Shown one piece after another: positions 1 through 64,000 of a DNA stretch of 64,000 nucleotides (position 1 is its first letter; each line of letters begins with the position of its first letter). The notes beneath the pieces are model-generated. The model did not search any database. It saw nothing but the letters and a program-made list of their open reading frames with translations, and was not told the DNA's origin. The stretch is from Luteibacter yeojuensis (GTDB lineage: Bacteria > Pseudomonadota > Gammaproteobacteria > Xanthomonadales > Rhodanobacteraceae), in assembly GCF_000964085.1 (NCBI RefSeq), contig NZ_JZRB01000001.1:1-64000 (forward strand). The letters are read 5' to 3'. A program made the translations under genes and the position numbers.

Positions 1-22
1 TCGCGCACAAGTGCGCTCCTAC
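1..22. repeat. REP-like palindromic half-element (variant)
   Basis: A TCGCGCACAAGTGCGC core followed by TCCTAC is a variant of the REP-like element that recurs through the window (usual form GTGGGAGCGCGC-TTGC-GCGCGAT). It lies just after the dctA stop and may be one arm of a pair cut by the window edge. Confidence 0.5.
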
Positions 23-31
23 AGGAGCTTG

Positions 32-1321
32 TCAGGCTTTTTTCAGGGTTGCCGCGAGCTTGTCGCGGTCGAGTTCCTTTTCCCACGCGCACACCACGAT
101 GGCGGCCACGCCGTTGCCGACGAGGTTGGTCATGGCCAGGCCGGTGCCGAGGAAGCGGTGGATGCCGAGGATGAGCACCATGCCGGCGACGGGCACCACG
201 GGCACCACGCTGAGCGTGGAGGCCAGCATCACCAGGGCGGCGCCCGCGACGCCGGAGGCGCCCTTCGAGGTGAGCATGCCCACGATGGCCACGGTGACCT
301 GCTGCTGGATCGTGAGGTCGATGTTCAGTGCCTGCGCGATGAACAGGATGGCCATGGTGAGGTAGATGTTGGTGCCGTCGAGGTTGAACGAATAGCCGGT
401 GGGCACCACCAGGCCCACGGTTTCCTTCGGGCAGCCCAGCTCCTGCATCTTGCGCATCAGCGGCGCAAGCACCACCTCGGACGAGGAGGTGCCCAGCACG
501 ATGAGCAGCTCGTCGCGGATGTAGGCGCAGAAGCGCAGGATGCTGAACCCGGCGATGCGCGCGACGATGCCGAGGATGAGCACCACGAAGATGACGCACA
601 CGAGGTAGAAGCTGCCGATGAGCTCCATCAGCGGCACCAGCGACACCACGCCGTATTTGCCGATGGTGAAAGCCATGGCGCCGAACGCGCCGATGGACGA
701 TACCGCGGTGATGTAGTGCACGATCTTGAAGAACACCTGCGCGCCCGCCTCGATCACGTCGTACACGGGCTTGCCGCGCTCGCCGATGGCCGCCAGCGCA
801 CAGCCGAACAACACCGACACCAGCAGGATCGACAACACGTCGCCCTTCGCGAACGCGTTGACGAAGGTGGTGGGGATGATCCCCAGCACGAACTCGATGG
901 ACTCGATGTTGTGGCCCTGCGCCACGAGGTTGCCGATCTCGCCCGATTTCAGCGTGGTGGGGTCGACGTTGAAACCGGAGCCCGGGTGGAACACGTGGCC
1001 CGCCACCAGGCCGAAGAACAGCGCGATGGTGGAGATAAGCTCGAAATACAGCAGCGCCTTGCCACCCACGCGGCCCACCTTGCGCATGTCGCGCATGCCG
1101 GCGATGCCCGTGACCACCGTGCAGAAGATGATCGGCCCGATGACCATGCGGATGAGCGCGATGAAGGCATCGCCCAGCGGCTTCATGGCCACGGCGTACT
1201 TCGGCGACAGGTACCCGAGGATGACGCCGATGACCACCGCCACCAGCACCTGGATATACAGCTGCCGGTAGAAGGGCTTGCGCGGCGGCGCCGGCAGGGA
1301 GTTAGCGGTGGTCTCGGGCAT
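32..1321 (-). CDS. dctA: Dicarboxylate:cation symporter, DctA-like
   Basis: A 429-residue inner-membrane protein of the dicarboxylate/amino-acid:cation symporter family, which imports C4-dicarboxylates or related acids with protons or sodium. Visible family marks are many hydrophobic helices, the serine-rich loop TSSSEVVL (about 278-285) and the substrate/cation motif GYSFNLDGT (about 309-317). It starts 7 bp after the ligI stop, so it is the last visible gene of the gal/lig operon and may be translationally coupled. Context suggests that its substrate could be an acid of the aromatic pathway (a pyrone- or oxalomesaconate-type acid) rather than only succinate or malate; this is inference. The family is secure, the substrate is not. 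Confidence 0.88.
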
Positions 1322-1328
1322 GGCGGGC

Positions 1329-2210
1329 TCAGGTGAAGTCGTACAGGCGGGCGGGGTTGGCGACCAGCAGGCGATGGCGCAGGGCCTCGTCGGGGCAGAA
1401 GCGGAACATGAGGTCCACCAGGCCGCCGTCGTTGGGCATGTCCTTGGAGATGTTGGGGTGCGGGAAATCGGTACCCCACAGCACGCGCTCGGGCGCGGCC
1501 TCGATCAGCGCCTGCGCGAACGGGATGGCATCGTCGAAGGGCTTCTTGCCCACCGAGACACGCTCGGCGCCGCACACCTTCACCCAGGCCAGCGGATTAT
1601 CGCGCATCAGCGCCAGCAGCAGGCGGAACGGCTCCTGGTCCACGCCCTTGGCGGCCTGGACGCGGCCCATGTGGTCGATGACGAAGGGCACGCGGATCTT
1701 CGCGAGCACGTCCTGCAGTTCGACGATGTCCTGCGCATCGAGGTGCAGCACCACGTGCCAGCCCATCTCGGCGACGCGATCGAGCACGCGCCAGAACACC
1801 TTCATATCCGGGCGGCCGCCGAGGTGCTGCACGAAGTTGAAGCGCACGGCACGCACGCCACCGGCGTCGAGCGTCGAGAGGCCGGCTTCATCGATGCCGT
1901 CGTCGACGATGGCGACGCCTTTGTAACGGCCGTTGCTGCGCGCGATGGCATCGAGCATGGCGGTGTTGTCGGTGCCATGGCAGCTGGCCTGCACGATCAC
2001 GCCGCGGTCGAAGCCGAGGAAATCGTGCAGCGCCTCCAGGTGCTCGTACGGCGCGTCGGGTGGCGTGTAGCTACGGTCGGGCGCGTACGGGAAGCGGCTG
2101 GCGGGGCCGAACACGTGGCAGTGCGCGTCGCAGGAAAGCGGCGGCATGGCCTGCAGCGGATTGGTGGGGTTCGGGTCGGGGGGCAGGCAGCCCTTGAGCG
2201 GATCAGTCAT
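1329..2210 (-). CDS. ligI: 2-pyrone-4,6-dicarboxylate lactonase-like amidohydrolase
   Basis: A 293-residue amidohydrolase-superfamily protein of the LigI type. LigI hydrolyses 2-pyrone-4,6-dicarboxylate to 4-oxalomesaconate/4-carboxy-2-hydroxymuconate in 4,5-cleavage of protocatechuate and in gallate breakdown. The family start DAHCHVFGP (about 29-37) follows a short N-terminal arm, and later motifs VIDHMGR and [10 protein letters not shown] fit the barrel strands of this superfamily. The ATG at 2210 overlaps the galC stop by 8 bp; an in-frame ATG at 2228 would add 6 residues and overlap more. Neighbours galC, galB and galD act on the same intermediate, which strongly supports the assignment. 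Confidence 0.85.
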
Positions 2211-2895
2211 TCGGCAGGTCGTCCACATAGCGCAGGCCGGCTTCCGCCAGGCGCGGGCGCATATCGTAAATATCCAGGCCCAGTTCGCCCGCCGCGAGGC
2301 GGGCGCGCTTGGCTTCTTCGTTCAGCACGCGCTTGCGTGATGCGGCGATGGCGGCATCCACGGTGGCATGCGCCACCACCACCACGCCGTCGTCATCGGC
2401 CACGATGGCGTCGCCCGGCTTCACCCACTGCCCGCCGATCACGACGGGGATGTTCACCGAGCCCAGCGTGGCCTTGACCGTCCCGCGCGCGTGCACATCC
2501 CGCGCCCACACGGGGAACCCCATGCGGCGCAGGTCGGCGGTATCGCGCACACCGGCATCGATGACGAGCCCCGCCACGCCGCGCGCCATCAACGACGTGG
2601 CGAGCAAGTCGCCGAACATGCCGTCGGAATTCTCGGTGGTGCAGGCCACCACGAGGATGTCGCCGGCGCGGCACTGCTCCACCGCCACGTGCAACATCCA
2701 GTTATCGCCGGGCTGCGCGAGCACGGTGACAGCCGAACCGGCGATGGCGCGATCCTGCTGGATCGGCTTGATCGGTGGCAGGAACAGGCCGATGCGGCCC
2801 TGCGCCTCGTGCACCGTCGCCACGCCCATCGAGGCCAGCGACTGGGCCTGTTCGGGCGAGATGGAAGGGCGATTGCGGACCACGACGCCCATCAT
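2203..2895 (-). CDS. galC: 4-carboxy-4-hydroxy-2-oxoadipate aldolase (RraA-like fold)
   Basis: A 230-residue RraA/HMG-aldolase family protein. It is expected to split 4-carboxy-4-hydroxy-2-oxoadipate into pyruvate and oxaloacetate, the last step of gallate or protocatechuate 4,5-cleavage (called GalC, LigK or ProA in different organisms). The family motif GDLLATSLMARGVAGLVID...GVRD is present about residues 85-112, with a metal-binding acidic segment. An ATG pair lies at 2895 and 2892; the first overlaps the galB stop in an ATGA arrangement, indicating translational coupling. The frame stays open far upstream, but that stretch is a shadow of galB. Confidence 0.87.
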   Translation of the reverse strand: MMGVVVRNRPSISPEQAQSLASMGVATVHEAQGRIGLFLPPIKPIQQDRAIAGSAVTVLAQPGDNWMLHVAVEQCRAGDILVVACTTENSDGMFGDLLATSLMARGVAGLVIDAGVRDTADLRRMGFPVWARDVHARGTVKATLGSVNIPVVIGGQWVKPGDAIVADDDGVVVVAHATVDAAIAASRKRVLNEEAKRARLAAGELGLDIYDMRPRLAEAGLRYVDDLPND

Positions 2896-3614
2896 GCCAG
2901 CGTCCCCTGGGTCACGTGCGGGAAGACGCGCTGGTAGGCCTCGGCGTACTTGATCTTGAAATCGGAGTTGCGCGTGGCCTGGGCACCGCGCTGCAGGCCC
3001 ACCCGGGTGTAGTACTCCCAAAGGTGCTCCTGCGCGCGCATGGTCTCGAACGCGGCCTGCTTTTTCTCCCACACCGACGAGATGTCGAGGAAGAGCTCCG
3101 GCTTCCACTCGCACTGTTCCGGCTGGTGCGGCTCGAACAGGAACACCGGCGGCGCGCCGATCACCGGCACCTCGGGGTCGTGGCCGTGCGCCTGGGCGAC
3201 GACACGGGCTTCCTGCGCCACGTGCGTGGCCAGCGGGTGGTCGAAGTTGTAGGGATCCTTCAGCGAATGGCTGAGGACGAACGACGGGCGCAGCTCGCGG
3301 TACACCTTGGCCAGGTGGAACACGACATCGAGGTCGGCGCGCATCGGGTAGTCGCCGATGTCGAGGAACTCGACACTGGCGCCGAGGATGCCCGCGGCCT
3401 CCTCGGCTTCGCGGCGGCGATCGGTCTTCACCTTGTCCATCGTCATGCCGCTCTGCCGCCACAGCTTCGCGGATTCGCCGCGCTCGCCGAACGAGAGGCA
3501 CACGATATGCACCTTCCAGCCCTGCGCGGCATGGAGGGCGATGGCGCCGCCGGCGCGCCACACGAAGTCGGCGGAATGGGCGCTGACGACCAGCGCGGTC
3601 TTGGTGTCGGACAT
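2892..3614 (-). CDS. galB: 4-oxalomesaconate hydratase, PIG-L fold
   Basis: A 240-residue PIG-L/LmbE-superfamily protein matching the GalB type of 4-oxalomesaconate hydratase described in Pseudomonas putida. It adds water to the enol form of 4-oxalomesaconate to give the GalC substrate. The zinc-site motif near the N-terminus reads SAHSADFVW (about 11-19), with a later HSLKDPYNFDHPLAT segment around 140-154 carrying histidines and aspartates typical of the family. The start has a purine-rich ACGGAGACC ahead of it, 25 bp after galD. It overlaps galC by 4 bp. The LigJ type of hydratase is an unrelated amidohydrolase, so this operon uses the Pseudomonas solution for this step. Confidence 0.88.
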   Translation of the reverse strand: MSDTKTALVVSAHSADFVWRAGGAIALHAAQGWKVHIVCLSFGERGESAKLWRQSGMTMDKVKTDRRREAEEAAGILGASVEFLDIGDYPMRADLDVVFHLAKVYRELRPSFVLSHSLKDPYNFDHPLATHVAQEARVVAQAHGHDPEVPVIGAPPVFLFEPHQPEQCEWKPELFLDISSVWEKKQAAFETMRAQEHLWEYYTRVGLQRGAQATRNSDFKIKYAEAYQRVFPHVTQGTLA

Positions 3615-3639
3615 GGTTGGGGTCTCCGTGGGTAGGGGG

Positions 3640-4725
3640 TCAGGCGGCGCCGGGGCCGGCCCAGGTCGAAGGGGAAACAGGTACCGTGCCGCGCATCAGC
3701 AGGCGCGCGGTACGCAGCAAGGCGGCGCGGACGACACGGCCCTGCGCCAGCCCGAGCTCCACGCTGAATTCGCCCGTCGGGTGCTCGATGGAGAGCGTGC
3801 GCGCATCGCCCTGCCCCGCATTCGCGACATCGGCGGCCACGGTGCCGGGCATGACGGCTGCGGTGGCCACGGTGACCGCGCCGAGCACGCCGATCGACGT
3901 GTGGCAGTCGTGCGGGATGAAGGTGCGCGTACCGAGCGCGCCGCCATGGCGCGGCAGCGACACCAGCGTGATCTTCGGCACCGGCTTGCCCGACACATCG
4001 CCGAGGTTCATCAACGGGCCGGCCTTCAGGCGCAGCGCTTCGATGCGTGCCTTCAGCGCGGTGTCCGCATCGAGTGCCTCGGGGCGTTCGTCGCCCTGCA
4101 CGCCAAGGTCGGCCGCGTTCACCAGCATCACCGGCATGCCGTTGTCGATGAGCGTCACTTCCACGCCATCGATCGTGTCGCGCAGGTTGCCCGTGGGCAG
4201 CAACGCGCCGGAGAGCGAACCTTCTGTATCGAGGAAGCCGCAGGTGACGGGCGCCGCGGGGCGCGGCACGCCGTCGATGTGGGCATCGCCGTCGTAGAGG
4301 GGCCGGCCGCCGGGCGTCTGCAGGGTGATCTCGGCGATGACGCCCGTATTCACCGTGCGGACGCGGCGCGTGGTGGTGCCCTCATCGGCGCTGAGCAGGC
4401 CGGCCTCGATGGCGGCTGGCAGCGCGGCAGCCAGCATGTTGCCGCAGTTGGGCGTGGTGTCGACCTTGCCCTCGGCGATACCCACCTGGCCGAACAGGAA
4501 ATCGAGGTCGGCGGCGCCATCGGTGGGGATCGAAAGGATGCCGGCCTTGCTGGTCAGCGGCTTCGCGCCGCCGAGGCCGTCGATCTGACGCTCGTCGGGC
4601 GAGCCCATCGCGGCGAGGATCACCGCATCACGGGTGGCCGTGTCTTCGGGGAGGTCGGCGGCGCGGAAGAACGGCCCCTTGGAGGTGCCACCGCGCATGT
4701 ACCAGCAGGGGATTTCGTACGACAT
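3640..4725 (-). CDS. galD: 4-oxalomesaconate tautomerase (PrpF family)
   Basis: A 361-residue PrpF/diaminopimelate-epimerase-fold isomerase. GalD converts the keto form of 4-oxalomesaconate to the enol form that the hydratase uses. The N-terminus IPCWYMRGGTSKG and the active-site-type NCGNM (Cys about 94) are typical of PrpF/GalD proteins. It is the first gene of the galD-galB-galC-ligI-dctA run, preceded by a 139-bp gap that holds a candidate operator. The Shine-Dalgarno is weak. The lysR gene upstream runs in the same direction, so galD may be read both from its own promoter and through lysR. Confidence 0.88.
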   Translation of the reverse strand: MSYEIPCWYMRGGTSKGPFFRAADLPEDTATRDAVILAAMGSPDERQIDGLGGAKPLTSKAGILSIPTDGAADLDFLFGQVGIAEGKVDTTPNCGNMLAAALPAAIEAGLLSADEGTTTRRVRTVNTGVIAEITLQTPGGRPLYDGDAHIDGVPRPAAPVTCGFLDTEGSLSGALLPTGNLRDTIDGVEVTLIDNGMPVMLVNAADLGVQGDERPEALDADTALKARIEALRLKAGPLMNLGDVSGKPVPKITLVSLPRHGGALGTRTFIPHDCHTSIGVLGAVTVATAAVMPGTVAADVANAGQGDARTLSIEHPTGEFSVELGLAQGRVVRAALLRTARLLMRGTVPVSPSTWAGPGAA

Positions 4726-4783
4726 CGGGTTCGGATCACGCTGAGCCGGGGATGGGGACGATGGTCCCGACCCCGACGCACCC

Positions 4784-4861
4784 GAACAACGCGATATGCC
4801 GCCTTTCTGTTATGCACGAATTGCATGTCTTTGCTCACGGCATGCAATTGTTGCATTGCAC
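4784..4861 (-). promoter_or_regulatory. Candidate LysR-type operator/promoter ahead of galD (copy A)
   Basis: The gap between lysR and galD contains a block that recurs ahead of the porin gene at 7233-7310. Over 4811-4861 versus 7260-7310 the two match at 40 of 51 positions without a gap, and both have GAACAACGCGAT exactly 27 bp to the left. Copy A contains the dyad TTGCATG (4821-4827) and CATGCAA (4841-4847) with 13 bp between, plus TGCATTGCA at 4852-4860, a layout typical of LysR-type sites. The GalR-like regulator encoded next door is the obvious candidate binder; that is inference. Confidence 0.6.
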
Positions 4862-4864
4862 CAC

Positions 4865-5779
4865 TCATCGGTCGGCGTTGAGCCGCCCCTCGGCGATGAG
4901 TTCGTCGACGATCTCGAGCGCCTTCTCGGTGATCGGGCTGGTGGGCCGCTGCGTCGGGGTGGCCACCACCAGGCGCGTCGTGATCTGTGGCATCACGATG
5001 GGCACGCCACGCAAATCGTGCTCGCCACGGCGGGTGAGCAGCGCGTTGCGCGAGAGCACGCCGTAGCCGACGCCACGCTCGACAAGATCGAGCAGCGAGC
5101 GCACCGAATCGATTTCGAGGCGGATATCGAGCCCCACCCCATAGCGCGCGGCGTCAGTCTCGATCAGCTGGCGCACGGAGTGCAGTGGCGAAGGAATGAT
5201 GAGCGGGTACTGCCCTAGCGTCGCCAGCGGCACGGATTCGGGCAACGTACGGCCGTCGCGCGTGGTGCCGATGAGGTTGAGTTCCTCGGAGTGCACGTGG
5301 CGGAAACGCATGTTCGCGTTCACCGCGGGGTTGTACAGCAGCGCGCAATCGAGGCGGCCCAGCTGCAGCCATTCCAGCAGGCTCGCGCTCAACGCCTCCA
5401 CGACGCTGATCTGCGCTTGCGGGTAACGCTCGCGGAAGCGCATCACCAGTTCCACCGTGAGCGTGGAACCCACGCTGGGCGGCAGGCCGATGGCCAGCTT
5501 GCCGGCGTAGACGCCGCGGCTCTGGCCCAGCGACAGCCGCGCCACTTCCACCTGGCGCAGGATGCCGCGGCCGTGTTCGACGAGCTCGCGGCCAGCCTCG
5601 GTGGGCACCACGCCGCGGCCATTGCGCTCGAGCAGGTGGGTGCCCAGCTCGATCTCCAGCTGGCGCACCTGGCGGCTGAGCAGCGATTGCGACACATCGA
5701 GCGTGGCGGCGGCCCGCGTGAGGCTGCCGAACTCGACGATGCGGATGAAGCTCTGCAGGTGTTTCAGGTCCAAGGTCAC
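4865..5779 (-). CDS. LysR-family regulator of the gal/lig operon
   Basis: A 304-residue LysR-type transcriptional regulator. The winged helix-turn-helix is at about 1-62 (LQSFIRIVEFGSLTRAAATLDVSQSLLSRQVRQLE), and the effector-binding region follows from about 90. It sits between the porin (36-bp gap) and galD, all on one strand, so it probably governs this cluster, with an aromatic acid or pathway intermediate as co-inducer. Pseudomonas gal clusters also carry a LysR regulator, GalR; orthology is not certain, so no symbol is given. Two similar dyad-rich sites before galD and before the porin are its likely targets. Confidence 0.85.
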   Translation of the reverse strand: MTLDLKHLQSFIRIVEFGSLTRAAATLDVSQSLLSRQVRQLEIELGTHLLERNGRGVVPTEAGRELVEHGRGILRQVEVARLSLGQSRGVYAGKLAIGLPPSVGSTLTVELVMRFRERYPQAQISVVEALSASLLEWLQLGRLDCALLYNPAVNANMRFRHVHSEELNLIGTTRDGRTLPESVPLATLGQYPLIIPSPLHSVRQLIETDAARYGVGLDIRLEIDSVRSLLDLVERGVGYGVLSRNALLTRRGEHDLRGVPIVMPQITTRLVVATPTQRPTSPITEKALEIVDELIAEGRLNADR

Positions 5780-5815
5780 GGCGCGCGATAGTCCACCTGG
5801 GGGCCATTATGCCGC

Positions 5816-7165
5816 TTACTGGCTGCCGGGGCCGCCCATGTTCACCATCACGCGCAGCCCCACGACGATGGCGTTGGCGGGCACGCGGTGCACGCCCACC
5901 GTGTTGCCCAGCACGTCGGGGTGCACGATGTACTGCAGGTTCGGCACCAGGCTCACGACGGGGAACAGCTTGTAGCTGTAGTTGAGTTCGGTCATCAGCT
6001 CATCGCGCTTGAAGTGGCCATCGCCATGGTTCTTGGTGATGAGGTCGTCCTCGTAGCCCACGGCCTTGCGGCTGAAGCGGAACCACGTGGCCTGGAACCC
6101 GAGCGAATCGTTCGGCCGCGCCCGCGACAGGCCGGTCCACAGTAGGCCCGCCGTGGACTGCAGCGTGTAGTTCTCCGCGTTATCCAGGGGCCCCGTGGCC
6201 GACGCGAACACCGCGAGGTTGCGTGTGTCGCTGTTCGGGTCGGGCTTGTACACCACCTTGTCGGCGAGCACGTAGAGGCCGTAGCGGCCACCGTCGTAGT
6301 TGCGCGGCGTGCCGCCGGCGAGGCCGCGGTGCAGGCCTTTCGTGTTGAGCTCCGGGTCGGTGAACGGCGCGGAGTTGTACCAGCCGCCGATCTTCAGGTG
6401 CTTCGGGTAGGGGTCGGTGGCGAAGCTCGTTTCGTAGCCCACTTCCACCGGCACCAGCACGCCCGTGGAATCATTCAGGCCCCAGTTGAGACCATTGTTG
6501 TTGCGGCGCTCCGGGTTGATCTCGAACGCGCCGATGGAAACATAGCGGGCATCGGGCTGGTACTTCACGCGCGCGCCCCAGTTCACGTAGGGGAACCCGG
6601 TGAAGCCGCCCGAGGTGTTGGTGAGCTGGTAGGGGCAATCCGGCGCGCTGACGAAGCGACAGCCATAGGTCGAGCGCCCGAACTGCCACGTCGCGTTGAT
6701 GCGCCCGGCCAGCACGTTGATGTGGCTTTCCTTGAACTGCTGCTCCCACGTCAGCTGGGCCAGTTCCCACTGCCGCTTCGGGTACCAGTAGCCCTGGATC
6801 TTCTGCAGCACGCCGATATCGTCGGCCGCCACGCTGTGGCCGTAGTAGCGCGAGAAGGTGATGTGGATCTTGCCGCCTTCGATGCCGGCGAGCTTGCCCA
6901 TGTCGAGGTCCGCGCCACCCACGGCGCCACCGCCATTGGTCGCGCCCAGGCGCTCGCCGCCACGCACGCTGGCCGCCCAGTCGTTCGCCCACACGAAGCG
7001 CAGCGAGATGCCCTCGTCGCGCAGTTTGTCCACGGGGCCGCCCTTGTCCTTCGGCTTGTCCGGCGTCGTCTGCCGCGGTTGCTGGGCATCGGGCGTCGTC
7101 TGCGCGACGGCCGTGGTGGCGGCCATCGCGGCAAGGAAGGCGAAGGTGTAGCGGCGTTGCGTCAT
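5816..7165 (-). CDS. OprB-type outer-membrane porin
   Basis: A protein of about 449 residues that starts with a signal peptide (MTQRRYTFAFLAAMAATTAVAQ) and matches the carbohydrate-selective porin OprB family. It has alternating amphipathic strands, a GRINATWQFG-like early strand segment, and a C-terminal beta-strand near VVGLRVMVNMGG. The ATG at 7165 is chosen because the signal peptide follows it; the frame opens further upstream without signal character. It is the first gene of the minus-strand block after the operator at 7233-7310. OprB members pass sugars, but in this cluster an aromatic or tricarboxylic acid is a plausible substrate (inference). Confidence 0.82.
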   Translation of the reverse strand: MTQRRYTFAFLAAMAATTAVAQTTPDAQQPRQTTPDKPKDKGGPVDKLRDEGISLRFVWANDWAASVRGGERLGATNGGGAVGGADLDMGKLAGIEGGKIHITFSRYYGHSVAADDIGVLQKIQGYWYPKRQWELAQLTWEQQFKESHINVLAGRINATWQFGRSTYGCRFVSAPDCPYQLTNTSGGFTGFPYVNWGARVKYQPDARYVSIGAFEINPERRNNNGLNWGLNDSTGVLVPVEVGYETSFATDPYPKHLKIGGWYNSAPFTDPELNTKGLHRGLAGGTPRNYDGGRYGLYVLADKVVYKPDPNSDTRNLAVFASATGPLDNAENYTLQSTAGLLWTGLSRARPNDSLGFQATWFRFSRKAVGYEDDLITKNHGDGHFKRDELMTELNYSYKLFPVVSLVPNLQYIVHPDVLGNTVGVHRVPANAIVVGLRVMVNMGGPGSQ

Positions 7166-7232
7166 TGGATCGGTCCCCGGTGCCGGCCATGCGGCGAAAA
7201 CGGGGCTGATCCTCGCGTCAGCGGGCACCCGG

Positions 7233-7310
7233 GAACAACGCGATGCGCGATGTATCAGGTATGCAGAGCTTGCATGTCTCTGCTTACGTCATGCTTTTTG
7301 TGCATTGCAC
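7233..7310 (-). promoter_or_regulatory. Candidate LysR-type operator/promoter ahead of the porin (copy B)
   Basis: This is the partner of the galD site, with the same GAACAACGCGAT block (7233-7244) and the same 27-bp phase to the TATGCA...TTGCATGTCT...CATGC...TGCATTGCAC series (7260-7310). It lies 68-145 bp upstream of the porin ATG, a distance close to that in front of galD. Its right-hand end overlaps the last codons of the GH15-like gene, so the element was kept in spite of coding constraint, or the coding end was shaped by it. Confidence 0.58.
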
Positions 7311-8311
7311 AATGCGACGGGGTCGCGCTCGGCGGCCCGGCGGAGCTCGCCGGGCAGCGCCGTGGTGCCGTAGCGCAGCACATAGGCATCGAGGGTCTGC
7401 ACGAACTGCTCGTCGAACGACCAGCGGTCGTGGTCGCGCACGTCCAGGCCGTTCTCGTACACCTGGCCGAGCAGCGTGGCGCACTCGTGGCGGTAGCCCA
7501 GGGCCAGGAAGGTGGCCGCCGCGCGGGTGGCGTCGCCCAGCGGGGCGGGCACGAAACCCGCGGCGCCAGGCTCGTCGATCACGAGGCCATCTGGCCCCAG
7601 CGTGAGCTTCAGGGTCAGTGCCTCGCGCAGGCGGGCATCGAAATCCTCGCCCTTGTAGCGGCAGCGATCGCTCCACCAGGTCCAGTAATGGATCGTGTCG
7701 CCCAGCGCGTGCAGCGCTTCGGCGGACAACCCCGGGCCGCCCTGCACCGGCTCGTCGGCCATGACGAACGCGACGCTCTCGCCCGCGGCGAGGCGCACGT
7801 GGGTCGCGACCACATCGGCCCCCGTGCCCAGCGGGCGCGAGCAGGCGAGGTACCAGCCATCGTCGGTGCGGGCGTCGCACTTGCCGGCGTCGGCAAGGCG
7901 CGCGGCGCAGACCAGCCGGAACGAGGCCTCGCCCTCGGTGCACGTCACGATGCGCACGAAGCGGCCGGCCGCCAGCGCCTCGGCCTGGCCCGGGCGGCCT
8001 TCGGCCACGGCCATGAAATCCGCCACGCGCAGTTCGGCGCCGTCGGCATGGCCCACCGTCTCCAGCACGTTGGTACCCGGCACGTAGGCCGATACCCACT
8101 GCACGTCACCGTCCATCTGCAGGCTAAGCAGGGCCCGCTCCGGGTGCGAGGCACGCAGCAGGCCGCCCGCCCGGTCGAGGGCGAGCGCCGCAAGCGCCGC
8201 GTCAGCGGTGACGAGGCCATGGCCGCGCATGTCGCCGATGGGCAGGCCGCGCGGGGCCGGGGCCTCCGCGGGAAGGGCCGCGAGCCGGGGCTGGAATACG
8301 GTCATAAACAT
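7289..8311 (-). CDS. GH15-like protein lacking the catalytic barrel core
   Basis: A 340-residue protein resembling the N-terminal trehalase/glucoamylase-like domain found in front of GH15 enzymes. The region with LLSLQMDGDVQWVSAYVPGTNVLETV resembles the start of that domain, and HYWTWWSDRCRYKGEDFDARLREALTLK resembles the linker into the GH15 barrel. The barrel itself is nearly absent: after about 35 residues the sequence reaches LGYRHECATLLGQVYENG and ends, without the WLRDA-type catalytic segment. It is probably not a hydrolase; a binding role or a remnant is possible. Start choice: the ATG at 8311 follows an AGGA; 8305 is an alternative. It is divergent from the molybdoenzyme gene. Confidence 0.6.
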   Translation of the reverse strand: MFMTVFQPRLAALPAEAPAPRGLPIGDMRGHGLVTADAALAALALDRAGGLLRASHPERALLSLQMDGDVQWVSAYVPGTNVLETVGHADGAELRVADFMAVAEGRPGQAEALAAGRFVRIVTCTEGEASFRLVCAARLADAGKCDARTDDGWYLACSRPLGTGADVVATHVRLAAGESVAFVMADEPVQGGPGLSAEALHALGDTIHYWTWWSDRCRYKGEDFDARLREALTLKLTLGPDGLVIDEPGAAGFVPAPLGDATRAAATFLALGYRHECATLLGQVYENGLDVRDHDRWSFDEQFVQTLDAYVLRYGTTALPGELRRAAERDPVALCNAQKA

Positions 8312-8494
8312 CGTTCCTGGCGCCTGGGGAGGGACGCCGAGCGGCGCGGAGGTTGGGGGGTGGGGCGCAAAAGCGGCGTGAAGCTTTTGTTCGGTGGAAA
8401 TGGGGCCGTTTACTTGGTTGAAAGGGGGGCGTCGTAGAATGGTGTTTGGTGTGGCCGGGTGGGGGTGTTGCCGCTTCGTCGCGTTGTTGGCGTT

Positions 8495-8516
8495 TCGCGC
8501 GCAAGCGCGCTCCCAC
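8495..8516. repeat. REP-like half-element
   Basis: A single copy of the TCGCGCGCAAGCGCGC element followed by TCCCAC, directly left of the 16-bp tandem repeat. It has no inverted partner here, unlike most copies in the window. Confidence 0.6.
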
Positions 8517-8577
8517 ATGGGTTTGGGTACACATGGGTTTGGGTACGCATGGGTTTGGGCACACATGGGTTTGGGCG
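8514..8577 (+). repeat. Four tandem 16-bp repeats abutting the oxidoreductase start codon
   Basis: Units lie at 8514-8529, 8530-8545, 8546-8561 and 8562-8577, with consensus CACATGGGTTTGGGTA. They differ at only 1-2 positions each, and the last ends one base before the ATG at 8579. The array fills the place where a ribosome-binding site would be, and each unit carries its own ATG. It could alter translation or vary in copy number. The rest of the 267-bp gap between the divergent genes (8312-8494) shows no gene. Confidence 0.85.
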
Positions 8578-8578
8578 T

Positions 8579-10882
8579 ATGAGTGACAAGCGGGTTCCTG
8601 GCATCGATGAGTACGACAGCCCGGCCGGTGGCTGGGGTGCCCTTGGCGCCGTGGCCCGTGCGCTGAGCGGCCAGATGGCGCTGGCGCGCGAGTCCATCGC
8701 CCTGCACAAGGTGAACCAGCCCAAGGGCTTCGACTGCCCCGGCTGCGCGTGGCCCGACCCGAAGGAAACCTCCTCGTTCGAGTTCTGCGAGAACGGCGCC
8801 AAGGCCGTCTCGTGGGAGGCCACGGCCAAGCGCGTGCGGCCGGCGTTCTTTGCGAAGAACCCGGTGGCCGAGCTGTGGAAGCTGAGCGATTACACGCTCG
8901 AGGGCCTCGGCCGGCTTACCCACCCCATGGCGTATGACGCGGCCACCGATACCTTCCAGCCGGTGGCATGGGATGAAGCCTTCCGCCGCATCGGGGCCGC
9001 GCTACGCGCCCTGCCCGACCCGAACATGGCCGAGTTCTATACCTCGGGCCGCGCATCGAACGAAGCGGCGTTCCTCTACCAGCTGTTCGTCCGCGAGTAC
9101 GGCACCAACAACTTCCCCGACTGCTCCAACATGTGCCACGAGGCCACCAGCGTGGGCCTGCCCAGGTCGGTGGGCTCGGGCAAGGGCACCGTGACGCTCG
9201 ACGATTTCGACCACTGCGATGCCATCTTCTGCATCGGCCACAACCCGGGCACGAACCACCCGCGCATGCTCTCCACGCTACGCGAGGCCTCGCTACGGGG
9301 CGTGCCCATCGTGGTGATGAACCCGATGCCCGAGCGCGGCCTGGAACGCTTCACTTCGCCGCAGCACCCCTCCGAGATGCTCACCGGCAAGTCGGTGCGC
9401 ATCGCCTCCACCTATTACAAAGTGAAGATCGGCGGCGATGTCGCGGTGCTGAAGGGCATGATGAAGTACCTCGTCGAGCATGACGCGATCGACCATGCCT
9501 TCATCGCGGAGAACACGCTGGGTTTCGAGGCGCTGGTCGCCGACGTGCGTGCCACCGGGTGGGCCGACATCGAGCGCGTCAGCGGCCTCACGCGCACCGA
9601 GGTGGAGCACGCCGCGGCCATCTACGCGAACGCGAAGGCCACGATCATCTGCTATGGCATGGGCATCACCCAGCACCAGCACGGCACGGAGAACGTGCAG
9701 CAGATCGCCAACCTGCTGCTCATGCGCGGCAACATCGGCCGCCAGGGTGCCGGCATCTGCCCGTTGCGCGGCCACAGCAACGTGCAGGGCGACCGCACCG
9801 TCGGCATCACCGAGAAACCCAACGCCGAGCTCAACGAAGGCATCCGCCGCACGTACGGGTTCGAGCCGCCGGCGGAGCATGGCCATGATGCCGTGGCCTC
9901 GATCATCGCCATCCGCGAAGGCCGCTCGAAGGCCATGATCGCGCTGGGCGGCAACCTGGCGGTGGCCATGCCCGATACGGAAGAAACCTTCCGCGCCATG
10001 CGCAAGCTCGACCTGGCCGTGCATGTCGCGACCAAGCTCAACCGCTCGCACCTGCTGCTGGCGAAGGAGACGCTGATCCTGCCCTGCCTTGGCCGCACCG
10101 AACTCGACGAGCAAGCCACCGGGCCGCAGGCCGTGACGGTGGAGGATTCGATGTCGATGGTGCACGCCTCGGCGGGCACGCTGAAGCCGGCCTCGGAGCA
10201 CCTGCGTTCGGAACCGTGGATCGTGGCGGGCATCGCGAAAGCCACGCTGCCCGGTACACGCGTGGACTGGGATCGGCTCGTGGGCGATTACAACCTCATC
10301 CGCGACGACATCGAGAAGGTCTTCCCCATCTTCTTCGACTTCAACGCACGCCTGAACGTGCCCGGCGGGTTCCGCCTGCGCGTCGCCGCCAGCGAGCGCG
10401 ACTGGGCCACGCCCGAGAAACGCGCCCACTTCCTGCTTGCCCGCGGCCTCGACGAGGACGACCGGGTGGAAGAAGGCGGCCTGATGCTTACCACCATCCG
10501 CTCGCACGACCAGTACAACACCACCATCTACGGCCTCAACGACCGCTACCGCGGCGTCACCGGCCGGCGCGACGTGGTGTTCATGCACGCGCGCGACCTC
10601 GCCGCGCGCGGCCTCGCGCACGGCGACCGCATCGACATCCTGGCCACGGGCCGCAACATCGCCGATGGCAGGCAGCGCGCCGTGCGTGGCTTCACCGCCG
10701 TGGCCTACGATATCGCCGAAGGCTCCGTGGCCATGTATTACCCCGAAGGCAACGCGCTTATCTCGCTCGAGAACCACGACAGCCACTCGGGCACGCCCAC
10801 GTACAAATCCGTGCCGGTGCGCATCGTCGCCGCCACGGAGCCCACCGCGCCGACGCGCAGGAAGGCCGCCCATGCGGCATGA
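8579..10882 (+). CDS. FdhF/YdeP-family molybdopterin oxidoreductase
   Basis: A 767-residue molybdopterin-dependent oxidoreductase of the FdhF/YdeP branch, related to formate dehydrogenase H; E. coli YdeP is linked to acid resistance. The N-terminal GFDCPGCAWPD (Cys about 53 and 56) is the family mark. Next come the molybdopterin domains (for example GRASNEAAFLYQLFVREYGTNNFPDCSNMCHE about 155-190, and RGNIGRQGAGICPLRGHSNVQG about 385-405) and a C-terminal dinucleotide-binding barrel with RSHDQYNTTIYGLNDRYRG. The start was set at the first ATG that gives the normal N-terminus. FdhD, encoded next and overlapping by 11 bp, would sulfurate its cofactor. The reaction is unknown. Confidence 0.87.
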   Translation: MSDKRVPGIDEYDSPAGGWGALGAVARALSGQMALARESIALHKVNQPKGFDCPGCAWPDPKETSSFEFCENGAKAVSWEATAKRVRPAFFAKNPVAELWKLSDYTLEGLGRLTHPMAYDAATDTFQPVAWDEAFRRIGAALRALPDPNMAEFYTSGRASNEAAFLYQLFVREYGTNNFPDCSNMCHEATSVGLPRSVGSGKGTVTLDDFDHCDAIFCIGHNPGTNHPRMLSTLREASLRGVPIVVMNPMPERGLERFTSPQHPSEMLTGKSVRIASTYYKVKIGGDVAVLKGMMKYLVEHDAIDHAFIAENTLGFEALVADVRATGWADIERVSGLTRTEVEHAAAIYANAKATIICYGMGITQHQHGTENVQQIANLLLMRGNIGRQGAGICPLRGHSNVQGDRTVGITEKPNAELNEGIRRTYGFEPPAEHGHDAVASIIAIREGRSKAMIALGGNLAVAMPDTEETFRAMRKLDLAVHVATKLNRSHLLLAKETLILPCLGRTELDEQATGPQAVTVEDSMSMVHASAGTLKPASEHLRSEPWIVAGIAKATLPGTRVDWDRLVGDYNLIRDDIEKVFPIFFDFNARLNVPGGFRLRVAASERDWATPEKRAHFLLARGLDEDDRVEEGGLMLTTIRSHDQYNTTIYGLNDRYRGVTGRRDVVFMHARDLAARGLAHGDRIDILATGRNIADGRQRAVRGFTAVAYDIAEGSVAMYYPEGNALISLENHDSHSGTPTYKSVPVRIVAATEPTAPTRRKAAHAA

Positions 10883-11711
10883 ACACATCCCGCCGGCGGG
10901 CAGTGCCAGCCGCACCGTCACGCGCTACGAGCGCGGCCGCGCCGTGGAGGACAAGGACCGGCTCGCCGAGGAGATCCCCGTGGCCATCCACGTCAACGGC
11001 GCACCCTTCGCCGTCATGATGGCCTCGCCGGTGGATCTTGAAGACTTCGCCCGCGGCTTCGCGCTCACCGAAAACCGCGTGGGCGACGTGCGCGAGATCG
11101 ACAGCATCGAGATCCACGAAGTGCTCGAAGGCATCACGATCGACGTCAGGACGATGGGAGCCGGCTTGCCGGCGATGGACGGTGACCCGCCCTCCCACAA
11201 AGAGCGAAACATCCCCGGCCGCAGCGGCTGTGGCATCTGCGGCACGCGCGAGCTCGAAGACGTGATCCGCCGCCCCCGCCCCGTCGCGGCAGGCACCAAT
11301 GTCAGCCCCGACGCCATCGAACGCGCGCTCGAGGCGCTGCGCGCCGAGCAGCCCATCAACGCGTACACCGGCTCGGTGCACGCCGCGGCATGGGCGCGCG
11401 CCGATGGTTCCCTCGTCGTGGTGCGCGAGGACGTCGGCCGCCACAACGCCCTCGACAAGCTGGTGGGTGCGATGACACGGCGTGGCCTCGACCCGCGCGA
11501 AGGGTTCGCCGTCATCACTAGCCGCGCCAGCTACGAGATGGTGACGAAGGCGGCCGTCGCGGGCATCACGGTGCTGGTGGCCATCTCCGCGCCCACGGCG
11601 CTGGCCGTGTCGCTTGCGGCCGACTGCGGCCTCACGCTCGTGGGCTTCGCGCGCACGTCGCGTTTCAACGTCTACAGCCGCCCCGAGCGCATCAAGGCCA
11701 TAGACGTCTAA
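10872..11711 (+). CDS. fdhD: FdhD, sulfur carrier for molybdoenzyme maturation
   Basis: A 279-residue FdhD protein, which passes sulfur from a cysteine desulfurase to the molybdenum cofactor of formate-dehydrogenase-like enzymes. The CxxC pair needed for sulfur transfer is present (GRSGCGICG, Cys about 120 and 123), as are VREDVGRHNALDKLVG (about 188-203) and the C-terminal TSRASYEMVTKAA. The start overlaps the oxidoreductase stop by 11 bp, so the two are coupled. Codons about 95-103 are built on a palindrome very like the intergenic REP elements; they fall in the variable stretch before the CxxC loop, so the protein looks intact. Confidence 0.92.
   Translation: MRHEHIPPAGSASRTVTRYERGRAVEDKDRLAEEIPVAIHVNGAPFAVMMASPVDLEDFARGFALTENRVGDVREIDSIEIHEVLEGITIDVRTMGAGLPAMDGDPPSHKERNIPGRSGCGICGTRELEDVIRRPRPVAAGTNVSPDAIERALEALRAEQPINAYTGSVHAAAWARADGSLVVVREDVGRHNALDKLVGAMTRRGLDPREGFAVITSRASYEMVTKAAVAGITVLVAISAPTALAVSLAADCGLTLVGFARTSRFNVYSRPERIKAIDV
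11155..11178. repeat. REP-like palindrome inside fdhD
   Basis: TGGGAGCCGGCTTGCCGGCG plus ATGG matches 22 of 24 bases of the intergenic copy at 11772-11795. The two differences are a matched pair in the stem (CCAGC-TTGC-TGG versus CCGGC-TTGC-CGG), so base pairing is kept. A CCTCCCAC fragment follows at 11190-11197 where the inverted partner would end. Confidence 0.6.
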
Positions 11712-11720
11712 CCCCGTCTT

Positions 11721-11834
11721 ATGGGAGCCAGCTTGCTGGCCATGTGTAGGAGCCAGCTTGCTGGCCATGTGTGGGAGCCAGCTTGCTGGCGATGGGTCTT
11801 GCCGCAAGCACATCGCCAGCAAGCTGGCTCCCAC
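11721..11834. repeat. REP-like cluster: three 25-bp direct repeats and one inverted copy
   Basis: Direct copies at 11721-11745, 11746-11770 and 11771-11795 carry the GAGCCAGCTTGCTGGC core; an inverted copy lies at 11811-11834. The cluster fills the space between the convergent ends of fdhD and the 111-residue gene. Such an array could act as a transcription barrier or 3'-end stabiliser on both sides. Confidence 0.85.
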
Positions 11835-11846
11835 AAGACCAGGGGC

Positions 11847-12182
11847 TTAGCGGCGGCGTTTCAGGCTGTCTTTCACATCCACGTCGAGCAGCACGGTGGT
11901 GGCCACGGTGTCGAGGCCGGGGATATCGAACAGCAGGCCGTCCTTGCTTGGCAGGCGCGCTTTCAGTTCCAGCAGCCGCGCGCGCGGCACCTCGAGCCGC
12001 CACTCATGGGCATCCCCATCGAGCGTGCAGAGGCCGGAACCCGTGGCATCGATCGCATAGCGCATGGTGAAGGCGCGGCCGAAGGCCGTGGATCCCAGCA
12101 GCGCGACGTCGTCGAGCAGTTCCCCGAGCTCATCCTCGTCGATGCGGACGCGGATCGTGTCGTTTTCCAGTTGCACCCTCAT
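11847..12182 (-). CDS. Small conserved-looking protein of unknown function (molybdenum cluster)
   Basis: A 111-residue protein with a regular beta-type pattern (MRVQLENDTIRVRIDEDELGELLDDVALLGS) and a basic tail (KDSLKRRR). It has no signal peptide, membrane segment or motif I can name; it may belong to an unnamed DUF. It overlaps the mobA stop by 4 bp (ATGA), so it is co-translated with molybdenum-cofactor genes moeA and mobA. A role in cofactor handling or in the nearby oxidoreductase is possible, but rests only on context. Confidence 0.7.
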   Translation of the reverse strand: MRVQLENDTIRVRIDEDELGELLDDVALLGSTAFGRAFTMRYAIDATGSGLCTLDGDAHEWRLEVPRARLLELKARLPSKDGLLFDIPGLDTVATTVLLDVDVKDSLKRRR

Positions 12183-12709
12183 GCGTTCGCCTCGTGCCAG
12201 TCATCGGGGGTGTTGCAGTTCACCAGCGCGCGCGTGTCGGCGCCGTCGAGCGAGAGTGTCGCCACGCCGACGCGGCCCTGCAAGGCGGATACCGAGCAGG
12301 CCTTGCCTTCCAGCTCCACCATGTCGGCGAGCACGGCACGGGTGGCTGCGTCGAGCGTGAGACGCATGGGCAACGGGTGCCCGGCCCAGCGGGTCGCGTG
12401 CATGCGGCGTTCGTCGCATAGCGGCGCGAGCAGCGCGACGCTGAGGCGGGGCATGTCGACGGGAACGACGAGCAGTTCACTGTCGTCGAGCTCGCCCGCC
12501 ACGCTCGCGATGCCGCCGACGGGCCCCTTCGCCGTCCAGCGGTCGGCGATGCCGCCGTGGCGCGCGCCACTGACGACGACACGCTCCGCGCCGGCTTCGA
12601 GCAACACCTGCCGCGTGCGCTCAAGCAAAGTAATGCCACCGATCTCAAGCAGGGCCTTGTCCTCGCCCATGCGTGACGAAAGGCCGCCCGCGAGGATGAC
12701 CCCGATCAT
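12179..12709 (-). CDS. mobA: Molybdenum cofactor guanylyltransferase
   Basis: A 176-residue MobA protein, which links GMP to the molybdenum cofactor to form the guanine dinucleotide form used by DMSO-reductase-family enzymes such as the YdeP-like protein nearby. The nucleotide-binding start MIGVILAGGLSSRMGEDKALLEIGG (1-25) is diagnostic, followed by VVVPVDMPRL-type residues around 95-105. The ATG at 12709 overlaps the moeA stop (ATGA). It is a little shorter than the usual 190-200 residues. Confidence 0.9.
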   Translation of the reverse strand: MIGVILAGGLSSRMGEDKALLEIGGITLLERTRQVLLEAGAERVVVSGARHGGIADRWTAKGPVGGIASVAGELDDSELLVVPVDMPRLSVALLAPLCDERRMHATRWAGHPLPMRLTLDAATRAVLADMVELEGKACSVSALQGRVGVATLSLDGADTRALVNCNTPDDWHEANA

Positions 12710-13902
12710 GTTGCCGCCGCAGGGTCGAGCGGCCACGCGTCGACCACCTCGCCGAAGCTGCCGTCGGCGGTAAGCCAGGTGTTTGCCTGCGTGAACGGCA
12801 CGATGCGGTACGCCGCCTGGTTGCGCTGCACGCGCGCGACCTGGCGGCCCTCCGCGTCTGCCTCGACGCGGCCAAGGGCGAAGTGCTGCAGGCCGGGGCG
12901 GACATCGTGGCCTTCGGCCAGGCGTACGCGCAAGGGCTTTTCTGGCGCCAACCCGGCCATGGCACGCAACACGGGTGTGAGGAAGAACCGGTGGCCGACG
13001 GCGACGGCAATGGGATTGCCCGGCAGGCCCAGTACGAGCGGGCCCCCGTCGAAACGCGCGGCAAGGATCGGTTTGCCGGGGCGGATGGCGACTTTATGGA
13101 AACACTCGCGCGCACCCAACGCCGCGAGGGCCGATGGCACGAAGTCGAAGCGCCCGGCCGAGACGGCGCCCGTGGTGATGATCAGGTCGACGCCTGCGTG
13201 CATCGCTTCACGCACGGCGTGCGCGAAGGCATCACCCGTGTCTGGCACCCGGTGGCGCGCCAGCAAGTCGACGCCCCACGACGCCAGCATGGCTTCGAGG
13301 AACGGCCCGTTCGAATCGTGGATGCCGCCTTCGGGGAGCGGCCCGCTGTCATGGAGTTCACTACCGGTATTGATGATGACGACACGCGGGCGGCGGGCAA
13401 CCGGGACGTCGCCGATGCCTAGCGCCGCGAGCAACATGATGGCCGCGGCATCGATGCGCCGGCCGGCCGTGAGCGCAGGTGCACCTGTCGCGATATCGCC
13501 GCCGGCGCGGCGGATGTTCTGACCGCGTGGCTCAGCCTGCGTAAGGCGGACGATATCGCCCATGCGCTCGCAGCGTTCGACGGGTACCACGGTGTCGAAA
13601 CCATCGGGTACGCGCGCACCCGTCGCGATTTCGCACGCGTCGGCACCGGGGTACGCGGTGGTGCCGTCACCGGCGGCCTGCATGCCGGCGATGGTGAAGG
13701 CGGTGCCTGAGGGGATGTCACCAGCGCCTGCGCGGATCGCAAAACCATCCATCGCCGCGTTATCGAACGAGGGTAGGGAAAGCGGGCTACTGACATAGGC
13801 CGCGAGGATGCGGCCCAGGGACGAAGAAAGGCCCACCCGCTCGGTTTCGAGCGGGTGGGCTTCCTTTAACAGCGTGGCCAGGGCTTCGGCATAGGTAAGC
13901 AT
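12706..13902 (-). CDS. moeA: Molybdopterin molybdenumtransferase
   Basis: A 398-residue MoeA, which inserts molybdate into adenylylated molybdopterin. N-terminal SLPSFDNAAMDGFAIRA (about 44-60) is the typical MoeA segment; the MoCF-binding domain contains VVIINTGSEL and LIITTGAVSAGRFDFVP. It is the first gene of moeA-mobA-unknown, each overlapping the next by 4 bp. Together with fdhD these genes supply the cofactor and its sulfuration for the molybdoenzyme encoded at 8.6 kb. Length is normal for the family. Confidence 0.92.
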   Translation of the reverse strand: MLTYAEALATLLKEAHPLETERVGLSSSLGRILAAYVSSPLSLPSFDNAAMDGFAIRAGAGDIPSGTAFTIAGMQAAGDGTTAYPGADACEIATGARVPDGFDTVVPVERCERMGDIVRLTQAEPRGQNIRRAGGDIATGAPALTAGRRIDAAAIMLLAALGIGDVPVARRPRVVIINTGSELHDSGPLPEGGIHDSNGPFLEAMLASWGVDLLARHRVPDTGDAFAHAVREAMHAGVDLIITTGAVSAGRFDFVPSALAALGARECFHKVAIRPGKPILAARFDGGPLVLGLPGNPIAVAVGHRFFLTPVLRAMAGLAPEKPLRVRLAEGHDVRPGLQHFALGRVEADAEGRQVARVQRNQAAYRIVPFTQANTWLTADGSFGEVVDAWPLDPAAAT

Positions 13903-13925
13903 GGCCGCAAGCCTACCCTACCCCT

Positions 13926-13943
13926 GTGGGAGCGCGCTCCCAC
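13926..13943. repeat. Short REP-derived palindrome
   Basis: GTGGGAGCGCGCTCCCAC is a perfect 18-bp palindrome, apparently the outer arms of the REP-like element with the middle removed. It lies between the fusA2 stop and the moeA start. Confidence 0.65.
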
Positions 13944-13946
13944 ACC

Positions 13947-16016
13947 TCACGCCGACTTGCGGGCAACCTCCTGCACGCTTGCCGGGCGGTAGGCGTGGAA
14001 CGCCACCGTGGCGGCGGCGCGGCCCTGGCTCAGGCTGCGCAGCGCGGTGCTGTACCCGTCGAGCTGGGCCAGCGGCACGTCGGCTTCGATCACCGTGCGC
14101 TCCTGCGCATCGGTGAGGTTCACGATCTGGCCGCCGCGGCGCTGCAAATCGCCCAGCACATCGCCGACCGCCGAACCCGGCACGGTGACCGAGACACGCA
14201 TCACCGGCTCGAGCAGCACGGTGCCGGTGGCCTCCAGGGCTGCCTTCACCGCCATCTGCGCGGCACGGTGGAACGCGGCTTCGTTCGAGTCCACGGCATG
14301 GGCCTGGCCATCGAGCACCACCACTTCCGTGCCCACCACCGGGAACCCGCGCGGGCCCTCCAGCAAGGCCTGCTCGGCACCCTTCTGCACCGCCGCCTGG
14401 AACGGCTTCGGGATGACGCCGCCCGTGGTGCGATCCTCGTAGCGGTTCGCGTCGCCTTCCACCGGCGACACCGACAGCACCACGCGCGCGTACTGGCCGC
14501 TGCCACCGGTCTGCTTGGCGAGCTTGCCTTCCACGGGGCCCGACGCCTTCGCCGGGGTTTCCTGGTAGGCCACACGCGGCGAGCCCGTGCGCACCTGCAC
14601 GCCCCATTCGCGGCGCAGGCGTTCCACCATCACGTCGAGGTGGAGTTCGCCCATGCCCCAGACGAGGGTCTCGCCGGTGTCCGGGTCGGTGCCGACGCGG
14701 AACGACGGGTCCTCCTGCGCCAGGCGCGCCAGCCCGTTGCCGAGCTTGAGCAGGTCGGCCGAACGCTCGGGCGAGAGCCGCCACGACAGCACGGCCGGCT
14801 GCGCCTGGATGGTTTCCAGCCGCACCGGGTGGTGCACGTCGGCCAGCGTCTCGCCGGTGGCCACGTCCTTCCAGCCCGCGATGGCCACGATGTCGCCGGC
14901 CTCGGCCGCTTCCACGGCCTCGGTGTCTTCCGCGCGAACCACGGCCAGGCGGCCCACGCGCTGCGTGCGGTCGCTGCCGCTGCGCCACACGGCATCGCCC
15001 ACGTGCAGGCGGCCCGCGTAGACGCGAACGAACGCCAGCGGGCCGTGCGACTGGTTCACCACTTTGAAGACCAGCGCGGCGAGCGGCGCGCCTGCGTCCG
15101 GCGCCACCTGCACGTCGCCGTTGTCGGTGTGCGCGACGACGGAAGGCCGGTCGATGGGCGAAGGCAGATAGGCGACGAACGCGTCGAGCAGCGGCTCGAT
15201 GCCCACGTTGCGGAACGCCGAGCCCGGCAGCACCGGCTGGCCAAGGCCCGCCAGCGTGCCGCGGCGCAGGGCCGCCGCGAGGGCGTCGGCATCCACGGGC
15301 TGGTCCGCCAGCCAACGCTCGGCCAGCGCATCGTCGTATTCCGCCACCGCGGCCACGAGTTCGGCGCGCGCCGCCGCGTGGGTGGCGCGCTCGGCCTCGC
15401 CCCACGGCGTGATCGCAGGCGTGCCCTTCTCGTCGAACAGCCAGGTGCGCTCGCTTACCAGGTCGACCAGGCCCACGATGTGCTCGCCGTCGATGACCGG
15501 GCGCGCGACCACCCACGGGTTCGCACCCAGCTTCTCGCGCATCTGCGCAAGCGTGGCGTCGAAGTCCGCGCCGGGGCGGTCCATCTTGTTGACGAACGCC
15601 ATCAGCGGCACGCCGTGGCGGCGCGCCTGGTGCCACACGGTCTCGGATTGCGGCTGCACGCCGGCCACGCCGGAGAACACCACGACGGCCCCGTCGAGCA
15701 CGCGCAGCGAACGCTCCACCTCGATGGCGAAGTCGATGTGCCCGGGCGTGTCGATGAGCGTGAGGCGGTGCGGCTGGCCGCCCTGCGGCGTCCAGTTCGC
15801 GCGCACGGCGGCGGCGCCGATCGTGATGCCACGCTCGCGCTCGAGTTCCATGTGGTCGGTGGTGGTCGCGCCATCGTGCACCTCGCCGGTGCGATGGATC
15901 GTGCCGGTCTTGTAAAGCAGGCGCTCGGTGAGCGTGGTCTTGCCGGCGTCGACGTGGGCGATGATGCCGAGGTTGCGCCAACGGCCGACGGGGATGGTGG
16001 TATCGCGGGTACTCAT
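13947..16016 (-). CDS. fusA2: Elongation factor G paralogue
   Basis: A 689-residue translational GTPase of the EF-G family. G1 AHVDAGKTT (about 20-28), G2 region ERERGITIG, G3 DTPGHIDF and G4 NKMDRPG are all intact, followed by the EF-G domains II-V. The usual fusA sits between rpsL/rpsG and tuf; here there are no ribosomal neighbours, so this is most likely the second EF-G copy. Paralogues of this kind may work in ribosome recycling or under stress rather than elongation. The flanking genes give no clue. No clear Shine-Dalgarno was seen ahead of the ATG. Confidence 0.87.
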   Translation of the reverse strand: MSTRDTTIPVGRWRNLGIIAHVDAGKTTLTERLLYKTGTIHRTGEVHDGATTTDHMELERERGITIGAAAVRANWTPQGGQPHRLTLIDTPGHIDFAIEVERSLRVLDGAVVVFSGVAGVQPQSETVWHQARRHGVPLMAFVNKMDRPGADFDATLAQMREKLGANPWVVARPVIDGEHIVGLVDLVSERTWLFDEKGTPAITPWGEAERATHAAARAELVAAVAEYDDALAERWLADQPVDADALAAALRRGTLAGLGQPVLPGSAFRNVGIEPLLDAFVAYLPSPIDRPSVVAHTDNGDVQVAPDAGAPLAALVFKVVNQSHGPLAFVRVYAGRLHVGDAVWRSGSDRTQRVGRLAVVRAEDTEAVEAAEAGDIVAIAGWKDVATGETLADVHHPVRLETIQAQPAVLSWRLSPERSADLLKLGNGLARLAQEDPSFRVGTDPDTGETLVWGMGELHLDVMVERLRREWGVQVRTGSPRVAYQETPAKASGPVEGKLAKQTGGSGQYARVVLSVSPVEGDANRYEDRTTGGVIPKPFQAAVQKGAEQALLEGPRGFPVVGTEVVVLDGQAHAVDSNEAAFHRAAQMAVKAALEATGTVLLEPVMRVSVTVPGSAVGDVLGDLQRRGGQIVNLTDAQERTVIEADVPLAQLDGYSTALRSLSQGRAAATVAFHAYRPASVQEVARKSA

Positions 16017-16430
16017 GGCTGAACGGTTCCAATCAGGGGCGCCAGGGGCTCGTGCGTATTCGAGCGAGGCATTCCCCGAGGCTTTCCCGTCGCCCCTGGC
16101 GTGGGTGGGACGGGTCAGGATCGGGGATCGCGGCGGGTCTTCATGGCACGGTGCTCCGGTAGCGGATCGGTAAAATCACGGACAAAAAAAAGCACCCTTG
16201 CGGGTGCTTTTGGTATGCGTTCGAGGCCCGCGCCGTTACGGCGTATGGCCTGCCACGGCGCGCGCGCACCCGCGACGCGCCCATGGGGCGATCGTTGGCA
16301 GGTGGATCAATGCGTGCTTGCAGGCAAACATGGCGGGCGGCTCGTTGGATTGGGGGCGGATCGTACGCTTGCGCCTCGGGGACGGCAAGTGCCTGCCTTA
16401 AGTAGGGGCTGATTCCCGGCCTTCAAGTGC
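16017..16430. other. 414-bp gap without a supportable gene
   Basis: Apart from an intrinsic-terminator hairpin at 16184-16211 I see no gene, tRNA or known RNA. A short open stretch of 67 codons on the plus strand has no ribosome-binding site or protein character. The 16216-16430 part sits upstream of the terminator in minus-strand reading and could hide a small RNA, but nothing in it is recognisable. Confidence 0.5.
16184..16211 (-). terminator. Intrinsic terminator
   Basis: The stem GCACCC-TTGC-GGGTGC is flanked by eight A on the left and four T on the right. Read on the minus strand it ends in a run of eight T, so it should terminate transcription coming from the 16.4-17.3 kb gene pair. 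On the plus strand the T run is shorter. Confidence 0.75.
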
Positions 16431-17129
16431 TCACGGGCGCGGGAGGGGATAGTCGACCCGGATCGTCCTGGTCGAAAGCATCCTGATGACGACGAACTCA
16501 CCGGGTATGGCGCGCCAGGCTGCATCGCCCGAGCCGGCCGCCGTTCGGAGTGGCTTCCGCATGGCATTCTCAAGGACAACGCGCTCGAGCTCGCCGGCAC
16601 GGTCCACGGCGTAGTCGCGAAGCATCCCAGTGAACAGAACGGATGCTCCATCCAGCTCGACGTCCAGAGTGAGCCCGACCAGCGACACACCCGAGGGCGA
16701 AAGCAGCTTGCCCCACAGGGCGTTGTCGCGCCCACCGCGCAGCAAGGCTGCAATGGAACGAAAAAAGGAGCCGAAAGCCGCCCCTACGGCAGTGAGGGAG
16801 CAGAAGTAGGCCGCAATGCGTACCGGATGTTCCGCGACACTACGGATGGCCTCCATGGAGGCGGCCGCACTGCCGCCGCCAACGAGGGACAGGAATGCTT
16901 CCGCATTGGGACGCGGCGCCCCAAAGCGGTCGCATAGAAGCGACCACAACCCGTACCAACACGCATTGGCCAACAAGGCAACCGTGATAGCCATGGCCAG
17001 GGTGATGGACACATGGCTATCCAAACCGGATTGCCGCGCGTGGATCACATCGCGCTGATGCGTGAACACGAATGCCGCGCCAGGGAGCATGAACACAAGC
17101 GCGACAAGCACGGCAAGACTAAGACCCAC
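16431..17129 (-). CDS. Unknown inner-membrane protein
   Basis: About 232 residues from a GTG at 17129, which overlaps the stop of the small gene upstream and has AGGA in good position. The frame is open further upstream but without protein-like character. The first helix (VGLSLAVLVALVFMLPGAAFVF) is followed by a second (ITLAMAITVALLANACWYGLW), and the C-terminal half is soluble and beta-rich with a LVGLTLDVELDG segment. The pattern resembles DUF6338-type membrane proteins, but I am not sure. Base composition is visibly less GC-rich than the neighbours, suggesting a recent arrival. Confidence 0.55.
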   Translation of the reverse strand: MGLSLAVLVALVFMLPGAAFVFTHQRDVIHARQSGLDSHVSITLAMAITVALLANACWYGLWSLLCDRFGAPRPNAEAFLSLVGGGSAAASMEAIRSVAEHPVRIAAYFCSLTAVGAAFGSFFRSIAALLRGGRDNALWGKLLSPSGVSLVGLTLDVELDGASVLFTGMLRDYAVDRAGELERVVLENAMRKPLRTAAGSGDAAWRAIPGEFVVIRMLSTRTIRVDYPLPRP

Positions 17130-17340
17130 CCAGGATCTTCCTGATGTAGTGCGTGAAAGCCGTGCCGTGCTCGGGCGGACGCCCGAGCACATAGGTTCTT
17201 CCGTTATGGGTAAAAGAATCCCTGCCTTCCTTGATGGCCCTATGCATGGCACGAATTCCGCCATGAGGGCCATCCGGCCCGCTAGCGAAGTGCCTGGCCT
17301 CCTCCTCGGAATACGCAGCCCTGAACGATCTGTAGCTCAT
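17119..17340 (-). CDS. Small protein of unknown function (73 residues)
   Basis: A 73-residue soluble protein beginning MSYRSFRAAYSEEEARHF. The start is set by a strong GAGGAGG eight bases ahead of the ATG at 17340. Its C-terminus HYIRKILGGS ends inside the first codons of the membrane-protein gene, so the two form a translationally linked pair. There is a conspicuous GRTYVLGRPPEHGTAFTHY segment with no known motif. Possible roles include an effector or immunity pair; the sequence alone does not decide. Confidence 0.6.
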   Translation of the reverse strand: MSYRSFRAAYSEEEARHFASGPDGPHGGIRAMHRAIKEGRDSFTHNGRTYVLGRPPEHGTAFTHYIRKILGGS

Positions 17341-17510
17341 GGAACCTCCTCTTTCGTGCGCCGATTGTAAGCTCCACCGTACGCGCGGAGGGCCGGCGTC
17401 GCTGTAGGCGATTGATGACACGTTGCGTAGGAACTTCCTGAATTCCATACAGGCGGATCGAACCACGAATTATCGTAAGCTTCGCGGATCGTCCCCACGG
17501 AGTTCCCCGC

Positions 17511-18488
17511 ATGCGATACGTGAAACTGGGCAGGACCGGTCTCGAGATCTCACCCGTGATCCTGGGCTGCATGACCTACGGGGTGCCTGAGCGCGGCAAC
17601 CATGCCTGGACGCTTGACGAAGAGCTGAGTCGCCCGTTCCTGCGCAAGGCGCTCGACCTCGGCATCAACACGTTCGACACCGCCAACGCGTATTCCGACG
17701 GCACGTCCGAAGAGATCGTCGGGCGCGCATTGAAGGATTTCGCGCGCCGCGACGAGGTGGTCATCGCGACCAAGACGTTCTTCCGCTGGCAGAAAGGACC
17801 GAACATGGGGGGCCTGTCGCGCAAGGCCATCTTCCATTCCGTGGATGATTCGCTCGCGCGCCTCGGCACCGACTACATCGACCTGCTACAGATCCACCGG
17901 TTCGACGCGGAGACGCCCATCGAGGAAACGCTCGAAGCGTTGCACGACGTGGTAAAAGCGGGCAAGGCGCGCTACATCGGTGCGTCGTCGATGCATGCGT
18001 GGCAGTTCGCGAAGATGGTGTACACCTCGCGGCTGCATGGCTGGACGGAATTCACCAGCATGCAGGACCACCACAACCTGATCCAGCGCGAGGAAGAACG
18101 CGAGATGATCCCGTTCTGCCAGGACCAGGGCATCGCGGTAATTCCCTGGAGCCCGCTGGCCCGCGGCCGCCTCACGCGCGATTGGGATGAGACCAGCGAG
18201 CGCCAGGACAAGGATGTGTTCGGCGGCACGCTTTACAACGCGACCGAGGACGCCGACCGCGCGGTGGTCGCGGCGGTGAAGAAGGTCGCCGAGGCACGCG
18301 GCGTGCCGCGTGCGCAGGTGGCGCTGGCATGGGTGGCGCAGCGGCCGGGCATCACCGCGCCGATCGTTGGCGCGTCGAAGCCGCACCACCTCGATGATGC
18401 CGTGGCAGCGCTGGAGCTTGGGCTTACCGATGACGAGATGAAGGCGTTGGAAGAAGCCTACGTACCGCACCCCATCGCAGGCTTCTGA
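17511..18488 (+). CDS. Aldo/keto reductase
   Basis: A 325-residue NADPH-dependent aldo/keto reductase. The family tetrad is visible: Asp in FDTANAYSDGTSEE (about 54-67), Tyr within it, Lys in IATKTFF (about 86) and His in LLQIHRFD (about 127). The C-terminal IVGASKPHHLDD is the cofactor-binding segment. It is close to E. coli YajO-type reductases; the substrate is unknown. GGAG lies ahead of the ATG. It is a single gene, divergent from the low-GC pair. Confidence 0.9.
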   Translation: MRYVKLGRTGLEISPVILGCMTYGVPERGNHAWTLDEELSRPFLRKALDLGINTFDTANAYSDGTSEEIVGRALKDFARRDEVVIATKTFFRWQKGPNMGGLSRKAIFHSVDDSLARLGTDYIDLLQIHRFDAETPIEETLEALHDVVKAGKARYIGASSMHAWQFAKMVYTSRLHGWTEFTSMQDHHNLIQREEEREMIPFCQDQGIAVIPWSPLARGRLTRDWDETSERQDKDVFGGTLYNATEDADRAVVAAVKKVAEARGVPRAQVALAWVAQRPGITAPIVGASKPHHLDDAVAALELGLTDDEMKALEEAYVPHPIAGF

Positions 18489-18506
18489 CGGCCAATCACG
18501 CCTGTT

Positions 18507-18570
18507 GTGGGAGCCAGCTTGCTGGCGATGGGGGCTTGTGCAGGCATATCGCCAGCAAGCTGGCTCCCAC
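18507..18570. repeat. REP-like inverted pair (AGCCAGC type)
   Basis: Two copies of the GTGGGAGCCAGCTTGCTGGC element face each other with a short middle, giving a long hairpin between the convergent aldo/keto reductase and glycosyltransferase genes. Confidence 0.85.
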
Positions 18571-18585
18571 AGAAAAAGGCGGTCG

Positions 18586-19848
18586 TCAAAGCGACGCCTC
18601 GATGATATCGGCAGCGGTCTTCGCACCATGTTCCCTGCGAACGGCTTCGCCCAGCGCTTCGGCACGGGCAAGCAACGAGGCATCGCCAAGCATCGCGGTC
18701 AGCTTTGCCGCGGCGCCAGCTGCGCGGTAGCGTCGTGCCGGCAGCACGGCGCCCACGCCGAGCCGCGCCACGCGCGCCGCGTTATCGGGCTGGTCGAAGC
18801 CATGGGGCACCACCAGCGATGGCTTGCCGGCACGCAGGGCTTCGTGCGTCGTGCCGATGCCACCGTGGTGGACCACGGCACAGGCGCGGGCGAACAGCGC
18901 GCCGTGCGGTGCGTAATCGATGGCGAGCACGTCGTCGCCCAGCACGCCGAGGCGCTCGCGCAACGCGGGTGAGCCCGTCAGCAGGATGGCACGCCGGCCC
19001 AGCGCCGCGGCAGCGGCCACGCTTTCACGCAGGAAGCGCTCGCCCGCGTGCACCGCGGCCGAGCCAAGGGTGAAGACGATCGGCGGCGTGCCGGCATCCA
19101 GCCACCGCGACACACCCGGTGGCAACGCGTCGGCCGATGGCAGGTAACGGCACGGCCCCACCAGCACCGCGTGGGCAGGTGCATCCACGGGCAACGCGCC
19201 AAGATGCGGCGAGTACATCGCCAGCACGCCGTCGCGGCCGTGCTGGCCACGGTGGAACGGGTCGCCCGCCGGCCCCACCGGAGGGAGCCCAAGCGTGCGC
19301 CGGAAATCGCGGACGGCCGCCGTCCACGGGTGCGTCACCGCCTCCACGAAGCGCACGAGCCAGCCCGCACGCACGGGCGAGCCGCGGAGCCAGCGGTCAA
19401 GCCACGCCACGCCCGTCGCAGGCGGATCAAACGGCGAAAGGAACACCGACGGCGACAACACGGCCGAGAACCACTTCACCGGCAGCGTCTCACCCAGGAT
19501 CTGCCCTGCGAAGGCCAGCGTGGTCGTCACCACCACGTCGGCTTCGCCGCAGAAGGTCTTCAGCGCGTGGTAGCTCGCCGCGACGTCCGCCGCCGCGAGG
19601 TCGCGCACGACAAAGCGCGGCCCCTTCCACGGGTGGAAGGCTTTCGCGGCGAACGCGGCCTTGTCGTCTGGCTCGGCGATGCCACTGGCCATGACGAACG
19701 CCAGGCCCGCGTCGCGCACGGCGTCGCGGTGGATCGCGTGGGCGCCCACGGTAACGCGATGACCGCGAGCAGCGAGCTCGCGTCCTACCGCCAGGAGCGG
19801 GAACAGGTCGCCCTGCGACCCCACTGTCGCGAACACGATATGCGCCAT
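18586..19848 (-). CDS. GT1-family (UGT/MGT-like) glycosyltransferase
   Basis: A 420-residue GT-B glycosyltransferase of the MurG/UGT type. The N-terminal ATVGSQGDLFPLLAVGRELAARGH (about 7-30) is the acceptor-domain start, and HHGGIGTTHEALRAGKPSLVVPHGFDQPDNAARV (about 335-370) is the nucleotide-sugar signature. Such enzymes glycosylate small lipophilic acceptors or antibiotics. The start at 19848 is preceded by GAGGATG; the frame stays open upstream through the metE riboswitch region, which is non-coding. The acceptor cannot be named. Confidence 0.87.
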   Translation of the reverse strand: MAHIVFATVGSQGDLFPLLAVGRELAARGHRVTVGAHAIHRDAVRDAGLAFVMASGIAEPDDKAAFAAKAFHPWKGPRFVVRDLAAADVAASYHALKTFCGEADVVVTTTLAFAGQILGETLPVKWFSAVLSPSVFLSPFDPPATGVAWLDRWLRGSPVRAGWLVRFVEAVTHPWTAAVRDFRRTLGLPPVGPAGDPFHRGQHGRDGVLAMYSPHLGALPVDAPAHAVLVGPCRYLPSADALPPGVSRWLDAGTPPIVFTLGSAAVHAGERFLRESVAAAAALGRRAILLTGSPALRERLGVLGDDVLAIDYAPHGALFARACAVVHHGGIGTTHEALRAGKPSLVVPHGFDQPDNAARVARLGVGAVLPARRYRAAGAAAKLTAMLGDASLLARAEALGEAVRREHGAKTAADIIEASL

Positions 19849-19914
19849 GGCTGCATCCTCGCGCATTTGACTTCGCGGGGCCGTGAGGCTAATTTCACGG
19901 CCGCCAGCGGTCTT

Positions 19915-19942
19915 TATCTCTTTATCCGAATAAAGAGATAAA
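19915..19942 (+). promoter_or_regulatory. Methionine-cycle palindromic operator (metE copy)
   Basis: The arms CTTTATCTCTTTAT (19912-19925) and ATAAAGAGATAAAG (19930-19943) are perfectly complementary around CCGA. It is the most symmetric of four 28-bp sites found ahead of metE, metK, ahcY and metF. It lies at the upstream edge of the cobalamin riboswitch, where the promoter is expected. Bound protein is unknown; ArsR-family SahR/SamR regulators are reported for methionine genes of Proteobacteria. Confidence 0.7.
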
Positions 19943-19943
19943 G

Positions 19944-20110
19944 CTAAGAGGGAAGCCGGTTCGAATCCGGCGCTGCCCCGCCGCGGTATGTGGAGACGAC
20001 GCCTGTCACACGCACTGGGCCAAGCCCGGGAAGCGACAGGCAAAGGCGGCACGTTTTGCGTGCCACATCCACGAGCCCGAAGACCTGCCGCCGGCCGGCG
20101 CCCGCGCATC
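19944..20110 (+). ncRNA. Cobalamin (B12) riboswitch of metE
   Basis: Conserved elements appear in the right order: AGAGGGAAGCCGGTTCGAAT (from 19946), CCGGCGCTGCCCCGC, CACTGGGCCAAGCCCGGGAAG, and a B12-box-like AGCCCGAAGACCTGCC (20074-20089). The layout fits the known class that senses adenosylcobalamin or methylcobalamin. Upstream of the B12-independent synthase metE it should lower expression when B12 is available, presumably because a B12-dependent MetH is encoded elsewhere. Confidence 0.88.
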
Positions 20111-20289
20111 GTCATGGATGCGCGGGCGCCGACCGACCTGATGGGCGGCCGCGAGGCGGCCCATCGGTTCGCCCGCGGGGGCGAAGGTCGACGGCCAGCC
20201 CGCATGACGCCTGCCGCTTGCCGTGCTCGCCACGGCGGGTGCGGCCGTTGGTGGGCCCCGCCCTTCCCTCCTCTTTCATCCAAAGAGGA
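20096..20289 (+). promoter_or_regulatory. Expression platform of the metE leader, with a start-site hairpin
   Basis: After the aptamer comes a perfect 15-bp stem (20096-20110 with 20117-20131) that lacks a T run. A weaker stem follows (GATGGGC with GCCCATC, about 20140-20165). Finally CCTCTTT-CATCC-AAAGAGG lies at 20270-20288, whose right arm is the metE ribosome-binding site. The last hairpin suggests control at translation initiation rather than by a terminator. Confidence 0.55.
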
Positions 20290-20297
20290 TCGTTTCC

Positions 20298-22589
20298 ATG
20301 CCACATGTGACTTACCTGGGTTTTCCCCGCATCGGCCGGCGCCGTGAACTGAAGCGCGCCCTCGAGGCCTACTGGAAGGGCGATGCCTCGTCCGCCGACC
20401 TGCTGGCCACGGCCGCCACGCTGCGCCAGCGCCACTGGCAGCTCACCCGCGACGCGGGTGCCGACAGCGTGCCGGTGAACGACTTCGCCCTCTACGACCA
20501 TGTGCTCGACGCGGCCGTGGCGGTGGATGCCATCCCCGCCCGCTACCGCGCCCTGCACGATAGCGACCCGCTTGCCGGGTACTTCGCCATGGCGCGTGGC
20601 CACCAGGACGCTCGCCACGACCTGCACGCCCTCGAAATGACCAAGTGGTTCGACACGAACTACCACTACATCGTCCCGGAGCTGCATGCGGGCCAGGTCT
20701 TCCGCGCGAACCCAGCCAAGGTGGTCGCCGAATACCGCGAGGCGGTGGCGGCGGGCCATCGCGCCCGCCCCGTGCTGCTGGGGCCGGTCACCTTCCTGCT
20801 ACTGTCGAAAACGGTGGACGGTAGCCATGCGCTGGGCCTGCTCGACGCGCTGCTGCCTGCATGGCTGGGCCTCGTCGATGCGCTCGTCGCCGCAGGGGCC
20901 GACTGGATCCAGGTGGACGAGCCCGCGCTGGTGCTGGACCTCGACGCAGGCACCCGCGACGCGTTCCGCCGCACGTACGACACGCTCGCCGCGCATTCCC
21001 CCGCGAAGGTGCTGCTGGCCACGTATTTCGGCGGCCTCGAGGGCAACCTCGGGCTTGCCGTGTCGCTTCCCGTGGCGGGCCTGCACGTGGACCTGGCGCG
21101 CGCGCCAGGGCAGCTCGACGCGGTGCTCGATGCCTTGCCCTCGGGCCGCGTGCTGTCGGCGGGGCTCGTCGACGGCCGCAACGTGTGGCTGAGCGACCCG
21201 GCCACCCTCCTGCCGCGCCTGGAGACCCTGCGCGCACGCGTGGCCGACGAGCGGCTATGGCTGGCGCCCTCGTGCTCGCTGCTGCACGTGCCCGTCGATG
21301 CCGCGGAAGAGAAGCAACTGCCGGGCGACATCGCCCATTGGCTCTCGTTCGCGCGGCAGAAGATCGGCGAGCTGCGCCTTTACGCGGATGCCACGCGCGG
21401 CGCGCGGGATGCCACCGCCGCGCTCACCCGCCAGCACGAGGTCGTCGCGGCGCGCCTTGCCTCGGCGGACGTGGTGCGGCCCGACGTGCGCGCCCGCGTC
21501 CGCGGCCTCACGCCGCAATCCAGCCAGCGCCGCTCGGGCTATGCCCACCGCGCGGCCGTGCAGCGCGAACGCTTCGGCTTGCCTCCGCTACCGACCACCA
21601 CGATCGGTTCGTTCCCGCAGACCCACGAACTGCGCAGCGCCCGTGCCGCGCACCGCGCCGGCAAGCTCGGCGATGCCGAGTACGACGCGCTGTTGCGCGA
21701 AGAGGTGCGCCGGGCCGTGCGCTTCCAGGAAGAGGCCGGCCTCGACGTGCTCGTGCACGGCGAGCCCGAACGCAACGACATGGTCGAGTACTTCGGCGAG
21801 CAGCTCGATGGTTACGCGTTCACGAAGAACGGCTGGGTGCAAAGCTACGGCTCGCGCTGCGTCAAGCCGCCGATCATCTATGGCGACGTGGCGCGCCCGG
21901 CCGCCATGACCGTGGCATGGACCCGCTACGCCCAGTCGCTCACGCAGCGGCCCATGAAGGGCATGCTCACCGGGCCGGTGACGATGCTGCAGTGGTCGTT
22001 CGTGCGCGACGACCTGCCGCGTGCCGAGGTGTGCCGGCAGATCGCCCTGGCCCTGCGCGACGAGGTGCACGACCTGGAGCGCGCCGGCATCGGCATCGTG
22101 CAGGTGGACGAGCCGGCCCTTCGCGAAGGCCTGCCGCTGCGCCGCGCCGACTGGCAGGCCTACCTCGACTGGGCCGTGGACGCCTTCCGCATCACCGCGG
22201 GCGGCACCAGCGACGCCACGCAGGTGCACACCCACATGTGCTACTCGGAGTTCAACGACATCATCGAGGCCGTGGCCGCCATGGACGCGGATGTCATTTC
22301 AATCGAGACCAGCCGCTCGCGGATGGAGCTGCTGGACGCCTTCACCCGGTTCCAGTACCACAACGGCATCGGCCCCGGGGTGTACGACATCCACTCACCA
22401 CGGGTACCCGCCGAGGCGGAAATGGCCGAGCTGGTCGCCCGCGCGCTCCAGGTGCTGGCGCCGGGGCAGCTGTGGATCAACCCGGATTGCGGGCTGAAGA
22501 CCCGGGGGTGGAAGGAGGTGGGTGAGGCGCTGAGAGGCATGGTGGCGGTGGCCCGGGCGGCTCGCGCCCGGCTCGCCGAGGCGACTTAA
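20298..22589 (+). CDS. metE: Cobalamin-independent methionine synthase
   Basis: A 763-residue MetE, which transfers the methyl group of 5-methyltetrahydropteroyl-triglutamate to homocysteine. The zinc ligands are present: His 646 and Cys 648 in HTHMCYSEF, Glu 670 in ISIETSRS, and Cys 731 in [11 protein letters not shown], each about five residues later than in the E. coli enzyme. The homocysteine and folate regions ([10 protein letters not shown] about 458-467) are intact. The ATG at 20298 follows AAAGAGGA; the frame opens 75 bp earlier inside the leader. Control is by the B12 riboswitch and, probably, by the palindromic operator. metK follows closely with its own control region. Confidence 0.95.
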
Positions 22590-22677
22590 CAGCTGAACCA
22601 CCATGCAATCGTCACCTCCCGGGGGTACCCTTGCCGCTGCAATCGGTCGTCGGTGCGTGTATCATGGCGCGCCCTTT

Positions 22678-22705
22678 TATCTCTTTATCCGTAAAGAAGG
22701 ATATA
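22678..22705 (+). promoter_or_regulatory. Methionine-cycle palindromic operator (metK copy)
   Basis: TATCTCTTTATCCG and its imperfect complement TAAAGAAGGATATA form the second of the four related sites. Sixteen bases (22676-22691, TTTATCTCTTTATCCG) are identical to the metE copy. The site ends only 8 bp before the metK ATG. TATATA at 22702-22707 sits where the -10 boxes of metF and ahcY sit relative to their own palindromes. Confidence 0.65.
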
Positions 22706-22713
22706 TACCCGCG

Positions 22714-23931
22714 ATGAGCAGCTATCTCTTCACCTCCGAGTCGGTCTCCGAAGGCCATCCGGACAAAATCGCCGACCAGATCTCCGACGCCGTCCTCGAC
22801 GCCATCCTGGCGCAGGATCCCCGCGCTCGCGTGGCCTGCGAAACGCTGGTGAAGACCGGCGTGGCCATCGTCGCGGGCGAGATCACCACCAGCGCGTGGA
22901 TCGACCTCGAGGCCCTCACCCGCAAGGTGATCCTCGATATCGGCTACAACTCGTCCGATGTCGGCTTCGACGGCGCCACCTGCGGCGTGCTGAACCTTAT
23001 CGGCAAGCAGTCGCCCGACATCAACCAGGGCGTCGACCGCAAGAAGCCGGAAGAACAGGGCGCGGGCGACCAGGGCCTGATGTTCGGCTACGCCACCAAC
23101 GAGACCGCCGAGTTCATGCCGGCCGCCATCCACCTGAGCCACCGTCTGGTGGAACAGCAGGCCAAGGTCCGCAAGAAGAAGAACTCGCCGCTGCCGTGGC
23201 TGCGCCCGGATGCGAAGAGCCAGGTCACGCTGCGCTACAACGAGGCCGGCGAAGCCGTCGCCATCGACGCCGTCGTGCTCTCCACCCAGCACGACCCGGG
23301 CGTGAAGCAGAAGGACCTGGTCGAAGCCGTGCGTGAGCACATCCTCAAGCCGGTGCTGCCGACCAAGCTCCTGCACAAGGACACCAAGTTCCACATCAAC
23401 CCGACGGGCAAGTTCGTCATCGGTGGCCCGGTGGGCGATTGCGGCCTCACCGGCCGCAAGATCATCGTCGACACCTACGGCGGCTGGGCCCGCCACGGTG
23501 GTGGCGCGTTCTCGGGCAAGGATCCGTCGAAGGTCGACCGCTCGGCCGCCTACGCCGCGCGCTACGTGGCCAAGAACATCGTCGCCGCCGGCCTGGCCGA
23601 CCGCTGCGAGATCCAGGTCAGCTACGCCATCGGCGTGGCCGAGCCCACCTCCATCTCGGTCACCACGTTCGGCACCGGCAAGATCCCGGACGACAAGATC
23701 GAGAAGCTGGTCCGTAAGCACTTCGACCTGCGCCCGTACGGCATCCTGCAGATGCTCGACCTGGTGCACCCGATCTACCAGCCGACGGCCTCGTACGGCC
23801 ACTTCGGCCGCAAGCCGTACGAAGTGAAGGGCGCCGATGGCAGCACCTACACCGCGTTCTCGTGGGAAAAGACCGACCGCGCCGAGCTGCTCCGCGACGC
23901 CGCCGGCCTGGGCGGCAAGCCCCGCAAATAA
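22714..23931 (+). CDS. metK: S-adenosylmethionine synthetase
   Basis: A 405-residue MetK, which makes S-adenosylmethionine from methionine and ATP. The start [22 protein letters not shown] is the conserved N-terminus and fixes the ATG at 22714, although the frame opens earlier. Other signatures are [12 protein letters not shown] (about 115-126) and [21 protein letters not shown] (about 237-257). It is 125 bp after metE on the same strand. The palindromic operator covers the space directly before the start, and a terminator follows at 24011-24047. Confidence 0.96.
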
Positions 23932-23936
23932 GCCAT

Positions 23937-24002
23937 GTAGGAGCGCGCTTGCGCGCGATGGGGGGTCGCCGCAGACCGCATCGCGCGCAAGCGCGCTCCC
24001 AC
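23937..24002. repeat. REP-like inverted pair
   Basis: Two facing copies (GTAGGAGCGCGCTTGCGCGC and its inverse) separated by a short spacer lie immediately after the metK stop. Confidence 0.85.
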
Positions 24003-24010
24003 AGGCAGGC

Positions 24011-24047
24011 AAAAAAACGGGCGCCCTTTGGGGCGCCCGTTTTGTTT
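24011..24047 (+). terminator. Intrinsic terminator after metK
   Basis: The stem ACGGGCGCCC-TTTG-GGGCGCCCGT is followed by TTTGTTT and preceded by a run of A. It should stop metK transcription before the DUF4142 gene. Confidence 0.85.
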
Positions 24048-24122
24048 GCCTACCCGCCAGGGTCACGGCGGTTTCATCGACGGGATGCGACACCAGAGGC
24101 CGCCCCATACGGAGACAACGCC

Positions 24123-24653
24123 ATGGCATTCCGCCTCCCCCGCCTTCTGCTCGCAGCCAGCCTCGCCGCTACCCTGCCCCTCACCGCGTTCGCCCAGGCG
24201 CAGGAGAAAGACAGCCAGGGCGGCACGCCTACCGATGCCGCGTTCTACCAGAACGCCACCGCCGCCAACATCAGCGAGGTGCAGCTCAGCCAGCTCGCGC
24301 TGAAGCAGGCCTCGTCCGCCAAGGTGAAGCAGTTCGCGCAAAAGATGGTGGACGACCACACCAAGGCCAACGAAACGCTGGAGGGCCTGCGTAACGGCGA
24401 CAAGGGGTATTCCACCGCCACCGAGCCGACGCCGGATGCCAGCAAGGACATGGACGCCCTGAAGCTGCTCAACGGGAAGGAGTTCGATCGCCAGTACGCC
24501 AAGACGATGGTGGCTGGCCATGAGAAGGCCGTGGCCATGTTCGAGGTCGAAGCCGAGAAAGGCTCGAACCCGGCGATGAAGGATTTCGCTAACAAGACGC
24601 TGCCGACAATCAGGCAGCATCTGAAAATGGCCAAGGCGCTGCCGACCAAATAA
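24123..24653 (+). CDS. DUF4142 exported protein
   Basis: A 176-residue protein with a clear signal peptide (cleavage near AFAQA, about residue 22) and a DUF4142 domain, a predicted ferritin-like four-helix bundle. Family features include FYQNATAANISEVQLSQLAL, KVKQFAQKMVDDHTKANE and FDRQYAKTMVAGHEKAVAMFE with conserved histidines. Function in the family is not established; a periplasmic stress role is often proposed. The start is the first ATG before the signal peptide. Confidence 0.87.
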   Translation: MAFRLPRLLLAASLAATLPLTAFAQAQEKDSQGGTPTDAAFYQNATAANISEVQLSQLALKQASSAKVKQFAQKMVDDHTKANETLEGLRNGDKGYSTATEPTPDASKDMDALKLLNGKEFDRQYAKTMVAGHEKAVAMFEVEAEKGSNPAMKDFANKTLPTIRQHLKMAKALPTK

Positions 24654-24678
24654 AGAAACCATGGCAACTTAAAGAACT

Positions 24679-24743
24679 GTGGGAGCGCGCTTGCGCGCGA
24701 TGGGGGTTGCCGTAAGGCCCATCGCGCGCAAGCGCGCTCCCAC
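24679..24743. repeat. REP-like inverted pair
   Basis: Facing copies of GTGGGAGCGCGCTTGCGCGC lie between the convergent DUF4142 and xylH stops, and could serve as a shared 3'-end structure. Confidence 0.88.
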
Positions 24744-24751
24744 AATTTTGA

Positions 24752-25897
24752 TCATGCGTTGCGGTTTGAGCCCGAGAGCACGTCGACCCACACGGCCAGC
24801 ACGAGGATCACGCCCTTGATGATCATCTGCCACGAGTTGTCGACGTCCATGAGCTGCATGCCGCTGTCGAGGCTGGCCATGACCAGCGCACCGATGAGCG
24901 CGCCGTAGACCGTGCCCGAGCCGCCACGCATCGAGGTGCCGCCGATGAAGCAGGCCGAGATGGCATCGAGCTCGCCGCCGGTACCGGCCGAGGGGGAACC
25001 GGAGCCCGTGCGGGCCACCGTGATGATGCCGGCGAAGGCGCACATGAGGCCCATGAGCGCGAACACCACCAGCTTCACGCGGCCCACGTTCACGCCGGAG
25101 AGGCGCGTCGCCTCCATGTTGCCGCCTACCGCGTAGATGTGCCGGCCGAAGACGGTCTGCGTCGAGACATAGGTGAACACGGCCAGCAGCGCCAGCAGGA
25201 TCATCACCGGGATGGGGATGCCGTTGGCGTCATTGAGCATGCGGATGAAGCCGAAGATCACCGCGCCGATGATGACGAGGCGGGCCACGTCCATCCACAG
25301 AGCCACCTGCTGCAGCCCCAGCCTGGCGCGGCGCATGCGGCGGCGGGCGGTGAGGCCGACCATGACCAGGAAGATGATGCCGCCGATCCAGCGCGATAGC
25401 GCCACGGGAACGAAGCCCTGGCCGAGCTGGACAAGGTCGTCGGGCGCCGGCGCGATGGTGGCGCTGCCGGTGATGTAGAGCACGATGCCACGGAACGCGA
25501 GCATGCCGCCCAGGCCCACGATGAACGAAGGCACGCGCATCTTCGTGACGACGAAGCCGTTGAACGCACCGATCAGCAGGCCAAGCAGCAGCACGGCGCC
25601 GATGGACGGCCACGTGCCCCAGCCCAGGTTCACCGTGAGGATGGCGGCGACGCCGCCCAGCAACCCGAGCTGCGAGCCGATCGACAGGTCGATCTCGCCC
25701 GCGATGATGATGAACACCATGCCGCACGCGAGCATGCCGGTGATGGCCATCTGGCGGAACAGGTTGGAAAGGTTGTTCGGCGTGATGAAGGCCTGGTCGG
25801 TCTTCACGTGGAAGAAGACCCAGATGAGGGCGACCGCGATAAGCAGCGCCAGGATCTTGTAGCGGACGAAGAGTTGCTGGATTTTCTGGCCTTGCAT
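24752..25897 (-). CDS. xylH: D-xylose ABC transporter permease
   Basis: A 381-residue inner-membrane permease of the RbsC/XylH family, with about ten hydrophobic segments. Family motifs include AGEIDLSIGSQLGLLGGVAA (about 66-85) and the cytoplasmic GGNMEATRLSGVNVGRVK loop (about 258-275) that contacts the ATPase. It is the last gene of xylABFGH, 42 bp after xylG. The assignment to xylose rests on the operon: isomerase, kinase, binding protein and XylR are all present. Confidence 0.92.
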   Translation of the reverse strand: MQGQKIQQLFVRYKILALLIAVALIWVFFHVKTDQAFITPNNLSNLFRQMAITGMLACGMVFIIIAGEIDLSIGSQLGLLGGVAAILTVNLGWGTWPSIGAVLLLGLLIGAFNGFVVTKMRVPSFIVGLGGMLAFRGIVLYITGSATIAPAPDDLVQLGQGFVPVALSRWIGGIIFLVMVGLTARRRMRRARLGLQQVALWMDVARLVIIGAVIFGFIRMLNDANGIPIPVMILLALLAVFTYVSTQTVFGRHIYAVGGNMEATRLSGVNVGRVKLVVFALMGLMCAFAGIITVARTGSGSPSAGTGGELDAISACFIGGTSMRGGSGTVYGALIGALVMASLDSGMQLMDVDNSWQMIIKGVILVLAVWVDVLSGSNRNA

Positions 25898-25939
25898 CGA
25901 CGGGTTTCCGTGGTGGCGCGTGGAAAAGCGGTAAGGGGG

Positions 25940-27487
<1,548 letters not shown>

Positions 27488-27526
27488 CGCGTGGACCTTT
27501 CATCGGACTGTTGAGACTGTGGCCAT

Positions 27527-27570
27527 GTGGGAGCGCGCTTGCGCGCGATCGCGCGCAAGCGCGCTCCCAC
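27527..27570. repeat. Perfect 44-bp REP-like palindrome between xylG and xylF
   Basis: Two 22-bp arms (GTGGGAGCGCGCTTGCGCGC plus GA, and its inverse) abut without a spacer. It lies inside the xyl operon in the 98-bp gap after the binding-protein gene. There it may protect the xylF message and give more binding protein than permease, as REP sequences do in the E. coli mal operon. The same 44 bases occur at 33852-33895. Confidence 0.9.
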
Positions 27571-27585
27571 CTTAAGCGCACCGCG

Positions 27586-28599
27586 TCAGTTGCCCACCTG
27601 CGCCTGGGTGTAGAAGCCATCCTTCACCACCAGGTCGACGTTCTGCTTGGTGAGCAGGGTGGGCGTGAGGAGGATGGTGTCGACATCCTTGGTGCCATTG
27701 TTCATCTTCGAAGTGAACTTCGGCGTCTCGCCCTTGGCGAACTGCACGGCGAGCTCCGCGGCGTCGGTGGCGATGGTCTTGATCGGCTTGTACACCGTCA
27801 TGGTCTGCGTGCCGGCCTTGATGCGCTTCACGCCCGCCAGGTCGGCATCCTGGCCCGAGACCGCCACCTTGCCGGCCAGCTTCTGGCCGTTGAGGGCGGC
27901 GACGGCGCCACCGGCCGTGCCATCGTTGGATGCCACGATGCCCTGGATGTTGTTCTTGTTGGCGGTGAGCGCGTTCTCGATGATCGACTGCGCCTTCGAG
28001 GCCAGCCACTCGTCGGTCCACTGCTGGCCGACGATCTTGACCGCGCCGCTCTTCACCAGCGGGTCGAGGATCTTCATCTGGCCCTGGCGCAGGATCTTGG
28101 CGTTGTTGTCGGTAGGCGCGCCGCCGAGCAGAAAGTAATTGCCCTTGCCGCCGGTGGCGTCGACCACGCCCTTGGCCTGCATCTCGCCCACCTTCTCGTT
28201 ATCGAACGAGATATAGGCGTCGACATCGGCGTTGAGGATGAGGCGATCGTACGAGATGACCCTGATGCCGGCTTTCTTCGCCTCCGCCACCACGGTGGTA
28301 AGCGTCTTCGCGTTGAACGGCACGATGACGATGACATCGACCTTGCGCGAGATGAGGTTTTCGATCTGCTGGATTTGCTTCTGCTCGTTGGCGTCGGCGG
28401 ACTGCACCGACACCGTCGCGCCCTTGGCCTCGGCCGCGGCCTTGAAGTAATCGCGGTCGCGCGTCCAGCGCTCGACGCGGAGGTCGTCGATGGAGAAGCC
28501 GATGACGGGCTTTTCCTTGCTCGCGTGCGCCTGCGGCGCGAAGACGCCGGCGGCGACCATGGACATGGCCAACAACGTGTGTAGGGCCTTCTGCTTCAT
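27586..28599 (-). CDS. xylF: D-xylose periplasmic binding protein
   Basis: A 337-residue binding protein with a signal peptide (MKQKALHTLLAMSMVAAGVFAPQAHA). Mature XylF motifs include PVIGFSIDDLRVERWTRDRDYF (about 32-53), NADVDAYISFDNEKVGEMQA, and ASNDGTAGGAVAAL. The ATG at 28599 has GGAG six bases ahead; a second in-frame ATG four codons earlier lies on top of that site and is less likely. It delivers xylose to XylGH. It is followed by the 44-bp palindrome. Confidence 0.93.
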   Translation of the reverse strand: MKQKALHTLLAMSMVAAGVFAPQAHASKEKPVIGFSIDDLRVERWTRDRDYFKAAAEAKGATVSVQSADANEQKQIQQIENLISRKVDVIVIVPFNAKTLTTVVAEAKKAGIRVISYDRLILNADVDAYISFDNEKVGEMQAKGVVDATGGKGNYFLLGGAPTDNNAKILRQGQMKILDPLVKSGAVKIVGQQWTDEWLASKAQSIIENALTANKNNIQGIVASNDGTAGGAVAALNGQKLAGKVAVSGQDADLAGVKRIKAGTQTMTVYKPIKTIATDAAELAVQFAKGETPKFTSKMNNGTKDVDTILLTPTLLTKQNVDLVVKDGFYTQAQVGN

Positions 28600-28626
28600 G
28601 CTGTTCTCCATCGTATGGAATCGCCC

Positions 28627-30132
28627 TCAGGACGGGCGGAAAGCGTCGCCTCGGGCGGCGTCGGTATACAGTGGCTTGAGCTGTTCGTAAGCACGGCGGA
28701 ACAAAGGGTGGCGCGTTTGCAGGAAATAAGCATGACGCGCTGCATCGGGCTCACGTACGGCAGTGACGGCGGGCATGGGGCACACCTCGTCGAGCGAAGC
28801 CGTGGGTTCCACCGCCAGGCGGGCCAGGCGCGCGGCGCCCAGGGCGGGCCCCACCTCGCCGCCGGCGCGCAGCACAAGCCGCTTGCCGAGGATGTCGGCA
28901 AGCATCTGTGTCCAGTACGCGCTGCGCGAGCCACCGCCGATCACGGTGATCTCGTCGGCGACCACGCCCGTGCCCTCGACCGCGAGCAGGCCATCGAGCA
29001 GGCCAAGGCCCACGCCCTCGAGCGTGGCGTTGGCCAGGTCGGCGCGCGTGGTGTCGGGGCCCAGGTGGGTGAACGAGCCGCGGGCATGCGGATCGTTGTG
29101 CGGCGTGCGCTCACCGGTGAGGTAGGGAAGGAACAAGGGACCACCCTCGCGCAGCCCGGCCTCTTCGGCATCGGCCAGCAGCGTGGCGACATCATCGTAG
29201 CCGGTAAGGCGTGCCGTGAAATCCAGGCAGCTGGCGGCGTTCAACATCACCGACATGAGGTGCCAGGTGCCCGGCAAGGCATGGCAGAAACTGTGCACGG
29301 CCGTCTCGGGGCTGGCTTTGAAACCATCGGAGACGGCGAAGTACACGCCCGACGTGCCCAGCGACAGCATGGCGTGGCCCGCGCGCACGATGCCCACGCC
29401 CACGGCACCTGCGGCATTGTCGCCCCCGCCCGCGGCGACGGGCACGGTATCCATGCCCCAACGCCGCGCCAGTTCGCCACTCAACCGGCCCGCCGGCTGG
29501 CTGCCCTCGAATACCTCGGGCATGTGCGCGCGCGTGAGGCCGGTGGCCGCCAGCATGGCGTCGCTCCACGCACGCTTGCGGACATCGAGCCACAGCGTGC
29601 CGGCCGCGTCGGAGGCGTCGGTCATGAATGCGCCGGTGAGGCGGAAGCGGAGGTAATCCTTCGGCAGCAGCACTTTCGCGATGCGGGCGAACACGTCGGG
29701 CTCGTGCCGGCGCACCCAGGCGAGCTTCGGCGCCGTGAAGCCCGGCATGGCCAGGTTGCCCGTGACCTCGCGGAAGCCGGGCACCTTTTCCAGCTCGGCG
29801 CATTCCACGTCGGAGCGGCCGTCGTTCCACAGGATGGCCGGGCGCAAAACCTGGTCGGCGTCATCGAGCAGCGTGGCGCCATGCATCTGCCCCGAAAGGC
29901 CGATGGCGGCGACGCGGCGTGCCTCCTGCCCCTGCAGCACCTGCGCCACCGCGGCTTCGGTCGCGGCCCACCACGCCGCGGGATCCTGCTCCGACCAGCG
30001 CGGCCGTGGGTGCTGCACGGTGAGCGGGCTCGACGCGCTGGCACGCACCTCGCCCCGTGCGTCGATAAGCACGGCCTTGACCGAGGACGTGCCCAGGTCG
30101 ATGCCGAGGTACAAACGTGCCGAAGCGTCCAT
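28627..30132 (-). CDS. xylB: Xylulokinase
   Basis: A 501-residue FGGY-family kinase that phosphorylates D-xylulose to the 5-phosphate. The N-terminal GIDLGTSSVKAVLID (about 10-24) is the phosphate-binding start, SGQMHGATLLD (about 77-87) is the xylulokinase substrate signature, and LSLGTSGVYF plus GGGSRSAYW form the ATP site. The start is taken as MDAS at 30132, 13 bp after the xylA stop; ATGs at 30144 and 30153 overlap xylA and cannot be excluded. Confidence 0.93.
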   Translation of the reverse strand: MDASARLYLGIDLGTSSVKAVLIDARGEVRASASSPLTVQHPRPRWSEQDPAAWWAATEAAVAQVLQGQEARRVAAIGLSGQMHGATLLDDADQVLRPAILWNDGRSDVECAELEKVPGFREVTGNLAMPGFTAPKLAWVRRHEPDVFARIAKVLLPKDYLRFRLTGAFMTDASDAAGTLWLDVRKRAWSDAMLAATGLTRAHMPEVFEGSQPAGRLSGELARRWGMDTVPVAAGGGDNAAGAVGVGIVRAGHAMLSLGTSGVYFAVSDGFKASPETAVHSFCHALPGTWHLMSVMLNAASCLDFTARLTGYDDVATLLADAEEAGLREGGPLFLPYLTGERTPHNDPHARGSFTHLGPDTTRADLANATLEGVGLGLLDGLLAVEGTGVVADEITVIGGGSRSAYWTQMLADILGKRLVLRAGGEVGPALGAARLARLAVEPTASLDEVCPMPAVTAVREPDAARHAYFLQTRHPLFRRAYEQLKPLYTDAARGDAFRPS

Positions 30133-30145
30133 GTCAGGTTCCATA

Positions 30146-31462
30146 TCACCCATAGATATAGCGGTTGACGATGTTTTCGAGCAACTCCTGCTGGCCCGAG
30201 GCGTGCCGCGGCTGCAGGCCACGCGCGATAGCCTCGTCGGATAGCGAAGCCAGCGTGAAGCCACCGTCCATGACCTTCGCACCAAACTCGGCATCCCAGC
30301 CCGCGTAGCGCCGCGCCTTCATCTCGGCCAGCGTATCGTTCTCCAGCATCTTCACCGCGCGCTCGAGGCCCAGTGCCAGCGTATCGATGGCGCCGATGTG
30401 GCCGTGGAACAGATCGGCCGCGTCGTGGCTCTGCCGGCGCACCTTGGTGTCGAAGTTGAACCCACCCGTGGTGAAACCGCCAGCCTTGAGGATCTCGTAA
30501 GTGACCAGGGTCATTTCCTCGACGCTGTTGGGGAACTGGTCGGTATCCCAGCCATTCTGCGGATCGCCGCGGTTGGCATCGATGGAGCCGAAAAGGCCCA
30601 GTGCGATGGACGTGGCGACCTCGTGCTGGAACGAATGGCCGGCCAGCGTGGCGTGGTTGGCCTCGAGGTTGGTCTTTACCTCGTTCTCCAGCCCGAAATC
30701 CTTGAGGAAGCCATACACCGTGGCGGTGTCGTAATCATACTGGTGCTTGGTGGGCTCTTGCGGCTTGGGCTCGATGAGGATGGTGCCCTTGAAGCCGAGC
30801 TTGTGCTTGTGTTCCACCACCATCTGGAAGAAGCGGCCCAACTGCCGGCGCTCGCGCTTCAGGTCGGTGTTGAGCAGCGTGTCGTAGCCTTCGCGGCCGC
30901 CCCACAGCACGTAGTTGGCACCGCCCAGGCGGTGCGTGGCCTCCATGGCGTGCCGCACCTGCGTGGCCGCGTACGCGAACACCTCGGGCTGCGGGTTGGT
31001 CGCGGCGCCTGCCGCGTAGCGCGGGTGGCTGAACACGTTGGCGGTGCCCCAGAGCAGCTTCATGCCGGTCTCGGCCTGCTTGCGTTCGAGCACATCGACC
31101 ATGGCGCCGAAATTGGTGCGATAGTCGGCGAGGCTGTTGCCCTCGGGGGCCACGTCGGTGTCGTGGAAGGTGTAGAACGGCACGCCCAGGCGGGTGAAGA
31201 AATCGAATGCCGCATCGGCTTTCTCGCGGGCCTTCGCCATCGGCTCCCCCGCCTGCTGCCACGGCCGCTCGAACGTGCCCGCGCCGAACACATCCGAACC
31301 CGGCCAGACGAACGTGTGCCAGTAACACACCGCCAGGCGAAGGTGCTCGGCCATGGTCTTGCCCAGCAGCGTGCGGCTGGCGTCGTAATGGTGGAATGCC
31401 AGCGGGTTGTCGGATCCCGGGCCTTCGTAGGCGATCTTCGGGATGCTCGAGAAATACGACAT
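30146..31462 (-). CDS. xylA: Xylose isomerase
   Basis: A 438-residue xylose isomerase that converts D-xylose to D-xylulose. The signatures [16 protein letters not shown] (about 185-200), [15 protein letters not shown] with the metal ligand Glu (about 232-246), [13 protein letters not shown] and [19 protein letters not shown] are complete. [10 protein letters not shown] carries the catalytic His/Asp pair. It is the promoter-proximal gene of xylABFGH, divergent from xylR across a 153-bp control region. The length is typical of the longer class II isomerases. Confidence 0.96.
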
Positions 31463-31615
31463 AACGATTCCTTGACGAACGTGGGGACGAATCCCAACGA
31501 TGCTCACCAGCGGGGGCACGCGGTGCAATTGCGATTTCAGGCGCCCCTCCTGCCCTTTTTCCTGCCGCGACGCGTCATGGCCTAAACCGCCGTTCCCTGC
31601 TAGTTTCCCTGGTCC
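31463..31615. promoter_or_regulatory. xylA-xylR divergent control region
   Basis: This 153-bp gap separates the xylose operon from its regulator and must contain both promoters and the XylR sites. I could not pick out a convincing repeated operator by eye; CGATGCTCACCAGCG and GCAATTGC stretches are the only minor symmetries. Confidence 0.45.
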
Positions 31616-32794
31616 ATGGCACCGCATCGCATCGCACTGCTGTTCAATGCCAACAAGGTCTATGACCGCCAGGTCATCGCGGGCATTGGGCAATACCTCA
31701 ACAGTACCCGCGTGGAATGGGATCTCTTCCTCGAGGAGGATTTCCGCAGCCGCATGCGTGACATCCACCTTTTCCGGGGCGACGGCGTCATCGCCGACTT
31801 CGACGACCCCGAAACCGAGGCGGCGCTGCGCGAGCTAAGCATCCCGGTCGTGGCGGTTGGTGGCTCGTACCACGATGCCACGCGCTACCCGGCCGCCGTG
31901 CCCTACATCGCCACCGATAACGCGAAGCTGGTGCGGCTTGCCTACGACCACCTGATCGAGCAGGGCCTGGCGCGCTTCGCGCTGTACAGCATCCCCGAGC
32001 TGCCGGGCAGCCGCTGGGCGCAGGAGCGCGAGCACGCGTTCCGCGGCATCGTGGCGGCGGAGAAGGTCGAAGGCCTGGTCTACCAGGGTTCGCCCACCAC
32101 CGCCGGCGGCTGGGGCGAGGCGGTGGAGCACCTCGTCGCCTGGCTGGCCGGCCTGCCCAAGCCCATCGGCCTCATCGCGGTCACCGATGCCCGCGCACGC
32201 CAGTTGCTGCAGGCCTGCGTCATCGGTGGCATCGCCGTGCCGGAACAGGTGGCCATCGTCGGCATCGACAACGACCCCATGGCGCAGTTGCTGAACCGCA
32301 TCCCGCTCACCTCGGTGATCCAGGGGGCGGAGGAAATGGGCCGCACGGCCGCGCACGTGCTCCACCAGATGCTGCGCGGCATGGATTGCGCCAGCACGCG
32401 CATCGTCGTGCCGCCCGTGGGCATCAACGTGCAGGTGTCGAGCAAGTTCCAGCCGCTGCGCAGCCCGCACGTGATGCGCGCCAGCCATTACATCCGCCAG
32501 TACGGCTGCCTGGGGATCAAGACCGAGCAGGTGGCCGATTACGTCGGCGTCTCGCGCACCGTGCTCGAGGAACACTTCAAGCGCGAACTGAAGCAGACCG
32601 TGCACCAGGCCATCCTGAAGCACAAGCTCGACACGGCCTGCGAACTCATCCTCGGCGGCGAAGCCACGCTGGCGGATATCGCCGTGCGCTGCGGCTTCAC
32701 GTCGCTGCCTTACCTCTACGCGGTGTTCCGCCGCGAGTACGACTGCACGCCGCGCCAATACCTCGAACGCCACCGCGCCACCACGGCTTCCTGA
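31616..32794 (+). CDS. xylR: XylR-type activator of the xylose operon
   Basis: A 392-residue regulator that joins a LacI/periplasmic-binding-like sensor domain (about 5-270, [19 protein letters not shown] onward) to a C-terminal AraC-type DNA-binding domain (about 285-388, with [23 protein letters not shown] and [31 protein letters not shown] as its two helix-turn-helices). This is the architecture of E. coli XylR, which activates xylAB and xylFGH on binding xylose. It is divergent from xylA, and its stop overlaps the galM start. Confidence 0.94.
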
Positions 32795-33837
32795 TGCCCA
32801 TCTCCGAACCCACCGCCTGGGGCCAGCTGCCCGACGGCCGCCCCCTCCACCGCTGGACCCTGCGCAACGCCGCCGGTGCCCGCGTCGACATCACCGACCT
32901 GGGGGGCACCCTGCTCTCGTGGCAGGCGCCCGACCGCCAGGGGAGCGTGGGCGACGTGCTGCTGGGCCACGCCGATGCCGCGGCGTACCTCGCCGCCACC
33001 GCGTACATGGGCGGCATCGTCGGGCGCTGGGCCAACCGCATCCGCGGGGGGCGCTTCCAGCTCGACGGCATCGGGCACAAAGTGGACCGCAACGACGGCG
33101 ACAACCACCTGCATGGCGGCCACGAGGGTTTCCACCACCGCCGGTGGGACGTGGAGCGCGACGGCGAGGCGCTGCTGCTTCGCCTGGCCTCACCGGAGGG
33201 CGACGGCGGTTTCCCTGGCGACGTGCGCGTGCAGCTGCGCGTGGCCCTGGGAGACGACGGCACCCTGGCGCTTGCCTATGAGGCCACCGCGGATGCGCCC
33301 ACGCCACTGAACCTCACCGCGCACCCGTACTTCAACCTCAACGACCGCCGCGACGATATCCGCGACCACGTCATCCGCATCGACGCCGACGAATTCCTTG
33401 CCACCGATGCCACGGCCATCCCAACGGGCCGCCAGCATGTCTCCGGCACCGCCTTCGATTTCCGCGAGCCCGCGCCCATCGGCTCGCGGCTGTACTGGCC
33501 CGATCCACAACTGCGCGTGGCCGGTGGCTTCGACCACTGCTACGTGCCGCGCGGGGCGGTCGGCGCGGCGCCACGCGTCGTCGCCGTCGTGGCCGAGCCC
33601 TCGAGCGGCCGGCGGCTCACCGTGGAAACCGACCGGCCCGGCCTGCAGTTCTACAGCGGCCAGAAGCTGGCCGGGCAGCTCGATCGCCAGGGGCACCCCT
33701 ATGGCGCCTTCGCGGGGTTCGCGCTCGAGGCGCAGGCGTTCCCGGACGTGGTGAACACCGATGACGCCGAACTGGGCATCCTGCGGCCAGGCGAGGTGTA
33801 CCGCCAGCTGACCCGATACCGCCTCGACACGCTCTAG
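32794..33837 (+). CDS. galM: Aldose 1-epimerase
   Basis: A 347-residue mutarotase that interconverts alpha and beta sugar anomers. The conserved segments GRWANRIRGGRF (about 73-84), NHLHGGHEGFHHRRW (about 106-120), NLTAHPYFNL with the catalytic His, and FALEAQAFPD with the catalytic Glu are present. The ATG overlaps the xylR stop (ATGA), so the two are co-translated. In this setting it most likely speeds anomerisation of xylose for the isomerase. Confidence 0.9.
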   Translation: MPISEPTAWGQLPDGRPLHRWTLRNAAGARVDITDLGGTLLSWQAPDRQGSVGDVLLGHADAAAYLAATAYMGGIVGRWANRIRGGRFQLDGIGHKVDRNDGDNHLHGGHEGFHHRRWDVERDGEALLLRLASPEGDGGFPGDVRVQLRVALGDDGTLALAYEATADAPTPLNLTAHPYFNLNDRRDDIRDHVIRIDADEFLATDATAIPTGRQHVSGTAFDFREPAPIGSRLYWPDPQLRVAGGFDHCYVPRGAVGAAPRVVAVVAEPSSGRRLTVETDRPGLQFYSGQKLAGQLDRQGHPYGAFAGFALEAQAFPDVVNTDDAELGILRPGEVYRQLTRYRLDTL

Positions 33838-33851
33838 CACCCCTGCCCCTT

Positions 33852-33895
33852 GTGGGAGCGCGCTTGCGCGCGATCGCGCGCAAGCGCGCTCCCAC
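33852..33895. repeat. Perfect 44-bp REP-like palindrome after galM
   Basis: Identical over 44 bases to the palindrome at 27527-27570. A short duplicate of its end (GCTCCCACACAAC) follows at 33903-33915, suggesting local duplication or slippage. Confidence 0.9.
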
Positions 33896-33957
33896 ACAAC
33901 ATGCTCCCACACAACATAAAGGGCGCCGGAACGGCCAAACCCGGGTAAAATGCCCGG

Positions 33958-35838
<1,881 letters not shown>

Positions 35839-35858
35839 AGTAAAGAGCCTCGTCCCCT

Positions 35859-35952
35859 GTAGGAGCCCGCTTGCGGGCGACAGCTTTCGCGATGGCGGAA
35901 CAGGGCCTGTGGCCGTTTCGCGAAAAGATGTCGCCCACGCGTGGGCTCCTAC
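35859..35952. repeat. REP-like inverted pair (AGCCCGC type)
   Basis: GTAGGAGCCCGCTTGCGGGC faces a diverged copy ending GTGGGCTCCTAC, with an inner TTTCGCGA/TTTCGCGAAA symmetry. It is a third sequence type sharing the same outer frame as the other elements and lies between the convergent uup and chemoreceptor genes. Confidence 0.8.
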
Positions 35953-35969
35953 AGTGAAGCGCGCCGGCG

Positions 35970-37955
35970 TTACAGGCGGAACGCTTCAACCACGCGCGCC
36001 AGCGCCGCCGCCTGCCCTTCCAGGCTCTTCGCCGCCGCGGCGGCTTCTTCCACCAGCGCCGAATTCTGCTGCGTGGAGTCGTCCATCCGGGCCACGGCGT
36101 GGTTGATGCGGCCGATCTGCTCGCTCTGCTCCGAGGAGGCGCGGCTGATCTCGCCCATCAGGCCCGCCACGTCGCGGATGCGGCCGATGACGGCGTGCAT
36201 GTTCCGCCCCGCGTCCGTGACAAGGCCGTGGCCGACATCCACCTGCTCCACCGATGCGGTGATGAGCTGTTCGATTTCCTTCGACGCCTTGGCGCTGCGC
36301 TGCGCGAGGTTGCGCACTTCTTCCGCCACCACCGCGAAGCCCTTGCCCTGCTCGCCCGCGCGTGCCGCTTCCACGGCCGCGTTCAGCGCCAGGATATTGG
36401 TCTGGAACGCGATGCCATTGATGATGCCAACGACATCGACGATGCGCTGTGCCGAGGCCTGGATGCCGTTCATCGATGCCACGGCGTCGGCCATCGCGCT
36501 GGCCTCCTGCTGCACGGCCACGCTGGCCCCTTCGGCCAGCGCGCTCGCGCGTGCCGCGTGGCCTGCGTTATCGCGCACGGTGCGGGTGAGCAGGTCGAGG
36601 CTGGCGGCGGTCATCTGCAGTTCCGCCGCCTGGCGCTCGGTGCGCATCGACAAGTCGGTATTGCCGGCCGCGATCTCCGATGTGCTGCCCGTCATGCTCG
36701 CCGTGGCACGGCGCACCGATTCGGCGATGCTACCCACGCCATCGCCGATGCCGTCGATCGCGTTCATGAGCTGGCCGATCTCGTCGCCGCGGGTGGAAGC
36801 CAGCCGCGCGGTAAGGTCGCCGGCGGCCATGCGGCTGGCTGCCTGCACGGCGGACGACAGCGGCCGCGTGATGCGCACCCGGATGGCGATGAACAGCAAC
36901 ACGCACAATACGCCCACGATCACGAGGCTGCTGCCGATGGCCACGTTGCGCAGGTGGCGCACGGGGGCGTAAAGCTCTGCCGTGTCGACGGTGCCTGCCA
37001 CCATCCAGTGCCACGACGGGTCGGTGTCGAACACGGCCAGGCGCTCCACGTCGCGGTCCCCCACCGCCACGCGGTAACGCGCCTCGCCTTTCCCCGCTTG
37101 CAGCATGGGGCCGAACACCGGCTTGCCATCGGTGCCGAGCGCCTTCAGCGCCGCGCCGTCGGCTTTCGCCGCGTCATCGGCCAGCGCGGGGTCGACGATG
37201 TACGAGCCGTAACGCTTGCCCGCCGCCGCGTCGATCACCGAGTAATGCCCGGTCTCACCGATGCGGATGGACGAGATCTGCGCCTGCAGCGCCGCCATCT
37301 CCTGGGTGATCTCGACGCCGACGAACCACGCGCCGATGACCTGGCCACCGGCGTCACGCACGGGCTCGTAGCGCGTGATGTACGGCTTGCCGAACAACAC
37401 GGCCGGGCCACCGTAGCCCTTGCCGGCCAGCAGCAGCGGGAACGCCGGGTGGGCATGGTCGATCGACGTGCCCACGGCACGGGAACCATCCTGCTTCTTC
37501 AGCGAGGTGGTGACGCGGATGAAATCCTGGCCATCGCGCACGAACAGCGTGGCCACGACGTGCGCGCGGTCGGAGAACTCATCCACGAGCGCGAAGTCGT
37601 TATTGATCGCCTTGCCCGCTAGCGACATCGTCGGCACCGTGCGATCCCCCATGGTCACGCGGTGCTTCTCGTCGGTGGCCAGCCTGTCGGCCGGGAAGTA
37701 GGTCTCGAAGACGGCAAGGAAGCGGTCGGATTCGGCCAGCAGCGCACCGCTGAACGTGTTCACCATGGCGATGATGGCGTGGTTGCCCCGGGCCAGGTCG
37801 TCGCGCGCCCGGGTCTCCAGCTCGCGTGAGACGAGCGTGGTGACCAGCACGGTGAGGGCGGCGATGCCCAGCGAGACGATGGCGACGACGAGCAACGTGA
37901 GGCGCGCGCCCACGCTGAGGCCGCGCCAACGGGCGCGACCGAGGGTGTTCTTCAT
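35970..37955 (-). CDS. Methyl-accepting chemotaxis protein
   Basis: A 661-residue chemoreceptor. The first membrane helix ([24 protein letters not shown], about 19-42) leads into a periplasmic Cache-type sensor of about 270 residues. The second helix ([19 protein letters not shown], about 330-348) is followed by HAMP and the signalling domain, whose hairpin tip reads [38 protein letters not shown]. No C-terminal CheR-binding pentapeptide is evident. The ligand is unknown. It stands alone here, without che genes nearby. Confidence 0.92.
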
Positions 37956-38044
37956 GATGGGTAACCTGCAATGGGGGGACAGGCCCGCGCGGCACGCGGG
38001 CCTTGCACCGCCCTAATTCGGCAGGCTTCGAGCCAGCTTTAGGG

Positions 38045-40750
38045 CTAGCCCGTATTCTGAAGCCCCTGTGAGACGCCGTTGACGCAAGCGACCAGGGCGT
38101 TCAGCAGGGCATCGTCCTTGCCGCCGGTGGCGCGCCAGCGCTTCAGCAGGTCGACCTGGAGCAGGCTCATCGGGTCCACGTACGGGTTGCGCAGGCGGAT
38201 CGAAGTGGCCAGGCGCGGCTCGCGCTGGAGCAGCTCGGTGGCACCCTTCAGCTTCAGCACCCAGTGCACCGTGCGCTCGAACTCCTCGCGTACCTTCGGG
38301 AAGAACCGTTCGTGCAGCGGCCCTGCCAGCTCGGAGAAGGCCTCGGCGATGCCGATATCGGCCTTCGCCAGCACCATCTCCACGTCGTCGAGCATGGTGG
38401 CGAAGAACGGCCACTCATGCGCCATGCGCGACAGGGTTTCCTCGCCGCATTCCCTGGCCACCGCCTCGAGCGCGCCGCCCAGGCCATACCAGCCGGTGAG
38501 CACCGCGCGGCATTGCGTCCACGAGAACACCCACGGGATGGCGCGCAGGTCCTCCACGCCCTTCATGCTGCGGCGTCGCGCCGGGCGCGATCCGAGGGTC
38601 ATGCGTTCGATCACGTCGATGGGCGTGGCGCCACGGAAATACTCGACGAACCCATCCATGTCAACGAACGCGCGGTAGGCCTTCCGGCTTTCGTCGGAGA
38701 GCCGCACCATCACGTCCTTCCAGCCCGCCTCGCGCACCTCGGCCACCCGTGGGCGCAGCGATGCGCGCATGACGGCGCCGAGCGTCTGTTCCATGTTGCG
38801 CACGGCCAGCGCGCGGATGCCGTACTTGCGGTGGATGACTTCACCCTGTTCCGTCACGCGCAGCACGCCGCCGACGGAACCACGCGGCGAAGCCATGAGC
38901 GCGGGCGTGATGCGCGAACCGCCGCGGCTGGCCGAGCCGCCGCGGCCGTGGAAGAACGCGACGCGGATGCCCGCCTTCTGCGCCACCTCCAGCAACTCGA
39001 CCTGCGCACGCTGCAGGCTCCACTTCGAGGCGACGGTGCCGCCATCCTTGCCGCTGTCGGAGTAGCCCAGCATCACCCACTGGCGGTCGCCGCGCGCTTT
39101 CAGGTGCGCGCGGTACACCGGGTCGTCAAGCAGCGCCTGCAGTGTGGCCGGCCCGCCCTTCAGGTCGTCGATGGTCTCGAACAGCGGCGCCACGTCGAGC
39201 GGCACGCGGCCGTCTTCCAGCAGGCCGCCGCGACGCGCCAGGGCCAGCACGGCGAGTACGTCGGCCGCGGTCTCGGCCATGCTGATGATGTAGAGGCCCG
39301 TGGCTTCGGTGCCGTAGCGCTTGCGTGAATCGGCCAGCGTCGCGAACACATCGCGCAGCATGCCCGCGGCATCGTTGCCCTCGCCGGCGACGAAGCTGCG
39401 TTCGCCGGCCGCATACGGGCGCAGGGCCTTCACGCGCGACTCGGCATCGCGATCGGCCCAGCCGCTGTCGTCGAGCAGCGCACCCAGGGCCTCGTCGTGC
39501 ACGCGCGCATCCTGGCGCACGTCGAGGCGGGCGAGGTGAAAGCCGAACGTACGCGCACGCCACAGCAGCCGGCCCACGGCGTAGGCCCCGGCATGGCGGC
39601 CGCTGTGGTTCAGCAGGCTTTTTTCCACCAGCGCGATGTCGTCGATGAAGTCGTTGGCCGAGGCGTACGCCGCCTCGCCTTCATGTTGCGTGGCATCCAG
39701 CCGCGCGGCGACGAAGGTGAGGAACGCGCGATACGGCATGTCGGCGTGGCGCGGGCGGATGCGCGCGGCGGCATCGGGCAGTTGCTCGCGGTAATCGTCG
39801 AGGCGGCGCGACAGCTTGTCGTCGAGCGTGACACGGTCGCTCGTCTGGCTGAGCAGGCGGCCGAGCTCATTCACGCCTTCCACGTAGCGCTCCAGCACCA
39901 GCGCGCGCTGCGCGGACAGCGTGGCTGCGATGGTGTCGGCATTGACGTTGGGGTTGCCGTCCATGTCGCCACCCACCCAGGTAGCGAAGCGCAGCACGCG
40001 GGGCACCTTCACGCCATCGCCGTAGTGCTCGGCAATCGCCTGTTCCAGCGATTCATACAAGGCCGGCAGCACGCGGTAGATCGGCCGCGAAATGTAGAAC
40101 CCGACGTGGTCGAACTCGTCGGAGACGCTGGGCCGCACCGGCGAGGCCTCGGCCGTCTGCCAGCCCGCCGACAGCGCCATGAGTATGCGGGCGTCGTCGT
40201 CGCGTAGCTCCTGCGGCGTGCGGGTGGGGTCGAACTCGTCGACCAGCGCGCGGACGATCTCCTGCTCCTTCTCCAGCAACGAGCGGCGCACGGCCTCGGT
40301 CGGGTGGGCCGTGAACACGGGCTCGACATCGAGCTTGCCCAGCAGGGTGGCCAGTTCCTCGGCGGTGACGCCCTCGGCCTTCAGCTGGCCGACCACGGCG
40401 GCCAGCGATTCGGGCTGCGGCGAGCCGCCCTCGCGCTGGTAATCGCGGCGGCGGCGGATGCGGTGCACCCGCTCGGCGGTGTTCACGGCCTGGAAATAGG
40501 TGGCGAAGGCACGGGCCAGCGATTCGGCATCCCTGGCCTCCAGGCCGGTCAGGCTCTCGGCCAGGGCGCCCGCGTCATCGCCCGTGCGGCGGCGGTGGAT
40601 GGCCGTGGTGCGTACGGCCTCGACCCGCTCGAAGAAGGCCTGCCCGCCCTGTTCAGCCAGCATCTGGCCCACCAGGGCGCCCAGCCGGCGCACATCTTCG
40701 CGCAAGGGCCCGTCGTGCGGGAGGAATTCCGGGTCGCGTGTGGCTTCCAT
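38045..40750 (-). CDS. ppc: Phosphoenolpyruvate carboxylase
   Basis: A 901-residue PEP carboxylase, which makes oxaloacetate from PEP and bicarbonate. The signatures [13 protein letters not shown] (about 144-156), [12 protein letters not shown] (about 556-567), [13 protein letters not shown] (about 594-606) and the invariant C-terminus QNTG are present. Length is normal. It supplies the TCA cycle anaplerotically; the aromatic pathway at the left of the window also ends in oxaloacetate and pyruvate. It is divergent from ahcY, and the 196-bp gap between them holds the ahcY control region. Confidence 0.96.
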
Positions 40751-40800
40751 CAGTCTCTCTACCAGGGGAGAAACCCCGAGAGTACCGAAAAACGTGTAGT

Positions 40801-40828
40801 CATCTGATCATCCGCATTCCGAGATATA
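40801..40828 (+). promoter_or_regulatory. Methionine-cycle palindromic operator and promoter (ahcY copy)
   Basis: CATCTGATCATCCGCATTCC followed by GAGATATA aligns without a gap to the metF copy at 19 of 28 positions. It is the least symmetric of the four sites. TATAAT (40825-40830) overlaps its right end as a good -10 box and would start transcription about 10 bp before the SAH riboswitch. Confidence 0.6.
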
Positions 40829-40847
40829 ATCCGTGATCGTTCTCCCC

Positions 40848-40924
40848 CGCCGAGGGGCGCTGCGACCGGAGGGGTTCCCCGATGGCCAGGCTCGGCGCGG
40901 TTTCCCGTACAACGGCGCCCCCGT
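40848..40924 (+). ncRNA. S-adenosylhomocysteine (SAH) riboswitch
   Basis: All three conserved blocks of the SAH class are present in order: CCGAGGGGCGCTGCGACC (40850-40867), GCCAGGCTCGG (40885-40895) and AACGGCGCCCCC (40911-40922). They can form the two stems and the pseudoknot of this class. It lies 23 bp ahead of the ahcY ATG. SAH riboswitches turn on SAH-clearing genes when SAH builds up, here ahcY. Confidence 0.93.
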
Positions 40925-40946
40925 AACCATCCGGAGCTACGCCACC

Positions 40947-42380
40947 ATGAACGCCGTCACCAAAGACACCGCCTCGCAGGACTTCAAGGTCCGCGACTAT
41001 TCCCTCGCCGACCTCGGCCGCCGCCGCATCCGCATGGCCGAAGAGGAAATGCCGGGCCTGATGCAGATCCGCGCGCGCTACGCCAACGAGAAGCCGCTGA
41101 AGGGCGTGCGCCTCTCGGGCTCGCTGCACGTCACCAAGGAAACCGCCGTGCTGGCGGAGACCCTGCGCGAGCTGGGCGCCTCGGTCCGCTGGGCCTCTTG
41201 CAACATCTTCTCCACCCAGGACGACGTCGCCGCCGCCCTGGCCGCCGGCGGCCTGCCGGTGTTCGCCTGGAAGGGCGAAACGCTGGAGGAATACTGGGAC
41301 TGCACCCTCGACATGCTCACCCACCCAGGTGAACTCGGCCCGCAGCTCATCGTGGACGACGGTGGCGACGCCACCCTGTTCATCCACAAGGGCGTCGAGC
41401 TCGAAGACGGCAGCGACTGGGTGAACACCCCCAGCGGCAACCACGAGGAGCAGGTCATCAAGAACCTGGTCAAGAAGACCGCCGCCGCCCGCCCGGGCTG
41501 GTTCAAGAAGATCGCCGCCGAGTGGAAGGGCGTCTCGGAAGAGACCACCACCGGCGTGCACCGCCTCTACCAGCTGGCCGAGGCCGGCAAGCTGCTGGTG
41601 CCGGCCATCAACGTCAACGACTCGGTCACCAAGTCGAAGTTCGATAACCTCTACGGCTGCCGCGAGTCGCTCGCCGACGGCATCAAGCGCGCCACCGACC
41701 TCATGGTCGCGGGCAAGGTCGCCGTCGTGTGCGGCTACGGTGACGTGGGCAAGGGTTGCGCCCACTCGCTGAAGGGCTTCGGCGCACGCGTCATCGTCAC
41801 CGAGATCGACCCGATCAATGCACTGCAGGCCGCGATGGAAGGCTTCCAGGTCACCACCATCGAAGACACCCTGGGCGTCGGCGATATCTACGTGACCACC
41901 ACGGGCAACAAGGACATCATCACGCTCGAGCACATGGCGGCGATGAAGAACAACGCCCTCGTCTGCAACATCGGCCACTTCGACAACGAGATCCAGATGG
42001 ATCGCCTCAACGGCTCGAAGGACGCCACGCGCGAGACCATCAAGCCGCAGGTTGATCGCTACACCTTCGCGTCCACCGGCAACAGCATCTACATGCTGGC
42101 CGAGGGCCGCCTGGTGAACCTCGGTTGCGCCCATGGCCACCCGAGCTTCGTCATGTCGAACAGCTTCTCGAACCAGACCCTCGCCCAGCTCGACCTGTGG
42201 GCGAACAAGGACAAGTACGAGAACACCGTGTACCGCCTGCCGAAGAAGCTGGACGAGGAAGTGGCCCGCCTGCACCTCGAGCAGATCGGCGTGAAGCTCA
42301 CCGTCCTCACGAAGGACCAGGCCGATTACATCGGCGTGCCGGTCGAAGGCCCGTACAAGCCGGATCATTACCGCTACTGA
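40947..42380 (+). CDS. ahcY: S-adenosylhomocysteine hydrolase
   Basis: A 477-residue SAH hydrolase that splits S-adenosylhomocysteine to adenosine and homocysteine with bound NAD. The NAD-binding [19 protein letters not shown] (about 255-273), the substrate region with [12 protein letters not shown], and the C-terminal KPDHYRY are typical. The ATG at 40947 is chosen since the frame upstream, from 40833, runs through the riboswitch and gives no family sequence. It returns homocysteine to MetE. Control is by the SAH riboswitch and probably the shared palindrome. Confidence 0.96.
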
Positions 42381-42402
42381 TCTACGGCGGTTCGATGAAC
42401 AG

Positions 42403-42428
42403 AGGGCGCCTTCGGGCGCCCTTTTTTT
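42403..42428 (+). terminator. Intrinsic terminator after ahcY
   Basis: AGGGCGCC-TTCG-GGCGCCCT has a stable UUCG-type loop and is followed directly by a run of T. Confidence 0.92.
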
Positions 42429-42440
42429 GTGGGAGGCATA

Positions 42441-42514
42441 TCGCGCGCAAGCGCGCTCCCACATAGCGGGGGTGGGCGTCTCCGCCCGTTTGTGGGAGCG
42501 CGCTTGCGCGCGAT
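42441..42514. repeat. REP-like pair
   Basis: An inverted copy at 42441-42462 and a direct copy at 42492-42514 face outward from each other, between ahcY and the convergent DUF4232 gene. Confidence 0.85.
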
Positions 42515-42517
42515 GCT

Positions 42518-43009
42518 CTAGGGCGCCTTCTGCAACGGCGACTGCTCAAACGCGACAGGCTTCCCCGCCTCCCCGCACATATGCCCTGCCATCGCCCCCT
42601 TCACCACCTGCTCGCCAAAACTCAGCTCCACCTGCGCCGGATCAACGCAGCGGCTGTTGTCATACACCTCGCCCGAGACCCAGCGTACGCCCGTGCGCAC
42701 GCTCGCACCCGGCTCGATCCGCACCGGGACCACCGCCGGGCCCGGGTGCATGCCCACCGGGCCCTTGCGCGCCGCGGGCAGCGCGGCGCCCTTCGCATCC
42801 TTCATCACGAGCGTGGGCAAGCCGGGAACGGTGCAGGCCTGGCCACCCTTGTTGGTGAGCACGAGGTAGGTGCCATCGTGCGACATGCCGCTGAAGTCGC
42901 CCTGGCCGCCATCGGCGGTGAGTGTGAGCGTGGCGGCCGTGCAGGGCGGGATGTTGGGGGTGAAGGCAGGCATCGGGGCTCCCGGTGGGACGTGGGTGGG
43001 TGCCGTCAT
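42518..43009 (-). CDS. DUF4232-like protein
   Basis: A protein of about 163 residues with a DUF4232-type beta sandwich. PPCTAATLTLTADGG near the N-terminus and TYLVLTNKGGQACTVPGLPTLVMKDAKG fit the family, as does the paired-cysteine pattern (C..., ACTVPG, CVDPAQ, CGEAG). No signal peptide is visible from the chosen ATG at 43009. An ATG at 42973 has a better GGGAG site and would give 151 residues; upstream ATGs to 43165 run into metF regulatory DNA. Function is unknown. It is divergent from metF. Confidence 0.65.
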   Translation of the reverse strand: MTAPTHVPPGAPMPAFTPNIPPCTAATLTLTADGGQGDFSGMSHDGTYLVLTNKGGQACTVPGLPTLVMKDAKGAALPAARKGPVGMHPGPAVVPVRIEPGASVRTGVRWVSGEVYDNSRCVDPAQVELSFGEQVVKGAMAGHMCGEAGKPVAFEQSPLQKAP

Positions 43010-43040
43010 CTTCCGCCATCCGCGTGAATGGCCGATTAGC

Positions 43041-43068
43041 CATCTTTCCATCTGGATGTAAAGATATA
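43041..43068 (+). promoter_or_regulatory. Methionine-cycle palindromic operator and promoter (metF copy)
   Basis: ATCTTTCCATC and GATGTAAAGAT are complementary at 10 of 11 positions around TG. TATACT at 43067-43072 provides a -10 box at the same offset as in ahcY. Transcription would start near 43079, leaving a short leader before the ATG at 43101. Confidence 0.68.
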
Positions 43069-43100
43069 TACTCGGGCGCATCGCTCCAAGGTGCCCTGCC

Positions 43101-43925
43101 ATGCCAGCCATCAGCTTCGAGTTCTTCCCGCCCAAGACCGATGAACAGCGCGACCAGCTCGACAAGGCCGTCGAGCGCCTGAAGGGCCATGCGCCCGACT
43201 ACGTATCGGTCACCTTCGGCGCCGGTGGCTCCACGCTCAGCTACACGGGCGAGACGGTGAAGCACCTGCGCAGCGAGCACGGCCTCTCCGTGGCGCCCCA
43301 CCTATCCTGCATGGGCGGCTCGAAGGCCGAGATCCGCGCCCTGCTCGACGAGTACAAGGAACGCGGTTGCCGCCGCATCGTGGCGCTGCGCGGCGACCTG
43401 CCCTCGGGCATGGCCACGCCGGGCGATTTCCGCTTTGCCGCCGAGCTGGTGGCCTTCATCCGCGAGCACAGCGGCGACCACTTCCACATCGAAGTGGCGG
43501 CGTACCCGGAGACACACCCGCAGGCCGAAAACGCGCTGGCCGACCTGCGCCACTTCAAGGCGAAGTGCGACGCCGGTGCCAACGGCGCCATCACCCAGTA
43601 TTTCTTCAACCCCGATGCCTACTTCCGCTTCGTGGACGACGTGGGCCGCCTGGGCGTCACGGTGCCCATCGTGCCCGGCATCATGCCGATCGCGAATTTC
43701 AGCCAGCTGCGGCGCTTCTCCGAGCAATGCGGCGCCGAGATCCCGCGCTGGATCGTGAAGCGCATGCAGGCCCACGGCGATGACGCGGCCGCCGTGCGCG
43801 AACTCGGAGCCGATGTGGTGGCCGAACTTTGCCGCCGCCTGCTCGACGCCGGCGCGCCGGGCCTGCACTTCTATACAATCAACCGCGCGCGGGCCACCAC
43901 GGCCGTGCTGGAACGGCTCGCATAA
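43101..43925 (+). CDS. metF: Methylenetetrahydrofolate reductase
   Basis: A 274-residue MetF that reduces 5,10-methylene- to 5-methyltetrahydrofolate, the methyl donor for MetE. FEFFPPKT (about 6-13) carries the active-site Glu; SVTFGAGGST, APHLSCMGGS, ALRGDLP and TQYFFNPDAYFRF are the flavin and folate segments. It is slightly shorter than the 296 residues of E. coli MetF. The start follows AAGGTG. Control is probably by the palindrome upstream. Confidence 0.95.
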   Translation: MPAISFEFFPPKTDEQRDQLDKAVERLKGHAPDYVSVTFGAGGSTLSYTGETVKHLRSEHGLSVAPHLSCMGGSKAEIRALLDEYKERGCRRIVALRGDLPSGMATPGDFRFAAELVAFIREHSGDHFHIEVAAYPETHPQAENALADLRHFKAKCDAGANGAITQYFFNPDAYFRFVDDVGRLGVTVPIVPGIMPIANFSQLRRFSEQCGAEIPRWIVKRMQAHGDDAAAVRELGADVVAELCRRLLDAGAPGLHFYTINRARATTAVLERLA

Positions 43926-44003
43926 GCCAAACGTGCGCGCCGTCACCGCGCGCCCCACCCTCCTCGCCGATCATGGCGCCTCGTACCGCCAAAGCCGCCA
44001 CCC

Positions 44004-44507
44004 GTGATCCGCGCCGCCCTCCTGATCATCCTCCTCATCGCCGCCCTCCCCGCCGCCGCGCAAAGCGCGGTGCATCGCTGCGTGGGCAAGGACGGCACCA
44101 GGGTCTATACCGACCAGCCCTGTGAAACGCTGGGTGCCCGCTCGGTCGAGCCGCCAGCGGCCACCTCGTCGGCCGCCACGCCCGCCGGGCTGGCGCCCTC
44201 CACCGGGCTGCTCTGCGCCCAGGACATGGCTACCCTGCGCGTGGCCGTGGCCAACGCCTTCACCACCCGGGACGCCAACAAGATCGGCGGGCTCACCTTG
44301 TGGACGGGCTACGGCAGTGGCGGCGCCGTGGAGAACATCCGCAGCCTGCAGGCCGTGGTGCGGCAAACCCTGCTCTCGCTGGAGGGCGATGAGACCGGCA
44401 TCGACGCCGTCACGCGGGCCGGCGGCGGCGACGACGCCACCCACCACGTGCATTTCCCCGTGGTGAAGGATTCCGGTTGCCTTTGGCTACGCCCGCCCAC
44501 CATGTAA
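44004..44507 (+). CDS. DUF4124-type exported protein
   Basis: A 167-residue protein with a signal peptide (MIRAALLIILLIAALPAAAQS) followed at once by VHRCVGKDGTRVYTDQPCE, the core of DUF4124, a small two-cysteine domain of unknown role common in gammaproteobacteria. The rest of the chain has a paired cysteine (LLCAQDM and GCLWLR) and no recognisable domain. It lies 78 bp after metF and before ilvE, but no functional tie is evident. Confidence 0.75.
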   Translation: MIRAALLIILLIAALPAAAQSAVHRCVGKDGTRVYTDQPCETLGARSVEPPAATSSAATPAGLAPSTGLLCAQDMATLRVAVANAFTTRDANKIGGLTLWTGYGSGGAVENIRSLQAVVRQTLLSLEGDETGIDAVTRAGGGDDATHHVHFPVVKDSGCLWLRPPTM

Positions 44508-44581
44508 GCGGGATGGCGCGCCGCGCCATGTGAACCGCCGGGGTACCCGTTATCATGGGCGGTCCCCCACGGAGCGCCCCC

Positions 44582-45499
44582 ATGTCGCAGAACTACCCCG
44601 AATGGATCTGGCAGAACGGGCAGATCAAGCCCTGGCGCGATGCCACCGCGCATGTCATGTCCCATGCCCTCCACTACGGCTCGTCGGTGTTCGAAGGCAT
44701 CCGCAGCTATGAGACGCCCGACGGCGCGGCCATTTTCCGCCTCACCGACCACCTGAAGCGCCTGTTCCTGTCGGCCAAGATCTACGACATGGAGCTGCCC
44801 TACACCGTGGAGGAGCTGGCCGAGGCCTGCCGCGCCGTCATCAAGAAGAACGACCAGCGCGCGTCCTACCTCCGCCCGGTGGCCTACCGCGGCCTGGGTG
44901 GCTTCGGCCTCTCGGCCGAGACGCCCATCGACGTCGCCGTGGCCACCTGGCCCATGGGGCCCTACCTCGGCCCCGAGGCGCTCGAGAACGGCATCGACGC
45001 CTGCGTCTCGAGCTGGCAGCGCTTCGCCCCCAACACCATCCCGGCGGGCGCCAAGGCCGGCGGCAACTACCTTTCCGGCCAGCTGATCGCGCGCGAAGCG
45101 CGCCGCCTCGGCTTTGGCGAGGGCATCGCCCTGGCCTCCACCGGCCTGCTGAGCGAGGGCGCGGGCGAGAACCTTTTCCTCGTTTTCGATGGCGCCCTGC
45201 ACACCACGCCGGCCAGCGCCTCCATCCTCACCGGCATCACCCGGCACACGCTGATCACCCTGGCGCGCGAGGAAGGCATCGAGGTGGTCGAGCGCGACCT
45301 GCCGCGTGAATACCTCTACCTGGCCGACGAGATCCTCATGTGCGGCACGGCCGCCGAGGTCACCCCCATCCGCTCGGTCGATGCGAAACAGGTGGGCAGC
45401 GGCAAGGCCGGCCCCATCACGCGCCGCCTGCAGGAACTCTACTTCGGGCTGTTCACCGGCAAGACGGCCGACCGCTGGGGCTGGCTCGAACCGGTCTGA
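44582..45499 (+). CDS. ilvE: Branched-chain amino acid aminotransferase
   Basis: A 305-residue PLP-dependent class IV aminotransferase that moves amino groups between glutamate and the keto acids of leucine, isoleucine and valine. HALHYGSSVFEGIR (about 28-41) and the PLP-lysine segment AGAKAGGNYLSG (Lys about 159) are present, with GAGENLFLVFDG and TRHTLITLAREEGIEVVERD. The start is the ATG at 44582 giving MSQNYPEWIW; a 9-residue extension upstream lacks support. Length is normal for IlvE. Confidence 0.93.
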   Translation: MSQNYPEWIWQNGQIKPWRDATAHVMSHALHYGSSVFEGIRSYETPDGAAIFRLTDHLKRLFLSAKIYDMELPYTVEELAEACRAVIKKNDQRASYLRPVAYRGLGGFGLSAETPIDVAVATWPMGPYLGPEALENGIDACVSSWQRFAPNTIPAGAKAGGNYLSGQLIAREARRLGFGEGIALASTGLLSEGAGENLFLVFDGALHTTPASASILTGITRHTLITLAREEGIEVVERDLPREYLYLADEILMCGTAAEVTPIRSVDAKQVGSGKAGPITRRLQELYFGLFTGKTADRWGWLEPV

Positions 45500-45585
45500 C
45501 CCCTTGTGCCCCTCCCCCGGCGACGCGCTACGATGCGCGCGCCGGGGTATGAAGCCAACCGGACTGGCTAACAGGGGAAACCACC

Positions 45586-46383
45586 ATGAAACGTACGTTC
45601 TTCGCCGCCGCGGCCCTCGCGGTGGCGCTTCTCGTGAGCGGCTGCGCCAACGTCCAGAAGGCCAGCAAGGCCGACAGCGACCAGGCCAAGGCCTTCGCCC
45701 CCGTGGGCGACAAGGCCGTGCTCTATGTCTACCGCGATGAAAGCTTTGGCTCGGCGATCAAGATGCCGGTCTCGGTCGATGGCGTGATCGTGGGCGAAAC
45801 CGGCCCCAAATCGTTCCTGCAGCTCACGGTGGCCCCGGGCCGCCACACCATCGTCTCGCACACCGAGACCAACCCCGCTGTCACCATCGACGCCCAGGCG
45901 GGCCAGTCGTACTACGTGTGGCAGGAAGTGAAGATGGGCATGTGGGCGGCGCGCAGCCTGCTGCACACCATGCCGGCCGGCGAGGGCCAGGCGGGCGTGC
46001 GCAAGTGCGAACTGCTGCAGCCGTTCGCCCCGGGCATGCGCACCATCGCAACGACGGCACCCACCGCACCGGCCGCCACCGGCGCGCCCGTGGCAGCGGC
46101 ACCGGCCGCGGCAGGCGACGACGACGCCACCCCGGCCGCGGTTGCGCCCGCACCGGCCCAGGCTGCCCCGGGCGGCATTGCCGCCCTCGACGATCGCGTG
46201 TCGAAGCCGATGTTCGTGGCGGCGCAGGATATCGCCTCGAAGCACCAGTGCGAGCGCCTGCTGCGCGTGCGCAGCGTCGATGGTGACGATGCGCATTTCT
46301 TCAGCGCCTGCCCCGGTTCGTCGACGCCCATCGAGATCGCCTGCCACGGCAGCACGTGCAACGAGGCGCCGCCGCAGGGCTGA
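45586..46383 (+). CDS. Lipoprotein with DUF2846 domain
   Basis: A 265-residue lipoprotein: the signal peptide ends in the lipobox LVSGC (Cys about 21). Residues about 40-145 match DUF2846 (AVLYVYRDESFGSAIKMPVSVDGVIVGETGPKSFLQLTVAPGRHTI). A long alanine/proline-rich linker follows (about 155-205), then a C-terminal segment with two cysteine pairs (KHQCERLLRVR, SACPGS, IACHGSTC) that is not part of the usual domain and may be a small disulfide-bonded module. Function is unknown; it is envelope-associated. Confidence 0.8.
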   Translation: MKRTFFAAAALAVALLVSGCANVQKASKADSDQAKAFAPVGDKAVLYVYRDESFGSAIKMPVSVDGVIVGETGPKSFLQLTVAPGRHTIVSHTETNPAVTIDAQAGQSYYVWQEVKMGMWAARSLLHTMPAGEGQAGVRKCELLQPFAPGMRTIATTAPTAPAATGAPVAAAPAAAGDDDATPAAVAPAPAQAAPGGIAALDDRVSKPMFVAAQDIASKHQCERLLRVRSVDGDDAHFFSACPGSSTPIEIACHGSTCNEAPPQG

Positions 46384-46387
46384 TGCC

Positions 46388-46462
46388 ATCGCGCGCAAGC
46401 GCGCTCCCACGGCAGGGCCCCGCGGCCCTCACAGCTCATGTGGGAGCGCGCTTGCGCGCGAT
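46388..46462. repeat. REP-like pair
   Basis: An inverted copy at 46388-46410 and a direct copy at 46440-46462 lie between the convergent lipoprotein and CYTH-like genes. Confidence 0.87.
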
Positions 46463-46471
46463 GCTCCTTAC

Positions 46472-47347
46472 TTACTGACAAAAGCCACCCGGGTAACTCG
46501 ACGACTTATAGGCATAAAGCCAGCTCGTCTTCCCGCCATCGTTGCCGATGTTCCAGCCATTGCCGATCGAGCCGATGGCCTGGTTCAGCACCTGCGACCG
46601 CTGCAGCACCGGCGTGGTGAAGTACTTGTCGGCATCCGCTTCGACGCGGAACGACAGCTCGGCAAGCGCCGGCGTCGCGGCGCCGTCGATGTACCACAGC
46701 GTGAGCGAGAACTCCGCTTCCGACTGGCCCAGGTCGGACGTGGGGCCATCGTATTCCTGCTGCGTGACGCTCACGCCCGCCACCTTCGACAGCGCGCTGC
46801 CCGAGAGCGACGACAGCACCGAGGCGCCGGGGAACTGCTTGGCCAGGTCGCCTACCGTGGCCGGCGTGGTCGTCGCATCCTGCTTCGTCGAGTGCGCCAG
46901 CACGAGGTTGCCCGGCGTCACGTCGGTCTCGAGCTTGGTGCTTTTGTTCTTGCCGGCCCCCGAGACATCGGTCCAGTACGACAGCTCTTCATCGGGGTGG
47001 CGGAACTTGAACTGGATGTCGTTGTGGTCACCCGCGCGCGTGCGCACCGAGTAACCGCGGTTCATCAGCTCGCAGGTATGCGGCGTATCGAGGTAGACCA
47101 GCGTATCGCGGTCGCCCGCGCTGAAGTTGCCCGTGATCGTCTTGTCGAAGCCCAGCGCCTGCAACCGCGTGGCCAGGTTGCCGAGCAGCGTGGCGGCCGC
47201 GCTGGCGGGGTTCGACGCGAAGCGCGACGGATCGACAAGGGCTTTGTATTCCTTGCTGTCCACGTACGCCGGTGAATTGGCATGCACGGTGGTGCCGCCC
47301 AACAGCAAGGCGGTGGCGAGGAGCGTTGGCAGCTTACGTTTCATCAT
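46472..47347 (-). CDS. Exported CYTH-like (triphosphate tunnel) protein
   Basis: A 291-residue exported protein (signal peptide MMKRKLPTLLATALLLGGTTVHA). The body resembles the CYTH/triphosphate-tunnel fold: LVYLDTPHTCELMNRGYSVRTRAGDHNDIQFKFRHPDEE (about 80-118) follows the family order of the DTP strand, the LxxxGxxLRxR strand and a basic strand; TKLETD and LSFRVEAD could be later acidic strands. The N-terminal ExExK signature is incomplete (SKEYK, about 31-35), so activity is uncertain. It starts 13 bp after the phytase-like stop, so it belongs to that operon. No other family fits as well, but this is by eye. Confidence 0.5.
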   Translation of the reverse strand: MMKRKLPTLLATALLLGGTTVHANSPAYVDSKEYKALVDPSRFASNPASAAATLLGNLATRLQALGFDKTITGNFSAGDRDTLVYLDTPHTCELMNRGYSVRTRAGDHNDIQFKFRHPDEELSYWTDVSGAGKNKSTKLETDVTPGNLVLAHSTKQDATTTPATVGDLAKQFPGASVLSSLSGSALSKVAGVSVTQQEYDGPTSDLGQSEAEFSLTLWYIDGAATPALAELSFRVEADADKYFTTPVLQRSQVLNQAIGSIGNGWNIGNDGGKTSWLYAYKSSSYPGGFCQ

Positions 47348-47360
47348 GCGCAGAACCCTT

Positions 47361-48863
47361 TCAGTGGTGGGGTAAAGTCAGCCGATACACGAGGAGCCGG
47401 TTGTCGTTGTCGATCGGGGAATCGCAGGCCTGGCCTTCCATCACGCAGTGCTTCGCGATGAAGTCGTTGTCGTTCCCCACGATGAGGAACGCGTCATCGG
47501 GATGCGCCGGGTCATGCGCGGGCAGCAGGTCCATCGCCTCCCATTTCTCCGATAGCTGCGCAAGGCCCGGGTGGTTCGCGTCCAGCGCCAGGCCCATGCG
47601 TGCCAGGTCCTTCGGATCGAGCAGGTTCACCAAGGGCTTCCAGGCCGCTACCTGGATCCCGTGGCGTAACGTGTCGCCGCCTTCGGCCAGCACGCTTTTC
47701 GTGCCCTTCTCGTAATCCGTGCCCGCGAGGTTCGTGGCACCGTCGATATCCACCACCACGATGCTCTTGAACACGATGGGCTTGCCGCCCTCCGCACCCC
47801 AGCCACTGCCGTCGCGGGCCAGCATGAGGAAACGGTGGTTGTCGAGGACGCGGATTTCGCTCTGCGCCGCCGTGCGGTTGGGCGCATCGCCCGCGCCGCG
47901 GTCGTCGTAGACGGGCAGCTGCACCACGTAGTGGCCGACGGGCCTGTGTGGCACCTTGCCGTGCGCGGTGTCGTACACCAGCACGCGCGTAAAGCGGCGG
48001 CCCTCTCCACCCTTGCCCGCCGAATCCTGCAACAGCGCACTCTGCAGCATCACGAACAGCCGCGTGCCATCGGGCGACAGCGCCATGCCTTCCACGCCCT
48101 GGTTGTTGCGCCGGCCCGTGGCGGGTGGCTCCAGCGAGGTGAAGTACGGCTTGCCATCCTTGTCGGCAGGGCGCACGGCCCTGGGCGGCACCAGCACGCC
48201 CGTGAGCCGGCCCCTGGCGTCGAAGCGATACACGTGGGCGGCGTATTCGTCACCGATGTAGAAGCCGCCGCCGGGTATGAATTGCAGCGATTCGGCGTCG
48301 AGGGAGATCTTGCCGGCGCCGGTGCCCTCCCTGGGGGAAGGGAGGAGGATGCCGTGTTGTTTCGTCGTGCCCGTGCCGGGTTCAGCGCCGGTGAAAGGCC
48401 GGCCCCTGAAGTCGCGTAGCTCGAGGCCACCGTCGGGGATCAGCGTGATCGCGCCGGGTATCGCCGATGCATCGGCTCCCACGGAAGAGCGCACCTTCAT
48501 CGTGAACCGGAAACGGTTCACGCGGCCTGCGTAGTCGAAGAACAGGTTGTGCTCGGGTTCATTGCGGCCGCGGTCGGGCAGCGTCCACAGCACGCCGGTG
48601 TAAGTATCCCCTTCGCGTTTCCAGGTACCGGGCTCGATCGCCAGCGACGAGAACGAACCGAGCGTATCGCCGAGGAAGTCGATGGTGCCCGCCGGCAGCA
48701 CGCCGGTGGCGACCAGGCCCTGGTCGGTGAAGGTGTCGCCGCCCACCACGACGCTGCGTGGCAGCGGCGTGGTGGTGGTATCCGGCTGGCGCACCTCGAG
48801 GGCCTGCGCCGCGGCGCCCCCGGCAAGGCACGTGGCGAGAAGCGCCGTGAGGTGGCTGCGCAT
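47361..48863 (-). CDS. Phytase-like esterase, exported
   Basis: A 500-residue exported protein (signal peptide ending near AAAQA) with the esterase-like activity of phytase fold, a beta-propeller-like family. Features include FSSLAIEPGTWKREGDTYTGVLWTLPDRGRNE (about 70-101), ESLQFIPGGGFYIGDEYAAHVYRFDARGRL and NNQGVEGMALSPDGTRLFVMLQSALLQD. Several family members are predicted to release phosphate or sugar phosphate. It begins 2 bp after the TonB-receptor stop, so the pair should be co-translated. The substrate has not been shown. Confidence 0.8.
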   Translation of the reverse strand: MRSHLTALLATCLAGGAAAQALEVRQPDTTTTPLPRSVVVGGDTFTDQGLVATGVLPAGTIDFLGDTLGSFSSLAIEPGTWKREGDTYTGVLWTLPDRGRNEPEHNLFFDYAGRVNRFRFTMKVRSSVGADASAIPGAITLIPDGGLELRDFRGRPFTGAEPGTGTTKQHGILLPSPREGTGAGKISLDAESLQFIPGGGFYIGDEYAAHVYRFDARGRLTGVLVPPRAVRPADKDGKPYFTSLEPPATGRRNNQGVEGMALSPDGTRLFVMLQSALLQDSAGKGGEGRRFTRVLVYDTAHGKVPHRPVGHYVVQLPVYDDRGAGDAPNRTAAQSEIRVLDNHRFLMLARDGSGWGAEGGKPIVFKSIVVVDIDGATNLAGTDYEKGTKSVLAEGGDTLRHGIQVAAWKPLVNLLDPKDLARMGLALDANHPGLAQLSEKWEAMDLLPAHDPAHPDDAFLIVGNDNDFIAKHCVMEGQACDSPIDNDNRLLVYRLTLPHH

Positions 48864-48865
48864 GC

Positions 48866-51229
48866 TCAGAACCGGATATCGAGGTTGGCGAAATACTGGC
48901 GCGGCGCCGAGGCATGGAACACGTAGATCGTGCCGCTCGGGTCGCTCGGCGCGAAGACGCTGGAATCGAAGTTGCTGGCGTAGCGCTTATCGCCGAGGTT
49001 GGTGACGTTTACCGAGAGGCGGATGTCCTTGGCGAACCACGCCGGGCCGAAGTCGTAGCCGCCGGTGAGGTCCCACACGGTGAAGCCGCCGAAGCCGCGG
49101 TCATTCGTATAGGTGTAATAACGCTTGCCCGTGTACTTGCCGCGCAGCGAGGCGAACCAGGGGCCCTGGTTCCAGTCCAGCTGCGTGGAGAACATCTTGC
49201 CCGGCGTATCGGTCTGGATCTTGCCCTTTGTATGCTGCACCACGCCGGCCTGCGTGTAGTCGCTGGCGTAGGTGCTGCGGTTGTATGACGCCGAGTTGAA
49301 CCAGCGCAGGCTGTCGATCGGCGACCACACCAGCGTCAGCTCCACGCCGTGGCTATCCACGCCGCCGACGTTGTAGAAGCGGTTGCCGCAGGCCGGGCCC
49401 ACCGGGCTGCGCGAGTCGCAGGGGTTGTACTGCAGCAGGCGGTTGTCGAACCGCACGGTATACGCCGCGGCCGAGGCGGCGATGCTGCCGGCTTCGATGC
49501 GGTAGCCGGCTTCCAGGCTGCGCGATTTCTCGGGCTTCAGCGCGCCCTGCGAATCCCACGTCGCCTGGCTGACGGCCTGGGGGCCGAGCTTGAAGCCGCC
49601 CTGGAACATGGCGATGTTCTTGGCGAAACTGGCGAACACTTCCTGCGCGTCGTCGATCCTGAACCGCACGCCCGCCTGCGGCAGCAACGCCTTGCTCGCG
49701 CTCAGCTTGCCGGTGGCGAACTGGTTGTTCGAGGTCGGCGCGATCGGCTTCTTCGCGTCGCCCGGCAGCGCGGTGGCGTCGGAGGTCACGTGCGGGCTCT
49801 TCACGCCCACATCCAGCGTGAGGCGCTCATCCATGAAGTGCATGGTGTCCTGCAGGAACGCCTGGCGTGTGTTCCATACGGTGCGCTGGTCGAACACGCC
49901 AAGGTCCGGCTGCGTGTCGATGGGCGCGCTGAGGTCGCGCGGGCCCGTGACGTAGCTGCTGTAGCGCGAGGCCGACGAGATGTTGTGCTCGTACCACACG
50001 CCACCCTCGATGTGGTGGTTGGCGATATCCCAGCCCGCCGAGAGCAGCGCACCACTGCGGTTGATGGTGTAAAGGGTGTTGCGGAAGATGATCGGCAGCT
50101 GCTGCGCCGTGCCCGGGTACGAGTACGTACCGCTGTTCCAGTTATGGCCCTCGCCCGCGTCCTCGTGGTGGTAGGCCATCGCGTGGAGGGTCACCGTGTC
50201 GCTGGGGAAGAAGTCGCCAGCAAGGTAGTAAAGATCGTCGTTGCGCAGGATCTGCCCCGCGGTGAACGCGCCGTCGGCGTCGGTATCCACGCCCGTGCGG
50301 TCGCAGCGCGCGGCCACGAAGGTACCCGAGTTGCAATAGGCCTTGCCGATGGCACGGTTCCAGTCCGGCGCGTAGCCACCCCAGTCCCAGCCGAGCCCAC
50401 GGGCCATCTCGCTCTTCGAGAGATAGAAGTAATCGGCCTGGCTGGTGCGCGAGGTATCGGCAAAGCCCGTGATACGGGCCCAGTGGAAGTCCCACACCGC
50501 CTTGCCGTTGAACTGCTTGGTCGTGGACTTGTTATAGGCGCTTTGGTTGTTCCACAGATCGGATTCGGTGCGGGCGCCCGAGAGGTACATCGAGAAGCCG
50601 TGGTATTCGCCCGTATCAAAGCGCGCGAACGTACGGCGGTTCTGGTCGCTGCCGAAACTCTGCACGACGCGGCCGCCCATCGTTTTCAACGGATCGTTCG
50701 AGGTGTAGGCGATCGTGCCGCCCAGGTTGCTGGTGCTGGGCGTGCCGAGGTTGCCGATACCCTCGGAGAGCTCGGCGCCGGCGAAGTTCTCGGAGATGAG
50801 CGCGCGGTTGATCGAAAGGCCGTTGTAGTTGTTATAGGCGCTATCGCCAAGCGGCATGCCGTCGAGCGTGTAGCCAAGGCGCGTGCCACTGAAGCCGCGC
50901 AGGCTCAGCGTCATCGATTGCTCGTTCGACCCCAGCGCATCCACCGACTGTGCGTTGACGCCCGGGAGCGTGTTCAGCACTTTCTGCAAGCTGGTACCGG
51001 GCGGCAGCGCCTTCTGGTCCTGCGGGCGCAAACGCTGCACCTGGCGCGATTCACCCGTGCCGATGACAGAGACCGCATCGAGATCCTGCACCTTGCCGCG
51101 CTTGCCGTCCGGCGTGGTTTCCGTGCTGTCGGTGGCGGTGGTGTCCGCGGCATGCGCGACGGAAGAGAGGGCCAGGGCGAGCGCCATGGCCAGGACAGTG
51201 TGCTTGAACAAGGCCCTGCATCCTTTCAT
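48866..51229 (-). CDS. TonB-dependent outer-membrane receptor
   Basis: A 787-residue receptor with a signal peptide (to about AHAAD, residue 28). The plug domain is about 50-165 (SLQKVLNTLPGVNAQSVDALGSNEQSMTLSLRGFSGTRLGYTLDGMPLGD), then a barrel ending in a C-terminal phenylalanine (FANLDIRF). A TonB box is not obvious; VQDLDAVSVIG (about 45-55) is the best candidate. It is the first gene of an operon with the phytase-like and CYTH-like proteins. Siderophore or sugar-phosphate import are both open; the neighbours favour a phosphorylated ligand. Confidence 0.9.
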   Translation of the reverse strand: MKGCRALFKHTVLAMALALALSSVAHAADTTATDSTETTPDGKRGKVQDLDAVSVIGTGESRQVQRLRPQDQKALPPGTSLQKVLNTLPGVNAQSVDALGSNEQSMTLSLRGFSGTRLGYTLDGMPLGDSAYNNYNGLSINRALISENFAGAELSEGIGNLGTPSTSNLGGTIAYTSNDPLKTMGGRVVQSFGSDQNRRTFARFDTGEYHGFSMYLSGARTESDLWNNQSAYNKSTTKQFNGKAVWDFHWARITGFADTSRTSQADYFYLSKSEMARGLGWDWGGYAPDWNRAIGKAYCNSGTFVAARCDRTGVDTDADGAFTAGQILRNDDLYYLAGDFFPSDTVTLHAMAYHHEDAGEGHNWNSGTYSYPGTAQQLPIIFRNTLYTINRSGALLSAGWDIANHHIEGGVWYEHNISSASRYSSYVTGPRDLSAPIDTQPDLGVFDQRTVWNTRQAFLQDTMHFMDERLTLDVGVKSPHVTSDATALPGDAKKPIAPTSNNQFATGKLSASKALLPQAGVRFRIDDAQEVFASFAKNIAMFQGGFKLGPQAVSQATWDSQGALKPEKSRSLEAGYRIEAGSIAASAAAYTVRFDNRLLQYNPCDSRSPVGPACGNRFYNVGGVDSHGVELTLVWSPIDSLRWFNSASYNRSTYASDYTQAGVVQHTKGKIQTDTPGKMFSTQLDWNQGPWFASLRGKYTGKRYYTYTNDRGFGGFTVWDLTGGYDFGPAWFAKDIRLSVNVTNLGDKRYASNFDSSVFAPSDPSGTIYVFHASAPRQYFANLDIRF

Positions 51230-51332
51230 TGCAGGCGCGTCGCGGCCATCCTCCCTTGAGGCAACCCATCACGCGCCGTGGAAGCCCGTGAGTTTCGGAT
51301 GGCTAAATGAAAGTCTCATGACAACGTGGGGT

Positions 51333-51406
51333 ATCGCGCGCAAGCGCGCTCCCACATCAGTCATGGTGTGTCGAAGATCACGTGTGGGAGCGCGCTCGCG
51401 CGCGAT
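51333..51406. repeat. REP-like pair
   Basis: An inverted copy at 51333-51355 and a direct, slightly changed copy (GAGCGCGCTCGCGCGC) at 51384-51406 lie between the receptor start and the sensor-kinase stop. The remainder of this 183-bp gap is the receptor promoter region, with no clear motif. Confidence 0.82.
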
Positions 51407-51412
51407 AACCCG

Positions 51413-52696
51413 TCAGCGGAAGTCGATGGTGGAGATGGCACCCGCCATCTCGGGCCGCGGCCGCAGCGAGACATCCCACCCGTACAGCTCGCAGAGCCGC
51501 CGCACGATCGCCAGGCCAAGCCCCGCGCCGCCGCCCGTGGCGCTCTCGCCGCGGATGCCACGCTGGAACAGCTTTTCCGCGTCCTCGGGCTTGATGCCCG
51601 GGCCCGTGTCGATCACCTCGATGCGGCCATCGAGCACGCGCACCGTGACCTGGCCTTCCATCGTGTACTTGATGGCATTGCCGATGAGGTTGGTCAGCGC
51701 GACGGAAAGCACCGAGGCCGGCGCGTTCACCGTGACCGAGCCGTCGGATATGAGATCTATCTCAATCGGCTTGCCGCCCATCTGCGGGCGCTGGCTCTCG
51801 ATGACGTCGCTGGCCACCTTGGCCACGTCGGTGACCTCGCCGCGCGTGGGCCCACGGCGCTCGGCACGCGAGAGCAGCAACAGGGCTTCGATGAGCTCGG
51901 TGGCCTGGCGCGAAGCGCGCTCGATGCGCTTGAGGCGCTCGCGCAGCTTGTCGGTCAGGTCGGGCGAGCCCTGCAGCAGCTCGGTGGTGCTCGCGATGAC
52001 GGCGAGCGGCGTGCGCAGCTCGTGGCTTACATCGGAGTTGAATTCACGATCGCGCTCCACCACCGCCGTGAGGCGCGTGGCGTATTCGTCGAGTGCCACG
52101 GCCAGTTCGCCCACCTCGTCGTCCGCGAAATGCGGGGCGAGCATCTCGGCCTTGCCCACGCGGCGGAAATCGCGCAGGCGGCGCGCCAGGTCGGTCACCG
52201 GCCGCAGCACGCGCGACGAGAGCCACACGCCGAGCACGAGCGAAAGCAGGCCGAACAGGAACACCGCGGCGATGACGCTGGTCAGCAGCTGCCGCTTGCC
52301 CAGTTCATCGCGGGAGACATCGAACTGGATGAAGTTGATGATGCCGCCATCGCGACGCACCGCCACCTTGTAATGGTGGCGCTTGCCGTCCTTGTCGTCC
52401 TCGAAGATATCGTGGACGCCGGTGTCGAGGTTCTGCCAGGCCAGCGGCGCCTTGTAGATGGTGCGGTCGCTGAAGGTCCTGCCCTTGACGATTTCAATCG
52501 CCGGCGGCTCGTTCGGGTTCTCGCGCACCTTCTGGTTGAGCGAATCGACCTCGTCCTGCAGCGCCGCGTTGATCAGCTGCTCCTCGACCCGCGTGCGGAT
52601 GTTCAGCGCGGCGAACGCGAACAGCGCACTCAGGCCGAACCCGAACAGCGTGAACGTGACGATGAGGCGGAAGCGGAGCTTACGTCGGGACCGCAT
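51413..52696 (-). CDS. Sensor histidine kinase
   Basis: A 427-residue membrane kinase. The first helix is at about 8-28, a periplasmic region of about 120 residues follows, and the second helix is VIAAVFLFGLLSLVLGVWLSS (about 139-159). Then come HAMP, the H-box SDVSHELRTPLAVI (His about 228), the N-box LTNLIGNAIKYT, the G1 box DTGPGI and a shortened G2 segment GGGAGLGLAIV. The gene overlaps the response-regulator gene by 17 bp, forming a normal pair. The signal is unknown; the OmpR partner puts it in the EnvZ/PhoQ-like broad group. Confidence 0.9.
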   Translation of the reverse strand: MRSRRKLRFRLIVTFTLFGFGLSALFAFAALNIRTRVEEQLINAALQDEVDSLNQKVRENPNEPPAIEIVKGRTFSDRTIYKAPLAWQNLDTGVHDIFEDDKDGKRHHYKVAVRRDGGIINFIQFDVSRDELGKRQLLTSVIAAVFLFGLLSLVLGVWLSSRVLRPVTDLARRLRDFRRVGKAEMLAPHFADDEVGELAVALDEYATRLTAVVERDREFNSDVSHELRTPLAVIASTTELLQGSPDLTDKLRERLKRIERASRQATELIEALLLLSRAERRGPTRGEVTDVAKVASDVIESQRPQMGGKPIEIDLISDGSVTVNAPASVLSVALTNLIGNAIKYTMEGQVTVRVLDGRIEVIDTGPGIKPEDAEKLFQRGIRGESATGGGAGLGLAIVRRLCELYGWDVSLRPRPEMAGAISTIDFR

Positions 52697-53366
52697 CCGG
52701 GTCGACCATGCGGTACCCGATGCCGTGGCGGGTGTGGATCAGCGGCTTGTCGAACGGCTTGTCGATGGCGGCGCGCAGGCCATGGATATGCACGCGCAGC
52801 GAATCGGAATCGGGCAGCTCCTCGCCCCACACGCGCTGTTCGAGGTCCTGGCGCGTCACGACGGACGGGCTGGCCTCCATGAGCGCCTGCAGCAGCTTGA
52901 GGCCGATGGGATTCAGCTGGATGGATTTGCCTTCGCGCGTGACCGTGAGGGTGTCGAGGTTGTAGGTAAGCCCACCCACCTTCAGCACCCGGCTCTGCGG
53001 GCCCTTGCCACGGCGCGCCAGCACCTCGAGGCGTGCGGCCAGTTCCTGCAGGGCGAACGGCTTGGTCATGTAATCGTCCGCGCCGGATTCGAAGCCCGTG
53101 AGCTTGTGCTCGAGGGAATCGCGGGCGGTGAGCATGAGCACCGGGGTCTGCTTGTGCGCCTCGTGGCGCAGCTTCTTGGCGACATCGAGCCCATCCATGC
53201 CCGGCAGGGTCAGGTCGAGCACGATGACGTCGAAATCGTGAACCACCGCCAGGTGGAGGCCGGTGACGCCATCGCCGGCGAAATCGACGACATGGCCCCG
53301 GTCTTCAAGGTAATCCCCGATGTTGGTGGCAATGTCGGTGTTGTCTTCGATGACGAGGACGCGCAT
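52680..53366 (-). CDS. OmpR-family response regulator
   Basis: A 228-residue regulator. The receiver has the acidic pair at Glu7/Asp8, the phospho-acceptor Asp51 in VLDLTLPGMDG, Thr in LTARD and Lys in KPFALQEL; the C-terminal winged helix is at about 128-222. The ATG at 53366 (MRVLVIEDN) gives the standard start; the frame extends eight codons earlier. It is the first gene of the pair. Targets are not evident from the window. Confidence 0.92.
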   Translation of the reverse strand: MRVLVIEDNTDIATNIGDYLEDRGHVVDFAGDGVTGLHLAVVHDFDVIVLDLTLPGMDGLDVAKKLRHEAHKQTPVLMLTARDSLEHKLTGFESGADDYMTKPFALQELAARLEVLARRGKGPQSRVLKVGGLTYNLDTLTVTREGKSIQLNPIGLKLLQALMEASPSVVTRQDLEQRVWGEELPDSDSLRVHIHGLRAAIDKPFDKPLIHTRHGIGYRMVDPDAVPT

Positions 53367-53448
53367 CTGGTGCTCCGTGTGCTGTCGCATGGGAACTGCG
53401 ACGGCAAGCTTAACGGGGAAACCGTGAACCGGACAGCAGCAAAAGAGA

Positions 53449-53474
53449 GGCCCGGGCGGAAAACCGCCCGGGCC
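53449..53474 (-). terminator. Strong hairpin after rimK
   Basis: GGCCCGGGCGG-AAAA-CCGCCCGGGCC has an 11-bp perfect stem. Read on the minus strand it is followed by TCTCTTTT, a modest T tract, so it probably ends rimB-rimK transcription before the response-regulator gene. Confidence 0.7.
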
Positions 53475-53547
53475 GAAAGAACTACTGCCCCGATACCGTT
53501 ACTCCGCGTCGCGGAATCACAGTGGGTTCTTTATAAGGGGCGACCGT

Positions 53548-54483
53548 TTAAATCGCTGTTAACCCCTTGGCGGCCTTGCCCCGGCGCGGCTTGGGCGGGG
53601 CCGGGCGGGCGGCGTGGCGGGCCTCGCAGTGGGCGATGATGGCCCCGGCCACGTCCACCCCGGTGCTGGCCTCGATGCCCTCCAGGCCCGGGGACGCGTT
53701 CACCTCCAGCAGCAGCGGGCCGCGGGACGAGCGCAGCAGGTCGACGCCGGCCACCTCCAGCCCCAGGGCCGAGGCGGCCTCGATGGCCACCCGGCGCTCC
53801 TCGTCCGAAAGCTCCACGGCGGCGGCCGAGCCACCCCGGTGCAGGTTGGCCCGGAACTCGCCCGGCGCCGACGAGCGCTCCATGGAGGCCACCACCTCGT
53901 TGCCGACCACGAAGCAGCGCAGGTCGCTGCCGTTGGCCTCGCGGATGAATTCCTGGACCAGGAAGTTGGCGTAGAGGCCACGGAAGGCCTCGATGACGCT
54001 CTGCGAGGCCGAGCGTTTCTCGGCCAGCACCACGCCGGCACCCTGGGTACCTTCGTTCAGCTTGATGATGTGCGGTGGGTCGCCCAGCATGGCCAGGAGA
54101 TCGCTGGTGTCGTCGGGGTTGTCGCCGAAGGCCGTCACCGGCATGTCGATGCCCCGGGTGGCCAGGATCTGCAGGCAGCGCAGCTTGTCGCGGGCACGCA
54201 GCACGGCATCGGAGGGGTTGGGGGTCAGCACGCCCATCAGCTCGAGCTGGCGCAGCACCGCCGTGCCGTAGAACGTGCTCGAGGCACCAATGCGCGGGAT
54301 GACGCAGTCGATGGGCCCGAGCGGCTTGCCCTTGAAGTGGATGGCGAACGACTGGGGGGCAATGCTCATGTAGCAGCGCAGCGGGTCGAGCACCTTCACG
54401 GTGTGCTTGCGCTTGCGCGCCGCCTCGACGAGGCGCTGCGTGGAATACAGCCGCGCGTTGCGCGACAGGATGGCGATCTTCAT
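53548..54483 (-). CDS. rimK: RimK-like ATP-grasp glutamate ligase
   Basis: A 311-residue ATP-grasp ligase. RimK adds glutamates to the C-terminus of ribosomal protein S6. The segments [28 protein letters not shown] (2-29), [37 protein letters not shown] and [11 protein letters not shown] (about 262-272) follow E. coli RimK closely. The ATG overlaps the rimB stop (ATGA). The C-terminal tail is lysine/arginine-rich. With RimB it forms a known S6-modification pair. Confidence 0.92.
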
Positions 54484-54929
54484 GTGGGTTCCCGGACGGC
54501 GCGGCGCGGCGTCTGCGAGTAGGAAAGCGCGGGGTCGACGCTGAAGCGCCCAAGGAGCGCCGTGCGGCCGAGCAAAAGGGGGAAGAGCATGTGGCGGCGG
54601 TCGGTGAGGTTCACCTCGGCGGTGAACCGCTGGCCGGCCAGCTCGATATCGGCGTGGATGAACCAGCGCTCGGTGGTGTGCCCGCCCGAGTCGGTGACCG
54701 AGCGGCGGCCCAGGGCCTTGGCCTCGCACGGCGCCGACACCCCACCCTTGCGGGTGGTACGCACCTGGAAGCGCAGCCACGTGCCGTCGTCGCGCGTGTC
54801 GACTTCCAGCCACTCGACGTGCAGCGACGACGTGCGTGCGCCCGTGTCGAGTTTGGCTTTGAGGACGGGAACCCCGAGCGACGGAATAGCGAGCCGTTCG
54901 CGCCAGCCGAGGGTGATGACGTCAGTCAT
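54480..54929 (-). CDS. rimB: RimB-like retropepsin-fold protease
   Basis: A 149-residue protein of the family once called ATP-dependent zinc protease, now known to have a retropepsin fold. The active-site motif is [12 protein letters not shown] (about 25-36), with Asp 27. RimB is reported to stimulate RimK and to trim poly-glutamate from S6. It directly precedes rimK with a 4-bp overlap, which strongly supports the assignment. Confidence 0.88.
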
Positions 54930-55065
54930 GGGTCTGGTGCGTGTGGGTGGGGGTTGGGGACATGCAAAGCATGCCGAACGCCCGCGGCGATTTGCAACTG
55001 CCGCGGTGTCGCCCTGCCCCCGGCGGCCCTCACGCCGATGAAGCCGCCGTGAAGCGGGGTGCGGT

Positions 55066-56373
55066 TCAGCCCACGTAGAAGCGGCGGCGCGTCACCAGCA
55101 GGTACACCGCGCAACCGACGCCCACCAGCGCCACGGCGCCCACGTAATGGGCCGGCCCGATGCCACCCGCCGACTTCGCGAGGAAGCCCACCAGCAGCGG
55201 CGTGGCCGCGCCGCAGATGGCGTAGGCGATGTTGTACGACAGCGAGATGCCGGAGAACCGGATGGCCGGCGGGAACGCCGCCACCAGGATGGCCGGGATG
55301 ACGCCCGCCACGCCGGCGAACAGGCCCGCCAGCGGGTACAGCAGCATCATGTTTGCCGCACCGGCATGCAGGTCGTAGTACAGCAAATAGGTGGACACCG
55401 CGAGGCCGGCCGAGCCGATGAGCATGGCCACGCCACGCCCCACGCGATCGACCAGCAGGCCGCCGAAGAAGCAACCGAAGCACAGCGCCAGCGCCGCCAG
55501 GCTGCCACAGCTGAATGCGCGCGCCTGCTCCACCTTGAACGCCGTCTGCATCAGCGTGGGCGTCATGAGGATATCCACCACGATGGCGGCGGTGAGCACC
55601 CAGGTCACCAGCATCGAAAGGATGGTGGCTGCCTTGTGGTCGCGCAGCACCACCCACGCGGGCAGCTCGGCGCTGAGTTCCTTGCGCTCGCGCATGCGCG
55701 CGAACACCGGCGTCTCGCTCAGCCAGCGGCGCACATACACCGCGAAGAAGCCAAACACGCCACCGAGCACGAATGCGATGCGCCAGCCGTACGCGAGCAT
55801 GTCGTCGGGCGCCAGGCGCGCGCTGAGGCCCGCGGCCACGAGCGAGCCAATGAGGATGCCCGCCGTGAGGCCCGACGTGAGGCTGGCGCAGGCCAGCCCC
55901 ACGCGATTGGGCGGCACGTGCTCCGCGACGAACACCCATGCACCGGGGATTTCGCCGCCAATGGCCAGGCCCTGCACGATGCGGAACAACGTGAGCAACA
56001 CCGGCGCGAGGATGCCGATGCTGGCATACGTGGGCAGCAGGCCGATGAGCAGCGTGGGCACCGCCATCATGAACACGCTGAGGGTGAACATTTTCTTGCG
56101 ACCCACGCGGTCACCGAAGTGCGCCATGACGATGCCACCCAGCGGGCGCGCGAGGTATGCCACCGCGAACAGGCCGAAACCCTGTAGCTGCGCCACGAAA
56201 TCGGAGGTGCCGGCAGGGAAAAACAGATGGCCGATGGTCTTCGCGAAGTAGACGAAGATCACGAAATCGTAGAACTCAAGCGCGCCGCCGAGGGCCGCGA
56301 GCACGAGGGTCTTGGCGTCGGAACGGCCCAGCGGGCGGTTGTCGACGGGGGTGGATTCGAGGGTTGCGCTCAT
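55066..56373 (-). CDS. MFS transporter, ProP/metabolite:H+ symporter type
   Basis: A 435-residue major-facilitator protein with about 12 membrane segments. The loop after helix 2 reads HFGDRVGRKKMF (about 80-91), and the second half carries the related LLVDRVGRGVAM; LGGALEFYDFVIFVYFAKTIG at the start resembles the ProP/KgtP/ShiA group. Substrates of this group are organic acids or osmolytes. The start at 56373 (MSATLES) is preferred over one eight codons earlier. It is divergent from the DUF1302 gene. Confidence 0.86.
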   Translation of the reverse strand: MSATLESTPVDNRPLGRSDAKTLVLAALGGALEFYDFVIFVYFAKTIGHLFFPAGTSDFVAQLQGFGLFAVAYLARPLGGIVMAHFGDRVGRKKMFTLSVFMMAVPTLLIGLLPTYASIGILAPVLLTLFRIVQGLAIGGEIPGAWVFVAEHVPPNRVGLACASLTSGLTAGILIGSLVAAGLSARLAPDDMLAYGWRIAFVLGGVFGFFAVYVRRWLSETPVFARMRERKELSAELPAWVVLRDHKAATILSMLVTWVLTAAIVVDILMTPTLMQTAFKVEQARAFSCGSLAALALCFGCFFGGLLVDRVGRGVAMLIGSAGLAVSTYLLYYDLHAGAANMMLLYPLAGLFAGVAGVIPAILVAAFPPAIRFSGISLSYNIAYAICGAATPLLVGFLAKSAGGIGPAHYVGAVALVGVGCAVYLLVTRRRFYVG

Positions 56374-56483
56374 GGATGTGGGATCAGCATCGACCAAAGT
56401 AGAAGGTTCGGACGTCCAGACGGCCTTGCATGCAATATAGCTGTCATGGCTAGATTAAGGTCAAGTTAACGCTGGAAAGCCTG

Positions 56484-58349
56484 ATGCCATCACGTTGTCG
56501 CCTGCTTGCCCTCGTGTCGTTCGCGGCGCTGTCGTCCACCGCCCTGCACGCCACGGACTTTACGCTTGCCGACGGCGAGGTGAAAGGAACCCTGAAAACC
56601 CGCGTGGTGGCCGGTGCCGGCGTGCGCCTCAACGATCCGTCGAAACACCTGGTGGGCAAGGGTTTCCGCTCCGATGGCAAGCCCAAGGGCGGCGATGGCG
56701 CCGATACCGCCGACGACGGCAACCTCAACTACGGCAAGGGCGATGTGTACTCCAGCCTGTTCAAGGTGGTGAGCTCGCTCGACCTGCAATACAAGAACGT
56801 CGGCATCGCCGCCAGCGCCCGCGCGTGGTACGACAACACGCTGGAAAAAAAGGACGTGCCCCAGGGCAGCGGCGCAAGCGCGTTCGCCGCCAACCGCCCG
56901 CTCGACGACCACGGCCTGTCGAAGGCGAACCACTTCTCCGGCTTCATGTGGCTCAACGCGTATGCCTATGGCCATTTCGCCATGGGTGATGAAAGCGCGC
57001 TGGACGTGCGCGTGGGCAAGCAGACGGTGAAATGGGGCGAGGGCCTGTTCCTGCAGGGCATCAACCAGGTGAACCCCACCGACTACACCACGCTGCACCG
57101 CCCCGGCACCGACCCTGTCACCGAGGCCCAGCTACCCGTCGAGATGCTGTGGGGCAAGGTCACCATCGATGACCACTGGAGCGCCGAGGCGTTCTGGCAG
57201 TGGAAGTGGCGCCCCTCCGAGCTCGACCCCTGCGGCACGTTCTTCGCGGGCACCGACCTGGGCATCGACCCGGGCTGCGGCGGCATCGAGAGCAATGCCT
57301 ACTACCCCATCAACGCCTACAGCCCCGGCGCGGGCCAGTGGCTGAGCGATGGCTACCAGTACTCGGTGGGCGGCGTGCTACCCCGATACGCCAACATCGA
57401 TGGCAAGAACAGCGGCCAGTACGGCGCCACCCTACGCTACGCGTTCGACCGCCCGGCCACCTACCTGGCGGCGTATTACCTGCGCTACAACTCGCGTAAT
57501 CCGATCCTCGACGCCACCACCATCGACCCGAGCATCCAGGACAACAGCCTCGTGCCCAAGCTGTTAGCCGCGGGCGCCCCGCTCAGCGACGCGCAGCTCT
57601 CGGCGCGCCTGTCGTCGATCCACGTGCTGTGGGAATACCCGAACGACATCCGCCTCTTCGGCCTCTCCGGCAGCACCATGCTGGGCGGCTGGAAGCTGGG
57701 TGGCGAGCTCAGCTACACGAAGGACCTGCCGGTACAGATCAACACCGCCGACATGTTCGCCGCGCTGACCCGCAGCGGCGGCCCCATCGGCGCCCGCAAC
57801 ACGACCACGGCGCCCGGCGGCGTGCTCTATGGCTTCGACCGCTACGACCGCACGCAGCTGCTGCTGAACACCACGCACGCGTTCAAGGACGTGCTGGGCG
57901 CGCAGACCGCCACCTTTGCCGCCGAGGCGGTGTACAGCCACACCGACCTGCCCAGCCTCGCCGACGTGCGCTATGGCCGCGGCTTCCACTGGGGTTTCTC
58001 CACCGAGCTCAACGGCGGCGGCTGCCCGGCCATCCAGAACCCGGCCGGTTGCCGCAACGGCGGTTACTACACGCGCGATGCATGGGGCTGGCGCGCCAAG
58101 GGCACGCTGAATTACACCGTGGGCCGCTGGCTGCTGAGCCCGTCGCTGGGCCTGGGCCAGGACGTGCACGGCTATTCGGTGGACAGCCAGCTGGTGGGCG
58201 GCCGCAAGCAGGTGAGCGCGGGCTTCAGCGCCACGCTCGACAAGACCTGGTTCGCGAACCTTACCTATACCAATTATCTCGGCCACCAGACCTACGACAC
58301 GTTGGCTGACCATGATTTCGCCACGCTTTCGTTCGGGGCGAATTTCTAG
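56484..58349 (+). CDS. DUF1302 outer-membrane protein
   Basis: A 621-residue protein with a signal peptide (MPSRCRLLALVSFAALSSTALHA) and the DUF1302 architecture: TLKTRVVAGAGVRLNDPS early, a GKQTVKWGEGLFLQGINQVNPTDYTT motif (about 176-201), then many beta-strands to a final FATLSFGANF strand ending in Phe. Members are predicted beta-barrels, often located near steroid or lipid catabolism genes or efflux systems. Its stop is 2 bp from that of the convergent HAD gene. Confidence 0.86.
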   Translation: MPSRCRLLALVSFAALSSTALHATDFTLADGEVKGTLKTRVVAGAGVRLNDPSKHLVGKGFRSDGKPKGGDGADTADDGNLNYGKGDVYSSLFKVVSSLDLQYKNVGIAASARAWYDNTLEKKDVPQGSGASAFAANRPLDDHGLSKANHFSGFMWLNAYAYGHFAMGDESALDVRVGKQTVKWGEGLFLQGINQVNPTDYTTLHRPGTDPVTEAQLPVEMLWGKVTIDDHWSAEAFWQWKWRPSELDPCGTFFAGTDLGIDPGCGGIESNAYYPINAYSPGAGQWLSDGYQYSVGGVLPRYANIDGKNSGQYGATLRYAFDRPATYLAAYYLRYNSRNPILDATTIDPSIQDNSLVPKLLAAGAPLSDAQLSARLSSIHVLWEYPNDIRLFGLSGSTMLGGWKLGGELSYTKDLPVQINTADMFAALTRSGGPIGARNTTTAPGGVLYGFDRYDRTQLLLNTTHAFKDVLGAQTATFAAEAVYSHTDLPSLADVRYGRGFHWGFSTELNGGGCPAIQNPAGCRNGGYYTRDAWGWRAKGTLNYTVGRWLLSPSLGLGQDVHGYSVDSQLVGGRKQVSAGFSATLDKTWFANLTYTNYLGHQTYDTLADHDFATLSFGANF

Positions 58350-58351
58350 CC

Positions 58352-59128
58352 TCAGCCCTCGAGCAGGTCGGCCACCGAGTTGAGGATCTCGGCCGGGCGG
58401 AACGGGTAGCGTTCCACCTCTTCGCGCGTGGCGATGCCGCTCAGCACCAGCACGGTGTGCAGGCCGGCCTCGATGCCGGCCACCACGTCGGTATCCATGC
58501 GGTCGCCGATCATGGCCGTGTTGTGCGAGTGGGCGCCCAGCTTGTTCATGGCCGAGCGGAACATCATGGGGTTCGGCTTGCCCACCACGTAGGGCTCGCG
58601 GCCCGTGCACTTGCTGATGAGCGCCGCCACCGCGCCGGTGGCGGGCAGCGGGCCTTCCGCGCTGGGGCTGGTCGCGTCGGGGTTGGTGCAGATGAACCGG
58701 GCGCCGTTGCCGATGAGGCGGATGGCCTTGGTGATGGCCGCGAACGAATACGTGCGCGTTTCGCCCAGCACCACGTAGTCGGGCGCCGTGTCCGTCATGA
58801 TGAAACCGGCTTCGTGCATGGCCGTGGTGAGGCCCGCCTCGCCCATGACGAAGGCCGAGCCGCCCGGCGACTGGTCCTTCAGGAACGCGGCCGTGGCCAG
58901 CGCGGAGGTCCACAGCTGCTCCTCGGGTACGTCCAGGCCCGAGCGGCGCAGGCGGGCGCTCAGGTCGCGCGGGGTGAAGATGGAATTATTGGTAAGCACG
59001 AGGAACGGCCGGGCCTGGTCGCGCCACTGGCGGATAAGCTCGGGGGCGCCCGGCAAGGCCTTGTTTTCATGGACCAGCACGCCGTCCATGTCGGTGAGCC
59101 AGCATGCGATGTCGTTACGATCGACCAC
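58352..59128 (-). CDS. HAD-IIA phosphatase, NagD-like
   Basis: A 258-residue HAD phosphatase. Motif I is DMDGVLVHENKALPGA (about 13-28), motif II TNN (about 45), motif III lysine in GKPNPMMF and motif IV MIGDRMDTDVVAGIEAG. It is close to NagD and pyridoxal-phosphate phosphatases; the substrate is not defined. A GTG at 59128 is chosen because GGAG lies six bases ahead and the family N-terminus starts there; the frame upstream, from an ATG at 59212, does not look like this family. Confidence 0.85.
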   Translation of the reverse strand: MVDRNDIACWLTDMDGVLVHENKALPGAPELIRQWRDQARPFLVLTNNSIFTPRDLSARLRRSGLDVPEEQLWTSALATAAFLKDQSPGGSAFVMGEAGLTTAMHEAGFIMTDTAPDYVVLGETRTYSFAAITKAIRLIGNGARFICTNPDATSPSAEGPLPATGAVAALISKCTGREPYVVGKPNPMMFRSAMNKLGAHSHNTAMIGDRMDTDVVAGIEAGLHTVLVLSGIATREEVERYPFRPAEILNSVADLLEG

Positions 59129-59280
59129 GGTAACTCCAGGGGTGGGGGCCTTGGCCTGCAAGCATAGCGCCTTGCACACGCAAAACTCGTTTGTGTGGTA
59201 AACGTGTGGCACGCGGGACCGAGGGGGTTTCCGCCGAATCGCCTGCCTTCCCGGTGGGTTCGGGACCGAGCAGGGGTCGC

Positions 59281-62235
59281 ATGCCTGATGTCGCTTCGCG
59301 CCAATCCGTACGCCTGATCCGCATGGCGGGCGTCGTCGTGGGCGTCGCGCTGGGCGTGGTGCTGGCCACCGTGCTCATCCACGACCACACCCGGCGCACG
59401 GCCGCGGCGCGCAGCCAGGGGCATGCGCTGGCCAAGGGCGCGCAACGCCTGCTGATGACCCAGCTGCACGGCCTGCAGCTGGCCATGCTGGGCATCGCCC
59501 GCGATGCCAGCGACATCGACCGTACCGCCCCGGGCCAGGCCGACGAACTCATCGCCAAGAACATCGCCGGCGTAGGCGCGCGCAAGGCCGAGCTCATCGA
59601 CCTCATGCTGGTCGGCGCCGATGGCAAGGGCCTGACGGCCGGCAGCCCCGATCCCCGCATGAAAGACTGGGCCACGACGAAGGCCACCGATACCGATTCC
59701 CTCGCCATGGGGCCGCTCGTGCAGGAAGGCGACGGCAGCTGGTCGATGCCTATCGCCGTGCCAATCCCGGGCGGCGGCTGGGTGTACGCCCGCCTGCGCC
59801 AGGCCCAGTTCCAGGAGGTGGTCGATTTCGTCGACGCCGGCCGGCACGGCGCCACGGCCATCACCAACCGCTTCGGCCGCATCGTGGCCCGCTCGCCCGC
59901 CGCGCCCGACGTGGTCGACCAACCGCTGCAGATACTGTTCGACCCAGGCGAAGGCGGCTCCGATATCGGCACCAGCCGCCTCGACGATACCCAGCGCCTG
60001 GTGGCATCGGCGGCATGGGACCGCTACCCCATTGGCGTGGGCGTGGGCATCGCCGTCCGCGACTACATGGGCCCCTGGTACAACTTCCTCGGCGTCAGCA
60101 TCGCCGTGTGGCTGCTCTACTGGCTGGGCTTCGCGTTTTTGCACCGGCGCGTCACCGACGCGGCCGCCGCGCAGCGCCGCCACGTGGTCGAGCTCACCGA
60201 CGCCACCGAGCGCTGGCGCCAGGCGCAGAAGCTGGGCCACACCGGCACGTGGCGCGCGGATGCGCGGCGCAACCGGCTGGTGTGGGATAGCCAGGTGGAG
60301 GCGATGCTCGGCATCCCCGCGCGTGGCGAGGGCGTCGACGACGCCACCTTCTACAGCCATATCCACCCCGAGGACGTGGAGCGCGCCCGCGCCGCGTTCG
60401 TCCACGCGTGGAAAAGCGGCGAGACGCTGAACCTCGACTTCCGCTGGACGCGCCCCGACGGCAAGCAACGCTGGATATCCGGCACCGGCGCCATCACCGC
60501 GGCGGACGGCGACAAGGCCATGACGGGCACCGTCGTGGATGCCACCGACCGCATCGAAACGCAGCGCCGCCTCGCAGAGGCCGAGCAACGCTTCCGCCTC
60601 ATGTTCGAACGCACGCCCCTGCCCTCCTGGGTCTTCGACATCGAGAGCCTGGAGTTCCTCGAAGTGAATGCGGCGGCCGTGCGCAACTACGGCTACTCGC
60701 ACAAGGAATTCCTGCGCATGGCGGTGATCGACATCCGCCCGGAATCCGAGGTGGCGCCCCTGCAGCACGCGCTGGCCACGCAGGATACGGCCACGATGAT
60801 GGGCCGCACCTGGATCCACCGGCGCAAGGACGGCAGCCTGCTCGACGTGCGCATCCACACCACGCCACTGGAATTCATGGGCCACCACGCGCGCCTGGTA
60901 CTAGCCGAGGACGTCACCGAGCGCACCCGGGCGGAACGCGACCTTGCATGGCGCGCCACGCACGACCTGCTCACCGGCCTCGCCAACGTCGAGGCGCTCA
61001 CCGATTTCCTCGACCGCCGTTTCGGCACGCGGCGCTGGTACGAGGTCATCTACGTGCACCTGCGCGGGCTCGACCTCATCTCCGATACCTACGGCCTGGA
61101 GGCCGGCCGCACCGTGCTGCAACAGGTGGGCCGCCGCTTCGCCACGCTGGGCACCGATTTCGGCATGGCCGCGCACCGCCCGAGCGAGCGCTTCCTGCTG
61201 GCCGTGATGCACCCGGAAAAGCGCGACCGCGCGGTGGAAGCCCTTACCGCGGCTGTCAGCGAGCCGGTGCTGCTCGATGGCACGTGGCACGCGCTGGACC
61301 CCGAAATCGGCGTCGCCACCCACCCCGCCGATGGCGCCAACGCCGAGCAGATCATCGCGGCCGCCGCCATGGCCGCGCACTTCCACGGCGAGGCACCGGG
61401 CCTGCTGCGCCCCTTCGACGCCTCCATGGCCGAACGCTCCATCGAACGCCTGCGCATGGCATCGCGCATCCGCCAGGCCATCGAGCAGAACGAGTTCATG
61501 CTGCACTTCCAGCCCGTGGTGGAAACCGCGACGGGCCGGGTCGAGAAGCTCGAGGCCCTGCTGCGCTGGCCCTCGTCGGACGGCACGTGCATCTCGCCGG
61601 AAGATTTCATCCCGCTCAGCGAGGAAACCGGCCTCATCATCGATATCGGCCGCTGGGTGTTCGAGGAGGCGGCGCGCACGCACGTGGCGCTGACGCGTGC
61701 CGGCCACGGCGATCTTTCCATCGCGGTGAACGTCTCCGCCGTGCAGTTCCAGCGCACCGATGTCGCCGCTGTCGTCGGCGACGCCATCGAACGCTTCGAA
61801 CTGCGCCCCGGCGCGCTCGCCATCGAGCTGACCGAGAGCAGCCTCATGGCCAACCGCCGATCGGCCACGGCCGCCATGCGCAGGCTCAGCGCCCAGGGCA
61901 CGCACGTGTCACTCGACGATTTCGGCACGGGCTTCTCGAGCATGGCCTACCTGCGCGACCTGCCCATCGACGCGCTGAAGATCGACCGCGTGTTCGTCAG
62001 CGATGTGTACGCCAACGAACGCTCCGCCTCCATCTGCCGCGCCATCATCACGCTGGCGCATACGCTGGGCATGGCCGTGGTGGCCGAGGGCGTGGAAAAC
62101 GCCGCGCAGCTCGACTGGCTGGCGGCGACGGGATGCGACTTCGTGCAGGGTTACCAGCTGGCGCGGCCCATGGATTTCGATCGCTTGCTTACTTTCCTGC
62201 GGCCCGGCGAGGCGGCGGGCGTGGCGGCGCACTGA
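59281..62235 (+). CDS. PAS-GGDEF(degenerate)-EAL c-di-GMP phosphodiesterase
   Basis: A 984-residue membrane signalling protein. It has two membrane helices (about 15-36 and 268-288) around a periplasmic sensor of about 230 residues, then two PAS domains (about 300-420 and 440-560). A GGDEF domain with the catalytic motif lost follows (HRPSERFLLAVM, about 637-648). Last is an intact EAL domain (EALLRWPS about 757-764, ELTESSLM, SLDDFGTGFSSMAYL, KIDRVF, AEGVE). It should hydrolyse c-di-GMP in response to an external and a cytoplasmic cue. The start at 59281 is preferred over an ATG 30 codons earlier. Confidence 0.9.
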   Translation: MPDVASRQSVRLIRMAGVVVGVALGVVLATVLIHDHTRRTAAARSQGHALAKGAQRLLMTQLHGLQLAMLGIARDASDIDRTAPGQADELIAKNIAGVGARKAELIDLMLVGADGKGLTAGSPDPRMKDWATTKATDTDSLAMGPLVQEGDGSWSMPIAVPIPGGGWVYARLRQAQFQEVVDFVDAGRHGATAITNRFGRIVARSPAAPDVVDQPLQILFDPGEGGSDIGTSRLDDTQRLVASAAWDRYPIGVGVGIAVRDYMGPWYNFLGVSIAVWLLYWLGFAFLHRRVTDAAAAQRRHVVELTDATERWRQAQKLGHTGTWRADARRNRLVWDSQVEAMLGIPARGEGVDDATFYSHIHPEDVERARAAFVHAWKSGETLNLDFRWTRPDGKQRWISGTGAITAADGDKAMTGTVVDATDRIETQRRLAEAEQRFRLMFERTPLPSWVFDIESLEFLEVNAAAVRNYGYSHKEFLRMAVIDIRPESEVAPLQHALATQDTATMMGRTWIHRRKDGSLLDVRIHTTPLEFMGHHARLVLAEDVTERTRAERDLAWRATHDLLTGLANVEALTDFLDRRFGTRRWYEVIYVHLRGLDLISDTYGLEAGRTVLQQVGRRFATLGTDFGMAAHRPSERFLLAVMHPEKRDRAVEALTAAVSEPVLLDGTWHALDPEIGVATHPADGANAEQIIAAAAMAAHFHGEAPGLLRPFDASMAERSIERLRMASRIRQAIEQNEFMLHFQPVVETATGRVEKLEALLRWPSSDGTCISPEDFIPLSEETGLIIDIGRWVFEEAARTHVALTRAGHGDLSIAVNVSAVQFQRTDVAAVVGDAIERFELRPGALAIELTESSLMANRRSATAAMRRLSAQGTHVSLDDFGTGFSSMAYLRDLPIDALKIDRVFVSDVYANERSASICRAIITLAHTLGMAVVAEGVENAAQLDWLAATGCDFVQGYQLARPMDFDRLLTFLRPGEAAGVAAH

Positions 62236-62242
62236 ACGGCCA

Positions 62243-64000
62243 TTACACGCCGACGAGCCCGTCACCCTGCAGGTCGGTCATGACTCGGTTGCGGCCGGCA
62301 CGCTTGGCTCGGTACAGCGCGGCATCGGCTTCGCGCCGCAACCCCTGCACACCGTAGCCGGAGAACATCGTGGAGGCCACGCCTACGCTGGTGGAGTAGG
62401 CGACGCTATGGCCGTCTACGTCCACGGGGGTGGCCTCGATGGCCGCACGGATGCAGTTGGCGATGACGATGGCTTGCTCGGGATAACACTCGGGGAGAAG
62501 GATGCCGAATTCCTCGCCGCCCAGCCGGCCGAAGATATCGACGGGGCGGATCTGTTGCTTGCACGTGGCCACCGCGCGCTGGAGCACAACGTCGCCCACG
62601 ATGTGGCCGTAGGTGTCGTTGACGGCTTTGAAGTGGTCGAGGTCCAACAACACGAGGCAGGCGGGGGCGTTGCGTGATGCCAGTTCATGCAGCTGATGCT
62701 CCAGCTCGGCCATGAAATGCTGGTGGTTGAGGATGCCCGTCAGGCCATCATGGCGGGACATCTGCCGGAACCGAAGCTGCGACCGCTTCGTGCGCACAAG
62801 CCAGAGGACGACCGCGGCCAGGACGGCGAGCAACAAGGCAATCGAGAGCCTGCTGGCCTCCACCGCCTTGAGGCTCAGCGCCTGTTGCAACTTGAGCATG
62901 CCATTCTGCTTCGTAAGCTTGTCGGCTTCGAGCGCCTCGACAAGGGCGCGCTGCCGCACGGTCTCCAAGGCCCTGGTACGCGCACTCGCATCGTTGAGAT
63001 ACGCGCGATCTTGCGTGGCGTACTGCTGGAAATACGAGAGCGCGGCTTCGGCATGGCCTGCCCGCTTCTCCACGTTGTAGAGCACATGGTAGACGTCGCG
63101 AAGGGCTTCATCGATATCGCCAGACTGGAACAGCGCGATGGCCGCCAGGGCGTCCCGGCTCGCCTCGGCATCGCGGCCAAGCTGGTCGTTCGCCATGGCA
63201 CGCAGCCGCAGGGATTGGGCCTGCGCCTGGAAATAGCGCTCATGCGCGATGGATGCGTCGATGCGGTCGAGGATCGCCAGGGCCTGCTGTGGGGCCTGCT
63301 CATAGACCAGCACCTCGGCTTTCATCAGCCACGCCGCGTTGGCGGGCGCCGGCTTGCCACTGGCCACGCACACCTCGATGGCGCGCGCCAGCCCGGCGTC
63401 ATCCGACCGCAACGTTTTCGCCTGGTCCAGCGCCGCCATCTCGAGGAACAGCGGCCCGCACAGCGTCTCGCCCGGCGGCAGGTCGTCGGCCATCATGCGC
63501 GCGTAGCGAATGGCGACATCGGTCTGGTCAGCAAGATAAAGCGCTTGCGAAAGGTTTCTTAGCAGGCTGTAACGCGCGTGCGGATCCTTGACGGACGGCA
63601 GCATGGCGACGCCACGCTCCGCCAGCGCGAAGGCCTCTTCATAGCGACGGGTCAGGCTGTAAAGGGAGAGCAGTTGTGCCGTCGCATAGGCCGCGAGGCC
63701 AGGGTGCCCCGAGCGATGGATGATGTCGTCATACCCACGCTCGGCTTCCGGGTAGTGGCCCGTGAACTGGGCCTCCCACGCGTCCATGTAACGCACCCGC
63801 CACTGGTCAACAGGCGCGATGGCCGGCTGCACCTCGTGGAGGTGCGCAAGCATCGCGGCAAAGCGTGCGTGATCCGTCGTACGCAATTGGTCGGCTTGCT
63901 CGATGTAGGCCGAGGCATTGGGGATGGCTGCCACGGCAGCCATCCCCGGCGCACCGGCGAGAGCCAGCAGGGCCGACAGCAGCCCCCGGGCCTTCCACCG
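62243..64000 (-). CDS. Diguanylate cyclase with TPR-type sensor (N-terminus beyond window)
   Basis: The gene runs off the right edge: the frame continues to base 64000, encoding RWKARGLLSALLALAGAPGM, the end of a signal peptide, before the first in-window ATG at 63943. The exported part is a run of helical TPR-like repeats. A membrane helix (LSIALLLAVLAAVVLWLVRT) and a GGDEF domain with an active motif GGEEF (in FGRLGGEEFGILLPE) follow. It should make c-di-GMP. It converges on the phosphodiesterase gene with a 7-bp gap. Confidence 0.9.
   Translation of the reverse strand, partial: RWKARGLLSALLALAGAPGMAAVAAIPNASAYIEQADQLRTTDHARFAAMLAHLHEVQPAIAPVDQWRVRYMDAWEAQFTGHYPEAERGYDDIIHRSGHPGLAAYATAQLLSLYSLTRRYEEAFALAERGVAMLPSVKDPHARYSLLRNLSQALYLADQTDVAIRYARMMADDLPPGETLCGPLFLEMAALDQAKTLRSDDAGLARAIEVCVASGKPAPANAAWLMKAEVLVYEQAPQQALAILDRIDASIAHERYFQAQAQSLRLRAMANDQLGRDAEASRDALAAIALFQSGDIDEALRDVYHVLYNVEKRAGHAEAALSYFQQYATQDRAYLNDASARTRALETVRQRALVEALEADKLTKQNGMLKLQQALSLKAVEASRLSIALLLAVLAAVVLWLVRTKRSQLRFRQMSRHDGLTGILNHQHFMAELEHQLHELASRNAPACLVLLDLDHFKAVNDTYGHIVGDVVLQRAVATCKQQIRPVDIFGRLGGEEFGILLPECYPEQAIVIANCIRAAIEATPVDVDGHSVAYSTSVGVASTMFSGYGVQGLRREADAALYRAKRAGRNRVMTDLQGDGLVGV

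Follow-up and report, generated by a model that had tools for sequence, protein, structure and literature searches.

The window, the whole 64,000-nt stretch that was analysed, comes from Luteibacter yeojuensis (assembly GCF_000964085.1, contig NZ_JZRB01000001.1, positions 1-64,000). It holds four methionine-cycle genes, metE, metK, ahcY and metF, each preceded by a site of one palindromic motif (Table 1). A cobalamin riboswitch lies at metE and an SAH riboswitch at ahcY, the latter not noticed in the sequence-only reading of this DNA.

Table 1. Position of the predicted promoter, operators, riboswitches and genes in the window.
Feature	Position	Strand	Evidence
Likely metE promoter, TTGACT (19867-19872)-N17-TAATTT (19890-19895)	19867..19895	+	Sequence; TTGA[CT] spacing in relatives
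Cobalamin riboswitch RF00174	19891..20106	+	103.8 bits (gathering 31.5), model 1-189 of 189, complete aptamer
24-bp SamR-type operator = riboswitch P2 hairpin	19916..19939	+	36.9 bits; perfect palindrome extends to 19912-19943
metE, cobalamin-independent methionine synthase	20298..22589	+	Meth_synt_1 and 2
SamR-type operator before metK	22679..22702	+	38.9 bits; 30/30 loci; found by held-out model
metK, SAM synthetase	22714..23931	+	S-AdoMet_synt domains
Weak SamR-type site before ahcY	40802..40825	+	10.7 bits; overlaps likely -10
SAH riboswitch RF01057	40846..40927	+	52.2 bits (gathering 37)
ahcY, S-adenosylhomocysteine hydrolase	40947..42380	+	AdoHcyase domain
SamR-type operator before metF	43042..43065	+	37.1 bits; 11/11 loci; held-out model E 1.5; overlaps likely -10
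metF, methylenetetrahydrofolate reductase	43101..43925	+	MTHFR domain

The motif and its promoters

The sequence-only reading had described four 28-bp copies, and its coordinates, sequences and match counts against the metF copy are correct (metE 18/28, metK 18/28, ahcY 19/28). All four share ATCT at positions 2-5, ATC at 10-12 and G at 14, and the metE copy is a perfect palindrome with 14-bp arms around CCGA. The right end given as GA(G/T)AT mixes two registers, the common element being GAT at 23-25. The unit kept in relatives is 24 bp long, ATC-N18-GAT, with ATC at 9-11 and GAT at 22-24 (ATC-N10-GAT) in 4/4 window sites.

Sites were scored with a matrix built from samR, metK and metF sites, including those of Luteibacter yeojuensis. 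One site at 61712 scores the same as ahcY and was rejected as an operator, being intragenic; the next-best score in the window is 0.9 bits. Judged by sequence, the four sites are real, and at metE, metK and metF the same 24-bp operator is present as a strong match.

Each copy had also been placed on or next to a -10-like box. By inspection this holds for metF and ahcY. At metE we rejected the overlap, since conserved promoter-like elements lie further upstream: TTGA[CT] is found 44-50 bp 5' of the operator in 78/78 operator-keeping genomes, and the operator starts 20 bp past the promoter end. At metK it is doubtful, given a conserved TATCAT (22660-22665) upstream of the operator.

A candidate regulator and its regulon

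A fifth copy of the operator precedes samR-metH1-metH2, elsewhere in the genome. The window holds no regulator gene, as had been noted; the candidate, samR, was found outside it (G000:C72:4949-5875), directly before metH1-metH2 and behind this operator copy of its own. Its product combines HTH_5 with Methyltransf_25/11, that is, an ArsR-type protein with a methyltransferase-like domain, and the genes 3' of it encode S-methyl_trans and Met_synt_B12 proteins. This protein is the likely regulator. It fits the SamR predicted for Xanthomonadales by Leyn et al. 2014 (PMC4239095), an ArsR-type SahR-like protein encoded beside metH1-metH2, and the regulon is thus of a known kind. From the operator of samR itself, its gene neighbourhood and that publication, we infer that SamR binds the shared motif; its binding would repress.

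The available text of PMC4239095 gives SamR a 24-bp palindrome with ATC-N10-GAT, as here, and the targets metF, metK and, in Xylella, metE. It assigns metE of other Xanthomonadales mainly to MetR and names metK as the only SAM-cycle gene found in the SamR regulon; in our set ahcY may be another, with a site that occurs in two genera and is weak but conserved within the genus. SamR is described there as a distant homologue of SahR, about 30% identical. SahR operators share ATC-N10-GAT and methyl-cycle targets with ours, with a motif of 20 bp versus 24 bp here. MetJ and its met boxes differ from SamR and its operator in both protein and motif.

Considering conservation in relatives, the operator precedes samR in 30/30 loci and likewise stands at all metK and metF loci read (Table 1), metF being counted in the 11 of 30 ahcY loci that have it behind ahcY. 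The genome of Luteibacter yeojuensis was scanned with two models. Model R1 included the genome's own sites and was therefore partly circular, so R2 was built as a held-out model, with sites from other genera and without metE sites; the metK 24-mer is unchanged in other genera and is thus present in R2 too. The matches listed by R2 are samR-metH, metK, metE and metF only. Each scan scored no more than 150 candidates, pre-selected from 460 and 834, so that weak sites can be missed. Among the matches listed by these genome-wide models, none lies ahead of metA/X, metB or mtn, where further members had been sought. Outside the order, 73 metE loci (of 80) show nothing comparable within 900 nt upstream, with a maximum of 13.2 bits.

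The proposal of one methionine-cycle regulon is well supported by sequence, with an ArsR-family, SamR-type regulator. Equal membership of ahcY is not supported. The ahcY site is weak, occurs in 11/30 genomes from two genera (10/10 same-genus loci and one further genome, G024), is absent from 19/30 loci, and is not among the genome-wide matches listed by R1 or R2. It was retained only because it is conserved within the genus.

The predicted metE operator inside a cobalamin riboswitch

The metE palindrome coincides with the first internal hairpin (P2) of the adenosylcobalamin riboswitch, which the sequence-only reading had missed. This identity of the predicted operator with P2 is new and of more interest than the regulon itself.

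Across the order, metE genomes numbered 58 + 38 = 96, of which 95 were read (in G063 metE lies at a contig edge); L327 and L328 are duplicates of L017 and L031, and each pair was counted once. A riboswitch was found in 88/95 metE upstreams, 72 by cmscan and 16 by an nhmmer profile made from 49 cmscan-confirmed ones, these 16 scoring 153-198 bits over about 205-215 positions. With the samR/metK/metF matrix, the operator is in P2 of 78/88, with 47/55 in the family of the window (f1) and 31/31 in a second one (f2). This differs from the SamR regulon as described in PMC4239095: here the metE site is part of a B12 riboswitch, in 78 genomes that belong to two families. As in other members of RF00174 the aptamer ahead of metE is complete; its P2 carries the predicted operator, which the same matrix finds in 0/68 other cobalamin riboswitches examined.

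The register is fixed: GG precedes the site in 78/78, and GGGAA follows it at 7-11 nt in 75/78 by script, with a 76th recognised by eye. Ten of 24 positions are invariant across 59 distinct metE sites. Position 11 is C in 32/78 metE sites, versus 71/71 samR, metK and metF sites, a difference that speaks against the dual-coded reading given below.

Operator and aptamer also occur apart. In three genomes (G137, G128, G107) the operator is kept and RF00174 is no longer found. Their upstreams score 17-26 bits by the relatives' profile, against about 15 for a lone operator, and this residual likeness points to decayed riboswitches; an initial reading as operators without any riboswitch was softened accordingly. 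Ten genomes show the reverse, with an RF00174 match still at the site and no operator. In the family of the window, all eight such riboswitches (8/8) have strong MetJ-like boxes (G198, of family f10, was excluded from these counts), and at metE of these 8 genomes MetJ apparently stands in for SamR. In the other two, from f9 and f10, met boxes were not found. MetJ is present in 146/147 genomes of the window's family, which is also the family covered by the SamR presence search; Xanthomonas campestris is described as lacking metJ (PMC6230763, available text). Met-box-like pairs occur in many metE promoters, and a strong box (at least 11 of 16 matches) was not found in that of Luteibacter yeojuensis.

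One palindrome, probably read as DNA and as RNA

The metE palindrome could be an RNA stem of the riboswitch only, resembling the samR, metK and metF sites by coincidence or structural preference. It is indeed one of the hairpins of the riboswitch, and its pairs covary: changes in the variable stem pairs are compensatory, with 88% paired versus 70% after shuffling (maximum 74%, in a shuffle that, like the Fisher tests, ignores relatedness). It also exceeds the metK and samR sites in symmetry. We nevertheless regard this as improbable, as the motif is missing from the 68 other cobalamin riboswitches, nine of the invariant bases are also invariant in all samR, metK and metF sites, the held-out model finds the metE site, and three genomes retain the operator after decay of the aptamer, ten the aptamer after loss of the operator. 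Palindrome perfection was dropped as proof of RNA selection, since the operators of the three genomes whose riboswitch is no longer recognised come close to it too (outer pairs 9.33/10, versus 9.51 in P2).

Slightly less probable still is a DNA operator only, with an incidental leader hairpin and a riboswitch working without P2. Operators are palindromes and fold anyway, and some P2 stems carry mismatches, position 4/21 being unpaired in 16/72; position 5/20 is paired in metF sites too (10/11). Against this, the pairs flanking the operator covary, and the RF00174 match persists where the operator is lost. The least probable alternative is that a protein other than SamR reads the motif: the SamR assignment comes from sequence comparison, here as in the available text of Leyn et al. 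2014 (PMC4239095), where SamR is a predicted regulator, yet the motif stands before samR at every locus read and that publication assigns a 24-bp palindrome to SamR on the basis of the same gene neighbourhood.

The metE palindrome is thus very probably dual-coded, a SamR operator as DNA and the riboswitch P2 hairpin as RNA. At the sequence level we establish the motif and its specificity across the genome, its location within the aptamer, its conservation in two families and the dissociation of operator and aptamer. At the DNA level, SamR, with its winged-helix and SAM-methyltransferase-like domains and expressed from the samR-metH1-metH2 operon, would read the metE palindrome as it would the same 24-bp motif before samR, metK, metF and, weakly and in some genera only, ahcY. 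At the RNA level, the palindrome would be copied into the metE leader and fold into P2 of the adenosylcobalamin aptamer. With the promoter upstream, we infer a transcription start that puts the operator at about +12 to +38 of the transcribed leader. Bound SamR would then block promoter escape or early elongation, while a polymerase that passes would transcribe the operator into the aptamer, which would turn metE off at plentiful adenosylcobalamin, when B12-dependent MetH suffices. Two-fold complementarity is required of a dimer operator and of an RNA stem alike, which allows a single palindrome to act as either.

It is likely, with somewhat less assurance, that the operator has been kept inside the aptamer across two families as one sequence read by a repressor in DNA and a metabolite sensor in RNA, and that it was dismantled either way, the operator being lost and the stem kept where MetJ takes over, or the aptamer decaying and the operator being kept.

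Annotation usually treats operators and riboswitches as distinct devices, and here they would be the same bases. Genomes with both, with the operator and a decayed switch, and with the switch alone form a natural series, which suggests that the DNA and RNA functions are separable. If this is true, operators may generally lie hidden in variable riboswitch stems, and a practical rule would be to search the variable hairpins of riboswitches for them. In work on the SAM-II riboswitch at Sinorhizobium metA, the authors mention that its leader may hold a transcription-factor site, among the possible explanations for a mutant (PMC9373788); the available text names neither operator nor regulator for this possibility, unlike the present case, with its motif and candidate regulator.

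Lastly, the distance from the start of the site to metE exceeds 350 nt in 75/77 measured genomes, the 78 less L030; distances run to where the protein match begins, which is at most a few codons from the start codon. The published site scan reached 350 nt upstream (PMC4239095), which we offer as a possible reason why, in its available text, metE is assigned to SamR in only one of the Xanthomonadales.

The proposed methionine regulon and its likely regulator

The sequence-only reading had proposed that four 28-base operator copies, before metE, metK, ahcY and metF, mark one methionine-cycle regulon. Their positions were confirmed by sequence (Table), as were the match counts, with the metE, metK and ahcY copies each agreeing with the metF copy at 18-19 of 28 positions. 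Among relatives the conserved unit is 24 bp, ATC-N18-GAT, with ATC usually repeated at positions 9-11. It is kept at 30/30 samR loci, 30/30 metK loci and 11/11 metF loci, the latter being those where the fetched stretch included metF.

A search of the genome for HTH_5 (ArsR-type) domains gave three matches, of which the single strong one is on contig 72. The protein encoded there has 308 aa and combines HTH_5 with a SAM-methyltransferase-like domain. Downstream of it lies a B12-dependent methionine synthase in two parts, S-methyl_trans and then Pterin_bind/B12-binding/Met_synt_B12. This is the SamR arrangement, as described by Leyn et al. 2014 (PMC4239095). A fifth operator copy stands before samR. 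All 147/147 genomes of the window's family (f1) have the gene; four of these, 77-89% complete, show it by weak matches only.

A held-out, sequence-only model was built from other genera, with no metE site used. In the 4.55-Mb genome it matched samR (E 3e-4), metK (8e-4), metE (0.011) and metF (1.5), with no further match at E <=10. Because the operator is conserved in relatives and the held-out model lists only these four genes, the proposed regulon is well supported at the sequence level, as one of a known kind.

Within the window, we scored sites with a matrix whose training set was the f1 samR, metK and metF sites, with those of this genome but no metE sites. The metK operator scored 38.9 bits, metF 37.1 and metE 36.9. 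The ahcY site reached 10.7 bits, equal to an intragenic match, and the next score was 0.9. This site is present in 10/10 same-genus loci (8.4-18.8 bits), 54-55 nt 5' of a point 5 nt inside the SAH riboswitch core, and it is strong in genome G024 (29.0 bits). The remaining 19/30 ahcY loci gave at most 1.6 bits on the coding strand and 3.6 on the other; shuffled ahcY regions (n=1200) reached a maximum of 4.3. As a regulon site ahcY is thus upheld by conservation within the genus, but it is weak and goes unlisted by the genome-wide models. It is probably a weak, lineage-specific target.

Each copy had also been placed on or next to a -10-like box. By inspection this fits metF and ahcY, whose operators overlap apparent -10 elements. 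It is doubtful for metK, where such an element precedes the operator (as it does at samR), and is not supported for metE, where the operator lies downstream of the likely promoter. Both the samR and the metK operator contain AAGGA in their right half, and this may double as ribosome-binding site.

Table. Features in the window and elsewhere in its genome
Feature	Location	Strand	Remark
28-base copy, metE	window 19915-19942		
28-base copy, metK	window 22678-22705		
28-base copy, ahcY	window 40801-40828		
28-base copy, metF	window 43041-43068		
Cobalamin riboswitch (RF00174)	window 19891-20106		complete, upstream of metE (Rfam)
24-bp metE operator	window 19916-19939		
Intragenic matrix match	window 61712		
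samR operator (fifth copy)	contig 72, 4920-4943		five bases 5' of samR start codon
AAGGA, samR	contig 72, 4938-4942		6 nt to start codon
AAGGA, metK	window 22697-22701		12 nt to start codon
metJ (L101)	contig 66, 45966-46220	minus	match to E. coli Met repressor 1cma, E 7e-32
Met-box-like sequence	window 56410-56425		12/16; ~60 bp 5' of the ORF below
ORF, DUF1302 protein	window 56484-58349		

A probable operator within the metE riboswitch

The metE palindrome is the first internal hairpin of the cobalamin riboswitch, which we take to be P2 in the helix numbering, and it folds as a 14-bp stem in the RNAfold minimum-energy structure. The likely metE promoter, TTGACT-N17-TAATTT, lies 5' of the operator, and 78/78 operator-keeping genomes have TTGA[CT] at 44-50 bp 5' of the operator. 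The operator is therefore probably within transcribed DNA, roughly at +12 to +38.

The survey took in the metE upstreams of 95 genomes from the order and left aside a 96th, whose metE lacked upstream sequence. A riboswitch precedes metE in 88 of the 95; cmscan detected 72, and a profile built from confirmed cases detected the other 16. The operator lies within P2 in 78 of these 88, at 14.8 bits or more, and the other ten score -0.6 at most. By family, it was found in 31/31 for the neighbouring f2, 47/55 for f1, and 0/1 for each of f9 and f10. Carriers include Luteibacter jiangsuensis (its metE locus 77% identical to the window's, which suggests Luteibacter as the genus of the window too), Dyella sp., Xanthomonas massiliensis, Luteimonas wenzhouensis, Pseudoxanthomonas sp. 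and, with a weaker operator, Lysobacter sp.; Dokdonella fugitiva has a metE riboswitch without it. We also scored 68 other cobalamin riboswitches, drawn from 40-odd of the surveyed genomes, and none reaches 10 bits: the top score is 2.6 for a set of 49 and 5.5 for the 19 that were scanned over longer stretches.

Ten positions are invariant among 59 distinct metE 24-mers, nine of them also in samR, metK and metF sites. Between and outside these positions, P2 stem changes are compensatory (C-G, T-A, A-T and G-C types). The eight variable pairs, over 71 distinct sequences, are 88% paired vs 70% when shuffled (maximum 74% in 1000), a shuffle in which shared ancestry remains. Position 5/20 is mostly C/A in samR (22/28) and metK (24/26) sites, and is paired in 68/72 P2 sequences and 10/11 metF sites. 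Position 11 is C in 32/78 metE sites vs 71/71 of the others.

Most likely, promoter escape or elongation at metE would be hindered by SamR on the operator, whose bases, once transcribed, would serve the AdoCbl aptamer. On this scheme metE would be on only when the methyl cycle demands it and B12 for MetH is scarce. SamR binding, the direction of response, the effector and the metE transcription start are what we infer.

As for earlier work, the scan of Leyn et al. (PMC4239095) ran from -350 to +100 nt relative to start codons, and the authors place metE under SamR in Xylella and elsewhere mainly under MetR. The metE operators start a median of 417 nt ahead of the gene (range 339-571), and in 75/77 measured genomes (30/31 in f2) that distance exceeds 350 nt, so the site was probably missed there. 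Among open-licence papers, mostly at abstract level, on operators inside riboswitches and on SamR, Xanthomonas and metH, no report of the present arrangement was found. PMC9373788 raises the possibility that a SAM-II leader contains a transcription-factor site.

Separation of operator and riboswitch, and MetJ

No RF00174 match lies upstream of metE in 7/95 genomes. Three of these (G137, G128, G107) have metE operators of 27-35 bits, and whole-genome searches placed their cobalamin riboswitches only at sites other than metE. Their metE leaders score 17-26 bits by the relatives' profile, with ~15 attributable to a lone operator, and so look like decayed riboswitches with the operator kept. The other four (G024, G065, G251, G299) have neither operator nor RF00174 match before metE.

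In ten genomes the riboswitch is kept but its P2 sequence is unrelated to the operator. In f1, the promoter of 8/8 such riboswitches carries a MetJ box pair matching at 13-14/16, vs 2/47 operator keepers (Fisher p 4e-8, relatedness not corrected for). These eight genomes span four genera, of which g18 and g26 also contain operator keepers. The operator-less f9 and f10 genomes match a MetJ box at only 8/16, the chance level. MetJ is present in 146/147 f1, 0/31 f2, 2/3 f9 and 0/1 f10 genomes; Leyn 2014 (PMC4239095) lists it for none of its 4 Xanthomonadales. A natural reading for f1 is that MetJ replaced SamR at metE, and that the RNA stem, still needed, drifts.

In the window's genome MetJ carries a tail of roughly 130 residues that is rich in Lys/Ala and resembles histone H1, and in many relatives the open frame runs far beyond the ~100-residue core. 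Met-box-like sequences such as CATCCAGACGTCTGAAC, judged by eye, stand before metK at several of the loci L168, L170, L171 and L173-L176, with examples of this type at L171, L174 and L176. Lastly, the window itself has a met-box-like GGACGTCCAGACGGCC ahead of the DUF1302 protein.
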